NCBI GenBank assembly: GCA_030685235.1
Contig: MU839271.1
Location: forward strand, 1-58,500
Origin: Copromyces sp. CBS 386.78
Lineage: Eukaryota > Ascomycota > Sordariomycetes > Sordariales > Sordariaceae
DNA: 58,500 nucleotides
Direction: 5' to 3'
The notes under the pieces are model-generated. The model did not search any database. It was not told the DNA's origin and was given only the letters and a program-made list of their open reading frames with translations. Made by a program: the position numbers and the translations under genes. Of the stretch, positions 1 to 58,500 are shown one piece after another. Numbering within the stretch: position 1 is the stretch's first letter; every line of letters starts with the position of its first letter.

Positions 1-93
<93 letters not shown>

Positions 94-160
94 CATTATT
101 ATTTTCAATTTCATTTTTATTTTTATTTTATTTATAATTTTTTTTTTAATTTTTTTTTCT
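1..160. repeat. (TTA)n microsatellite and T-rich tail
   Basis: Perfect TTA/TAT trinucleotide repeat from 1 to 93, then imperfect ATTTT-type repeat to about 160. It abuts the end of the R1 copy, as the (AAAAT)n tract abuts R1 at 45661, so it is probably the simple-sequence tail of this R1 unit. Confidence 0.9.
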
Positions 161-162
161 CA

Positions 163-327
163 AGACCCGTTTGGTAAAAAACATTTAAACGAAGATTTCT
201 CGTTAAATAGAGGGTGTACGGACCTCTGGCCGGGTGCAAAATAACCGCTAAGAAATGGCGGTCATTTTGGTGCCCTTTTTATTTTCTGGGTTAGGGTTAT
301 TAGTGAAGAAAAAAACTTAGTCATTTT
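163..327 (-). repeat. R1 repeat copy in HelC
   Basis: One copy of the R1 repeat. On the minus strand it reads from a T-rich leader through two tandem CCCTAA units, a short inverted pair around GCCATTTCTTGGC, the block GAGGTCCGTGCGCC, and ends near ACGGGTCTT. Other copies are at 38641-38808, 40222-42725 (degenerate array), 45515-45662 and 52857-53020. No coding potential seen. Confidence 0.8.
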
Positions 328-354
328 GAACCTCGAGGATCTACGGCTGCCCAG

Positions 355-475
355 AATCACAGCCACAATCGCAGCCACAATCGCAGCTACAATCGCATTT
401 ACCGCGGTCGCTCGTCGCTTACCGCGGTCGCTCACCGCCGTCGCATTTACCGTAGTCGCATTCACGGTCGCATTC
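355..475. repeat. GC-rich 11-12-bp tandem repeats
   Basis: Imperfect tandem units of the types CAGCCACAATCG and ACCGCGGTCGC. They explain the overlapping Ala/Val/Thr-rich reading frames on both strands, which are not genes. Related TGCGATTGTGG-type units lie just inside the HelB 5' end near 15355-15400. Confidence 0.75.
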
Positions 476-864
476 CAAAAAAAAAAAAGCTCTTCTTTTC
501 GATTTTTCTCTACAATTAGACCTCGTAATATAATATAAAAAGTACCAAAATGACCGCATAATTAAAGCGAACATTTTAGCGGTTTTTTCATTTGGATGCA
601 TCTTTTCATTGAGAAGAAGTATTGCCGAAAGTTTGATATATAGGCCTCCCGAGTTTGGCAACTCGACAGAATTTCCTAATTGGGAATATAGGCTCCGCAA
701 TTAATTGCATTTGGCCCAATATAGATAGAACCGCCGCTCCTTCCAATTTCGGCGCTTCGATGGGTAGGCCTATAGACCACGCGACCTTTAGTACGGTTCT
801 TCCATAACACCTTTGAGCCCGCCCCGATCGAAGCGCCTCCACGGTGGAAGGATAGGCGTTTCAA

Positions 865-1905
865 TTAAGAATATTCTTCTTTTTTCCCCTTTGCGTCTTT
901 TCTAAAATTTAGCCCTAATAATTTCCGTTTCTTTATTCCTTTCCCTTATTTTTTATATAATTAATTCGGGTTATGTTACGTCGATATTAACCAATAGGAT
1001 TCTTTTAATTAAAATAGTTATAATATTTAAAAATATAATAACCTTTTTTAAAAAAACTTTTTTAGCTTAAATTTAATACTTTTAATATTAATTTTTAATT
1101 AATTCGTCGAAGATAATTATATAATTTCTATTTATTATTATTTTAATAGCCGCGCAAATTATTCTATATAAATTCTCCTTTAAAATATATTCGACGGCTT
1201 ACTTTATATTATTGTTCGAGCGCGTAGTAAATTTAGCGGCGATTTAGGCCCCCTTAATAATAAATTAATATTCGTAATTAGAAGAAATAAATTTCTTAAT
1301 AATAATAGTAGGTAAATAATAGAAGATAGCGTTAATTTTATTTAATAATTTCTGGATAATATTAACCTATTTCTTCGGCGTTTTTTAAATATCCTTTTTC
1401 AATTCCTTCGAAATATATTTCTTTAAATTGTCGAAATCCTTCCTAATAATAAATTAGGCTTTATTAACTTTATTTACTTTAAATATTATAGACTTATTTT
1501 TCTTTATAAAAGTTTTCGTAAATTCGAAAAGGAATTCTTAAACCTAATAACGGTCGTCGGTCATTATAGTAGTATAGTCCGAAATTTTATTCGCTATAGT
1601 AATAAATTTCTTTATAGTTTTATCGTTTTCTTCCGTTTTTTCCGAGGTTTTTATAGTAAGTACGGCGTTGGGGTCGTTGTATCCTAAAATACCTCCGAAG
1701 GGGTTGTAAACGCTATTTTCGAGCCTATTCGCACCTCCGTTAATTATTATCGGCAGTAATAGCTTAACGCTATTGCTACGGTCGTCGTAAGATATCGCGA
1801 AGGGGGTAAATGACCCTCCTGAGTCGATTGCCGTTGTCGGTTTTCGTTTTGGAGCACTTCTTGACCAGAAATCGGCGTTTCCGGTTGCGGCGTCGTTTTT
1901 TTTTT
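865..1905 (-). mobile_element. LINE L4, 5' end (Tad-like), RIP-degraded
   Basis: 5' part of a non-LTR retrotransposon on the minus strand. Starting near 1905 it matches the first kilobase of full-length L1 (from 5400) almost continuously, including the first block CGACGCC...GGAAACGCCG and the gag-like ORF1 N-terminus; stops replace many codons. It lies in the protease end of gypsy G2 and is cut at 864/865 by HelC. At the position where L1 carries MITE M1, L4 has the uninterrupted sequence (near 1185-1195), so it serves as the empty site. Confidence 0.85.
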
Positions 1906-1908
1906 TTT

Positions 1909-2345
1909 AGTATAAAAGAAATATAATCCTGGAAAGTAATTGTATTAATCTTATAGTCTATATTTACTACGTAGGAATATAAGAAATCGTTGCCGAATAA
2001 AATATTAGGTTCGAATTTATCTATTACCTAAGTTCCCTTCTTAAATTTTATCAAAGTTAGATAGCCTTCTTTATCGAAACCTTTTAAATAGACTTCGAAC
2101 GTAGCCTATTTAATTATTTTTATTACTCTATTACTAATTCCCTTAACTTTAATATACTTAACGTCGATACTATATACAAATATATTTAGGAAAGGCCTAC
2201 CGATTAAAGTTCTTCCTATTCTTAAGTCTATATAGACTTCGCTTATTTTACTTTTTAAATTAGGGCGAACGTTAACGCTTATATACGTAAAATTAGAAAT
2301 AAAGTTATTATCGATTTTAATTAATATTATTTATAGGGCTCCTTT
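1909..2345 (-). pseudogene. gypsy G2 protease region, RIP-degraded
   Basis: Minus-strand translation resembles the aspartic-protease domain following gag in fungal Ty3/gypsy elements, with recognisable stretches such as DLRIGRTLIGRPFLN and, nearer its end, GNDFLYSYVVNIDYKINT. Several TAA/TAG stops interrupt it. The frame ends at 1905 where LINE L4 is inserted. RT and integrase of G2 would lie further left, outside the window. The catalytic Asp-Ser-Gly was not located, so the domain assignment is by overall pattern. Confidence 0.6.
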
Positions 2346-4423
2346 TATTTAGAGGGGGGAAAATAACCTAATAATTAGTAGGGGGGAGACGCGCGGAATA
2401 AAGCATAATTTGTCCCCTACTAATTTACTTACTTAAATTAATTGATATATTTTTAAATGCCTAAAGAAAACATTTTATAATATTAGTATTTTTCTATAGT
2501 AATTGCAAATTCGTTATTCTAGAGCTAAAAGAAATAGTATACAGAAACGTTCGGCCTTTACGGCCTTCAAGGTAGTATATAATATTTTATACTATTATCT
2601 TTTAATTTTAGTACTAATACTTTTATAGTATTTACAATATCTTTTAAACGTTATTTATATAACGAAATAAACGTTTCCAAATTTACTATTATCCGAATTA
2701 TTGTTTTAAACTTCTATATCTATTATTTTTATAATGTAGTTTACTTAATAAAACCTATAATTATAATTTAGATCCTTATTACAATTTCTATCGCAACTAT
2801 AGTCCTTACTCCCATTATAGTTTCAATTATTATTATTATTTCTATCGCGGTTATAATTCCGGTTATAGTTATTATAGCCGTTATAATTATTATAGTTGCG
2901 GTCCCCGTCTTAGTTACGGTTACGATTACGATCCTTATTTCTATCCGAACAATTGCTTCGATTATCGTTTTTACGGTCGGAAAAACCGCGGTTCCTATTG
3001 CGTTTAAAATCGTTAAATCCTAATTTAGCGGTTACAATTAATATAGCGTTCGCTCTAAATATTTCTATTATATAATCTAAAAGCTCCTTTCTATCGATTA
3101 GGGCTTTAGAATATTATTTTATACAAAGGTCGAAGTTTGACCAAATTTATATTATAATGCTGTATTAATTTAATATTAAATCTTGGCCTATAGTATTTAT
3201 TGCGCGAATATACCGAAGCTACTTCTATACGTATAGGGTAAAAGTCATTTCGTTTCTATTAATTTTATATAATAAGAAGTAGCTATAGTTGAATTTAATT
3301 ATATCCGTAGTAGCGTTTAATTTAAATTAGTCTATTAATTTATTAAATAAAATATAAATCCCGTCTTTAATTGAGCTTTTCTTATTAAATATATTAATCT
3401 CGGTTAACTACTAGACTTTAACGGATCCCCCTAATAGGGTATAAAATATTTTTACTATTTACCGGCCTATTTTATTATTAATTCCATTATTTACGAAGGA
3501 TAAACTTATTCACTAAAAGTATAGATATCTATATAAGTATTACCCTTTAAGTCGGTAATAATACTAATATTATCGGGGTTTAACGCCGTAGGGTTGAAGA
3601 AGCCAATTTCCTCTTTTTTTAATTTTTTAATATTCTTCCTCCTCTTCGTCGTCGGTAAAATTAAGATTATTTTTCTATAATTAATATTACAAAAGTCGCT
3701 TTCGTTCTTCTTACTATTTCCATTACCTTTACTATTTACGCTATTACGCTAGGTAAAAGTAGGGTTATTCTCTTGCCTAAACGCGGTCCGGGCAATTCGT
3801 ATTTAGAAGGTAGGAAGCTTATTCTTTCCCTAATAATCGTTTACCTAATCTTCTACGGAAATCGGGGTATATCTCTCGCCCGTTACCTTTAACCAGTTTA
3901 TAATAGTTAAAGGAAATATATGATATAAATAGAAAATATTGAATTGAAATTCGAAGTAGTAGTAATTACGAAAGTCGAACGAAGGGTTAGCCAAAATATA
4001 TATTATACTATAGAAATAACTATAATTAATATTAAAGATATATAATTATTCGGTAAATAGAATCGGTTTAAATAATAAATTTTTAGCTTTAAAGTTTCCT
4101 TATTTAATATAATTAAATAGCTAAAATTTAAATTTAAAACCCGTAATAAAGGGAACTAAAGCCGCCTTAAGTTCTACGTAGCGTTCTACTTATATTAGTT
4201 TAAACTATACGTTTTAAACCGGTATAGAGGAAGTTCGAAGGGGGGCGCTAATAACTTGCGGTACAGATAATCTATTTCGAATAGAAATTTTACTATAAAC
4301 TAAGCGAGGGGATTCGGGTATATCCTCTAATATAGTACGAAATTTATTATACAGTACAATTTTATTCGAAGGAAACTAATTACGTAACGTTAATTTCGAC
4401 GTAAATAATCTTTCGCTTTATAA
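2346..4423 (-). pseudogene. gypsy G2 gag (C-terminal and middle part)
   Basis: Degenerate minus-strand gag. A low-complexity Asn/Arg/Tyr-rich segment at about 2760-2990 resembles the Asn/Gly-rich C-terminus of gag in G3 (about 48600-48750). Stops are frequent throughout and no reading frame above 60 codons survives. The frame is interrupted at 4423/4424 by HelA and seems to resume at 42831. Assignment rests on order (gag upstream of a protease-like frame) and composition. Confidence 0.5.
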
Positions 4424-4508
4424 TTGAAACGCCCATCCTTCTACCGTGGAAGCGCTGAGGTCGGGCTCACCAAAGGTGTTATAGAAGAACCGCACCAAAG
4501 GTCGTGGT

Positions 4509-4816
4509 TATCACGGTGCAAAGGCACAAGGTAGGTAAGAATATACGTAATTGCACGAAGGAGCAAGAGGAAAGGTTCAAGGGTGTGATCCCAGACTGGT
4601 CTTTATAGAGGCCAATCTAGGAAATTAACTCTACAGCAATCTTATAAGTGCTATAGAACTAGTACGACCTATATAGCGATAGCGATAATAAGGCTATTAT
4701 AGCCTTCTACAAAGGCTGTAATAGCCTTATACTATATTCGGAGCTATAGCCTAATCTTCAATTCCAATAACTACCAACCGTATACTCTAAACCGTTATAA
4801 GGCTAACCCTATAATA
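4509..4816 (-). repeat. G1 3' LTR
   Basis: 308-bp LTR starting TATCACGG (from TGTCACGG) and ending CTATAATA on the plus strand; aligned without gaps at its start to the LTR at 39744-40051. Internal hairpin-like segment around GGCTATTATAGCC. Just inside lies CCGGGGTAG on the minus strand, the likely polypurine tract. It is less RIP-mutated than its partner. Confidence 0.88.
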
Positions 4817-5386
4817 CTACCCCGGACTAAAAAAAAATTATATAATTAATTAATAATATATAAAACGATCGAAATACTTATTAATTGTTTAATTTACTTT
4901 ATAAAAGCTTTTATAACTGTTATTACTTTGCGTAGCAACCTCCTTAATCCTCTATACCCTATATTTCCCGTTAATACCGGCTAATCTGCTCTTACCTCTA
5001 TTAGTAGCGGTTAATTTACTTTTATTAATTACCGGTCCGTTTTTACTACTTTACGCCGCTTTTTTATAATAATCTAATTTAGCGGCGCTAATTCGTTTAA
5101 GTAACTCTCGTAGAATTTCTATACTACTTCCGGGTATATTATAACGTTAACCCGTTTTTATTAATTTAGTACGTATAACGGTACTTATAGGATATAATAT
5201 TCCTATCGTCTATTTTTTAAATTCCTTTTATATCCGCTTATACTATTAAAATTTTATTCAATAGAATTTTTCCCATTATCCGTCTACTTTATAATCTTCC
5301 TTTAATTTGCCTTTATATCCCTTTCAATATATCCTTCCTAAAATTTTACTTTATTAATATAGAATATAAGATTATACTTTATATTA
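4817..5386 (-). pseudogene. G1 distal pol region
   Basis: AT-rich sequence between the 3' LTR and LINE L1, minus strand. By position it should encode the C-terminal end of the integrase polyprotein. The translation is full of stops and I recognise no domain; a chromodomain was looked for and not found. Confidence 0.4.
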
Positions 5387-5399
5387 ATTAGGAGTCGAA
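5387..5399. repeat. Left TSD of LINE L1
   Basis: 13-bp ATTAGGAGTCGAA, repeated at 12596-12608. It shows that L1 is complete at both ends and inserted by target-primed reverse transcription. Confidence 0.9.
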
Positions 5400-5419
5400 A
5401 AAAACGACGCCGAAACCGG

Positions 5420-7560
5420 AAACGCCGATTTCTAGTCAGGAAGTGCTCCAAAACGAAAACCGATAACGGCAATCGACTTAAGAGGGTTATTTACCCCCTC
5501 CGCGATATCTTGCAACGATAATAACGATAGTATTAAGCCGTCGCTACCGATAACGATTAATAAAAATGCAAATAGGTTTGAAAATAGCGTCCATAACCCC
5601 TTCGAAAGCATTTTAGGATACAACGACCCTAACGCCGCACTTACTACAAAGATTTCGGAGAAGATAAAGGAAGATAATAAAATTATAAAGAAATTTATTG
5701 CTATAACGAATAAAACTACAAACTACGCCGCTGTAACGACCGACGACCGTTATTAAGTTCGAGAATTCCTTTTCGAATTCGCGAAAACTTTTACAAAGAA
5801 AAGTAGGTCCAAAATACCTAAAGTAAATAAGGCCGCCGAAGCCTAATTTATTATTAGGAAGGATATTAATAATTTAAAGAAATTTATTTCGAAGGAAATA
5901 AAGAAAAATATTTAAGAAGCGCCGAAGAAATAGGTTAATATTGTCCGGAAATCGTTAAATAGGGTTAGTACTTCCCTCTACTACTTACTTACCATTATTA
6001 TTAAAAAATTTATCCCTTCTAATTACAAACGCTAATTTACTATTAAAAGGGTTTAAATTACCGCCGAATTTACTATACGTTCGAACGATAATATAAAGAG
6101 AATGTCTTTTCGCACCGTAGCGAATGTCTTTTCGCACCGTTATCAAAAATACCACCAAGTATAACTTTACCAAACAACAAGTTGTCAGTATGAAGATAAT
6201 ATCAGAATTTTTGTAATTTTCTACTCTATTTTATAGTCCAATTGCTATAAATACATTTATCTAAAGGAAAGACTCAATTCAAATATTCTAAATCTAAAGT
6301 AAATAAATAGTTTTTTCTTCTTTTATTGTATACTAAGGGCTATAGAGGGCGCCTAAATACGCCCAACACATCATATTATACAAGAAAAATAAATAAAAAT
6401 TCCGATGTACTTTTTATATGCTACGGCCTTAATTTGGCTAAGTTACCTCTAAAAGCCTTTTTTAATTACGGTGCGAAAAGACATTTGCTACGGTGCGAAA
6501 AGACTTTCTCAATATAAAATAGGCCGTCGAAGGCGCCTTAAAAGAGAATCTATATAAAATAGTCCGCGCAACTATTAAGATAGTAACGAACGGAAACTAC
6601 GTAATTATCTTTAACGAACTAATTAAAAATTAATATTAGAAGTATTAAATTTAAATTAAAAAAGTCTTTAGAAAAGAGGCCGTTATATCCTTAAATATTA
6701 TAGCCCTTTTAATTAAAGGAGTCTCGTAGGCTAATATTAATACGAAATAACCTAAATCGGTTATATAGGAAATAAGGGAAAAAAATAAGGAGGCGGAAAT
6801 TATTCGGGCTAAACTTTAAAAGAGATACAAAGGGGAGGAGAGAAAAATACTCTTAATAGAAATCGCGACTACGAAAGCTATAATTTTCCTCTAAGAGAAT
6901 TTTTTCCTCTAGGACGGCGGTATATACGTATACGAATTATTCTAAATTACGGCTTCCGCCCAATAGTATTTTAAATATTAGTATTTTGGATATATAGCGA
7001 AATTCTATCGCTAGGAGGACGCTTATAACCGTTATAATAAAATTAAATATAAAGGGCCGTATATAGGAAAAGAGAATTACCTTTCGAATAAGGATAATTC
7101 CCTAATTTTTTGTAAACTATATAGGAAATCGGGGTATTCGCTTTCAATAAAAAGAAATACCTACTTATAAGAATAATTTACGCGAAAGCATTTATCGACT
7201 ACGTTGAAAGGCCTTATAATTTTATTATTTACAAAGGATTAATTAAACTAGTATTAAAGCCGACAATAGAATTGGAAAAGGATATTATAATCCCCAACGC
7301 CCCCTTTAATTCCTATTTAATTACGACTTTAAAGAAATTATTTATAGGAAGAGGAAAAAGAGGCCGTTCTAAGAAGATTAGAGGCGGCTTTCGGCCGAAA
7401 TTTATAAGTATAAACTTAATAAATATTTATATCCACTCCTAGAATGTAAGCGACTATACCCGTACTAATTCTATCGTTATTATACCTTCGGCCGCCACTA
7501 TTACCTTTAAAGAAACAATACCCCCCTAGCCCGCCGCTAGATTAAAAGGAAGCCTTTTAT
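5420..7560 (+). pseudogene. L1 ORF1, gag-like
   Basis: Degenerate first frame of LINE L1, interrupted by MITE M1 at 6098-6510. Near its end (about 7450-7520) a decayed CCHC zinc-knuckle pattern can be read in which several Cys codons are now Tyr. Tad-type ORF1 proteins bind nucleic acid through such knuckles. No frame longer than about 60 codons survives. The 63-codon frame at 6326-6517 lies in M1 and is not a gene. Confidence 0.55.
6098..6510 (+). mobile_element. MITE M1, hAT-like, 8-bp TSD
   Basis: 413-bp element with about 43-bp TIRs (6098-6140 and 6468-6510) and TSD AATATAAA at 6090-6097 and 6511-6518. LINE L4 has the same site without the element. Each TIR contains two tandem copies of a unit ending CTTTTCGCACCGT. 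TIRs begin GAG, as in M2-M4. No transposase frame. An 8-bp TSD fits the hAT superfamily; Mutator-like elements (8-11 bp) are less likely with such short TIRs. Confidence 0.88.
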
Positions 7561-7649
7561 ACAGTAATTAATAATTTAATTAAAAATATTCTATTAGAAT
7601 ATAGGGAAATTGTACGAAAGAGGGAAAACGCTATTCGAATAGGAAGAGA

Positions 7650-10600
7650 CCTATAATATTATAGTAATTTAAAAACCGGGTAAAAATTTAAATAAGGATA
7701 TTTACCGGCTGAAGAACGGTAGATATTATAATATCGATTATTTAGAGAAAGGTAAAATAATAATTTACGTAAATAAGAAGTAGAATTTAAAAGACCTAAA
7801 TTTCCGGGTTAAGAAAAATTAGACTACGGCAATATTAAAGAATCTACGAAAACCGATAACCGTTTACTCTATTTACTCCTTTATCTTCTTTTAAGGTACG
7901 CTAAAATATTAATAGGGGTTTCCCCTCCTCGAACTCCTCAAAGAAAGACCTCCGGCCGGCTAATATATAATTATAGGGGACTATAACCTCTATTACCCTA
8001 ATTAGAATTTGGAAAATAGAATTAGCCCGGGCACTGTAAAATTATTTACGTAGGTACGGCAATAGAAATTTAACTTCGTTACCTCTTATAAGGAATTAAT
8101 AAGGTTTAAAAATATAATTAGAAGAGAGAAAAATAAAATAGTTAATTATATATAAGTTTTATAGGGTATTGAAGTCGAATATTAGGGAATACAACGGTAC
8201 GGGTAAACGGGTTCGGACTATTACCCTTAAAAAGTCTAAATTTAAATAAAAAAAAAGAAATAGGAAAGCGGAAATAAAGGAAAAGTTTAATTAGAATTTT
8301 ATAAACGCGGAAAAGGTACGGGAAGCGGTAGAAAAACGAATATCAATCCTAAGGGGGATCGAAACGGTAGAGGAATTCGAGCTAGGATTTAACAAGTTTA
8401 ACGGCGAATTTATCAATATTGCGGAAGAATTTATCTTATACTAAAAGAGAGGTTAGGGAAAATAAATAGATTAATAGAATTTAAAATATAAAATAATAAC
8501 AAAGGAAATATAGCGGAAATAATAAATTTAATTTAGGAATTAAATACCTTTAAATTAAAGAGAATTTATAGAAGCGGCGATAAAAAAGAAGAAATTTATT
8601 ATAAAGATTTAGAGAACGAAGCAATATAATTATATTATAAGCGTATTAAAAGACCCAAATAAATTTTAATTATTAAAAAAGTAGGCTAAAATATAAAACT
8701 ATTACCCAATAAATCCGCTAAAATTACTACCCTTCAAATAAAACGAGCGGGCGAACGAAGTCGAAGATTATAGTAGTAAAATAAATATCCTTGCCGACCG
8801 TTTCTTCCCGAAAGTAGAAGTCCTAACAAATTATTTACTAAATTAAATTTAATTATTAAATAGTAATACCCTAATACCTATTAATAACTTAATTATTAAG
8901 GAGGATATTTAGGAAATCTTTTCGAAGATAGCGCTTAATAAAGTACCGGGTATCGATTAATTCTTAAATAAATTCTTAAAAATATATAGGGAATTATTTA
9001 AATAGGCGATAGCAGCTTTTGCTATAGCGAGCCTCCGGTTCGGATATTTCCCCTAATAGTTTAAAAATACGAAAATAATTATTCTTAAAAAACTTAGAAA
9101 AAGCGCCGAATAATAAAAATTAGCCGGGGTATAGTAGCTTATATCGCTTTTAAATAATATTAGAAAAATCTTCGAAGCCTTTATAGCTAAGAAGTTAACG
9201 TAAGTAGCGGAAGAGTATAATTTCCTCCCGGAAGGTTAAATAGGCAACTAAATAAGCCGTTTAACCGAATTCGCCGTCCGAATAATTATTAATACAATTT
9301 ATATAATATAAAAGCTTAAAGCTATAACGTTTCTTATACTCTTCGATCTAAAAAGCGTATTTAATAAAATTAATTATAAATAACTCTTATATACGCTATA
9401 GGAAATATAATTCCCAAAATAAATCCTCTAATAAATTAATAATTTCGTTACCGGAAAAAAAAGTTCTCTTTTCTTCGATAATAAAATTTCCTAACTTTAT
9501 AATATCGTAGTAAACGTATTATAAAGTTCCCCCCTCTTATTAATCCTTTTATTCTCTTTATTACCTTATTATACTACAAATTAACTACTATCTAAAATAT
9601 AATTACCGTTAGCTTTACCGATAATACTAATATTATCGCAATAGTTAAAATTACCGAAGAAAATTATTAAACGCTCTAAATAATATAGGATATTTATTCG
9701 GGTTAAGTAATTAAAAGAAAGATAAAATTCGAAATAAATAAAATAGAATTTATATATTTTATACGGACGAAGGAATTAAGAACGGAAATTCTCCGAATTA
9801 AAGGAATCGTATTTAAATTAATAGAATCGATTGAATTCTTTAGGGTTTAGCTAAATTAGAAATTTAATTACTGAATATACGCGGAGGTAATAAAAAAAAA
9901 GATAATTATATAAATAAATATACTAATATAATTAGTAGCGAAAATTTAGGGTTACTCTTTTATATAAGCGAAAGAAATTTATACTAAGTATATTCGGAGT
10001 ATAATCGTATATAGAGTATCAACCTTCTATTAACCGACTAAAATCTATAGTAAATTACGAAAAATAGTAATTAAATTAATTAAATACTAAACTAAATATT
10101 TAAGAATTATCGCCGGGGCGTATAAAGCTATATTAATAAAGAATTTAAAAATGGAAACCTTTTATCTACCGTTCGACCTCTATTTTAATAAACGGGTTAG
10201 AACCTTCGAAAAAAGGTTTACCCATACAAATTAAATAGGGTTCGTCTAAAGGATTATAATTTAAATAATTAACTGTATTTAAATAAGGAGAGTAAAAAGT
10301 CGGCTACCCGCCGATAAATTAAAAAGCAATACTACTAAAGTTAAATAGACTAAAGAATAAATACTAATAAAGAAACTTCTAGTAATTATAATAAATTTAC
10401 CCCTAATAATGGAAGCGCTGCCGCTCCTATTATAAGTATTAAAATTAACTATTATAAATTATAAAAGGTAATTAAAAGAAGTAATAATAAGAAAATAGGT
10501 ATTATATTATAACTACTAATTAGCGGTGGTAGTAATTAAATTAGGCCGACGGTACGAATTTACTATCGCCGACTTTAATCTAAAATTTAGCAATAATATT

Positions 10601-12500
10601 ATAAAATAATATATAGTTAATATAAAAATAAAAAAAAGAAGGCTTAATAACCGGAAGATAATAACGAATAATACTTATTATTTAAAACGAAGAATTCCTT
10701 TCTTACCTAAGTAAAGACAAAGGTTATAAACTTCCGATCCTTCTTCTTCCGGAAGAAAATTCTAGATATTATAACGCTAATCTATTCTTATAATATAAGT
10801 AAAAAAACTTTTATATATATTGTCCTAAACTATTTATAAATAGCCGACTATTAAATAATAATAACTAATTAGCCATAAACGAAAGAAAAATTCTAAATTT
10901 ATTTGGACGATAAAACCCGAATTAAAAGAATCCTTTCGTAAATATTATAATTTAGTAAATTAAATAAATACTGTTTAATAATCGCATTAGAAGGAGAGTA
11001 GCATAATAAATTCGCGTAATATTCGTAAATATATTCAATTATAATATTAGAATAAAAGAATATAAGAAAGACGGGAAGAAGAGGAATTAAATTATACTAA
11101 TTATAATAATTATTTAATTACGAAAATAATACTAAAATAATTAATTAACGTTCTTTGTAAACGAAGAGTTCGCGGAATATATTAAATATTAACTCTTAAT
11201 GTTTAATAATTTTACAATATTATTAAACTTAATCTTCATTAGCTGGAGGGGGATTAATAGGGCTATTAATTATTATTAAAGAACTAATATTAATATTTCC
11301 TCTATTAAAACCGAAAACGGGAACGGAAGGACAATCGGCCAAGAATATCTTACAATATCCTTTATATTAGTAATCTTCGACCTTTATATTCTAATAGCGA
11401 AGAAAGATATTAAAATTATACGGGAGACCGTCCGCAATTAAATATTTACGTACGTTCTTAAAGAAATTAATATAACTATTATAAAAACGACGAATTAAAG
11501 GACCGATATTATTCTAAGAATAGAATAAAATAATAACCGTAATTTAAACGGCGTTATATTTATTATAATAACTTAACGGAATATTTAATATATATTTCGT
11601 ATTAGTAATAAAATAAGTAACGCTCTATTTACCGGTATTTCGAAGAATATTAAAAAAGAAAACGAAAAAAAAACCGCAAGAGGAAATTTACTTTTAATAT
11701 TAACGTAATAAATATACTCTACGAAGAATATATAAAATATAATTATATTAAAGGATAGGGTATTATAAATATAATCGGTAAATTTTAAACTATAATAAAA
11801 GTAGGGAACGTAATAGATAATACTATTAATATAATTAGTAGGGAAAAGGGGAAATAAACGTAAAAATAAGAAGGACTTATCAGCCGGGAACAAAGTTAAA
11901 GGCGGGGTTAAAAATTAATACCCGGATAAAGGCCTAGAATTCGGGCGCTAGGGAAAAAGGGGACGTAGGGGAATAAAAGAATTTAAAGGACAAGGAATCT
12001 ATTATACGGACAAAATCGATATTATACTCAATATACTACAATTAATACAAATCGCAAAGCCTAAAAGGTTGGATATATAGCCGGGAAAACGGTCGGGAGT
12101 ATAGCTAATAGAAGAGGACGCTATCTTAAAAATTAGTTAAATAAGGAAAAAGGGAAAATTCGAAAAAATAGCGGCGGGGAGGAGTTCTTATATAGAAGGA
12201 AAGAAAGGGCCCTTACGCTTATACAAACTTTAATAGAGTTAAAGGAATTTAAAGATAATAACGAAGCGGAAATAAAAATAAACGATAAGGAAGGGACAAT
12301 TACTATAAGCGGTTTAGGAAGAAGGAGCGGCGTACGAAAGCGGTATTTTAATTATTCTAATATTGGATCGAAGGCGGTAGAAGGGAAGTAGCTTATTTAT
12401 TAAAGTAGTAAGTAAATACCGCTATAAATAGAATCGAAATAGAGCAGGCGCGATTTATTCGCGACCGAAAGGAGTTAGCGGTTTTTATTTAACGGCGCTT
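7650..12500 (+). pseudogene. L1 ORF2, endonuclease-reverse transcriptase
   Basis: Degenerate ORF2 of LINE L1. The RT active site can be read at 9611-9640 as SFTDNTNIIA, where LINE RTs have F-x-D-D; the second Asp is now Asn. About 100 bp upstream (9500-9545) the translation preserves a decayed QGSPL motif. An endonuclease domain is expected at about 7650-8300 but was not resolved residue by residue. The distal part (10500-12400) is where RNase H and a C-terminal knuckle would lie, and it is too decayed to call. The 102-codon minus frame at 11585-11893 is a shadow of this region. Confidence 0.7.
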
Positions 12501-12595
12501 ATCGCCGTACAGTTTCCTCTAGAGAACTAGGAAAAGTACCCCATGCAAATAAAGCGCTATAGATAAGTAGTATAGGGAATAAGACTATTATTATA

Positions 12596-12608
12596 ATTAG
12601 GAGTCGAA
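12596..12608. repeat. Right TSD of LINE L1
   Basis: Exact copy of the 13 bp at 5387-5399, directly after the ATT-repeat tail. Confidence 0.9.
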
Positions 12609-14958
12609 GAATAATTATATAGCTATTAATTTTAAGATTTCGAATAGCCTTTCTTAGAATACAATTAATTTAACGTACGGTTTTCTAATTTTAAAATTTT
12701 CTATATTTAATAAAACTTTATTTCTAATTTTATATTACGGGGCGTCCAATCTCTTTTTATTAACGTTATTTTTATACTGCTTTTATACTTCCTTTACTTT
12801 AGTCGTTACGTAATTTAAAATTATTTTAAACCGGTTAGCAATTTTGGTAGCTTTAAAATATTTATCCTATTAAATCTTTAATATTTTTAGGGGGTATAGC
12901 GTAACGGGTTCGACCCCTATCCAGGGATAGAATTCGTAATTAATAAAAATTAGTAAAATTCCCATTATTTTTAAAATTAAATTATTAATAGTAAATTCTA
13001 TTATTAATAATTATTTAATTTAATCGTCTTATATTTAATTAATAAGAATTTATAGGTATTTCTCTATTTTTATATTAATATATTCCGTTTGCCCGTTTGT
13101 AATTAGGTAAAAAGCGGAAGAGGGTATAAAATTAATTTCTAACTTCGTTAATAATATTTTTTAAAATTGCAAAATAAATTAGGAACCCCGGTTAAATATA
13201 ATAATATTAAATAAATTATAAATATTATAGACCTATTCTATAAAACGGTCCGCTAATTCCTCCGCAATTATCCCTACCGTAGGAATAAAATACCGTATTT
13301 TTATTAACCTATTAATAATTACCGCGATATATTAAAATACTTATTTATAGTATTTATAAAGCGTTAACAATATAATTTAATTAAGAGAAATATCCTTCTA
13401 TAGAACGAAAAGTACCGGTAATAATTTTAAAAGCCTATATAGCGCATACTATAACGGCTTCGTCTTTATATATATTAAGCAGGTTTTATAGTAAGTCTTT
13501 ACCGCGTTATATATCCCCGGCTAAAAAAAGATTAGAAGAGAAAGCTATAAGTCTTCTGCCTCTTTAAGTACCTTACTTCTAATATATTGTAGGTATAGCG
13601 AATTAATTAATAATAAACTTTAATATCTTTAGGGTTAAGGAAAACCGAACCGTAATAATAAATTCGGCCCTATATAGCATAACATTTTACAAACGAAAAC
13701 TTTTTAAAGTTCCCTTTAACTTCTTTTAACTACACTTTCCTTATTAAATCTATTAAATAGGCGAACGCGTCTTAGAAAAAGGTAGATTTTTTATAAATTT
13801 CCGTTACTAAATTATTTACCAATATCTCATCTATAACTTCCAAATTATAAAAATATATTATCCCAACGAAAACCTCCGGATCCTCTTTATTTTTTAAAAT
13901 ATAGGAATTATTAACGAAAATATCTTTCTCTAATAAAATTTTATTCTTTATTAGGAGGCATTTATTACCCTTGTATTTTAAAATATCCTCTAATTTATAG
14001 CTTAACATATTAGGACGGACTTATAACGAACCTAATCAATATTAAATAATAAAATTAAAATAGGAGAGGAATTATAACTATCTTATATATTATAATATTA
14101 ATTACTTACTAACTATAAACAATTTTAATCCTTTATAGTCTATTAAGACTTCGAACAGCTATTATACTCCCTCTAATTCTAACTTCTACTTTTTTAGTAC
14201 TTTAATAATAGTAAGTAATTTTTTATTATAAATATCGTAATTATACTCCGTTAACGAATATTGTTAATTAAAGTAAACTACCAATTATAATACTCCGTCT
14301 TCGTTATATTAAGAGAAAGTACTGCCGTAGGCCTAATTTAAGGCGTTTATCTCTACGACCATTTACTTAGACTAGTCGTAGATATATAATATTAGCCCGC
14401 TAATAAAAATTCGTTTAAGCGCGTTAAAAGAACGTTAATATTAATCTTCCTATTTCTAATTTTTAATAATCTTTTTTATTAATTCATATAATAGTCCCGC
14501 TAAAATAGAGAAATATTTAATGAATTACCGATAGAAGTTTACGAATTTTAAGAAATATTATAGTACTTTTTTAGTATTTAAAGCCTCCTATAATATAATT
14601 ATTACTACCTTCTCTAAATTTATTTTAATATTTCTAGGGGTAATAATAAGCCTTAAATACTTAGTTTATTTCGTATAGAAATCGTATTTAACGATATTAA
14701 TTTATAAGCCCGCATTAATTATCTTCCGTAGGACTTCGTTAACGTGCCCTACGTAGTCCTTTTCGTTCTCTGAATAAATAAGGATATTATTAAAGTAAAT
14801 AGTAGTATATATATTAAAGATATTATATAGGACGTCGTTAATATAATTCTAAAACGTCCCCGGTATTCTTTATAAATTAAACGGGTATACTAAGGATTCG
14901 AAAAGTCTAAAGTAGGTAATAAATATAGTAAACTATTCGTAGCCCTCCTTTACCTATA
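12609..14958 (-). pseudogene. G1 RT (second half), RNase H and integrase
   Basis: Minus-strand gypsy pol. The RT catalytic box is at about 14785 as YFNNILIYS, the YxDDILIYS motif with both Asp changed to Asn. It follows decayed EWFTIF-like and NYINDVL blocks and precedes KYLRLIITPRNIKI (about 14655). The integrase HHCC zinc region is at about 13460-13690, with GRIYYYGSVFLNPKDIK followed by a knuckle whose His/Cys are mostly Tyr. A 78-codon frame at 13772-14008 survives as an uninterrupted linker between RNase H and integrase; it is a fragment, not a gene. The RT frame is cut at 14958 by HelB and its upstream half is at 33116-33692. Confidence 0.88.
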
Positions 14959-15180
14959 TTTTTGAAACGCCTACTCCTCCACTAAGCTTCGTCGTCGGGC
15001 CCACCCCTAGGGTGCCACAATTGGATCCGCACTAGAGGTCGTGGTCCGTGGGCCTACTACGAAGCGATGGAAGGAGCGGCGGTTCTGTCTATAGTGATCC
15101 GAGTGCAAATAATTGCGGAGCTTATATTCTTAATCGGGAAATTTTGCGACTCAGCTAAATTCGAGGCCTGTGTATATAGT
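14959..15180 (+). repeat. HelB 5' terminal block
   Basis: Uninterrupted copy of the Helitron 5' terminal sequence shared with HelA and HelC. GC-richer and much less RIP-mutated than what follows. The site GTGGTCCGTG near 15030 is where G1 split the HelA copy. Confidence 0.82.
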
Positions 15181-17700
15181 TAGAATATTGTATTTAATAT
15201 CGTATTTATTGTAATATTGTACAATAATAATAATAAGTATTTGTATTAAAAATTTATTATTGTGCGCATCGTAATTATTTTATTATATATTCCGTTTTGT
15301 ACGAAGATATATGTTAAAATGCGGTCGTAGTTTTATTGTAAACGTCGTTTTCTATGCAATGCTTGCGATTGTGATACTTGCGATTGTGGTCCTGTGATTC
15401 GGCTTACGTGCTTAGATCCTTTATGTGTTGCCGGAATTCTAATTCTCCCGGCAATTCGCTATTTCGGTTTGCTGGCAATTCCCTTTCGCGGCAATTCGCT
15501 AACGTTAATAAGCCGATAAGACGTTATATAAATACTTTTTATATTTTCTATTTTTTAATTTAATTAATATAAATATTAATACTAATAATACTATTTCTTT
15601 TATTATTATATTTCTATTGTATAATATTAGAAATTATTTCGACACTTTGAAATTTATTGATTTTAAACCTTTAAACGATTATATAATTATTTGTACGGGT
15701 TTTATTAAAGTGTACGTATTGCTTTTAAATTGTGTTTGTAGCGTATATTGAGGAAGGCGTACGATTGCTATTTTAAGAATATTATTTTATATTTTTTAAT
15801 ATTAATAAAGTAATTACGATTCCTTTTACCGATTATTATTCCAATTGGTAGCCTGATAGCCCGCCCGTCGTAGCCTGTTACTTAGTTAGTAAATTAGCGA
15901 CCTTACTAAGAATTTTAGTAATAATCGATTCCTTCTACCCTAACCTTTATTATTATTATTATTACCGCCTTTATCTTTTCCCCTTTAATATTAATATTGT
16001 TATTTATAATAAATAAATAATTGCGATTATTTAGATCTACTTAGAATTTCTTTAATAGTTAAACCGTTAGGAAATTTCTAGTACTTATTGGCTCCTTCCT
16101 AGAAAAATATAAGAACCCCCCTCCCTCCTCCTTTTCTATCCTTTAAATTTTTTCTTCTTTATTATATAATATAATTTTATTTCTGAGATTAATTTATTTT
16201 AATTTCGGAAATCTTTTAATAGGTTATTGAAAACCCGGAGGTAATTAAGATTAGCGTTTAGATTTTAGGTGATTGTACCCTCGGGTTAATCCTCCTCTTA
16301 TTGTATATCGCTCCCTTCGTATCGTTTCTCCTATCCCTTCTTTTTTTACCTACTAATTTTATTATTAATAATAGGGAATGAGAAAGTTAAGGTCTATTAT
16401 TATTGAAGTGCCAATATTATTGAAAGGGTATTAATCCGGTAAATTTCCCGTTCCCTTGCCCTTTATTTATCCTTTAATTTATTTAGTTTATTAATTTCTT
16501 TTTTTTTCTTTTATATAGGCGACGAACGACGAAGTTAATGATTGTATTAATATTATTACTCATTTTGGTTAATATTATTTTTATTTTTAGTTAATATTGT
16601 TATTATTTCTTAGTTAATATTTATACCGACTAGCGTTTTCGATTTTATTAATGTAAATTTGCGGCGGTATATTGTATTAAATAGCTACTGTAGGAGAAAA
16701 AAGATATTCCCGCCTATAGTTAGGAAAGTAAATATTAATTATATTAATTTAGAATAGGAATTTAACGTATTCCTCTTTTAGTTAATATCTTTTTAATATC
16801 GATATTTAATCGTATTAGATAGTTAGAATTTTATTTTGAAGAGTGGCTGGACGAAGATATTAATATTGATATATTGTTGTAAGGTTTATTTAGTTGAAGT
16901 TAGAAGAGCGATGTTATTATCCTATTTCTTTTTAGTTTTTTAGCTTTTATTTTTTCTATTTATTAGTTAAAGTATTACGATTTAGTCTTATATTTAATTA
17001 TTTATTTAGTTAGATAGTTAATTAAAATCGATTTAAATTAATAGTTTAAGCCGCTGCCGCTTAGTAATTAGCAAATAATATAAAAGTATAGTACTTATAC
17101 AAAGATTAAACCTATTTAAATATTTGTTAGGAACCGAAATCCTAATATTTATATTATAATATGCGATGTTTATTGTAATAAAGTAATAAATTAATATTAC
17201 CTCTTTCTTTTATTTCTTTACTGTTCCTTTCTCTTTTTATTCGTCAATTAGCTAACTAGTATTATCTATTTAACGGTAAATCCTTTAAAATACGTAAATC
17301 CTATATAGAGTCTTAGTATACTGTATTGTTCTACTACTTATGGGTGAATAGTACTTTCGAAGGTAAAAATTTAGGCCGCGGGGGGTTATGGGTGCGATTT
17401 AAGTAATATTGGTTAGTTAGTTATTTAGTTAGTAGTTGAAATAATTAATATTTCTTTACATATAAATTCTTAAGAATAAGCGCGGCTCTATTAAATCTAT
17501 AGTTTCCAATGTTATATTAATAATTATTGGTAGTAAGAAACTCCTTGCCGATACCCTATTTTCTTTATTAAAAGAAGGTTGTATTAAGTGTAATTAATAT
17601 TTATTAATTCCCTAAAAATTTTATAATACCGTTTAACCCCCCTAAACTCCGGCTTTAGCTCCGGCTCCGGCTTCGGCTCCGGCTCCGGTTCTAGCTCTGG
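15181..17700 (+). other. HelB leader, no gene recognised
   Basis: AT-rich, stop-rich sequence with short repeats: TGCGATTGTG-type units near 15360-15400, four GGCAATTC-type units at 15430-15510, and a CCGGCT hexamer run at about 17650-17700. The 61-codon frame at 15378-15563 spans these repeats and is not supported as a gene. It may hold the promoter and 5' end of the Rep/helicase gene. Confidence 0.5.
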
Positions 17701-20700
17701 CTCTAATATTCTAACGCCCGGCATTTTAAGGTCCGGCTTTCCTACGTTTTAATCCCCGCCGACAACGATTCGAGAGCGAAGATATCGAAATATTTACCTA
17801 AGAGTTAATAGATTTTAAACGTTAATAATAATAATAAGGTAGAGGGCGTTAAATTATAATATATAAAGAAGTTAAAGTTAAACAATAATGATAATAATAA
17901 GAAAGTATTTAATTATAGTAGGTTTAATAATTAGTTTAATAATTAATTTATTATATTAGTTAATAATAAGGATAATAGCGATTATAATTTTTTAAACGGT
18001 AAAGGTAATGTTAATTCTAATATTCTTAGAATTAACGATTTAATTAATAGTTTGAACGATAAATAGGAGAAGAAATTAATAGCGAATTTTAATAAAATTG
18101 TAATACTATTTAATTTATTTAGAAGGAGGTTAGATAACGCCCTATTGATAGATAAGCTATTCGATTACCGGCTATACAGCCTATTTAGGAAGCGCTACTA
18201 AATTAATAAATTTAGTAACTGCCTAAGATTTACCGTTTTAAAATGTACGAATTTAAATTTTAGTAGATTAAGGATAAGGTTATATAGTCTATACTAAATA
18301 TTCCAAAGATTTTAAAACGTAATAAATATTTATAGGTATAGAAATTTTATTCTTTCTTATTATAATGTTCGATTATTAATAGTATTAAAGGATAATAAAG
18401 AAACCGTTCGGGTACGTGCCGAATTTAAGGATATTTAATATGATTATTGCTAATGGAAATGTAGAAATAAAGAGGTTTCCCTAATATTTTCTCTAGTAAC
18501 TTTTATTGTACGCTAATATTTTAATTTATAAGAAACGGTTACGAATTTATTTTAATTTTAATTGGTTTAATTATTTCGTTGTGAAATATACGGCCTTTTT
18601 AAGTACCTTCGAGACCGACGCTTAAATAGTTCACCCTATTATATTATTTATATTCTTATCCTTAATGCTAATATTTAGTATTAAAGTAAGTTTTGTATTC
18701 GTTGCTATTAAGAATAGCCTTATAAAAAGTATATCGACCTCTTTTATAGGGAGATAAATATATACCCTAATTACCGGTAAAATAATACCCTTAATTAAGG
18801 TAATAATTTTAATATTTCTAGTATTATTGGCTAGGATCCTAATCCCGACGACGATGACGATATACTGTATTTTATTTGTTTAATATATTATTAATTTCGT
18901 CGGCTAGTTGATTGTAACCCTATTACTAACTTCTATATTATATATATTTACGATATTCCTAATTATAATATTCGTAACGAATCGAAGGTTTATATTTATT
19001 ATAAGCGAGAATATTAGAAGGGGAATTTTTTCGATAGGTATAACGTTAAGTATAATTATTGTAGGTTATATTAGGAGTTAATTAACGAGGATAATTTTAA
19101 TAAATAAGAATAAGATTTATATATTTATAACTTCGGCGACGAATAGGATGATTTTTTCGGTATTCCGAATATTGCCCGCTTTCTTCGAATAAGGAACCCG
19201 TTCGATACCCCCTAAAATAGTATAGATATTATATTTGATATCGACGATTACGTTAAAGAGTATAGTACTTTCGAGATTTAGCCAGAATAATTTTAACTTT
19301 AGATATTAAGAAGAGGTCGATTACTAGGTAAAAGGCCTTTACGAAAGCGAACCCCTAGTATTCGATTCCTTGGTTTGGGAAATATTGAATTTGATCGGAA
19401 TCCTACTTTTGAGGGCGATATAATTGCTAGAGCTATCTTTAAATTTGATTATTAAAGGAATTTTGCCTTTTATAAAAAGTTTGATACGGTAGAAATATAA
19501 TATTGTAAGCGGTATAAGGAAAAATAATTCGAAATAATAGTTAATTGTAAAGGTATATATGAATGATGCCGCCGTATAGATGCTAATTTACAATTTAACG
19601 ACTTATTCTTTTATAATATTGAAAACGATATGGATTTTAGCACTTTCGACGAGAATAATCCCGTCTCCCAACTATTAAAATTTAATCTTATTAAAGAGAT
19701 ATTTATTTTAAGGGTTTACGTTTTTATTAGTAAGTGTTTTCTTCCTTTCCCCTTTAATATAATTCCTTTATTAATATTATTATTAATAGATATTTATATT
19801 TATAATAACGTTTAATATAAGTATAAAGGTTATTATATTAATTTTCTTCGAGACGTTTCCTATATTTATTGTTAATTACCTAGACTTCTTTAAAAAATCG
19901 ACGTTGTTTTAATTAAATTATAAAACGTTCGAAATTAAGGATATATTGTTAACTATATTCGAAGGGATTTTAAAATTAACCGTTGTAATATTAAAATATA
20001 ATTTTAATTCCTTAAGTAAAATTACCTTGGATATGCTGATATCGAAATTGTCGAAGAATGTTTTAATTAATTATTAGAAGATGGAAATGTCTTCGATAAC
20101 GTTACTATTATAGTAGTTAACGATATTAATATTGAAGAATTAAATGAAATAAATGAAGTATGGTTACGAAAGATTCTTAAAGAAGTTGATAAATTTAAGG
20201 TTAATATAGTATTAGATTTTATAGGAGGGTTGATAAACGATGTTAATTAATTGAAAGTATAGTTTTGAGGAATTTAAGCGCCTGATCTTTACTTTACCCC
20301 GGTATAGGTTGTAGATTTATTAGATAATTAACTAGTCGGTTAAATTTTTGAAGTATAATAATCCGGTAATTAAGTTCTAGCTCCGGCCGATTAAACTCCG
20401 GCTCCGGCTCCGGTTCCCGTTCCCCGTATTTATATTAAGTAGGGCCCCTTTCGAAATTAACTTATTAACGAATTCCGCTATAATTAGCCTATTATATTTT
20501 GGGTTTTTTTAATACTATTTCTTTATGGCCGGGCTGAATTTTTTAATTTTAGGATGAGGGTTGTAAAGTCCGATAAATAGGTTTGCTATATAATGAGATA
20601 GGATGATGGCAGATTCGTTTAATATAAAAGGTTTCGCTATATTGCCTTTAATTCTATTATATATAGTTAGGTTAACGGTAAAAGCGTATACTATATTAAT

Positions 20701-20803
20701 TATTTTAAATTCGATATTAAAACTTTCGTTAATTTAAATTGGTTTAGAGATTATTTCGAGGTATATAGTGAAGAATTTATTGCTTTGCTCAATTTTATTA
20801 TTC
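17701..20803 (+). pseudogene. HelB Rep/helicase gene, N-terminal part
   Basis: Plus-strand frame with stops. From about 19480 it reads as the start of a fungal Helitron protein: a Cys-x2-Cys pair (second Cys now Tyr) before NCKG, a second decayed Cys pair, then YNIENDMDF and a helical stretch resembling the usual MDPG...P.LP.LT..E..LIARVHV segment. After an intron follow YKYKGYYINFLRDV (19812-19855) and decayed HPGYADI and NQLPEDGNVFDNV blocks (about 20020-20105). At 20420-20800 it enters the Helitron-like N domain (FPTLFPYGRADF-like) and is cut by LINE L2 at 20818. The 61-codon frame at 19630-19815 is part of this gene read into the intron. Confidence 0.8.
19730..19789 (+). other. Fossil spliceosomal intron in HelB
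   Basis: 60-bp candidate intron with donor GTAAGT at 19730 and acceptor AATAG ending 19789. Homology to Helitron proteins (LRVYVFI before, YKYKGYYINF after) continues in one frame only if these bases are removed. The size is typical of filamentous fungi. Confidence 0.6.
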
Positions 20804-20818
20804 GATTTGCTAGAGTAA

Positions 20819-23800
20819 TAATAATAGTCTTATTCCCTATGCTACTTATCTATAGCGCCTTATTGGCATGGGGTACTTCTCCTGGTTCTCTAGAGGAAAC
20901 CGTACGGCGATAAACGCCGTTGGATAAAAACCGCCAGTTCCTTTCGGTCGCGAATAAATCGTACTTACTCTATTTCAATTCTATTTATAGCGGTACTTAC
21001 CTACCGCCTTAATAAATAAGCCACTTCCCCTCTACCGCCTTCGATCTAATACTAAAATAATCGAAATATTACTCTCGTACGCCGCTCCTTCCTCCTAAAC
21101 CGTCTATAATATTCGTCCCTTCCCTATCGTTTACCCTTACTCCCACCTCGTTATTATCCCCTAAACTCCTATAATTCTACTAAAATTTATATAAGTATAA
21201 AGGCCCCTCCTTTCCCTCTATATAAGAATTCCTCTCCGCCGCCATCTTTTAAACTTTCCCTTCTTCCCTATTTAATTAACTTTTAAAATAGTATCCTCTT
21301 CTATTAATTATATTCCTAACCGTCCTCCCAACCGTATATCCAACCCTTTAAGCCTTATAATTCGTATTAATTATAGTACTACTAAACGTAATATCGATTT
21401 CGTCCGTATAATAAATTCCCTATCCCCTAAATTCGCTTACTCCCCTACGCCCCCTTCCTCCCTAACGCCCGAATTCTAAGCCCTTATCCAAGTATTAATT
21501 TCTATCCCCGCCTTTAACTTTCCTCCCGGCTAATAAATCCTTCTTATCCTTATATTTACCTCCCCTTTTCTTTATTAACTATATTAATTAATATCGTCCA
21601 CTATATTCCTTACCTCTACTATAACCTAAAATTTACTAACTATATTAATAATACCCCGTCCCTTAATATAATTATATTCTGTATATTCTTTACGGAATAT
21701 ACTTATTATATTAATATTAAAAGTAAGTTTCCTCCCGCGGTTTTCTTTTTGTTTTCTTTTCTAATATTCTTCGAAACGCTAGTAAATAGAACGCTACTTA
21801 TTCTATTACTAATAAGAAATATATATTAAATATTCTATTAAATTATTATAATAAGCGTAACGCCGTTTAAATTATAATTATTACTTTATCCCGCTCCTAA
21901 AATAATATTGGTCCCCTAATTCGTCGTTTCCGTAACGCCTATATCGATTTCTTTAAAAACGTACGTAAACGATTAATTACAGATAGCCTCCTATATAACC
22001 TTAATATCCTTCCTTATTACTGGAATATAAAAGTCGAAAATTATTAATGTAAAGGATATCGCAAAATATTCTGAACTAATCGTCCTATTGTTCCTATTTT
22101 CGGCTCTAATAAAAGAAATATTAATATTAATTCCCTAATAATAGTTAATAGCCTTACTAATCCCCCTCCGGCCAACGAAAATTAGGTTTAATAACGCTAT
22201 AAAATTATTCGGAATTAAAAATTAATATTTAATATATTTTATAAATTCTTCGTTTACGAAGAACGTTAATTAATTATTTTAATACTGCCTTCGTAATTAA
22301 GTAACTATTATAATTAGTATAATTTAATTCCCCCTCTCCCCGTCTCTTTTATACTCTCTTATTTTAATATTATAATCGAATGTATTTATAAATATTATAT
22401 AAATTCATTGTACTATTTTCCTTCTAATTCGACTACTAAATAATACTTATTTAATTTACTAAACTATAATACTTATAAAAGGATTCTCTTAATTTAAGTT
22501 CTATCGTCCAAATAAATTTAGAATTCTTCTTTCGTTTATAATTAATCGGTTACTATTATTTAATAATCGACTATTTATAAATAATTTAGGATAATATACG
22601 TAAAGGTTTCTTTACCTATATTATAAGAATAAATTAATATTATAATATCCGGAACTTTCTTTTAAAAAAGGAAGGACCGGAGGCCTATAATTTCCGTCCT
22701 TACTTAAATAAGAAGGGAATTCTTCGCTTTAAATAATAAATATTATTCGTCGTCGTCCTCTAATTATTAAACTTTCTTTTTTTTTCGTTTCGTATTAATT
22801 ATATACCGTTTTATAATATTACCGCTAAACCTCGGGTTAAAATCGGCAATAATAAATTTATACCGTCGGCCTAATTTAATTACCGCCGCCGCTAATTAAT
22901 AATTATAGTATAATACTTATTCTCTTATTGTTACCTTTTCTAATTACCCTTTACAATCTATAATAATTAATTTTAATATTTATAACGGGGGTAGCGGCGC
23001 CCCTATTACCGGGGGCGGACTTATTACAATTACTAGAAATTTCTCTATTAATACCTATTCCTCAACCTACTTAATTTTAGTAATACTACTTTCTAATCTA
23101 TCGGCGAATAATTAACCTTTTACTCTCCTTACTTAAATATAATTAATTACTTAAATTATAGTCCTTCGGACGAACCCTACGTAATTCGTATAAATAAACC
23201 TTTTTTTAAAAACCCTAACCTATTTATTAAAATAAAGGTCGAATAGCGGACAAAAGGTTTCCGTTTTTAAATTCCTTACTAACGTAATTTTATACGCCCC
23301 GGCGATAATTTTTAAATATTTAGTTTAATATTTAGCCAATTTAATTACTATTCTTCGTAATTTATTATAAATTTTAATCGGCTAATAGAAAATTAATATT
23401 CTATATACGATTGTATTCCAAATATACTTAGTATAAATCTCCCTCGCTCGCGTAAAAAAATAACCCCAAATTTTCGCCGCTAATTGTATTAATACATTTA
23501 TTTATATAATTATTTTCTTTTTTACTACCTCCGCGTATATTTAATAATTAAATTTCCAATTTAACTAAACCCTAAAGAATCTAATCAATTCTATTAATTT
23601 AAATACAATTCTTCTAATTTAAAGAATTTTTATTCAATTCCTTCGTCCGTATAAAATATATAAATTTTATTTTACTTACTTCGAATTTTATCCCTCTTTC
23701 AATTACCTAACCCGAATAAATATCTTATACTACTTAGAACGTCCGATAATATTCCTTAATAGTTTTAACTACCGTAATAATATTAATATTATTAGTGAAG

Positions 23801-24869
23801 CCGACGGTAATTATATTTTAAATAATAGCCAATTTATAATATAATAAAGTAATAAAGAGAATAAAAAGGATTAATAAGAGGGGGGAACTTTATAATATAT
23901 TTACTACAATATTATAAAGTTAAGAAATTTCATCGTTAAAGAAAAGAGAACTTTTTCTTCCGGTAATGAAATTATTAACCTATTAGAAGATCTATTTCAG
24001 GAATTGCATTTCCTATAGTATATATAAGAACTATTTATAATTAACTCTATTAAATACGCCCTTTAAATCGAAGAATATAAAAAATATTATAACTTTAAAT
24101 TTCTATATTATATAAACCGCGTCGGTAACTATTCGGACAGCGAATTCGGTTGAACGGCCTACCCGGTTACCTATTTAGCCTTCCGGGAAGAAATTATACT
24201 CTTCCGCTATTTATATTAACCTTTTAACTATAAAGGCTTCGAAAATCTTTCTAATATTATTTAAAAGCGATATAAATTACTATACCCCGGCCAATTTTTA
24301 TTATTCGGTGCTTTTTCTAAATTTTTTAAGAATAACTACTTTCGTATTTTTAAACCGTTAGGGGAAATATCCGAACCGGAAGTTCGCTATAGCGAAAGCC
24401 GCTATCGCCTATTTAAATAATTTTCCGTATATTTTCAAAAACTTATTTAAAAACTAGTCGATACCTAGTACTTTATTAAGCGCTATCCTCGAAAAGATTT
24501 CCCGGATATCCTCCTCGGTAACTAAATTATTAATAAGTATTAGGGTATCGCCGTTTAATAGTTAAATCCAATCTAGTAAATAGCCCGTCGGGACCTCTAC
24601 TTTCGAAAAAAAACGGTCGGTAAGGATACTTACCTTACCGCTATAATCTTCGACTTCGTTCGCCCGCTCGTTTTATTTAAGGGGTAGTAATTTTGGCGGA
24701 TCTACTAGGCAATAGCTTCGTATCTTAGCCCACCTCTCCAATAGCCAAAGTTTATTCGGGTCTTTTAACGCACTTACAATGTGGTCGCGCCACCTCGCTC
24801 TCTGAATCTTCGCAATAAGTTTCTTCTTTTTCATCGCCGCCTCTACAAACTCTCTCCAGTTTGAAGGCG
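20819..24869 (-). mobile_element. LINE L2, 5'-truncated
   Basis: 4.05-kb minus-strand copy of the L1 family with 15-bp TSD GATTTGCTAGAGTAA (20804-20818 and 24870-24884). The 3' end is at the left with ATT repeats; the 5' end corresponds to about position 8560 of L1, so it lacks ORF1 and the start of ORF2. The RT active site at about 23780 reads GFTNN where FxDD is expected. It interrupts the Helitron-like N domain of HelB: homology stops at NFIIRFARVI and resumes at RSFWIQKFKDLL. L1 supplies the alignment for it. Confidence 0.88.
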
Positions 24870-24884
24870 GATTTGCTAGAGTAA

Positions 24885-26970
24885 TTCGGGGTATTCGGTC
24901 GTTTTGGATTTAGAAATTTAAGGATTTATTATTATATATTAATTTCTTAGGCATGCCGGCTATATTTATAATATTTAGTACTGCTGATTATTATTAGGAT
25001 AGTTTAGTAAAGTATATGTTTAATTATAATCGTTAGCTAATATTTAATAATGTTAATCGTTGTGTAATTTCGAAAAGAAATATCCTTAATAACCCCTATA
25101 TCGCTACCTATTACTTTTAGAAGAGATTTAAGCTTTTTAAAGATTATATTTTAATCCCGAAGTTTAAATTTGACGATTTTTAGTAGAGGTTGGAATTCTA
25201 AGTTTGAGGAATTGGGTATATTTATGGTGTTTATTGGGTGGATGATATTAATACCCTTAATTTTCGTAATTTAGTGGTTCGATGGGAATTTGTTGAAATA
25301 TGGGGTTACTATGTTATAGTATATAATTTAATACTTTACTATATTAAATAATTAGAAGAGGCCTATTTTAGCTTAGATAAGGACTTAGAAGGACCCCTTC
25401 CTAATATTCGGCCCCGAAATTAGAATCTTGGAAGTTAGAATACCGATGCTCCGGATCCCGAAAATCTTTAGGCTGAAAATGTTTTTTTTTAGGCCGGTAA
25501 TTTTTAGGCTTAGGCTTAAAATTCTTAGGCTTAGGCTAATAATTTTTAGGTTTAAGATGAAAATTTCTAGATTTAGGCCGAAGATAATATTCCGCTGGGA
25601 AATTAAGAAGTTTAAGCCGAAAATAATCCCCCGCTGGGAAATTAAGAGGTTTAAGAAGCTTTGGCTCCGGCTCCGGCTCCGACTCCGGTTTATAGCCCGG
25701 CTCCGCCTTTCTAAATCCCTATTTCGATTTTGCGTAATTATATTGATTGTATAAATATATTGAATAAATTATATTACGATATTGAGCCTACTTTCCAAGA
25801 ATTTATAAATATAATTAACCGAATATAATAATATATTTGTAATAATGTTTATTACTTTCGAGCTCGCTATTAAATTCGAGCCCTCTTAGGCGACTATTAG
25901 ATTCTAAACCTTGATCTTTTAGAGCTAGAATATAAAGTCTATTATTTCTATTTCCTTCGGAAACTATACGATAATTTTATTTTAATTACTTATATTAATC
26001 CTAGGTTTTGGTTCTTTGATGCGAAGTGTAATGATACCGTTTTTAATTAATATAATCTAAGTATTATATTAGGGTAGATGGCTAATACGGATATATAGCC
26101 TTGTACAAGTATGAATGCTATGTTTAATTATATTGCTAAATATATTTTTAAAGTTGAAAAGAGGACGAGGATTTATAAATAATTTGTTGCCGATATTATT
26201 CTCGATATTAATTCAAGGTAACTAGTTAAGTAGTTTGTAGTAAAGTTTATAAATAAAGTTATTGCTGAGCGTGATTATTTATTCAGGAAGTTTGTTATAT
26301 CCTTATAAACTTTCTTTTGTAAGAAAGTATTCGAATTGTTGTATAGGTTAATTATCGTTATTAAAACTATAGAAGTATTATTATCGCTAATCCTAATATA
26401 GACTTATTTTAAGCCGAAAGGAGAAGATAAAATACTACGGTAGAAGTAGTAGATAAAGCTTTTAGCGATAATGATAATTTTGCTATTGGTATTTATATTA
26501 ATGTAGTTAGCGAAGTATAATAGATTAAATCCCCGTATTAAAAGTATATAGGTCGTTAAAATGTATATAACGATATATCCTACTCCGAATTCCTTACTTA
26601 ATTTAAATTCGGTTTACGGTTAAAACCCTTTATAGATTGCGTAAAATTAAGGGTGTTTAATTACTTTCCTATTTATAAAATAATTCGAAGAGAATTAATA
26701 GAAGGAAAATTTTTACTGTATTAAATTTATATTCTATTACCCTTATTGAAGGTTAAATAATCTTTTTACAATTGATAGTATTAAATATAATTTATATTGG
26801 GAAGTTTTCATAGCTTGTTAAAAGGGTTATTAATATTTAAATGAGTATTATAGTAAGTTTCCGTCTATAAAGCTTAAAGATAATTTCAAGCCGCCTAGTT
26901 AAGAATTAGAAGTAGATAAGCCGGGTTAGGAAGATATAGTTATGTAAAATAATATCTTTATATTTTAAAG
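24885..26970 (+). pseudogene. HelB Rep domain (HUH and two-Tyr region)
   Basis: Continuation of the HelB protein after L2. At about 24890-25000 it reads FWIQKFKDLL...YINFLGMPA, typical of the Helitron-like N domain. The HUH motif is at 25211-25240 as GIGYIYGVYWV; the family has HxH here, so both His are now Tyr (25217-25219 and 25223-25225). The tyrosine motif YIAKY is at 26129-26143, followed by KVEKRT. Between them a low-complexity Arg/Phe/Lys-rich segment (25428-25754) stays open by chance of composition. The frame is cut by Sa at 26976. Confidence 0.86.
25428..25754 (+). repeat. Degenerate TTTAGGCTTAGG-type minisatellite
   Basis: Imperfect repeats of AATTTTTAGGCTTAGG and GCTGGGAAATTAAG type, followed by a CCGGCT hexamer run (25665-25700). 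They lie within the HelB gene between HUH and tyrosine motifs and explain the 108-codon Arg/Phe-rich open frame, which is not a separate gene. Confidence 0.7.
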
Positions 26971-26975
26971 GTATA

Positions 26976-29134
26976 TGTAACGGGTCTGCAAGAGTAAGGC
27001 ACAGCGAGCAGTCGTGTGATGGTTGAAATGTTATATTTGACAAAGAGAGCAAGAGAGAAGACTGCGTAGAAGGCGCAGTCTGGAAAGGGTTTTGTGCACC
27101 GTGGCGCCAAGGCCGGGGCATCCGAACCAGAGCCTTCGCAGGCCCATAATCTAGCTTGCAGCCAAATCACAAACCCCAAGGCGCTAGCCCCATGACATTA
27201 CCCCCCTGCTCCCCCTTAGGGAGCGCGGCCCTACGCACAAATAATTACAGAATAGTTAAAACTATACGAGAAAAACGAAAATCCAGCCCAACCACACCCA
27301 ACCGAATGCCTATCTAACGGCTAAGAAAAAATACAATACTAAAAAGAATTTTAATAATTAGGCCCCTAAACTATCGCTATACAATCACTTACTCTTTACT
27401 TAGGTCGGTATATTTAATACCCTTATAGAGCTACACCTATTGCGAAGGTACTAAGATTGAATTAGGGAATATATTTAGACTACGCCTATTTAGGGCTTAA
27501 TTTCCGTAGTATATTAGTAATTAATATTGGAGACGGTTAAAATACGGCTATTACCTAATACTTCGTATCGCTCTACTTCCTTTATTAGTAGGAGCCTATA
27601 TTACTACTGTAACGTATCCCTCGCTAGGGACTAGCTTAATGATTATAGTACTTACGAAAAATAGTATCTACCGCCTTCCTACGGTTGTATTTTGTAATAA
27701 ATCCTCTTTAGTCGAAGTATGTATAAAAGGGTAGAAAAAAGTTAATTAATTATTTAACTAATAAACATTATATTTTAATAGTTGCGGATACGCAAACTTC
27801 CTTCTACTATAGCTTTATTAAGGTAGCCCTATTTAAGGTAACGTTTAATTTATATCTTCCTCCTCCTAATAGTCGCTATTATAACCGCCTAAGCCCTTAA
27901 CTGGGTTGGACCGAATAGTATTGTTCATTCGCGTTGTTTTCTTATATTATTTAAATTAATAGGAGGCGTTCTTATAGTTAATATACTTACCCTCTTTTTT
28001 CTACTTATTCTTCTATTTTTAGGATAGCGAAGTTACCGTAGCGTTAATAGAAGTATTTATAGGATTATTAGCGTTATTATTAACCTATTGTTATTACTTC
28101 GATAAAGAGGTTAAAAAAGAATTATTATTAAGGCGTTTCAAATATATAAATAGCTTTGAATATTATTCCGGTACGTTTATACGGTCGGCGAGGCGGCGTT
28201 TCTATTTATTATTAAAGGTAGTAGTGAATTGGTTAACCTTAGCGGAATTTAGCTACGAGTTTGTGCGAGCGCGGTATAATACTTCTTCGAAGCGAACGAG
28301 GAAAGGTACTATTGAATCGCCGCTTTAGTAAAAGTAGTAAAATTCTTATCCGGCTTTTCTAATAGCGTTAGGATTACTATAAGTAAACTTAAACTTTTCA
28401 ATAAATTTATTAGAGATATAGTTCCTAACGCTAACGAAAGCGACTAGCGGCTTCTTAACGGGGGGCGATAGATAGGCGAGGAGGTAGTAAAATTGAGCCT
28501 CGGTATTGCCGATAGCGTATTTATTAACGTAGAGTTTAGCTTGCGCGTTTAAAACCTAGGTTTCGAAATCTTCTTTATTATTAGAAAATTTTTCGAAATA
28601 GGGGAGTACCGGCTTCGGGGCGGGGGTGGTAGGGATGGCGGCGGTAGTTCTAGAGTTGACGACTTCGGTCATTAGCGTTTAGAAAGCGGCGGTAAACTAC
28701 TATAGCCGTTTTTAAAAGTCCTACGACTAAGGGATCGCGGGGAAGGAAACTAGTATTATTATCGAGGGGGATAGAAGTCCGGGCAATAAGCGATTAATAG
28801 AGGGTTGCGTTATTGAAGGAGAAAAGGAACGAGAATAATATAAGGAAGGAGACTTTTTAGCGTGCTTACGAGAGAATAGCAACGGGGTGCTTAAAAAGAG
28901 GGTCAAATATAATGTAACGGGTTTGCAAGAGTAAGGTATAGCGAATAGTCGTATGATGGTTGAAATGCTATATTTAATAAAGAGAGTAAGAGAGAAGATT
29001 ACATAGAAGGCGCAGTCTGGAAAGGGTTTTGTACACCGTGGCGCTAAGGCCGGGGCATCCGAACTAGAGCCCTCGCAGGCCCATAATCTGGCTTGCAGCC
29101 AGATTACAGACCCCAGGGCGCTAGCCCCATGACA
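26976..29134 (-). mobile_element. Gag-only LTR retrotransposon Sa
   Basis: 2,159-bp element with 222-bp LTRs (26976-27197 and 28913-29134) and TSD GTATA (26971-26975 and 29135-29139). Minus strand: 5' LTR at right, gag-like frame, polypurine tract (AGGGGGAGCAGGGGGG type) beside the 3' LTR at left. No protease, RT or integrase and no room for them, so it must be mobilised by another gypsy element. The left LTR is nearly free of RIP changes; the right LTR is moderately mutated. Frames at 26906-27179 are LTR translations, not genes. Confidence 0.92.
27198..28912 (-). pseudogene. Sa gag-like frame
   Basis: Degenerate minus-strand gag. The block PYFEKFS...DFET near 28600 and FYYLLAYLSPAVK near 28490-28530 align with the same blocks in Sb and Sc. 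Several stops. No pol domain follows. Confidence 0.7.
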
Positions 29135-29139
29135 GTATA

Positions 29140-30201
29140 TTAAGCTAATATTTTATAAGGATATACTTTATTATATTAATAATAATAATAATATTAGTTT
29201 GGTTTTAGGATATCGCCCTATTAATATCGACTATAATTAGTATTAAAACTATATTACCCGATACTAGGAATTCCTTGCCCTAGTTGGGGATTATTAGAAG
29301 TTACGAAAGAATAGTTTTAATTTTCTAAATTTAAAATTTATTATATAGCGTATATATAATACTTTTAATAACGAATAACGTATAGTGTTTGACTTGTTTA
29401 CTAACTATTACCGAGTTATCTTAAACGACGAGAGGCTAGAGTAATTGCTTCTTCAAATTAATAGTAAAAGTAGTACCGGCAAATTTCATTTTATTCGACT
29501 ACTCTCTTATAAATTTATTAAAATGGCTTTAGTTTAAGACTTACTTAAATTTACAGTCCGTTGTATTCTTATTAAGGTAATTGCTAATAATATTGACGGT
29601 TATACTATTTATTCCTTGCTTAAACTACCTTTTAGTATTAGTATTTTAAGTAATTTTAACGGCAATAGATTATCTATTATTTAACAAAACCTTCGATAGT
29701 ATAAATATTTTATTATTGACGAAAAGTCTATATTAGGGATAAGAATTATATGCTTTATTAATAAGCGTTTATAATAAGTCTTTCTTAAAAATTAGTATAA
29801 GATATTTAGTAGTATTAATATTCTTCTATTTAGTGATTTCTTCTAATTTCTATTTATCGGCCAAAAAGTATTATATTACTAAGAACTTTTACAATTGGCT
29901 AATAATCCTAATACCCTATTGGAAATAGCTAGAAATAACGACGTAGATAGGCTTCTTAACAAAATAGAGGAATAAAGGCGTAAATATAAGGCCGGAAAAT
30001 TAAACTTTATTTAACGTAGCGGTCGTACCTACTACTTTATATTCGATTAGAGTATTGAGTTTAAGTAAATCGTCCGTTAATAGAGTAATAATTAGGTTGG
30101 ATTCCGTAATACTTTCGAAGGTTTATAAAATACTACCCCCTTTATTATTAATTAGGAGTTATTATTAATAAGGTATAAATAGGTATTACTAGTTCTTAAA
30201 T
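29140..30201 (+). pseudogene. HelB helicase domain, N-terminal half
   Basis: Pif1-family (SF1B) helicase of HelB. Walker A is at about 29463-29486, read as SKSSTGKF where GxGGTGKS is expected (Gly to Ser by G-to-A). It is preceded by LLLQIN and followed by FHFIRLLSYKFIKM. Walker B is at about 29705-29737 as FIIDEKSILG, followed by a decayed GDFFQLPP block at about 29830-29860. Helitron helicases unwind DNA for rolling-circle transposition. Upstream (29140-29440) is the Rep-helicase linker. The TRIM at 30207 interrupts it. Confidence 0.86.
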
Positions 30202-30206
30202 AGTTG

Positions 30207-30707
30207 TGTCACAGGGTTTGCTCACCCTTGACATTGCTATATAAGCGTGCACTTGATGTTCTGTCCAGCGAACAGAACATTCTTCCATCTTTTGGTGGTT
30301 TGGCCTAGGCAGTGCACGCCTTAGTGTCTATGACATTATGTTCTGTTCAATCAGTGGTGCGAGACATCGTGGGTTCAATTCCCCGTAGTGATAATATTGA
30401 AGACGGTTTTTCGGATAGCGAAAACGAGCGCAACCGTCGCAACTGATATGACACGATTATCGCATTCGAAAGCATTGCTTTCAGGTGGTGTTATATAGCC
30501 TGCAAATGGTGACCGCAGAGCCGGGAAGCCGTAGTACCTTCCGCCCGAGAGAGAGAACGGGAAGTAAAGGGGAGGTAGTGTCACAGGGTTTGCTCACCCT
30601 TGACATTGCTATATAAGCGTGCACTTGATGTTCTGTCCAGCGAACAGAACATTCTTCCATCTTTTGGTAGTTTGGCCTAGGCAGTGCACGCCTTAGTGTC
30701 TATAACA
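30207..30707 (+). mobile_element. TRIM element (501 bp)
   Basis: Terminal-repeat retrotransposon in miniature: 129-bp LTRs (30207-30335, 30579-30707), TSD AGTTG (30202-30206, 30708-30712). LTRs start TGTCACAGGG, end TGACA or TAACA and differ at about two sites, so insertion is recent. The 243-bp interior carries a tRNA T-arm-like stretch, GGGTTCAATTCCCC, near 30371-30384 and a polypurine tract AAAGGGGAGG just before the 3' LTR. No coding capacity; the 69-codon minus frame across it is not a gene. Almost no RIP. Confidence 0.93.
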
Positions 30708-31520
30708 AGTTGGAATTTGCCGAAGTATTACGAATCTTCCCGATTAATACTATAGTTAATATATATAATTCTACTTATTTAGAAGTATTGAATAGCCCGG
30801 CCTTTATAATTTTAGTTACTAACGATCCTCCTAGTATAAAAGTAGCTTTATATATTAATACTAGTAATTTATATAATCGGTTTAGCTTAATTATTAGTAG
30901 TAAAATTATATTTATAGAGAATTTCTAAACTAAAGGTGGTTTAATTAACGGTTTAATTAGTATAATTATTAATACTATATAGGATATAGATTATTAAAGA
31001 TATAATATTTAGTAAGTTTAAATTGATTATTAATATTTTTAAAGTATAATAATTAATTCTTTTATAGCCTAGAAGCCAATAATCCCCCTTTCGTTATTCT
31101 AATATACTTTCCTAATTATCGAGGACTTCCCTATTTTCAAGATTATTTAGACGTTAATAAGTATATTATTCTTATTTTCTAGTTTATTCGAAAATTCTAA
31201 CGAAGCGTTATTTACTATATTAGAATCCAATTTCCCCTTACGATTATATATACTATTACAGTATATAAATTATAAGGATAAATATTTAATAAGGCTGTAT
31301 ACAATATTTCGAAGAAGGATTTTGCAGTTGGGCTATTATATATAGCTATTTTTCGTATACGTATTTTATAAAATATAATATTTGAAGAAATATTCGAATT
31401 CGATTCCCTACGTATTAGAATTAATTAAATATATTGTTATCGAGCCTTCGATATTATTAGACGATAGAATTAGTAATTAGTTCCCGGATAATTATTGCCG
31501 CTACGCGGGTACGGGCGTTA
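30708..31520 (+). pseudogene. HelB helicase domain, C-terminal half
   Basis: After the TRIM the helicase resumes. ISSKIIFIENF...TKGGLINGL (about 30890-30955) is the conserved gaKVMLteNLwte.GLVNG block, and about 31330-31370 reads LYIAIFRIRVL, the YVAVSRV motif VI region. The 72-codon frame at 30710-30928 is the longest surviving piece of this domain, not an independent gene. Motif order and spacing match fungal Helitron helicases. Confidence 0.85.
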
Positions 31521-31800
31521 ATAGAGCCCTCCGGCTTTTAATTATATACGTACTATCGGCCCCGGTCCTGGTAATATTGGTAATAATTCCGATGATAATT
31601 AGCCGGCCCCGGGTAGAGGGCGTAGTAAACCTTGTGGTAGACCTCCGGGTAGTAGAGCTGGCAGTAGACCTCGTAGAAGACTGCCCGGTAGTAGAGTTGG
31701 TAGTACCTCGGGTAGAGTAAGTAGTACGGTTGGAAGAGGTAGAGGAAGTAGTATAGTTAAATTTAGTAGATTAAATATAAGTTTAAGAAAGCTTCGTAGA
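31521..31800 (+). pseudogene. HelB Arg/Gly/Ser-rich C-terminal tail
   Basis: Basic tail of the HelB protein: PAPGRGRSKPCGRPPGS, then repeated GSR and RPRRRLPG segments to about 31750. GRP cores resemble AT-hooks, which bind AT-rich DNA minor grooves. The segment is GC-rich and less mutated than the helicase. Confidence 0.6.
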
Positions 31801-31914
31801 AGACTTTATAAAAGTATTACTAGTAGACTACTATATTTAAGAAGAGGGTAGTTTATAGATATTTTAAAGGATATATTTAGGAAGTTTAGACTATAAGTAG
31901 TCTCTTGCCTTTAA

Positions 31915-32035
31915 ATATTAAAAAAAAGGAAGGAGGTAATAATTAGAAGGAGGTAATAATTGGAAGGAGTATCCGGTAAATAGAAGGAGTATTTAGTATA
32001 TAGAAAGAGTATTTAGTATATAGTAGTTTGTATGT
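31915..32035. repeat. About 20-bp minisatellite in HelB
   Basis: Five to six imperfect units of GGAAGGAGTATTTAGTAAATA type after the helicase gene. The reverse-complement motif occurs at the equivalent place in HelE (50395-50550). Confidence 0.8.
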
Positions 32036-32148
32036 AATTCTATTATTTAAATTCATATTCCCCTTCTCTCTTCTTTTATTATTCATTAACCGTCAACTAT
32101 TAATACCGTTACCCCAATCGTTTATTAACTATTATCGTCGTTACTGTT

Positions 32149-32349
32149 ACTATAGCCGTCTTTCCTAAAATTAATAACCTTTAGGCCGCCCAATTCTAGG
32201 CCTCGACTATTATTTTCGAGATTGATATATTGGAAGAGGCTGTCTATAAAATTTTCGAACCGGTTATTAAGTGCTATAGAATTGGAAATGGGGAATAAGT
32301 TAACGCTACTTTTATTATTATCGCTAGTAACCCTAACTCCCGCTATAAG
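32149..32349 (+). pseudogene. HelB conserved downstream frame (unknown)
   Basis: Frame of about 67 codons, two internal TAG and one TAA, downstream of the helicase gene and minisatellite. Readable blocks are PKINNL, STIIFEIDILEEAVYKIFE, VIKCYRIGNGE and NATFIIIASNPNSRYK. The matching frame in HelE (50096-50300, minus) shares KINN, IIFE, IFE, IKC.RIGN and ATFIII in the same order, and its internal stop after GN-x-x is at the same place. Conservation at amino-acid level through RIP suggests a real protein once. I do not recognise the family. Confidence 0.6.
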
Positions 32350-33060
32350 ATTTTAAATAGTTATTATTGGACTACCGCTATTACTATTATTAATACTATA
32401 GAATTGCCTCCCTTTCTAAATTTCTCCCTCCTTCTCCTAATTTGTTTTAAAAGGTTATAAGGTAAGAAAATACCCCTCCTAAAAAAAAAGGAGTTTAATA
32501 CGGCTTATTTTGCGTACCCTAGTCGAATCGCTTTATAAATACTTTGTTATAGTAGTAGGGCACCTGTTTATAGCGACCTGAAAGATAGTACGTTTTATAG
32601 CGTGCTTATATCTCCTCCCTTAATTAGGACCCTCCCCGCGCTAATAGCTAACCGGACTAGATTTTAGGTACTAGGGAAGTAAGGAGGTAATAGGAGGGTG
32701 AAAAGAGGGTAATATAGAGATAGGAATAGATAGAAATGGAAAAAAATAATTATAATAGTTATAGATAGGATTCGAATAAAGGGTTTCTACGATTTACGAT
32801 TTACAAGTAGAGATATATAAGCGTCCTTATATATTACTATACTATAAGCGTCCTTATAGTACCCTTTGTCAGGGGTTGGTGATAGTTACGATAGGAGTTT
32901 AAGGTTATAAAGATGGTTAGAGGTGGTTTTGCGAGTTTTAGGATTGTTTCTAATAATAATGTGGTTTGGGAGATGTTTTCGGAATTGGGTAATATTTGGT
33001 GATGTTGATAAAGGTTAGAATTATAATGTGGATCCAGTTTTATAGTGTAAAAATGCGTTT
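32350..33060 (+). other. HelB 3' region, no gene recognised
   Basis: AT-rich sequence between the small conserved frame and the 3' terminal hairpin, with two short repeats GCGTCCTTATA (32820-32860). The last 200 bp are TG-rich rather than TA-rich, i.e. less RIP-mutated on this strand. No coding signal seen. Confidence 0.5.
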
Positions 33061-33066
33061 ACCGTG

Positions 33067-33115
33067 GGCGTTTCACTGTCTTCCTTGGCATTAGGCTCTG
33101 CCTAAGGAAAGATTA
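33067..33115 (+). repeat. Helitron 3' terminus of HelB with hairpin
   Basis: Terminal block GGGCGTTTCACTG, then an imperfect hairpin (arms around CTTCCTTGG and CTAAGGAAAG), ending GATTA before host T at 33116. Same block at 42779-42830 (HelA) and 58129-58182 (HelD, minus). Confidence 0.82.
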
Positions 33116-33692
33116 TGTTATTAAACGTACTAATAATATTAAGTTTAATAAAGATCTTCGCTTTGTAAATAGCGTTAAAGTTTTTTTTAATTAATATAAT
33201 TAAATATTATATTTTTAAAGTAATGTTATTAATATTATAATAATTAATATAGATATAGCCTCCCTTATTTAATTTCTATATTAATAGGATAGGCGAAGCG
33301 GCGGCGGATTAGAAGGGACGGATGAATCTTTTTAAAATTCTCGTTAATTTACTTTTTAATAACGGTAGTTTCGATAAGTAATATCGGTCTAAGCTTGGCG
33401 TATAATAATTACTCTCTTAATTTAAATTCGATCTTATAATTATATAAACGGTACAGGGGTATTTTACCGGTTAATACGGGAAGAAAAGCATTGATATATA
33501 ATTAATAATAATTTATTAATATCCCTTTTATTTTTTCCCTAATTTTTTAAAGCCTATTTATTTTATCGAAGAATTTTTAAATGTTTTTTTCCATTACTTT
33601 TATTAAATAAATACAACGGATAGTCTTTTTATAGAGCGGTACGTCTTTAGTTAAATCCCCTATTAAAGCGATAGATTTAGCGATTACCGCCG
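33116..33692 (-). pseudogene. G1 reverse transcriptase, N-terminal half
   Basis: Minus-strand gypsy RT upstream of the HelB insertion. Near 33400-33480 it reads YKIEFKLREQLLYAKLRPI, matching the conserved DHkIeLkpGa.Ppy..ry block; near 33130-33170 a decayed KlD..sAFNNI block ends the segment. The next residues (R/V-K-E-G) are at 14950. It is cut upstream at 33697 by Sb. The R3-type sequence directly to its left belongs to HelB. Confidence 0.85.
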
Positions 33693-33697
33693 CCTCC

Positions 33698-35812
33698 TGT
33701 CATGGGGCTAGCGCCCTGGGGTCTGGGACCTAGCTAATGCCAGGTCATAGCCTGCGAGGGTTCTGGTTCGGCTGCCCCGGCCTTAGCACGGTACATAAAA
33801 CCCTCGTTCTAGACTGTACCTTCTATGCAATCTTTCCTTCCTTTTCTTCTTTATCAAATATAGCCTTTTCAACTTTATACGACTGCTCGCTATACCTTAC
33901 TCTTACAGACCTATTACATCATATTTGACCCTCTTTTTAAGTACCTCCGTTACTATTCTCCCGTAGGCACGCCTAAAAGTCCCCCGCCGCTACAATATCT
34001 TAACAACAGCTCCCGCAAGTACCTTAGGCTAATACTTCGCCAAAGCAATACCGACATTTCGCTTCATTTATCGAACAACTCATCGCTAAAATCGCTACCT
34101 TCAAAGCGTCTCCCTCCCCTCTGCCCAATTCGCCTACTAAGAAGCTAGTCCTCCCGCATTTCGAAAAATTTTCTAGGGATAAAGTAAACTTCGAAATTTA
34201 AATATTTAACGCTTATACTAAATTCTATATTAACGGCCTCGCTATCGGCGATACAAAAGCGTAATTTTACTATTTACTCGCCTGCCTTTCGCCTTCTATT
34301 AAGCGCCCTCTCGTCGTATTTTCTAATACCCCCTCCTCTCGCTCGCCGATCGCCCTTATTAATAAGCTTCGCCTTACTTACGATATTATTAATATAAGCA
34401 AAAAGGCTAGCTAAGAATTCGCCGCTATACGCTAGCAATCTTATAAGTCCGTCGCTATCTTTCTAATTCAATATAAGGAAGTGTTTTATAGAGCGTAGGC
34501 CAATTCGTAGCCCGATGTAGCGAAAATTAACTCGCTAACCTACGCGTTAAACACAAAGTAGAAATAACGCCTCGCCGACTGTATCGACGTGCCCGAGCAA
34601 TACCTAGACCTATTTACGTACTTACGAAAACTTAACGGCAATACCTTTCTTTTAGCCTCCTCCTCCTTATCGAAGTAGGTTATAATTGATAATAACGCTG
34701 GTAATCCTATAGATACCTCTATCAACGCTACGGTAGCTTCGCCGTCTCAGAAGCAGAAGAACCGGTGGAAGAAGGAGGGCAAGTGCACCAACTATAGGAG
34801 TAGCTCCCACTAGTTCAAATAGTGCAAAAAGACGAGGATGAATAATATACAGCTCAATTCGGTTGGGGGCGCAGGTAGTTACAACGATGATAGCCAAGAA
34901 GAAGATACAAACTAAGCAGTTATTACATCGCTAGATAGCAACGCCCTAGCAAGACTACAATAGAGAGAAGTCTGCACGTCCGCACAGGAGGGATCTCTAC
35001 AGCTGTTGGAGCACGGCGTCTACTGGTCAAATGGCTGGTCAGCCTCCTTCCACCTCTCCATGCGTAGCCAGTTGGAAGCTGGTGTCTACTACAAAACGCA
35101 ACCGCAGGAGGGTAGGAGACGTAACATTTCGTAAGCACAAAATTCACTAAGCCCGTCCCTGGCGAGGGATTTACGGTAGTAATAGGAGGGGCTCCTACTA
35201 GCAGGAGAAGCAGAGCGATACAAAGCACTAGGTAATAGCCGTAATTCTAACTGTCAACCGAGCATAAATTTACAACGCGGCAGAAGAGGTTCCTAGATGG
35301 GCACGGTCTAGATATATTCCCTAATTTAGTCTTGGTTCCCGTACACTGGGAGCAGCTCTATAAGGGTAGTACCTCGCAAGGGCACCACCGACTCGGGTAG
35401 GGAGCAGGTGGTCGTGCAGCGTTTGTTTGGGGGCTCAGTTTGTGGATATTTCTTGGTGTTGTTGATTTCTTCCCCATTCCTGTGCGTTAGGTTGGGAGTG
35501 ACTGGGCTGGATTTTCTTTTTTTCTCGTGTAATTAGCTGCTGGTTCATTTGTGCGCAGGGCCGCGCTCCCCGAGGGGGAGCAGGGGGGTAATATCATGGG
35601 GCTAGCGCCCTGGGCTCTGGGACCTAGCTGATGCCAAGTCATGGCCTGCGAGGGTTCTGGTTCGGCTGCCCCGGCCTTGGCACGGTGCATAAAACCCTCG
35701 TTCCAGACTGCACCTTCTGTGCAGTCTTTCCTTCCTTTTCTTCCTTGTCAAATATAGCCTTTTCAACCTTACACGACTGCTCGCTGTGCCTTACTCTTGC
35801 AGACCCGTTACA
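33698..35812 (+). mobile_element. Gag-only LTR retrotransposon Sb
   Basis: 2,115-bp element with 221-bp LTRs (33698-33918, 35592-35812) and TSD CCTCC (33693-33697, 35813-35817). Polypurine tract GAGGGGGAGCAGGGGGG before the 3' LTR. A gag-like frame with one zinc knuckle occupies 33960-34850; 34850-35590 is non-coding and unusually GC-rich. No pol. The 3' LTR is nearly unmutated, whereas the 5' LTR and gag carry RIP changes. It splits G1 between RT and the upstream region. The 60-100-codon frames at 34540-35879 lie in this element's LTRs and 3' region and are not genes. Confidence 0.92.
33960..34850 (+). pseudogene. Sb gag-like frame with zinc knuckle
   Basis: Degenerate plus-strand gag. HFEKFS...VNFEI near 34155-34205, FYYLLACLSPSIKRPL near 34270-34315, then a basic stretch KQKNRWKKEGK (34750-34782) and a CCHC knuckle at 34783-34824. 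The knuckle reads C-x2-Y-x4-H-x4-C: the second Cys is Tyr (TAT), a C:G to T:A change. Residues flanking the knuckle include stops from CAG/CAA. Same blocks occur in Sa and Sc. Confidence 0.78.
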
Positions 35813-35817
35813 CCTCC

Positions 35818-37199
35818 TTTTCTATTTTGAATCCGTATTTATTAATTATATTATTAATAAAAGAATAGAAGGAATATAGAAATTTTTTTTTATATTTCTC
35901 CCCCCGCCCTTTAATAATATTTTCTACGACTTTATACGTAAAATCTATTTCCCGGAGCTTTAAAACGGTAACGAACCTTTTTAATTAAATATAATTAATA
36001 ACGTATGGTTAAAATCGGTCTTTTTTATAGATAAAATTGAAGGTAGCGGTATTAAACTCCTTAATATTAATAGGGTTTATATTATTTTCAATATATTTAC
36101 TTATCCGAATATTAATATAGTACGTACTTACTAATACACGTCTCCTATTAAATTTAATCTATAATTTATATAATATATCCCGCTTAATTAATACGAAGAT
36201 AGTAGCGGTGCCTATAATATTTTATACTTTTATATTTACGTAGTATATAATAAGAGCCTACAATAGAACTATTAATAGTACCCTAATAGGAGAATTAGAA
36301 GTCCGCTCTTTAAATCCCTCGTTTTTAAATTAGGGAGCCCTAATAAATTAGTTTTCAATTTCTTTGTATTGGGCTATCTCTTTACAGAAATAGCCCTTAA
36401 AGATATAAGGAAGAAAGGAAGGGAATTTAGAATTATTTTAAAGAAGCGCCTTTTTATAGGCGCGGGCGGTTATAATAGAAACGGGGTTGGAGAAAGTTCG
36501 GGGTATTTCGATTTAATCGTTAAGGATATTAGTAAATAGCGGTCCTTATAACCTAAATAATTAAAATATATACCACCTTTCTTATAGTCGATATATAATT
36601 TATAGAATTTTATTTAAAGGAACTTTAAAATAATTAAGTATTTATTAGAAAGGTTATAAATTAAAAAGGTAACGATTTCTTTATAATAAATTATTTATAG
36701 CCTTTTTATTATTTTTTTACTAATTATACCCTTAATATTTCCGTTTGCGAATACGAATTTCTTAGGACGAAGAAGGCGGAAATAAGGAAGATTATACTTC
36801 GTAACGAAAAAATAATCGATAAATACAAATATAGAATATTCATTATTAGTAAAGGAAATATAATAGTCTTTATACGTACCGGTAATTACGTACGTAAATA
36901 ATAAAATTGAATTTAGAATAGTATTATTTAATAATTAAATTCGTACCTCCTTTAAATTTATTAAAAAATCCTATTATTTTTATAACGTAATTACCCGGCT
37001 CGGCCTTTACGTATAATTAAACGTAGAAACTAAGTATTTTCCGGTTCGTTATAATATTTACCGCCCGTAGCCAGCTTAATTGCAGGGATTATAATTATAT
37101 TGGCAACTCTTACCGAATAGACTTCCGTAGGTTCCTACCTAGTATTACTATTACTATATTTACCCCTACCTTTCTTCTTCTTATTAACTAACTTACTAT
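35818..37199 (-). pseudogene. G1 protease/spacer region
   Basis: Minus-strand G1 sequence between Sb and the gag zinc knuckle. By position it should hold the protease and linker to RT. Stops are dense and I could not pin the catalytic Asp motif. Confidence 0.5.
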
Positions 37200-38178
37200 T
37201 AATACGAAATTTACCACCCTAATTAATAAATTCGAAGTAATTACGGGCGATATAATTTTATTACTTATAATAGTAGTAAAGGCCTTTTTCCCTTCGTTCT
37301 TTAAAAACTTCGGGGTTAAATATAATAAAGAAATTTATAGAATTAAAATCTATCTAATTTCCTCTTTAATTTATAAGTTTATTAACTATAATAAGAAGGG
37401 CCGCTATAGCGTTCCTAGAAGAAGAATTTAAATCTTTAAAAATACTCGCAATTATTTTATTACAATAATTAGCATCTTTTAATTTTCGGTTAATTTTCCT
37501 TACGAATTTTAATTATATAATATAATTATTATCTTCGGGAAAATTTTAAGTAACTAAAATACTTCGAAACTATTTATTAAATTTATTATAAAAGTAATAA
37601 ACCTTTATTACATTATTAAGCCCGTATTTATCTATAAATTTAATAAATTCGATTTCAAAACGCGGGAACGGGGTATTACCCTAATAGAAATTAATAAAAC
37701 GCTTATTAGTATTTAGTTTAATATTAATATTATTATATTAATTTATAAGGTATATAAAAAAAATTTCACTAATTGTCTATAATTACTTCTTAAGCTCTTT
37801 AAGGAATTCTATAAGCTTTTTTAGGCCGTCGTCTAATATTAAACGTAAATTTAGTCCTAATTAAAATATAGTACGTACGATTTTAACCCGCTCTATAGGG
37901 AAATAAAAAGCGTCGAATTCCTATACAATCTTAATTTAATTTTACTATAATTAAAAAGCGTCGTAATATTTGATATTATTTTTATCTTTTCTAATAAAAA
38001 TCGGAGGGTTTTTAATAATATATTTAAGAAGCCGGGAAACGGCTATTATAGCTTCTTTAAGGGCGTTAAAAGTTTCCAGTATATTAAAGGGGACTATAAT
38101 AAATATAATTATAATCCGCTATTATAAAATTATAACTATATATTATACTACATTCCGTTCCTCTATTATAGTATTATA
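37200..38178 (-). pseudogene. G1 gag with zinc knuckle
   Basis: Minus-strand gag. Readable stretches: FPRFEIEFIKFIDKYG (about 37625-37670), NFPEDNNYII, KLKDANYCNKIIASIF, and the knuckle region KGLYYYYK followed by IARNY near 37240-37285. The family pattern is CxxCx4Hx4C; all but spacing has decayed to Tyr. It is interrupted on its N-terminal side by T1 at 38179. The plus-strand 82-codon frame at 37970-38218 is a shadow. Confidence 0.75.
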
Positions 38179-38496
38179 CTTACCTAACAATATAAGGGTT
38201 AAAGTTACTATAGTATGATAGTTATACAACGGTTTCTATATCTACTACGGTTATAGATTTGGATAGGGTGGTGCAACGGTTTAATGAGCTGCAACCGTGT
38301 TGCAACTGTCCTGCAACCGTTGCAAGATCTGCAACCATAGGATTTTTGTACATATGACGTAATTACCAAAAAATTCCTTAGCACAGAAAATTCACAAGGG
38401 GAAATTACGAGGGTCACACAGGGAAATCGCGAATTTAAGCTAATAAATCTTTTTTTTTTTTTTTTTTTTTTTAATTCGAAAAGAATAAAAAATTTT

Positions 38497-38566
38497 GTTA
38501 CAGCGAGGAATCGAACAATAGTCTGAAGATAAAGAACTACTTTATTAACCACTTGGCCACTAGGCC
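38497..38566 (-). pseudogene. tRNA-derived sequence in T1
   Basis: Minus-strand tRNA-like stretch with box A TGGCCAAGTGG and box B close to GTTCGATTCC, about 40 bp apart, followed by T-rich and then poly(A) sequence. The acceptor arm does not pair, so it is a SINE-like relic and not a functional tRNA. The A-box context resembles class II (Ser/Leu) tRNAs, but no anticodon can be assigned. Confidence 0.6.
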
Positions 38567-38640
38567 AAATTTCTTAACCAAATGGCTGGTTTTTGTTTCT
38601 TATAAAGGGGAAGTTCGATATTATTATTTTTTTATTTCTA

Positions 38641-38808
38641 AAGACCCGTTCGGTAAATTTTTTTTAAACTAAGATTTCTCGTTAAATAGAGGGCGCACGG
38701 ACCACTAGCCGGGTACAAAATAACCGCCAAGAAATGGCGCTCATTTTAATACCCTTTTAATTTTCAGGGTTAGGGTTATTAGTAAAGAAAAAAACTTGGT
38801 CCTTTTTG
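38641..38808 (-). repeat. R1 repeat copy in T1
   Basis: Same repeat as 163-327, lying between the tRNA-like sequence and the right TIR of T1, minus orientation. Confidence 0.8.
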
Positions 38809-39063
38809 CTTCCTTAAGTTCGATATTAAAGGAGGAAGGTAGGAAGGAAGGATTTTAAAAATTTTTCGAGGAAGGTGGGTCCAATTACGTTATGTATGTA
38901 AAAATCCTATGGTTGCAGATATTGCAACCGTTGCAGTACGGTTGCAGATGTTGCAACGGTTGCAGTACGGTTGCAAAATTTTTTTTAACGTTGCACCACT
39001 GCTGCAGATGTTAGAAACCGTTGTACAACTATAAAAGCATTCCTATATACCCTTAGCTAAGTA

Positions 39064-39743
39064 ATTCGCAATAACCGTTATAAGTACTTTTCTTAGTAGT
39101 TTAATAATAAATTTGAAAATTAGTTATTAGGCGACGGTTTTAACGAAAATTTCATAATTTCGAAAAATTAAATATAGTTAAATATCTTCCGTAAGGCCGT
39201 TTACAAGATCCCGGATACTATAAATAATATTAATAAATTAAAGAAAGGCTATCCAATAAACCTTAATATCGGGAATTAAATCCTTAGTAAAAACGTTAAA
39301 AAATACCCTAAAGTTAAATAAATTAGAAGAATCGTTTATTAATAAGCTAATTCTTTATTTCGTTTCTTAAAAATTTAAAACGACGTAATCGGGTAGCGAA
39401 ATATCGTTACTACTATTATTATTAATATTAAAATAATAATTATAATTACTATTATTTTTTACAAAGAAGTTATTTATAATATAAAGGGGATTACTATAAT
39501 ATAAAGGCATAATTAAGGGGGATTACTACAATATAAAAGCATAATCGTAATAATTAAATTACTATTTTTAGGGTCCAATCTTAATAAATCCGCGGCTTAA
39601 CAAAGCGATTCTATATACCAAGGTCCGTAATTCCTATAAAGCGATCCCAGTATAATTCTAAACTATACAACTTCTCGTTACGTAATTCTAAAGGTCGAAA
39701 AGAAATATACATATAAATACAATAGTTTAAAAGTATAATTAAT
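39064..39743 (-). pseudogene. G1 gag N-terminus and leader
   Basis: Remaining G1 sequence between T1 and the 5' LTR. AT-rich and stop-rich, with two near-identical runs of GGGGGATTACTA-type sequence at 39487-39535. No ATG could be assigned and the primer-binding site next to the LTR is too mutated to read. Confidence 0.45.
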
Positions 39744-40051
39744 TATTATAATATAAAGGTATAAAGTAGGTAAAAATATACGTAATTATACGAAGGAGTA
39801 AGAAGAAAGGTTTAAAAGTATAATCCTAAATTAGTCTTTATAAAGGCTAATTTAGGAGATCAATTCTATAGCAATCTTATAAGTGCTATAGAATTAACAC
39901 GACCTATATAGCGATAGCGATAATAAGGCTATCGTAGCCTTCTACGAAGGCCGTAATAGCCTTATACTATGCTCGGAGCCATAGCCTAATCCCTAGCTCC
40001 GATAGCTGCCAACCGTATACTCTAAACCGTCACAAGGCTAACCCTATAACA
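39744..40051 (-). repeat. G1 5' LTR
   Basis: 308-bp partner of 4509-4816. Differences are almost all transitions toward A/T in the first half (for example GTGCAAAGGCACAAGG has become ATATAAAGGTATAAAG), while the second half is nearly identical. It ends CTATAACA followed by TSD GTGGT. Confidence 0.88.
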
Positions 40052-40056
40052 GTGGT

Positions 40057-40204
40057 CCGTGAGCTCACTTCAGCGCCGAAATTGGAAGGAGCGGCGGTTA
40101 TGTCTATAATGGGCCAACGTGCAATTAATTGCAGAGCCCATGTTCCTAATTAGGCAATTCTGTCGAGTTGCCAAACTCGGGAGGCCCGTGCACGAAGCGA
40201 TAAA
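40057..40204 (+). repeat. HelA 5' terminal block, second half
   Basis: Continuation of the Helitron 5' terminal block interrupted at 4508. Shares GGAAGGAGCGGCGGTT, GCAATTAATTGC and CAAACTCGGGAGGCC with HelC (600-740). Little RIP. Confidence 0.82.
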
Positions 40205-40335
40205 GAAATAGAAAATGACCAAGTTTTTTCTAATACTACTAACCCTAACCCTAAAAATAAAAATGGTATTAAAATAATTTTAAAAGAAAGGCGGTTATTT
40301 TATATACGGGTAGAGGTCCGTGCGCCTTTTAATTA

Positions 40336-40753
40336 GAGCGATTCTACTCGCATCGTAGGGAAACTCTATTCGCACTGTAAAACGAAAAGAAAATCTAAAG
40401 TTTCTCTATAGGTAGAGGGGCTCTAAGTACGCATATTAGCCTAGATTTTTCCTTATTTTTTCCTTTATTTTCCAAGCCTCACATCACTTGTCTACGCTAT
40501 ATATAAACTCTTAAAGTCGAAGGTGCTTAGAAGTATTAGAATTTAAGACTACAAAAGTTAAATATAAGAAAAACCTAGCCGATTTAAGAGTGGCAAAAGG
40601 CCTAGAGTAGATTGAAAAATCTATGAATATTTAAGAAGTATTTTAGTCCTACTTTCATCTTTATATACCTTATTTTCACCGAGATAAACGTAGAAGTTTA
40701 AATTTTATTGACGGTGCGAATAGAGTTTCCCTACGGTGCGAGTAGAGTCGCTC
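40336..40753 (+). mobile_element. MITE M2, 8-bp TSD
   Basis: 418-bp element with about 48-bp TIRs beginning GAGCGA and TSD TTTAATTA (40328-40335 and 40754-40761). The TIR has two tandem units ending CTCGCACCGT and ATTCGCACCGT, aligned position by position with M1 (413 bp), so M1 and M2 belong to one family. No transposase frame. Confidence 0.87.
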
Positions 40754-40809
40754 TTTAATTAAGGAGAAATCTTAGTTTAAAAAAATTTGTCGGATGTGGC
40801 TTTTAAAAA

Positions 40810-41572
40810 GAGAAAGTCTAACCGGACGGTCACGAATGTCTATCCGTACGGTGATCCACTTTTTCCCTCACACATATCCCTAACCCTCGCGCGGCCACAG
40901 ATGTTATATGTATTCTTTTGAAAATTTCGTCTAGAAATCTGGGCATTACTATTCTTTTACGCGTAACATCAGACCGTGACAGTTACTGATAGCCGTGATA
41001 ATTGCTGATAGCTGTGACAGCCGTAATAGCCGTAATAGTCGCTGACAGCCATGACAATCGCTGACAGCCGTAATAGCCGTGACAATCGCTAATAGCTGTA
41101 ATAGCCGTGACAGCCGTGATAGCCGTGATAGTCGCTGACAGCCGTGACAATCGCTGACAGCCAATCGCTAATAGCCGTAACAATTACTAACAGCCGTAAT
41201 AATCGTTGACAGCTGTAATAGCCGTGACAGCCGTGACAGCCGTGACAGCCGTGACAGCCGTGATAGCCGTGATAGTTGTGACAGCTGTGATAGTCGCTGA
41301 TAGCCGTGACAGCCGTGACAGCCGTGACAGTCGTTGATAGCCGTAATAATCGCTAACAGCTAATCACTAATAGCCGTGACAGGTGCGTATCTAGTCTGGG
41401 CACTGCGGTCTGATGTTACGTATGAAAGAATGGTAATGCCTAGATTTCTGAGCGAAATTTTCGAAAGAATACATGTGACATTTGTAGCCGCGTGAGGGTT
41501 AGGGATATGTGTGAGGGAAAAAGTGGATCACTGTACGGATAGACATTTATGACCGTACGGTTAGACTTTCTC
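40810..41572 (+). mobile_element. MITE M3 with internal minisatellite
   Basis: 763-bp element with about 170-bp TIRs beginning GAGAAAGTCTAACCG and TSD TTTAAAAA (40802-40809, 41573-41580). The TIR has two tandem units (GTCTAACCG.ACGGT and GTCTATCCGTACGGT), echoing M1/M2 architecture. The centre is a 9-bp minisatellite. The TIR contains CCCTAACCCTCGCGCGG near 40880, which is not telomeric. Minus-strand frames at 40949-41183 are minisatellite translations. Confidence 0.88.
40977..41385. repeat. 9-bp minisatellite (CAGCCGTGA)n
   Basis: About 40 imperfect units of CAGCCGTGA with variants such as TAGCCGTAA and CAATCGCTGA. Variation is mostly C/T and G/A. Unit length and absence of unique spacers exclude a CRISPR array. 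Confidence 0.88.
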
Positions 41573-41988
41573 TTTAAAAAATGAAAATATTAATAGATAA
41601 TTCTAACCCTATAAAAATGATATCAAAATAATTAGAAAAAAATACCGGTTATAATATACTAGGCTAGGGATTAGCGCGCTAAAAGTCTTAGTTTAAAAGA
41701 TTTAATAAATAAATTTATAAAAGAAAATATCGACTAATAACCTTAATTATAAAGATAAAAATGTAATAAAATAATTAAAAGAAAATAGCGGCTATTATAT
41801 ACCCAATTAGAGGTTTGTATACCTTCTAATTAAAGAGGAATCTTAGTTTAAAATATTTATTAAATGAATCTTTTAAAGAGAATAGTAATTAATAACCTTA
41901 AGTATAAGGTTAAAGATATTTTAAAATAAATGAAAAAAAATAGTACTTATTGTATACTTTATTAGAGGTTCGTATACTGTTTAATTAA

Positions 41989-42673
41989 GAGACTCCCTCG
42001 GCGGGCAGTGCCACTTCCATATACGGGCAGTGCCTAATAGCCCGTATAGGGAACTTTATATAGGGATCCCTCTACGGGCAGTGCTATAGTAATCCCTAAC
42101 CCTTTAAAAATCTTCTCTTCACTAATATTAGACTCTTCCCCTTCCTCGTCGTTATATAGGTCGTCGTCGCTATCCTTTTACACTTGAATAGAAGTAGGGA
42201 TAAGCAGTAAGATAGGAGAAGTAAGTATAAACTCGTCTCTACTATTAGTATATTAGGTACTAGAATTGCTACTAATGTTGATAACGGATATACTATTAAA
42301 AGAAAAATGTTTAGTAAATAGATTAGCGCAATACAGCGAACGTACTAACGTTGAAATCGTATTAATATAAAGCGTTTTAGTAGAATTATAAAGTCTTATT
42401 ACTATATTTATTAACGGTTATTACAAAGAAATTGGGCAATTTTATAATAGTTATACTGCAAATTGCAATCTTACAATAATTATACTACAAATTACAATCT
42501 TACAATAGCTATAAATCGCTAAATTCAACGTTGTAGCCGCTAAGCAACCATCATTTTATAGGGTTAGGAATTACTATGGCACTGCCCGTATAGGAAACCC
42601 TATATAGGTTCCCTATACGGGCTATTAGGCACTGCCCGTATATGGAAGTGGCACTGCCCGCCGAGGGAGTCTC
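41989..42673 (+). mobile_element. MITE M4, 8-bp TSD
   Basis: 685-bp element with about 115-bp TIRs starting GAGACTCCCTCGGCGGGC and TSD TTAATTAA (41981-41988, 42674-42681). TIRs contain three spaced CGGGCAGTGC units and an internal palindrome around AGCCCGTATAGGG. The interior (about 42110-42530) is AT-rich and stop-rich, with a direct repeat of ATTACAATCTTACAATA near 42460-42505. It sits at the same R1 site as M2. Confidence 0.87.
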
Positions 42674-42778
42674 TTAATTAAAGGAGAATCTTAGTTTCAA
42701 TAAATTTAATAAATAAGTTTTTTTTTTTTTTAAAATGAAAAAATAAAAAAAATCTTTTTTAAAAGATTTGGATTTTTG

Positions 42779-42830
42779 GGCGTTTCACTGTCTTCCTCGG
42801 GCATGTCCGGCTCCGCCCAAGGAAAGACTA
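42779..42830 (+). repeat. Helitron 3' terminus of HelA with hairpin
   Basis: GGGCGTTTCACTG, then a hairpin with arms CTTCCTCGGGC and GCCCAAGGAAAG, ending ACTA at 42830; host T follows. Nearly unmutated. Confidence 0.85.
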
Positions 42831-42860
42831 TGTTTTATATAGAGCCGAAGGCTCGCTAAT

Positions 42861-45006
42861 TGTCATGGGGCTGAGAGCCCAGGGGTTGTAACCTGGTGGA
42901 TACCAGGTCATAGCCATCTGCGAAGGCTCTGGCTCGGCTGCCCTAGCCTTGGCACGGTGCACAAAACCCTCGTTCCAGACTGCACCTTCTATATAGTCTT
43001 TCCTTCCTTTTCTTCCTTATCAAATATAGCATTTCAACCTTATACAACTACTCGCTATACCTTACTCTTACAAACCCGTTATATTATATTTAACCCTCTT
43101 TTCAACGACCTCGTACTATCACCTACACGCCGTAAGAGTCTCTCCCTCCCCCGCCATCACGATATTTCAATAATCTCTCTAAATCTTATAGTCGCCTAAC
43201 TCTTAAAAACGGCACCATCAATTTGCTTCGTCTATCGAACAAATCATTACTAAGATTGCAACTCTCAAAATATTATCCTCCCCTCTACCCAACTCGCTTA
43301 CTCGAAAGCTAGTCTTCCCCTATTTTGAAAAATTTTCCGGGGAAAAAGCAGACTTTAAAACCTAAGTATTTAATACCTAAATTAAATTCTATATTAATAG
43401 CTTCGCTATCGGCGACTCTAAAGCGCAATTTTATTACCTATTCGGCAGCCTATCGCCCGCCGTTAAACGCCTATTCGTCGCTTTCGCCTCCTCCGCTTCC
43501 CCTCGTTCGCTATAAAACTTTTTCAACAAGCTCCAACTTACTTACAACAATCCAAACCTTAAAAAACGCGCCGGCTAAGAATTCGCTACTATCCGCCAAA
43601 AAAAATAAAGAAGGCATCACAACCTTCCTAATCCATTATAAAAAAGTATTCTACCAAACCTACGCCGACTCCTAACTAAACGCCGTAAAAGTTAATTCAC
43701 TAATTTATACGCTTACCGACTATTAGAAACAATAGTTTAATAATCGTACTAATATTCCCGAATAATACCTAAACTTATTTATATATTTATAAAAACTTAA
43801 TAGTAATACCTTTCTTTTAGCTTCCTCCTCCTTATTGAAGTAGGCCTAAATTAATAATAATGCTAATAATCCTATAAATACCTCTATTAACGCTATAGTA
43901 GCTTCGCCGTTTTAGAAGTAGAAGAACTAGTAGAAGAAGGAAAATAAATATACTAATTATAGGAGTAACTCCTACTAATTTAAATAGTATAAAAAAACGC
44001 GGTTGAACAACGTTCAACTTAAACCGCTTAAGGGTACAAACGGTTATAATAACGATAATTAAGAGGAGGATATAAATTAAATAATTATTATATTACTAAA
44101 TAGTAACGCTTTAATAAAACTACGGTAGAGGGAGTATTAGACTAGGGATTTGAAAAGAGGAATTTCCGATAGCTAAGAGAGGCGAAGTTATCGCGGCAGA
44201 GATACTAATCGTCTATTACTATAGTAGCGTAGTAAATCCTTATACCGTTACCCCTTTACATATAGCTAATTAGAAGTTAGTATCTACTATAAAACGCAAC
44301 CGTAGGAGGGTAATAAATATAATATTTCGTAAGTATAAAATTATTAAGGTCGCCTCTAGCGAGAGGATAGGAGACAATTCCTACTAGTAAGAGAAGTAAA
44401 GTAATATAAAGTATTAAATAATAGCCGTAATTCTAATTATTAACCGGGCATAAATTTACAATATAGTAAAAGAAATTCCTAAATAAGTACAGTCTAAATA
44501 TATTCCTTAATTTAATTTTAGTTCCCGTATACTAGGAGTAGCTCTATAAAGGTAGTACCTCGCAAGGGCACTACCGACTCAGGTAGGGAGCAGGTGATTA
44601 TACAGCGTTTATTTGGGGATTCAATTTTATAGATACTTTTTTTTAATATTATTAATTTCTTCCCCGTTTTTATACATTAGGTTAGGAGTATCTAGGTTGG
44701 ATTTTCGTTTTTTCTTATATAATTTTAACTACTTAATAATTTATACGCAGGGCCGCGCTTCCTAAAGGGGAGCAGGGGGGTAATATTATAGGGCTAAGAG
44801 CCTAAGGGTTGTAACCTAGTAAATACTAAATTATAGCCATCTGCGAAGGCTCTAGCTCGGCTGCTCCGGCCTTAGTACGGTACACAAAACCCTCGTTCCA
44901 GACTACACCTTCTGTGCAATCTTTCCTTCCTTTTCTTCCTTATCAAATATAGCATTTCAACCTTACACGACTGCTCGCTGTGCCTTACTCTTGCAGACCC
45001 GTTACA
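42861..45006 (+). mobile_element. Gag-only LTR retrotransposon Sc
   Basis: 2,146-bp element with 223-bp LTRs (42861-43083, 44784-45006) and TSD CTAAT (42856-42860, 45007-45011), in gypsy G2. LTRs belong to the Sa/Sb family but differ in the first 70 bp (TGTCATGGGGCTGAGAGCCC instead of CTAGCGCCC), so it is a subfamily. Polypurine tract GGGGAGCAGGGGGG before the 3' LTR. Mutations are unevenly spread: the outer half of the 5' LTR and the inner half of the 3' LTR are cleaner. Confidence 0.92.
43120..44060 (+). pseudogene. Sc gag-like frame
   Basis: Degenerate gag aligned to Sb: FEKFSG near 43325, FYINSFAIGDSKAQFYYLFGSLSPAVK near 43390-43465 (one of the longer surviving blocks), zinc knuckle near 43946-43990 with Cys codons turned to Tyr. 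The 116-codon frame at 43325-43675 starts inside gag and is frameshifted relative to it, so it is a shadow and not the product. Confidence 0.7.
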
Positions 45007-45011
45007 CTAAT

Positions 45012-45274
45012 AATTTCGTCGAATAGTAGGTTTAGGAGTATATAAAGGTTACTATTTAAATTCTTAATTACTACCTTTATAATTTCCTTTATAATTACTC
45101 AGCGAATAGTATTAATTTATTTAAACGTAATTTTCTAACGCCGCTTCCTAGCTAGCCCTTCCATAGGGCTTTAACAATCTTCTTCAATTTAATTATTTAT
45201 TATTGAATATTAATAATCTATTATTAGAAAGAGTTTTTTTATTCTCTAAGCAAACTTTCTAATTAAAGCGCAGC
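45012..45274 (-). pseudogene. G2 gag N-terminus and leader
   Basis: G2 sequence between Sc and the GC-rich island. The minus-strand translation has stretches such as KVVIKNLNSNLYILLNLLFDEII that continue through 42831-42860 toward HelA, supporting one interrupted gag frame. No start codon chosen. Confidence 0.45.
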
Positions 45275-45519
45275 TGTTATGGTCAGAGAATGGAGTGTTT
45301 ACACGAAGTGAGCGAACATAGCGGAGCTTCTCTATAATGGGGGCAATACCTATATAAGTTCTTCGTACTCTGATTAGTCCATAGGCCAAGGAATCCGTTC
45401 CTAGCATTGGTCAGAACTTTCGCGCTCGTGCTCGCTTTACGCACGTGACCTTTGCGCACGTGACGGTGGACGTACGGGGGTATCCGGGGGTGTCCCCCGG
45501 GTAGGTTTTTACCTTCACA
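45275..45519 (-). repeat. GC-rich unmutated island, possible G2 5' LTR
   Basis: 245 bp bounded by TGTTATGG and CCTTCACA, i.e. TG...CA ends on both strands. On the minus strand it has a TATATAGG box (near 45349-45360), two CACGTG motifs and a GC-rich hairpin (CCGGGGG/CCCCCGG, 45484-45501). Position upstream of G2 gag fits a 5' LTR. Against it: there is almost no RIP although G2 is heavily mutated, and the second LTR is outside the window, so it may be another unit. Confidence 0.35.
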
Positions 45520-45662
45520 AATAACCCTAACCCTAAAAATAAAAAGGAGACCAGAACAATCAGCAGAAGATGGCGGTCATTTTGAAACCAGTGAGAGGTC
45601 CGTGCGCCTTCTAATTGAGGAGATATCTTAGTTTAAAAAAATTTGCCGAATGGGTCTTTAGA
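45515..45662 (+). repeat. R1 repeat copy, well preserved
   Basis: Least mutated R1 copy: AACCCTAACCCTA, AAGATGGCGGTCATTTTG, GAGGTCCGTGCGCC, CTTCTAATTGAGGAGA (the M2/M4 target, here empty), CCGAATGGGTCTTTAG. Confidence 0.82.
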
Positions 45663-45800
45663 AAAAATAAAAATAAAAATAAAAATAAAAATAAAAATAA
45701 AAATAAAAATAAAAATAAAAATAAAAATAAAAATAAAAATAAAAATAAAAATAAAAATAAAAATAAAAATAAAAATAAAAATAAAAATAAAAATAAAAAT
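45661..45800. repeat. (AAAAT)n microsatellite
   Basis: About 27 pentamers AAAAT/TAAAA, perfect. The overlapping Lys/Asn and Ile/Lys frames (45615-45873) are translations of the repeat. Confidence 0.97.
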
Positions 45801-45866
45801 GATAGTAGTAAAATGGAAGATAGGATTAAGTGAGAAAAAAAAGAAAGAAAAAAAAGAAAGAAGGAG

Positions 45867-45949
45867 AGGATAGCTTAGTTAGGAAGATTTGAGTTTAATT
45901 CACCATTTCGATTTGTTAAGAGGTTATAGGTTCGAATCCTAACTATAAC
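45867..45949 (+). pseudogene. tRNA-derived sequence
   Basis: Box A-like TAGCTTAGTTAGG at 45871-45883 and perfect box B GGTTCGAATCC at 45929-45939. The acceptor stem is only partly paired (CTATAAC on the 3' side has no full partner). It is followed by an A/T-rich tail into which L3 inserted. Probably a SINE or tRNA pseudogene; anticodon not assignable. Confidence 0.5.
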
Positions 45950-46034
45950 TAATAAAGGATTGTATATTTAAAATAAGCGCCTTATATATATAAAAGCTAT
46001 AATATAAATAAGATTATCATTATTAGAAATAAAA

Positions 46035-46297
46035 GGAGAGCGGTGTCTCGATTGTTCTAGTATTGGATCGAAGGCGGTGGAAGGGAAGTGGCTTATTTGC
46101 TGAGGCGGTGGGTGAGCACCGCTATAGATAGAATTGAGATAGAGCAGGCGCGATTCATTCGCGACCGAAAGGAGCTGGCGGTTTTCATCTGACGGCGCTT
46201 ATCGCCGTACGGTTTTTCCTCTAGAGAACTAGGAGAAGTACCTCATACCAATAAGGCGCTATAGATAAGTAGCATATGGAATAAGACTATTATTATT
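46035..46297 (+). mobile_element. LINE L3, severely 5'-truncated
   Basis: 263-bp 3' end of the L1 family between 13-bp TSDs ATTAGAAATAAAA (46022-46034, 46298-46310). Matches 12330-12595 of L1 and ends with ATT repeats. It is nearly free of RIP changes (GGAGCTGGCGG, GGTGGGTGAGCACC kept), so it gives the best view of the family's 3' end. 263 bp may be below the length that triggers RIP. Confidence 0.9.
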
Positions 46298-46310
46298 ATT
46301 AGAAATAAAA

Positions 46311-46490
46311 AAAAGAAGGAATTAAAGAAAAAGAAAAAAAGAAAAAGAAAGAAAAAAATAAAGAAAAAAGGAGAATAAAAAGAAAATAAAAAGAAAAAAA
46401 GAAAAAAAAAGGAAAAAAAAGAAAAAGAAAAGAGAAACAAAAGAAAGAAAGAAAAAAGAAAAAAAGAAAAAAAGGATTCTAAGCTTAAAT
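46311..46490. repeat. Purine-rich AAAGA tract
   Basis: Low-complexity A/G-rich sequence on the plus strand. The Phe-rich minus frame at 46243-46440 is its translation. Confidence 0.9.
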
Positions 46491-46568
46491 TTCTATTAAA
46501 TTTCTAGAATTTACGGATTCGGATTCTAGCCTCGAATTTTTACTATATGCCTAAATTTCTATAATTTC

Positions 46569-46827
46569 ATCACAGGGTTAGACCTATAATGCGCTGTGCT
46601 GTACTGACTGCATATGTGCTGTGCCGACCAAAGCTTAGAGCTCTGGCTACGTATATATTATCGTTACGTACAGCCTTACGTGCTTGCGTACGGTCTAGTC
46701 TATAGGGCTCTCGCCTATATAGCCAGACCTCCGCATACACTTCCTTCTCTCCTCCTTTCTCCTTATACAATAACGTATATTTTATTATATCCTATACGGT
46801 ACCTTCGCCCCGTAATAGTTTATTACA
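46569..46827 (+). repeat. G3 probable 5' LTR
   Basis: GC-richer block starting near CACAGGGTTAGACC and ending GTTTATTACA, upstream of the G3 gag frame. Contains TATATAGCC near 46716 and CT-rich sequence (46740-46765), as in a promoter. Start not fixed exactly, and the partner LTR is not in the window. The frames at 46570-46832 are not genes. Confidence 0.45.
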
Positions 46828-46899
46828 TTTAATTATTGCGCTGCGCGCGCTTATTTAATAAGAGGAAGATTGTTCGTATCGTTACGATTGCGGTAATTA

Positions 46900-46968
46900 G
46901 TCAATTAAGATTCGACCTTGCGTATTCCCGAGTTCGAATTACGAACCTAACCGTTAAACTAAGTAAAA
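46900..46968 (-). pseudogene. tRNA-like sequence in G3 leader
   Basis: Minus strand: box A-like TAGTTTAACGGTTAGG (46946-46961) and box B-like AGGTCGAATCTTA (46906-46918), resembling Glu/Asp/Gln tRNAs. Stems are not intact. It may be a tRNA pseudogene into which, or beside which, G3 inserted. Confidence 0.35.
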
Positions 46969-47199
46969 TATTAAGCCGAGTATTATTAAAATTGCTCGTA
47001 CTCTCCTTATCTCCCTTATATTTAAAAGTATATTAGATCTAGCAATTAATGTCCAATTTTATTACCCTTAGAGCCTAGCTAATAACTAATAATTTTATTA
47101 CTATTATAATTATTAGCACTATTATAGTAATTATTAGCTTAGAATATTAAAATAATTTAATAGTTTTATTTAAGCGTTCGAAGGCTTCTATTATTAAAC

Positions 47200-49060
47200 A
47201 ATTGAAATTTTAATCCCTATTTCTTAAATATATAATTTTACTAACCTTCCCGTTTTCTAAACTTTCTTCTCCGTTTTCTATTACTTACTCCGTAACGATA
47301 TAATTGTAGCTAGAGCCGATATTTGTAATTTCGAAGAAGACTTTATTACGGCTAGAGAAGAAGTCGTCTATTTATATATTTATATTAGAGATTTCAATTA
47401 CGAATTTGCGCGTAGGGAAAGTAATATTATAATTATCCGTGCCTAATATTTATTCGCTATTTAAGCTAGCGTAAAGGATTATTAAGATTAAATTAGGTCG
47501 TTCTACGAATAGATTGCCGTTTTTAAAAAGGAATTTAACGATTTTCGTTTTATATTTACAGCTGCTTTCTAATTTTAAAAGGATTATTACTAAAAGATCT
47601 TTTTCAACTTTTATACCTAATTCCCGAAAATTAGTTTAATTCCCCCGCTATCCCCTAGCTTTAATCTAACCCCTTTACCTCCTAGCGTATTTAACGATTC
47701 CGGTAATAATAATAATATAATAAGTACTAGTAAGAATAATAGCGGTTATAGGTCGGTATTGCGTATTATTATTACCCCTACCTTTAATAGTAAAAGATTA
47801 TCAATTAAACGTACCGCTAAATATTATATTTAGTATATATGTATAAAATTAATTTAAGTAAATAAATTTTTAATTTTTGCCAACGAGCGCTTTAAATTTT
47901 CCTTTATTGCCTATTTTATTAAAAGCGTCCCGTTCGAAGTTATTGAAACCGAATTAAATAAAGTTATCTTTAGCGAACCTTATAAGTAGGCTATAGCTTT
48001 CGAATTAGTAAACGAGATAGATAAGAAGTATAATAATATTAATATTATTATAGAGTCCCGCCGTACCTTCGAAGATTTTAAGATATTTAAAAGTATAAAA
48101 TGGACTTATTTTGAAGAAAAGTTCGTTATATTTATTAATAAATATAAGTTCGATAACGGTATAAAAATCTATTACCTCCGTTAGAAAATTAGGGACCGCA
48201 TTCGCCTTACCCTTTTTTATTAATATCTTTAGCCCGTTAATAATAAGTTTGACGAGTAGTTTAAGGCCGTTCGTAACTTCGCTAAGGTATTAGAGGATAA
48301 GGATTGGCGTGAAAAGTAGATTAACTTATTTTATAAGGTTAATACGAACGCTTCCGCTCCTGCCGGTCGTTCTGGTACTTCTACGATCGAAGCGACCGTT
48401 AGCTAAAGCGGCGACGCGATAGATTTTAACGCTATAACCGAGACGGATATCCAAATATTTCGTATAATCGAGGTTAGTATTTTTGAGTATTGTATAAAGA
48501 TAGGTATTTGTACCCGCTATAGAAGGCCTAGTTATTATTCTATTACTTGTTGCGCGTATATTAATTTTAAAAAGGAGGTTAAGCCCCGTAATAATTGTAA
48601 TAATAAAGGCCGCGGCGGTAATGCTAGTAATATTGGTAACGGTAGTAATAATTGTAATAATAATTGTAATAATAGCGGTACTTCTAATAATGGAGGTAAT
48701 GGTAGTTGTAATAATAATGGCGGCGGTAATAATAGTAATAACGGTAGTAATTAATAGTAGCCCGCTTAGGGCTAGTATAGTTACGGATAGTGGCGCTCTA
48801 ATTATAGTAGCGGTTATTATATTAATATTATAAATCCCGGCGTTCTAATTCCCGGTACCCCAGCCCCCGGCTACTATAATCCTATTCCTGCTCATTAGCC
48901 CGGTTTTATTGGCTTAGTTATAAGCGACGAAATTGGTTTTATTTCGGGCTAGGGAAATATGTAGCCTCTTAGTTAAATTACGTTTAGAAGTACGAATTTA
49001 ATGGATATAGAGGAAATAATAGGATTATCCTTATACGGTTAAATATTATTAAAATAAATA
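47200..49060 (+). pseudogene. G3 gag
   Basis: Plus-strand gypsy gag with few stops in its second half. Zinc knuckle at about 48505-48550: IGICTRYRRPSYYSITC, i.e. C-x2-[C to Y]-x4-[H to Y]-x4-C. An Asn/Gly-rich low-complexity stretch follows (48590-48750), then Tyr/Gly/Pro-rich sequence to about 48900. The 70-codon frame at 48621-48833 is a shadow of the Asn-rich repeat. Middle blocks such as YFEEKFVIFINKYKF (about 48110-48150) are gag-like. Confidence 0.72.
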
Positions 49061-49099
49061 GATTTTTAAGAGATAGCCATTATAAATATTTAAATTTAT

Positions 49100-49770
49100 T
49101 AAATCTTTTTATTTATTTATTTTATAGACTGCGTAAATTATATTATATTACTTTTGTTAATAGCGGATATACTACCTTTAATTTTATTAATCGTTATTTT
49201 ATTTATTATTACTATCTCCGTTTTCTTTTGCTCACCGTTCTTAAATTATTATACTTCGTTAATAGCTAAACTAAAGGTAATATTATTTATTTTTCTAGAT
49301 TTACGATATAGGCGGGAATTTATTGTAAAATTATTAATTTATTAATCTACAATTTAATTAAAAATAACTCTATTATTTTAGGTTACCCATAGCTCGTTTA
49401 TTACGCCCTAAGTATTAATTAGTTTAATGATTCTCTTCGGTTTAATTTTACTTGTGAATAATACGGTTATTTCCTACCTAGGTATTTAAATTATATTATT
49501 CTACTTTTGAACTACTATTTTACAATTTTGCGACTGCTAGTTTGATATTTGTACTAGGGTTTAATAGTAGAAGATATGGAAGATAAGGGCGAATTTGGCT
49601 AGTATAATAAAATAGCGGTTATTAGGCGGCTATCCGTTTTTATTATAGTTAAACGAGTTATTTACTATATATTTAAATATAAGCTAGGGAGGCAGAAATA
49701 ATTTATTTCTTAGAATTTACTACGTTGGCTATAGTTGATAATAATTTTAATCTTACTCTTAAAAGGAACC
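49100..49770 (+). pseudogene. G3 protease region
   Basis: Plus-strand aspartic protease of gypsy type. VNSGYTTFNFINRYF at about 49160-49205 is the DSG catalytic loop with Asp turned to Asn. SIILGYPWLVYYALSIN-like sequence near 49370-49420 is the conserved IILG.PWL block, with W now TAG. RT should follow but the sequence beyond about 49800 belongs to HelE. The 63-codon frame at 49154-49345 is a shadow. Confidence 0.75.
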
Positions 49771-49980
49771 GGGGTCTAAACGTATTAAATTCGATATTAG
49801 GAATATTATTTATTTTTAATTAGAATTAAAGAAATAAAGTAATATCGAAAATAAAAAGGCGGCCGTATATTAGAAATAAATAAACGTCTGTACAAGAACG
49901 TACATCGACTACACACAAGCGAAGGCGACTATATATAATCGAAGTATTTAAATTTAATACTAGATTTATATTAAGACCAC
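49771..49980. other. Junction of G3 and HelE, unresolved
   Basis: AT-rich sequence with AATAAAGTAATATC and GGCGGCCGT motifs that recur at 51205-51300. I found no Helitron 3' hairpin here, so the exact 3' end of HelE is not known. Confidence 0.4.
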
Positions 49981-50095
49981 TTAAAACGAATTAAGAAAGG
50001 GAGGGAAAAGCCCGGAAAGGGAGTCTACCGGTAGATATATAACGCTTTTATAATATTAATAGGGGTAGGGTCAAACTAATAACTATTTAAAAATC

Positions 50096-50300
50096 TTACG
50101 GCGTAAATTTAGAGCGCTAGTAATAATAATAAAGGTAGCGACAATCTATTTACTATTTCCGATTCTACGGCATTTAATAGTTAGTTCGAATATGTTACAA
50201 ATAGTTTCTTTAATTATATTACTTTCAAAAATAATATTCGAATCCCAAAATTAGGTAATAAAGAAGTTATTAATCTTAAAAATAGCGGATATAGCGACGG
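50096..50300 (-). pseudogene. HelE conserved downstream frame (unknown)
   Basis: Minus-strand counterpart of 32149-32349. Blocks: FKINNFFIT, SNIIFESNIIKETICNIFE, TIKCRRIGNSK, stop, IVATFIIITSALNLRRK. It lies after the minisatellite, as in HelB. Family unknown; possibly an accessory protein of this Helitron lineage or a conserved cis region read as protein. Confidence 0.58.
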
Positions 50301-50394
50301 TATTAATAATTAACAATTAATAAACAATAGAAGAGAGACTAGGAATATATATTTAAATAATAGAATTACTATAATAAACTACCTTAGACCGCTA

Positions 50395-50550
50395 TTTATT
50401 AAATACTCTTTCCCTTCACTACTTAATCCTTCCCTTTACTACCTACTCCTTCTATTTACTACCTACTCCTTCTATTCACTACCTACTCCTTCCATTTACT
50501 ACCTACTCCTTCTACTATTTACTAAATACTCCTTCCCTTCACTACCCGCT
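50395..50550. repeat. About 20-bp minisatellite in HelE
   Basis: Seven to eight units of TACTACCTACTCCTTCTATT with few variants; reverse complement of the HelB motif at 31915-32035 and at the equivalent place. Confidence 0.88.
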
Positions 50551-50559
50551 CCTCCAACA

Positions 50560-51430
50560 TTCTTACGGCTATATCATAGCAATTACATTCTAAATTAATT
50601 TATATAACCAAATCTTATAAATAAATTAACTTATTATAACCTTTATCCTAAAACTTTCTATATACTTCACTAAGAACTTTAAAGAATTTCATTCAAAGGC
50701 TCAACCGACCGCTAACAATCGGGAACACGTAGGGCGCCTTATATATAACGTACACTAGAACGGAAATAGTATCCTCTAATATATTGTATTTTAGAATAAT
50801 TTCCGGCGCTTTAAGGGCTCTAATTAGAAATTGCCAATATAAATCTCCAAAATAGCCGCAGCAATACGAAACTCGGCGGGAGTAAATTAAATTTAGGCTC
50901 CTAGAATTAGCTAATTAGTTAACTAAGTACGGTATAGTAATACAACGGGGTAACAAATATACCTTACGGGCGGAGCCGGAAATAATACGCTTTAACTCCC
51001 TCGCATTAACATAATAATAATAACTAACCGATAAAACAATTAAATATTATTATACAAACGCCTATTAAAACCCGTAGCCTCGAAGAAACGTTAGTAAGGA
51101 TAATATTAGTACTGTAGAGGCTATTATAGCTACTATAATTAATAATACTACAAAGGATAATATAAAACGTATTATTCGGTATTAATATCGTTTATTCCAA
51201 AGAGAATTTAAAGAATAAAGTAATATCAAAGATAAAAAGGCGGTCGTCTATAGGATAAAGGCAAATAATAAAGTAATTACAAGAAGGCGGTCGTCCGTAC
51301 AAAAATGTATATCAATTACATACGGACGAAATCAATTGGGTAAGATCGAAATACCCAGTTTTAACAATAGGATTATATAGTAAGCAACATCTCCTAAAGC
51401 CACCTTCAAACAATATTGATATAACGCTCA
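50560..51430 (-). other. HelE region between helicase and minisatellite
   Basis: No domain recognised. Contains two copies of AAGGCGGTCGTC (51237-51300) that resemble 49855-49865, and a GC-richer patch GGGCGGAGCCGG near 50970. About 870 bp, longer than in HelB. Confidence 0.4.
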
Positions 51431-51850
51431 ACCAAGGCCTTACTACTCTTTGTCCGGATAGTATTAATACTAAAGGGGCAGTCGAATACAATACCCTATA
51501 AAATTTTTACCCTCGAAATGGCTATATATATTAAACTAAGGGAAAAGTCGTCCTTAAATATATTTAGAATAGCGGTATTAATAATTATACCCTATAACTT
51601 ATATACTGTAATAGTATAAGTAATAATAATAGGAAATTACTTCCTTATACAAAAAGTAGCGCCCCATATATTCCCGAATAGAGTAGAAAATAAGTACGAT
51701 TTTAATTTTAAATCCTTCCCGCTCAAAATAAAGAGGGCCAATATAACTAAGGAAACGCACCAACAATATATAAAGTACCACCTCTCGAAATTAAATATTA
51801 TAACGCCAAACAATATTATAAATAATGCTAATAATACTATTAATTAAACC
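51431..51850 (-). pseudogene. HelE helicase, C-terminal motifs
   Basis: Pif1-family helicase of HelE. The 60-codon frame at 51599-51781 reads YILLVRFLSYIGPLYFER, matching the conserved LV.F..Y.GP block. Just downstream (51598-51440) a shifted frame reads TYTITVYKLQG and LIYIAISRVK, i.e. the motif V/VI blocks aITvHKSQG (His now Tyr, Ser now Leu) and YVAVSRVK. It is a fragment of a large gene, not a small protein. Confidence 0.85.
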
Positions 51851-52605
51851 CTTCTCAGCCTAAACATTCTCAATAAATATAATTTTAATACTAATAATTA
51901 AAAGTAATTATTTATAAAAATTATTAATAATATTAAAATTAACCTCACTAGCCTTAGCACTAATATAGTTAACGTATATTTAAATATATAAATTACTGAA
52001 TCGTTTAAGATAATCCTAATTATAATCCTTAACCTAAACGTTAATTAAAAATATATATAAAGTATCCTCAAATATATTAAAATTATAGCTTTATTCTTAT
52101 AATGTAATAATTACCCGTATAAATAAAAACTCCTAATATGCCCGAATAGGCTGGGAATATTATAAACCCTTAAATATTACCCGAAATACCACTTGTTTAT
52201 TACCGCCCTATCGGACAATTTATTTTAATACAATAATTTAATCGAATAATTAACATACCAACTTTCCAAATATTTTATATAAGGAAATTTTTTATTTAAT
52301 ATCAATTAAAGCCTTTTCTATAATAAGAAGCAACTAATAGAAATCCCTAATAAGAAGAATATTCATACCGCTAAAGAACTCTTTATTATAAATAGGAAAT
52401 ACTTATTTAAATTACTTATCTATATAATATATTATTTTAAAATTAATCATAAACTTCTTAATTATAATAAAATACCGTAAATAACAAAATTTTAACTACA
52501 AAAATACTAAATCGTTAAAGCTCAAATCTAATAATTCAATATTATTTTTAAATATAAGAAACCGAAGAAATAAATATAATATATAACTATTAATATTATT
52601 AACTA
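51851..52605 (-). pseudogene. HelE helicase, middle part (left of T2)
   Basis: Degenerate helicase sequence left of T2. Stops dense; Walker motifs not assigned. Minus-strand continuity with both flanks is inferred from order. Confidence 0.45.
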
Positions 52606-52856
52606 CTTAGCTAGGGGTATATAGGGATGCTTTTATAGTTGTACAACGGTTTCTAATATTTATAGCAGTGGTGCAACGGTAAAAATTTTTTGCAACCGTG
52701 TTACAACCGTTACAACATCTGCAACCGTGCTGCAACCGTTGCAATATCTGCAACTATAGGATTTTTGCATATATGACGTAATTGGACCTACCTTCCTCGA
52801 AAGATTTTTAAAATCCTTCCTTCCTACTTTCCTCTTTTATAGGGAAGTAAAAACGA

Positions 52857-53020
52857 CTAAGTTTTTTTTCACTAATAACCCTAACCCTGAAAATTAAAAG
52901 CGTACTAAAATGAGCGCCATTTCTTGGCGGTTATTTTGCACCCGGCTAGAGGTCCGTGCGCCCTCTATTTAACCAGAAATCTTAGTTTAAAAAAAATTTA
53001 CCGAACGGGTCTTTAGAAAT
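52857..53020 (+). repeat. R1 repeat copy in T2
   Basis: R1 with AACCCTAACCCTG, GAGCGCCATTTCTTGGCG, GAGGTCCGTGCGCC and ACGGGTCTTTAG; followed by a short AAATA tail. Confidence 0.82.
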
Positions 53021-53087
53021 AAAAAAATAATAATATCGAACTTCCCCTTTATAAGGAACAAAAATTAACCCTTTCCTTAAGAAATTT

Positions 53088-53157
53088 GGCCTAGTGGCCA
53101 AGTGGTTAATAAAGTAGTTCTTTATCTTCAGACTCTTGTTCGATTCCTCGCTGTGAC
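53088..53157 (+). pseudogene. tRNA-derived sequence in T2
   Basis: Box A TGGCCAAGTGG at 53095-53105, box B TGTTCGATTCC at 53137-53147, followed by CTGTGAC, AAAATTTTT and a 33-A tract at 53179-53211: the layout of a tRNA-derived SINE. No paired acceptor stem. Confidence 0.62.
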
Positions 53158-53175
53158 AAAAATTTTTGTTCTTTT

Positions 53176-53213
<38 letters not shown>

Positions 53214-53460
53214 AAAGAAAAAGAATATTAGCCTAGATTCGCGATTTCCCCTTGTAAAAGAAATTTTTTGGCAATTACGTCATATGTGCAAAAATCCTGT
53301 AGTTGCAGATCTTGCAACGGTTGCAGAACGGTTGCAACACGGTTGCAGCTCATTAAACCGTTGTACCACCCTATCCAAATCTGCAATGGTAGTAAATCTT
53401 TATACCGTTGTATAACTATTATACTACAGTAATTTGAACCCTTATATTGTTAGGTAAGTA

Positions 53461-54400
53461 CTATACTAATAGGAATAGTATATATAATAATAAAATCCTT
53501 CTAATTATTGAAATAACGACGGTTATTAAGCGCTAATTCTTCGAACCGGGTAAAAATTAATTGAATAATATACAATTTACTAATACTACCCTTACTATTA
53601 AATTAAATTTTAAAGGGCGCAATTTAAAAGTTCTTACTATAAAGAAAAATTTTATAATATTCAATAAAAGTATTGTAAATAAAGCGTTATTCTAAATTAA
53701 GGCTAATTATAGTAATATTAGTAACTTCTTCGGCCTCGAAAATACTAAGGTTATTAACTTTTATACCCTTCTAATAATTTAGGATATTTAATATATTATT
53801 GTCGTATTTACTATAATAAATTATCTAATTATATTCTAAATTAATAAAACGACGGCTAAATATATTAATATCCTCATTAACGCTTATAGGCCAGTCAAGG
53901 GATTTTTAAACTATATATATCTATTTATCCTATTATACTTCTTTATTTAATAATATAACCTTAATATTATCTTCGGATAATAATTTAAATAATTTACTAT
54001 AATAATTATATTTATAAAAATCATAAATTTCTCGATATCGGTCGTATATTTTAAACTATATTTAATATTATACCCTATCAACTACCTTCAAATTAGTATC
54101 GAAATAATAAAAATAATAGAATATTATTTTAATACAATAAAAATCCTAATAAAAGTCAAATATAATATCCCCCTTATACTTAAATATATATTTAAATATA
54201 TAAGGCTCCTTATAAAAACGTTATAACCTAGTATTCTAATTAATATAAATACAAAATTAAAGATATATTAATTTATTAAATTAAAAACTATATTAAAAAT
54301 ATTTATTGTATTAAGTAATATATACCTAGACTTTATTATTAATACTAATAATAAACTAATTTTAAACTTCTCTAAATTAATAATCTACTAACTGGATTAC
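53461..54400 (-). pseudogene. HelE helicase, N-terminal part (right of T2)
   Basis: Degenerate minus-strand sequence continuing the HelE gene. No motif is assignable with confidence. Confidence 0.4.
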
Positions 54401-54660
54401 CTTCGTACCCTCGTATAGAAGCAAGTAAAGAAAATAATAACAAACCTCTTAAACAAACTAATCTCTTCTTAAAAATAATTTATTTATAAATTTAACAATA
54501 AATAAAAACAGCGGTCTACAGCTAAAAATACGAAGAAAGACCTAAATTACAAACTACTAATAAGATAAGGACTTAATTTCAACCTTAGAATAATATTGAA
54601 TAATATAATAAAATATAATTTTAACGCTAGTATATAGAAAAATATCTATATTCACTAACC
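54401..54660 (-). pseudogene. HelE Rep tyrosine region
   Basis: Minus strand reads TSVKIIFYYIIQYYSKVE (54590-54650), the Helitron CTxx..V..YI.KYCSKAE block with Cys turned to Tyr, then SLSYQQF and, at 54410-54500, FIVKFINKLFLRRD followed by FVQEVCYYFL, matching the conserved KFMNKL.GERDWSAQEV segment. Identity to HelB here is moderate, so HelE is a separate subfamily. Confidence 0.78.
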
Positions 54661-57600
54661 AATCTAAAAATATAATAAAATTCTAATTATTAATATAAAT
54701 AGCGTAATATATAATATCGAATATATTGTAAAAGTGGTTAAATCCCTATATAATATATAAATAATTGTATATATTTCGGAGGAAATTAAAATAATATATA
54801 GCTTCTTTGCTTATTAAACCGTCGAAAAATTTATAACGCCGTAAATAATATATTATACTATATTAATACTAATTTATACAATTAATAATACAAAATAGCG
54901 TAGCAAAAATTATTTACTTATACTCCCCCATACGAACGATAAATATATTACCTTCGGCCGCATTAAGAATTCTATAAAGCTCTAAATTAATAACCGTAAT
55001 ATAAATACCCCAAAAAATAATAAATATATTTTTACCTTTAACTATTTCGAACTAAATTTTAAATATACCTTTATAATAATAAAGATTATAATTATAAAGA
55101 CTACTGCGAGCTTACTATTTATACTAATCCTAATAATTAATAATATAGAACTTCAATTTAAGGATATATTCCTAAAATATATTATACTTCTTCTAAAAAT
55201 ATTATATACCAATTATTAAAATATTACAAAAATTCTCCTATACAATTTTACCCCGCTAACGCTTATTACTCTCCAATTATTCATTATACTAAAATATAAG
55301 CCTAATTAACGACCGCTAATATAAATTAATAGAAATAAAGGTTATAAAGAAAAATAATATACTTAACCTATAAAGAAATATTTTTAAATTCTATTTTTTA
55401 ATTCCCTAATAAAGCCGGGTATTATATAAAGTATTTATATACTTTATAATAAACTTAAGGATTTACTCCCTCTAATCCGTATAGCCTTCGAACGTAACCC
55501 TAAATTTATTAACCTAAAGACTATATTGTTCAACGTTACGACGAATATAAAAAGAATTCTTCTAATTAGCCTAACTGCGTATTAAAATATTAAAAATAAT
55601 AAAACGAAAACGGAGGTAACGAATATAATGGCCATCTTTCTACTTTATAGTATATTTAATATAATCGCCGTATAATACTTTATATAAATACTAAATAATA
55701 AAGTTTGCCTTACCTTAAGGATAGAAAGTTAAGAATACCTAAAAAAGTAATAATTATAATATATTAAATTCGCTAATAAACATGAGCCTAACGAATCTTA
55801 ATATCTATATAAAACCGCGGATACAATCCTGCCTATTAAAACCTAATTCTAATTCTAATCCGGCCTATACTTCTACTTCTAATATTAGTAAAAAAAATAT
55901 AAAATTAAAGGTAGCAAGTAAGTCGGGAATAGAGGATGAAAAATCGGGACTAAAAACTAGAGCCGGGGCAGCCGGAGCCGGGGCAACTTGAGCCGCGGCC
56001 CAAATTAGAATAAAATATAAAGGAAACTCGGGACTATAAATAAAACCGAAATTAATATACTAAAAAAATAATTATTCAATTCCCTATTATCCATACCCCT
56101 AATTATTTAATTAATTAATAAATTAATTTAATTACACTTAATTAACTATAAAATTTAGTATAGCGGCAATTTCCTCGTCTTTAACCTTATTAAACTCATT
56201 ATCTTCGTTAATTTTAATATCTTCCTCAAAAATATAAAGAATAAACCGGTTAAAAACGTTACTATCCTTAAATAATTAAAAGAAATAGCCATAATTAATA
56301 ATAATATTATAATACCCAAAATAATTATCCTTCAAATAATCTAACTAAATCTAAATATTTCGCCTATTAATATAATAATTTTTTTAAAATTACTGTTATA
56401 TCTAATCTTAATTATATATATTCTAAGGGTAGAGTATAATAATATCTAATTTTTTAAACAAAAGGGGTAGACGGTTATAAATTAAATTAATATTTCGGAA
56501 AAAATTAATAATATATTTATAATATTTATACTATACCCCCTTAATAAAATAAATGTTGATATAAATATATACCTATATAATTAATTACTTTTCAACGAGT
56601 ATAAATACTAGTAATCCCGGATTAATATCGCCGAAATCTATATAATTTTCAGCGGAATAGAAGAGTACGTCTCTAAGCTACTTATTTTTCCGCTTATTAA
56701 AATAATATTTATATATATTATATTTAAAATATAAATCTAACTACCTCTTATGGTATAAAATACATTCCTCCTATTCAACATTAAACATAACATTATTAAA
56801 TATATCTATATAACCCTTATTATACTCTAAAACTACCTTATATTAAAAGTAGGGATTATAATTAAATATAAAAGGAAAATACTATTAATAAAAGGAAGGA
56901 TTAAAATAAAGTATATACTTTCGGTCTACTAAATCTTCTAACTATAATTAAAAGATTATAAATTCGGATTATGATATATCCAAATTAAATATAGCGGGCG
57001 TAGTAAACGTAACTAGCATACCGGGAATGCTGGCAAAAAGACCGCGAAGATACAATAGCGTTAACGATAAGGAAGAAGAAAAAAATAATAATAATAGAAT
57101 ATAAGGAAATAAAAGACTATATTAATTATAATTATTATCGCTATTATCCTTATTCTAAAGATACCATAAATACTAAGCTATTTTATAACTATTAATATCT
57201 ATAAATTCGCTACAACGCTATTTTTTTTCGTACTATCTATAAAATATCTATTCTATACAAACTATTAATATACCTTTACAATAACAATCGGGAAAAGGGT
57301 AAAATAATATACTAAAATTTTTATCTAATTAAAAATTAAGATTTATATAATAAATACAAAACCGAATAAAGTCCGGGTTTCGATAACGAATATCCCTTAA
57401 CTGAACAATACTACATTCATTACATTCGAACTAAGCCGGACTAAAATTAAAATTATAGTTTTAATTATTTTAATTAACTTCGGCTAGGCTATCCAATACT
57501 AATACATTAAGGAATAACTAAGCTGGGTTACGTAATATATATAGAGATAATATAAGTAAAACCTCCTTATTATAGCGCCGGCGAGTATAATAATCCTTAT

Positions 57601-58128
57601 AAATAATTTTACAAATTCGTCGAACTTCCGCCGTAAGGGGTAAATCCTATAAATCTACACCTCCTCCAAAATATAAAGGCTTTAATATTCGTATACCCGT
57701 TATATACTATATTACCGTACGTATATAACTATTAACAATAATATTCTATACGAGCCGCTAAAGCGGAGCAAAAGATATAAAGGCTAAAGACCGTAGATAG
57801 TATATTGCAAGCGCTATAAGTAGCGCTATAGGAATTCCCTAAAAGGGATCGGGAGCCAGCGCTAGCGTAATAAGTATACCGGGCATAAAAGTAGCCGGGT
57901 CTATTATAACCTTATAACTACAAACAAAATTTATAGCCCTAAATAAATTAGCTTCACTCCTCGCCTAAATATCGCAACATTAAAAATACTACTAGACTAT
58001 CTTATTTAAATTCCGCTTGCTAACAAATTCAACTAAAGGAAAATATCTTTTACAAGCCTTATACTACTTTATAGCCTCTTATTCGTTATTGTTTTAAAAA
58101 CCCTATCCGGAAAAAAGAAATTATAAAA
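54661..58128 (-). pseudogene. HelE N-terminal region
   Basis: AT-rich, stop-rich. Should encode the HUH motif and Helitron-like N domain; a possible decayed HxH (as YLY) lies near 55000 but I do not rely on it. A CCGGCT-type hexamer run at 55955-55990 (minus) corresponds to those in HelB. The plus-strand 69-codon frame at 55782-55991 covers it and is a shadow. Confidence 0.4.
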
Positions 58129-58500
58129 TAGTCTTCCTTTGGGCGGAGCTGGATATGCCCGAAGGAGGCAGTAAAACGCCCATCTTCTAGAATACTTATT
58201 AGTTAAGTTTTTTAAAATCGGAAATTCTTCCTTACTAGAGGCCGTATCCTACGGCCTCTACTCGGAAATTTAAATCTTTTATATTATTTTTATTATTATT
58301 ATTTTTTTATTTTTTTTCATTCTCATTATTATCTTTATTTTTACTTTTATTTTTATTTTTATTTTTAAATCTAAATGTTTTTTCACTCTCATTATTATCT
58401 TTATCTTTATTTTTATTTTTATTTTTATTTTTATTTTTATTTTTATTTTTATTTTTATTTTTATTTTTATTTTTACTTTTATTTTTATTTTTATTTTTAT
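58129..58500 (-). mobile_element. Helitron HelD, 3' end
   Basis: Minus-strand Helitron whose 3' terminus (GGGCGTTTTACTGCC, hairpin, GACTA) lies at 58129-58182, with host A at 58128. A second small palindrome, GAGGCCGTA/TACGGCCTC, is at 58238-58260. The body runs off the right edge through (AAAAT)n-type microsatellite. Confidence 0.75.
58262..58500. repeat. (TTTTA)n microsatellite, two blocks
   Basis: ATTTTT-type repeats from 58320 to the edge, with a duplicated segment TTTTTTCA(C)TCTCATTATTATCTTTAT at 58312-58336 and 58379-58404. Similar tracts follow R1 elsewhere, suggesting that an R1 unit lies just outside. Confidence 0.9.

What the first reader, a model, noticed from the sequence alone, without database searches (positions are those of the whole stretch)
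1909..45274. Five-layer transposon nest with a readable order of events
Each layer is closed by independent evidence: TSD GTGGT for G1 in HelA; the G1 RT frame broken at 14958/33116 by HelB; TSDs of 15 bp, GTATA and AGTTG for L2, Sa and TRIM in HelB. This gives the order G2, then HelA, then G1, then HelB, then L2/Sa/TRIM. Degree of RIP falls inward for TRIM and Sa, but not for L2.
Basis: partly seen in the sequence, partly recalled or inferred. Interest (0 to 1): 0.75.

Follow-up and report, generated by a model that had tools for sequence, protein, structure and literature searches.

The report
Five-layer fungal transposon nest, order confirmed
A stretch of fungal DNA holds jumping genes inserted inside one another five deep; uninterrupted copies elsewhere in the genome confirm the order, and the mutation scars mostly follow how long each element is rather than how deep it sits.

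Summary
The nest is real and the order G2, HelA, G1, HelB, then L2/Sa/TRIM is right. Joining the flanks at each cut gives sites that run uninterrupted through other family copies in the same genome at 12 of 12 junctions tested (53 copy matches; 8 of 144 shifted decoy cuts had any). A 13th test, G2 across HelA plus Sc, holds in 3 of 4 copies. The finding does not list ten further insertions: L1, M1, Sb, M2, Sc, F1-F3 and, one-ended, L3 and HelC. So at least 16 insertions lie in G2, and the order is partial. HelA and HelB look like Helitron2-type Helitrons.

Two corrections. LTR-LTR differences (126 transitions, 1 transversion in 1101 sites) are nearly all transitions, as RIP makes, so masked dating cannot resolve the layers. 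RIP does not fall inward: it goes with element length (Spearman 0.69, p 0.005, n 15), not depth (-0.32, p 0.25), though F1 and F3 are exceptions.

Comparable nests are published for another RIP fungus (PMC4522978; its table of 35 shows at most four layers). A well-resolved example of a known kind.

The parts
1910..4424 (-). G2, outermost LTR-type retroelement, left fragment (continues at 42835-42860 and 45012-45262); RT part lies beyond the window
   Evidence: copies L027, L028, L047, L048; weak RVT_1 in L027
4425..42834 (+). HelA, short (about 1 kb) non-autonomous Helitron2-like element in G2, itself interrupted by G1, F1, F2, F3
   Evidence: ends TGAAACGCC...GGCGTTTCA-hairpin-ACTATGTT; empty G2 site in L048, L027, L047; uninterrupted relative in L048
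4509..40051 (-). G1, LTR retroelement in HelA, TSD GTGGT; interrupted by L1, HelB, Sb, M2
5400..12593 (+). L1, long LINE in G1, 15-bp TSD TAATTAGGAGTCGAA
   Evidence: empty site in 8 distinct G1 copies; TSD; weak RVT_1
6098..6510 (.). M1, hAT-like MITE in L1, 8-bp TSD AATATAAA (layer 5)
   Evidence: empty site in 6 of 6 LINE copies
14963..33119 (+). HelB, about 11.4-kb Helitron2-like element splitting the G1 RT frame; interrupted by L2, Sa, TRIM
   Evidence: empty site in 9 G1 copies; DUF6570 and half of Helitron_like_N, both below cut-off; junction spanned by none of the 40 other matches listed
20820..24869 (-). L2, 5'-truncated LINE in the Rep-domain region of HelB, 16-bp TSD GATTTGCTAGAGTAAT
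   Evidence: empty site in 5 of 5 HelB relatives
26976..29134 (-). Sa, 2.16-kb LTR element in HelB, TSD GTATA
   Evidence: site spanned in 5 of 5 relatives loosely (two with gaps of 18 and 25), 3 of 5 under the strict gap rule
30207..30707 (+). TRIM, 501-bp LTR miniature in HelB, TSD AGTTG
   Evidence: empty site in 5 of 5 relatives, 2 of 5 under the strict gap rule because of indels just left of it
33698..35812 (+). Sb, same family as Sa, in G1, TSD CCTCC
   Evidence: empty site in 7 distinct G1 copies
38179..39061 (.). M2, MITE with TA duplication in G1
   Evidence: empty site in 6 of 6 G1 copies reaching it
40336..40753 (.). F1, hAT-like MITE in HelA, TSD TTTAATTA
   Evidence: L048 uninterrupted
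40810..41572 (.). F2, hAT-like foldback in HelA, TSD TTTAAAAA
   Evidence: L048 uninterrupted
41989..42673 (.). F3, hAT-like foldback in HelA, TSD TTAATTAA
   Evidence: L048 uninterrupted
42861..45006 (+). Sc, third S-family element, in G2, TSD CTAAT
   Evidence: G2 empty site in L048, L027, L047
864..1908 (-). L3, LINE 5' part abutting G2; inferred insertion in G2, other end cut by HelC
1..863 (-). HelC, Helitron2-like 5' part inside L3, running off the contig start

Best explanation
A gypsy-type element fragment (G2) received successive independent transposon insertions, giving a partial order: G2 before HelA, L3 and Sc; HelA before G1 and F1-F3; G1 before L1, HelB, Sb and M2; L1 before M1; L3 before HelC; HelB before L2, Sa and TRIM. 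LTR elements entered by integration with 5-bp TSDs, LINEs by target-primed reverse transcription with 15-16 bp TSDs, MITEs by cut-and-paste with 8-bp or TA TSDs, Helitrons by rolling-circle insertion without TSD. Insertion order, TSDs and empty sites are shown (L3 and HelC inferred from one end each); the transposition mechanisms are inferred from family knowledge. Elements of about 2 kb or more were afterwards mutated by RIP at every layer; most elements under about 1 kb are lightly marked (shown as a correlation with exceptions; the cause, a RIP length threshold, is inferred).
For: Empty sites in other copies at 12 of 12 junctions, 53 copy hits, against 8 of 144 decoy cuts with any hit; base-level joins; G2 site in 3 of 4 copies; 11 exact TSDs of 5-16 bp; Helitron_like_N matches from position 3 or 4 in four relatives but only 87-163, after L2, in the window; the HelB/G1 junction is spanned by the window alone among 41 listed matches (40 of 396 candidates scored); all six HelB segments share one RIP strand bias that L2 inside it does not.
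Against: G2 has neither end in the window, and what cuts it at about 45262 was not identified. F1-F3 rest on one uninterrupted relative (L048) under the strict rule, and G1-in-HelA on L048 plus a distant Helitron at 71%. The Sa site is AT-rich and indel-prone: 3 of 5 strict, while one Sa decoy matched 8 copies; four of 12 M1 decoys and one each for M2, L2 and TRIM also matched. Copies compared are a sample: 9 of 39 other G1 matches listed (494 candidates), 6 LINE copies out of the 45 matches listed, 5 of 6 other loci matching the whole 3' HelB query.
Confidence: 0.96

Rival explanations
1. Some junctions are assembly chimeras: repeats from different places were wrongly joined.
For: The contig begins and ends in simple repeats and lies in a highly repetitive region.
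Against: A chimera would not create exact 5-16 bp duplications at element ends nor leave flanks that rejoin in other copies. Reads were not available.
Confidence: 0.03
2. Part of the nest was built elsewhere and arrived as a block by segmental duplication, so the events did not all happen here.
For: Nests can be copied with their surroundings (general knowledge).
Against: Of 41 listed matches to the G1/HelB junction only the window's own spans it (40 of 396 candidates scored). Other junctions were not searched this way.
Confidence: 0.05
3. RIP does fall inward because inner elements are younger; length is a coincidence.
For: TRIM at layer 5 is the least RIPped (CRI -0.31). F1 and F3, short but at layer 3, are high (1.00, 0.85). 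Transition/transversion ratios of S and G2 pairs (1.9-7) overlap those of short elements (1.0-3.5, M1 the highest).
Against: L2 and Sa at layer 5 are saturated (1.03, 1.01) and HelA at layer 2 is light (0.43); CRI versus depth rho -0.32, p 0.25; versus length 0.69, p 0.005, n 15. G1 and LINE pairs have ratios of 24-54, HelB 5-9.
Confidence: 0.1

Closest known systems
Nested clusters of Mycosphaerella graminicola (PMC4522978; section on nested blocks and passages read)
   Same: LTR base elements, TSD-verified layers, clusters of 7.5-63 kb, lowered GC; short families without RIP bias, explained there by a length threshold
   Different: The table of 35 LTR-based, TSD-verified clusters (of 78 in all) has at most four layers; here five layers, with two Helitron-like elements as intermediate layers
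FoHeli / Helitron2 elements of Fusarium and other Pezizomycotina (PMC5148889; passages read)
   Same: 3' inverted repeat some 40 bp before the end, hairpin, insertion after TNAT-like sites, short non-autonomous members, RIP marks in one species
   Different: Terminal letters differ (TGAAACGCC...CTATGTT against TCAG...ATTTT or TGCCT...CTCCTGT); about 11.4 kb against about 5-6 kb for FoHeli1/2
REANNOTATE (PMC2672092; abstract and outline read)
   Same: Infers nesting order and LTR ages from defragmented repeats
   Different: My inference: plain LTR dating would mislead here, since nearly all LTR differences are transitions
TR-GAG elements of plants (search listing only; definition recalled)
   Same: S family: LTR pair, 5-bp TSD, short interior that reads gag-like by eye
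   Different: Gag not confirmed by Pfam or protein search (best a PNMA match at E 0.16); host is a fungus

Membership tests
Nested TE cluster | base element continuous once the inserts are set aside | tested here: met
Helitron2 (HelA, HelB) | asymmetric terminal inverted repeat with a 3' hairpin | tested here: met
   TGAAACGCC at the 5' end, GGCGTTTCA 44-47 bp before the 3' end; hairpin folds at -13.6 and -17.1 kcal/mol, no shuffle control
Helitron2 (HelA, HelB) | no TSD, T-rich insertion site | tested here: met
   5 of 8 sites have TTAT before the element, the others TAAT, TTTT, TTGT
Helitron2 (HelB) | Rep and helicase domains | tested here: inconclusive
   Rep half-domain in the window below the cut-off, over it in 3 of the 5 relatives fetched; PIF1 not seen in HelB, seen in one family member on C191
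Helentron | endonuclease domain | tested here: inconclusive
   no endonuclease family in the + strand frames searched, which are RIPped and leave out 32201-33119; not filed here
Ty3/gypsy (G1) | LTRs, TSD, RT followed by RNase H | tested here: met
   RVT_1 itself below its cut-off; that this order marks gypsy is recalled
Ty3/gypsy (G1) | integrase after RNase H | tested here: inconclusive
   no integrase family reached the threshold in the frames searched
LINE (L1, L2) | no LTR, long variable TSD, 5' truncation, RT | tested here: met
   15 and 16 bp TSDs; L2 truncated relative to 6 of 6 copies; RVT_1 in L1 weak, below cut-off
hAT-like MITE (M1, F1-F3) | terminal inverted repeats and 8-bp TSD | tested here: met
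   8-bp TSDs, long inverted arms for F2 and F3; link to a transposase not tested; hAT label recalled
TR-GAG (Sa, Sb, Sc) | gag-only coding | tested here: inconclusive

The most novel reading that the evidence does not exclude
The nest keeps a separate RIP strand imprint for each element (HelB biased to C-to-T on the + strand in all six segments, L2 inside it and most of G1 around it not), so nests could be used to order RIP cycles against insertions, and to show that RIP went on after the last insertion of 2 kb or more.
Probability: 0.3. Interest if true: 0.45.

Novelty: new member of a known kind. Interest (0 to 1): 0.3.

Why it matters
It is a checked stratigraphy of 14 two-ended insertions in a RIP genome. 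It shows that LTR divergence is a poor clock here (126 transitions to 1 transversion) and that RIP load goes with element length rather than layer, a caution for dating transposon bursts in fungi.

Tried and rejected
Rejected: HelA or HelB as canonical Helitrons (no TC start or CTRR end at the termini seen); RIP falling with depth; LTR dating (one transversion in 1101 sites). The first decoy control was flawed because gaps away from the cut were allowed (74 copy hits over 144 decoys, 58 at the 12 true cuts); it was redone with a strict rule (19 copy hits in 8 of 144 decoys, 53 at the 12 true cuts). A search for relatives of the S-family reading frame found none at E 0.001 among 426 candidates. 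What truncates G2 at about 45262 was not solved. Paper searches: one for Helitrons with asymmetrical repeats in Fusarium found nothing under those words, a second found the paper; one for insertion order in RIP nests returned one tool paper. Absolute ages were not given: rates for this fungus are unknown. The organism was not identified.

Full report
The window is the whole of contig C193 of an unnamed 49.8-Mb genome. It is AT-rich, and the only closed stop-to-stop frame of 150 codons or more is on the - strand at 48326-48844.

Structure. Self-comparison and reading gave candidate ends; exact target-site duplications were then found at 11 elements: G1 5 bp, L1 15, M1 8, L2 16, Sa 5, TRIM 5, Sb 5, Sc 5, F1 8, F2 8, F3 8. 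M2 has a TA duplication. HelA and HelB have none.

Test against other copies. Eight G1 copies were fetched, with a ninth, partial one. The six most complete (L011-L016) align to the window in five blocks, about 4508-5402, 12588-14962, 33114-33698, 35812-38181 and 39061-40049, skipping L1, HelB, Sb and M2; L009 and L010 cover parts only. Five HelB relatives skip L2 and, with AT-rich indels, Sa and TRIM; six LINE copies skip M1. L048 holds a G2 copy with another HelA-family element at a different G2 site; that element lacks G1, F1, F2 and F3, and the same G2 copy is continuous across the window's HelA and Sc sites. Strict joined-flank counts, distinct copies: L1/G1 8, HelB/G1 11 (9 G1 plus two distant relatives at 66-70%), Sb/G1 7, M2/G1 6, M1/L1 6, L2/HelB 5, Sa/HelB 3, TRIM/HelB 2, G1/HelA 2 (one a distant Helitron at 71%), F1 1, F2 1, F3 1. 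Decoys: 8 of 144 with any copy: four for M1, one each for M2, L2, TRIM and Sa, the Sa one matching 8 copies. With a looser rule Sa and TRIM are each spanned in 5 of 5, Sa with gaps of 1-25 bases.

What the layers are. HelB carries DUF6570 and the second half of Helitron_like_N, both below cut-off. In four of its five fetched relatives (C8, C91, C81 over the cut-off, C21 below it) the Rep profile matches from position 3 or 4 onward, whereas the window has only 87-163, after L2; the fifth (C4) was not listed. G1 has RVT_1 from position 124 and RNase H. L1 has a weak RVT_1. The ends of HelA, HelB and relatives and their TTAT-like sites fit Helitron2 as described for Fusarium and Chaetomium (PMC5148889, passages read).

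Dates. LTR pairs in the window: G1 51 transitions, 0 transversions of 308 sites; Sa 22/0 of 222; TRIM 2/0 of 129; Sb 19/1 of 221; Sc 32/0 of 221; 82 of the 126 transitions are in CpA/TpG context as scored (28 of 51 in G1). Other copies: G1 277/2 of 1802 sites (6 pairs; one copy gave none), S 143/8 of 1798 (8 pairs), TRIM 6/0 of 215 (2 pairs). Between the window TRIM and four copies there are 106 transitions to 80 transversions, so an excess of transitions like that of the LTR pairs points to RIP, although a third of them lie outside the classic context. Smallest transversion distances among the copies sampled: G1 0.55%, L1 0.34%, L2 0.32%, HelB 1.7%; I read these as upper bounds on age, and they do not conflict with the order.

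RIP. Composite index: G2 1.07, HelA 0.43, G1 1.06, HelB 0.79, L1 1.05, L2 1.03, Sa 1.01, Sb 0.67, Sc 1.03, TRIM -0.31, M1 0.37, M2 0.46, F1 1.00, F2 0.15, F3 0.85; L3 (0.86) and HelC (-0.16), truncated, were left out of the correlation. Length explains it better than depth (values carried over; G2 length taken as 5.3 kb from a copy). F1 and F3, short yet high, go against a clean length rule, and base composition before RIP is unknown. Sb is a mosaic, its right half less mutated. RIP strand bias has one sign in all six HelB segments (C>T index 0.13 to 0.52, G>A -0.13 to -0.44), differs in L2 (-0.25, -0.16) and is near zero in two of three G1 segments, with the short third leaning weakly the HelB way (0.05, -0.19). 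Sa leans the HelB way against some copies and not others. Since RIP acts on homologous stretches (recalled), this does not by itself date RIP against the insertions.

Known context. A RIP fungus with 78 nested clusters of 7.5-63 kb is described in PMC4522978; its table of 35 shows at most four layers (section read), and it explains RIP-free short families by a length threshold (passage). The window adds one layer and Helitron layers, hence a new member of a known kind.

Noticed in passing
46035-46288: A 5'-truncated LINE fragment (LINE 3' end) with a flanking duplication of 22 bp with one mismatch, outside the nest.
   Followed up: partly
49981-51935: A diverged Helitron relic on the - strand: three pieces 67-74% like HelB 30853-32450.
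   Followed up: no
52601-53468: A second M2 copy (86%), inverted, again flanked by TA.
   Followed up: partly
33698-35812: Sb is a RIP mosaic: left half depleted of CpA/TpG, right half and right LTR much less.
   Followed up: partly
L048 3025-4072: A second, uninterrupted HelA-family element inserted in another G2 copy at a different G2 site.
   Followed up: partly
40974-41382: A short tandem repeat (TGACAGCCG-like units) forms the middle of the foldback element F2.
   Followed up: no
45263-45300: An unidentified boundary truncates G2; its copies continue about 0.8 kb further.
   Followed up: partly
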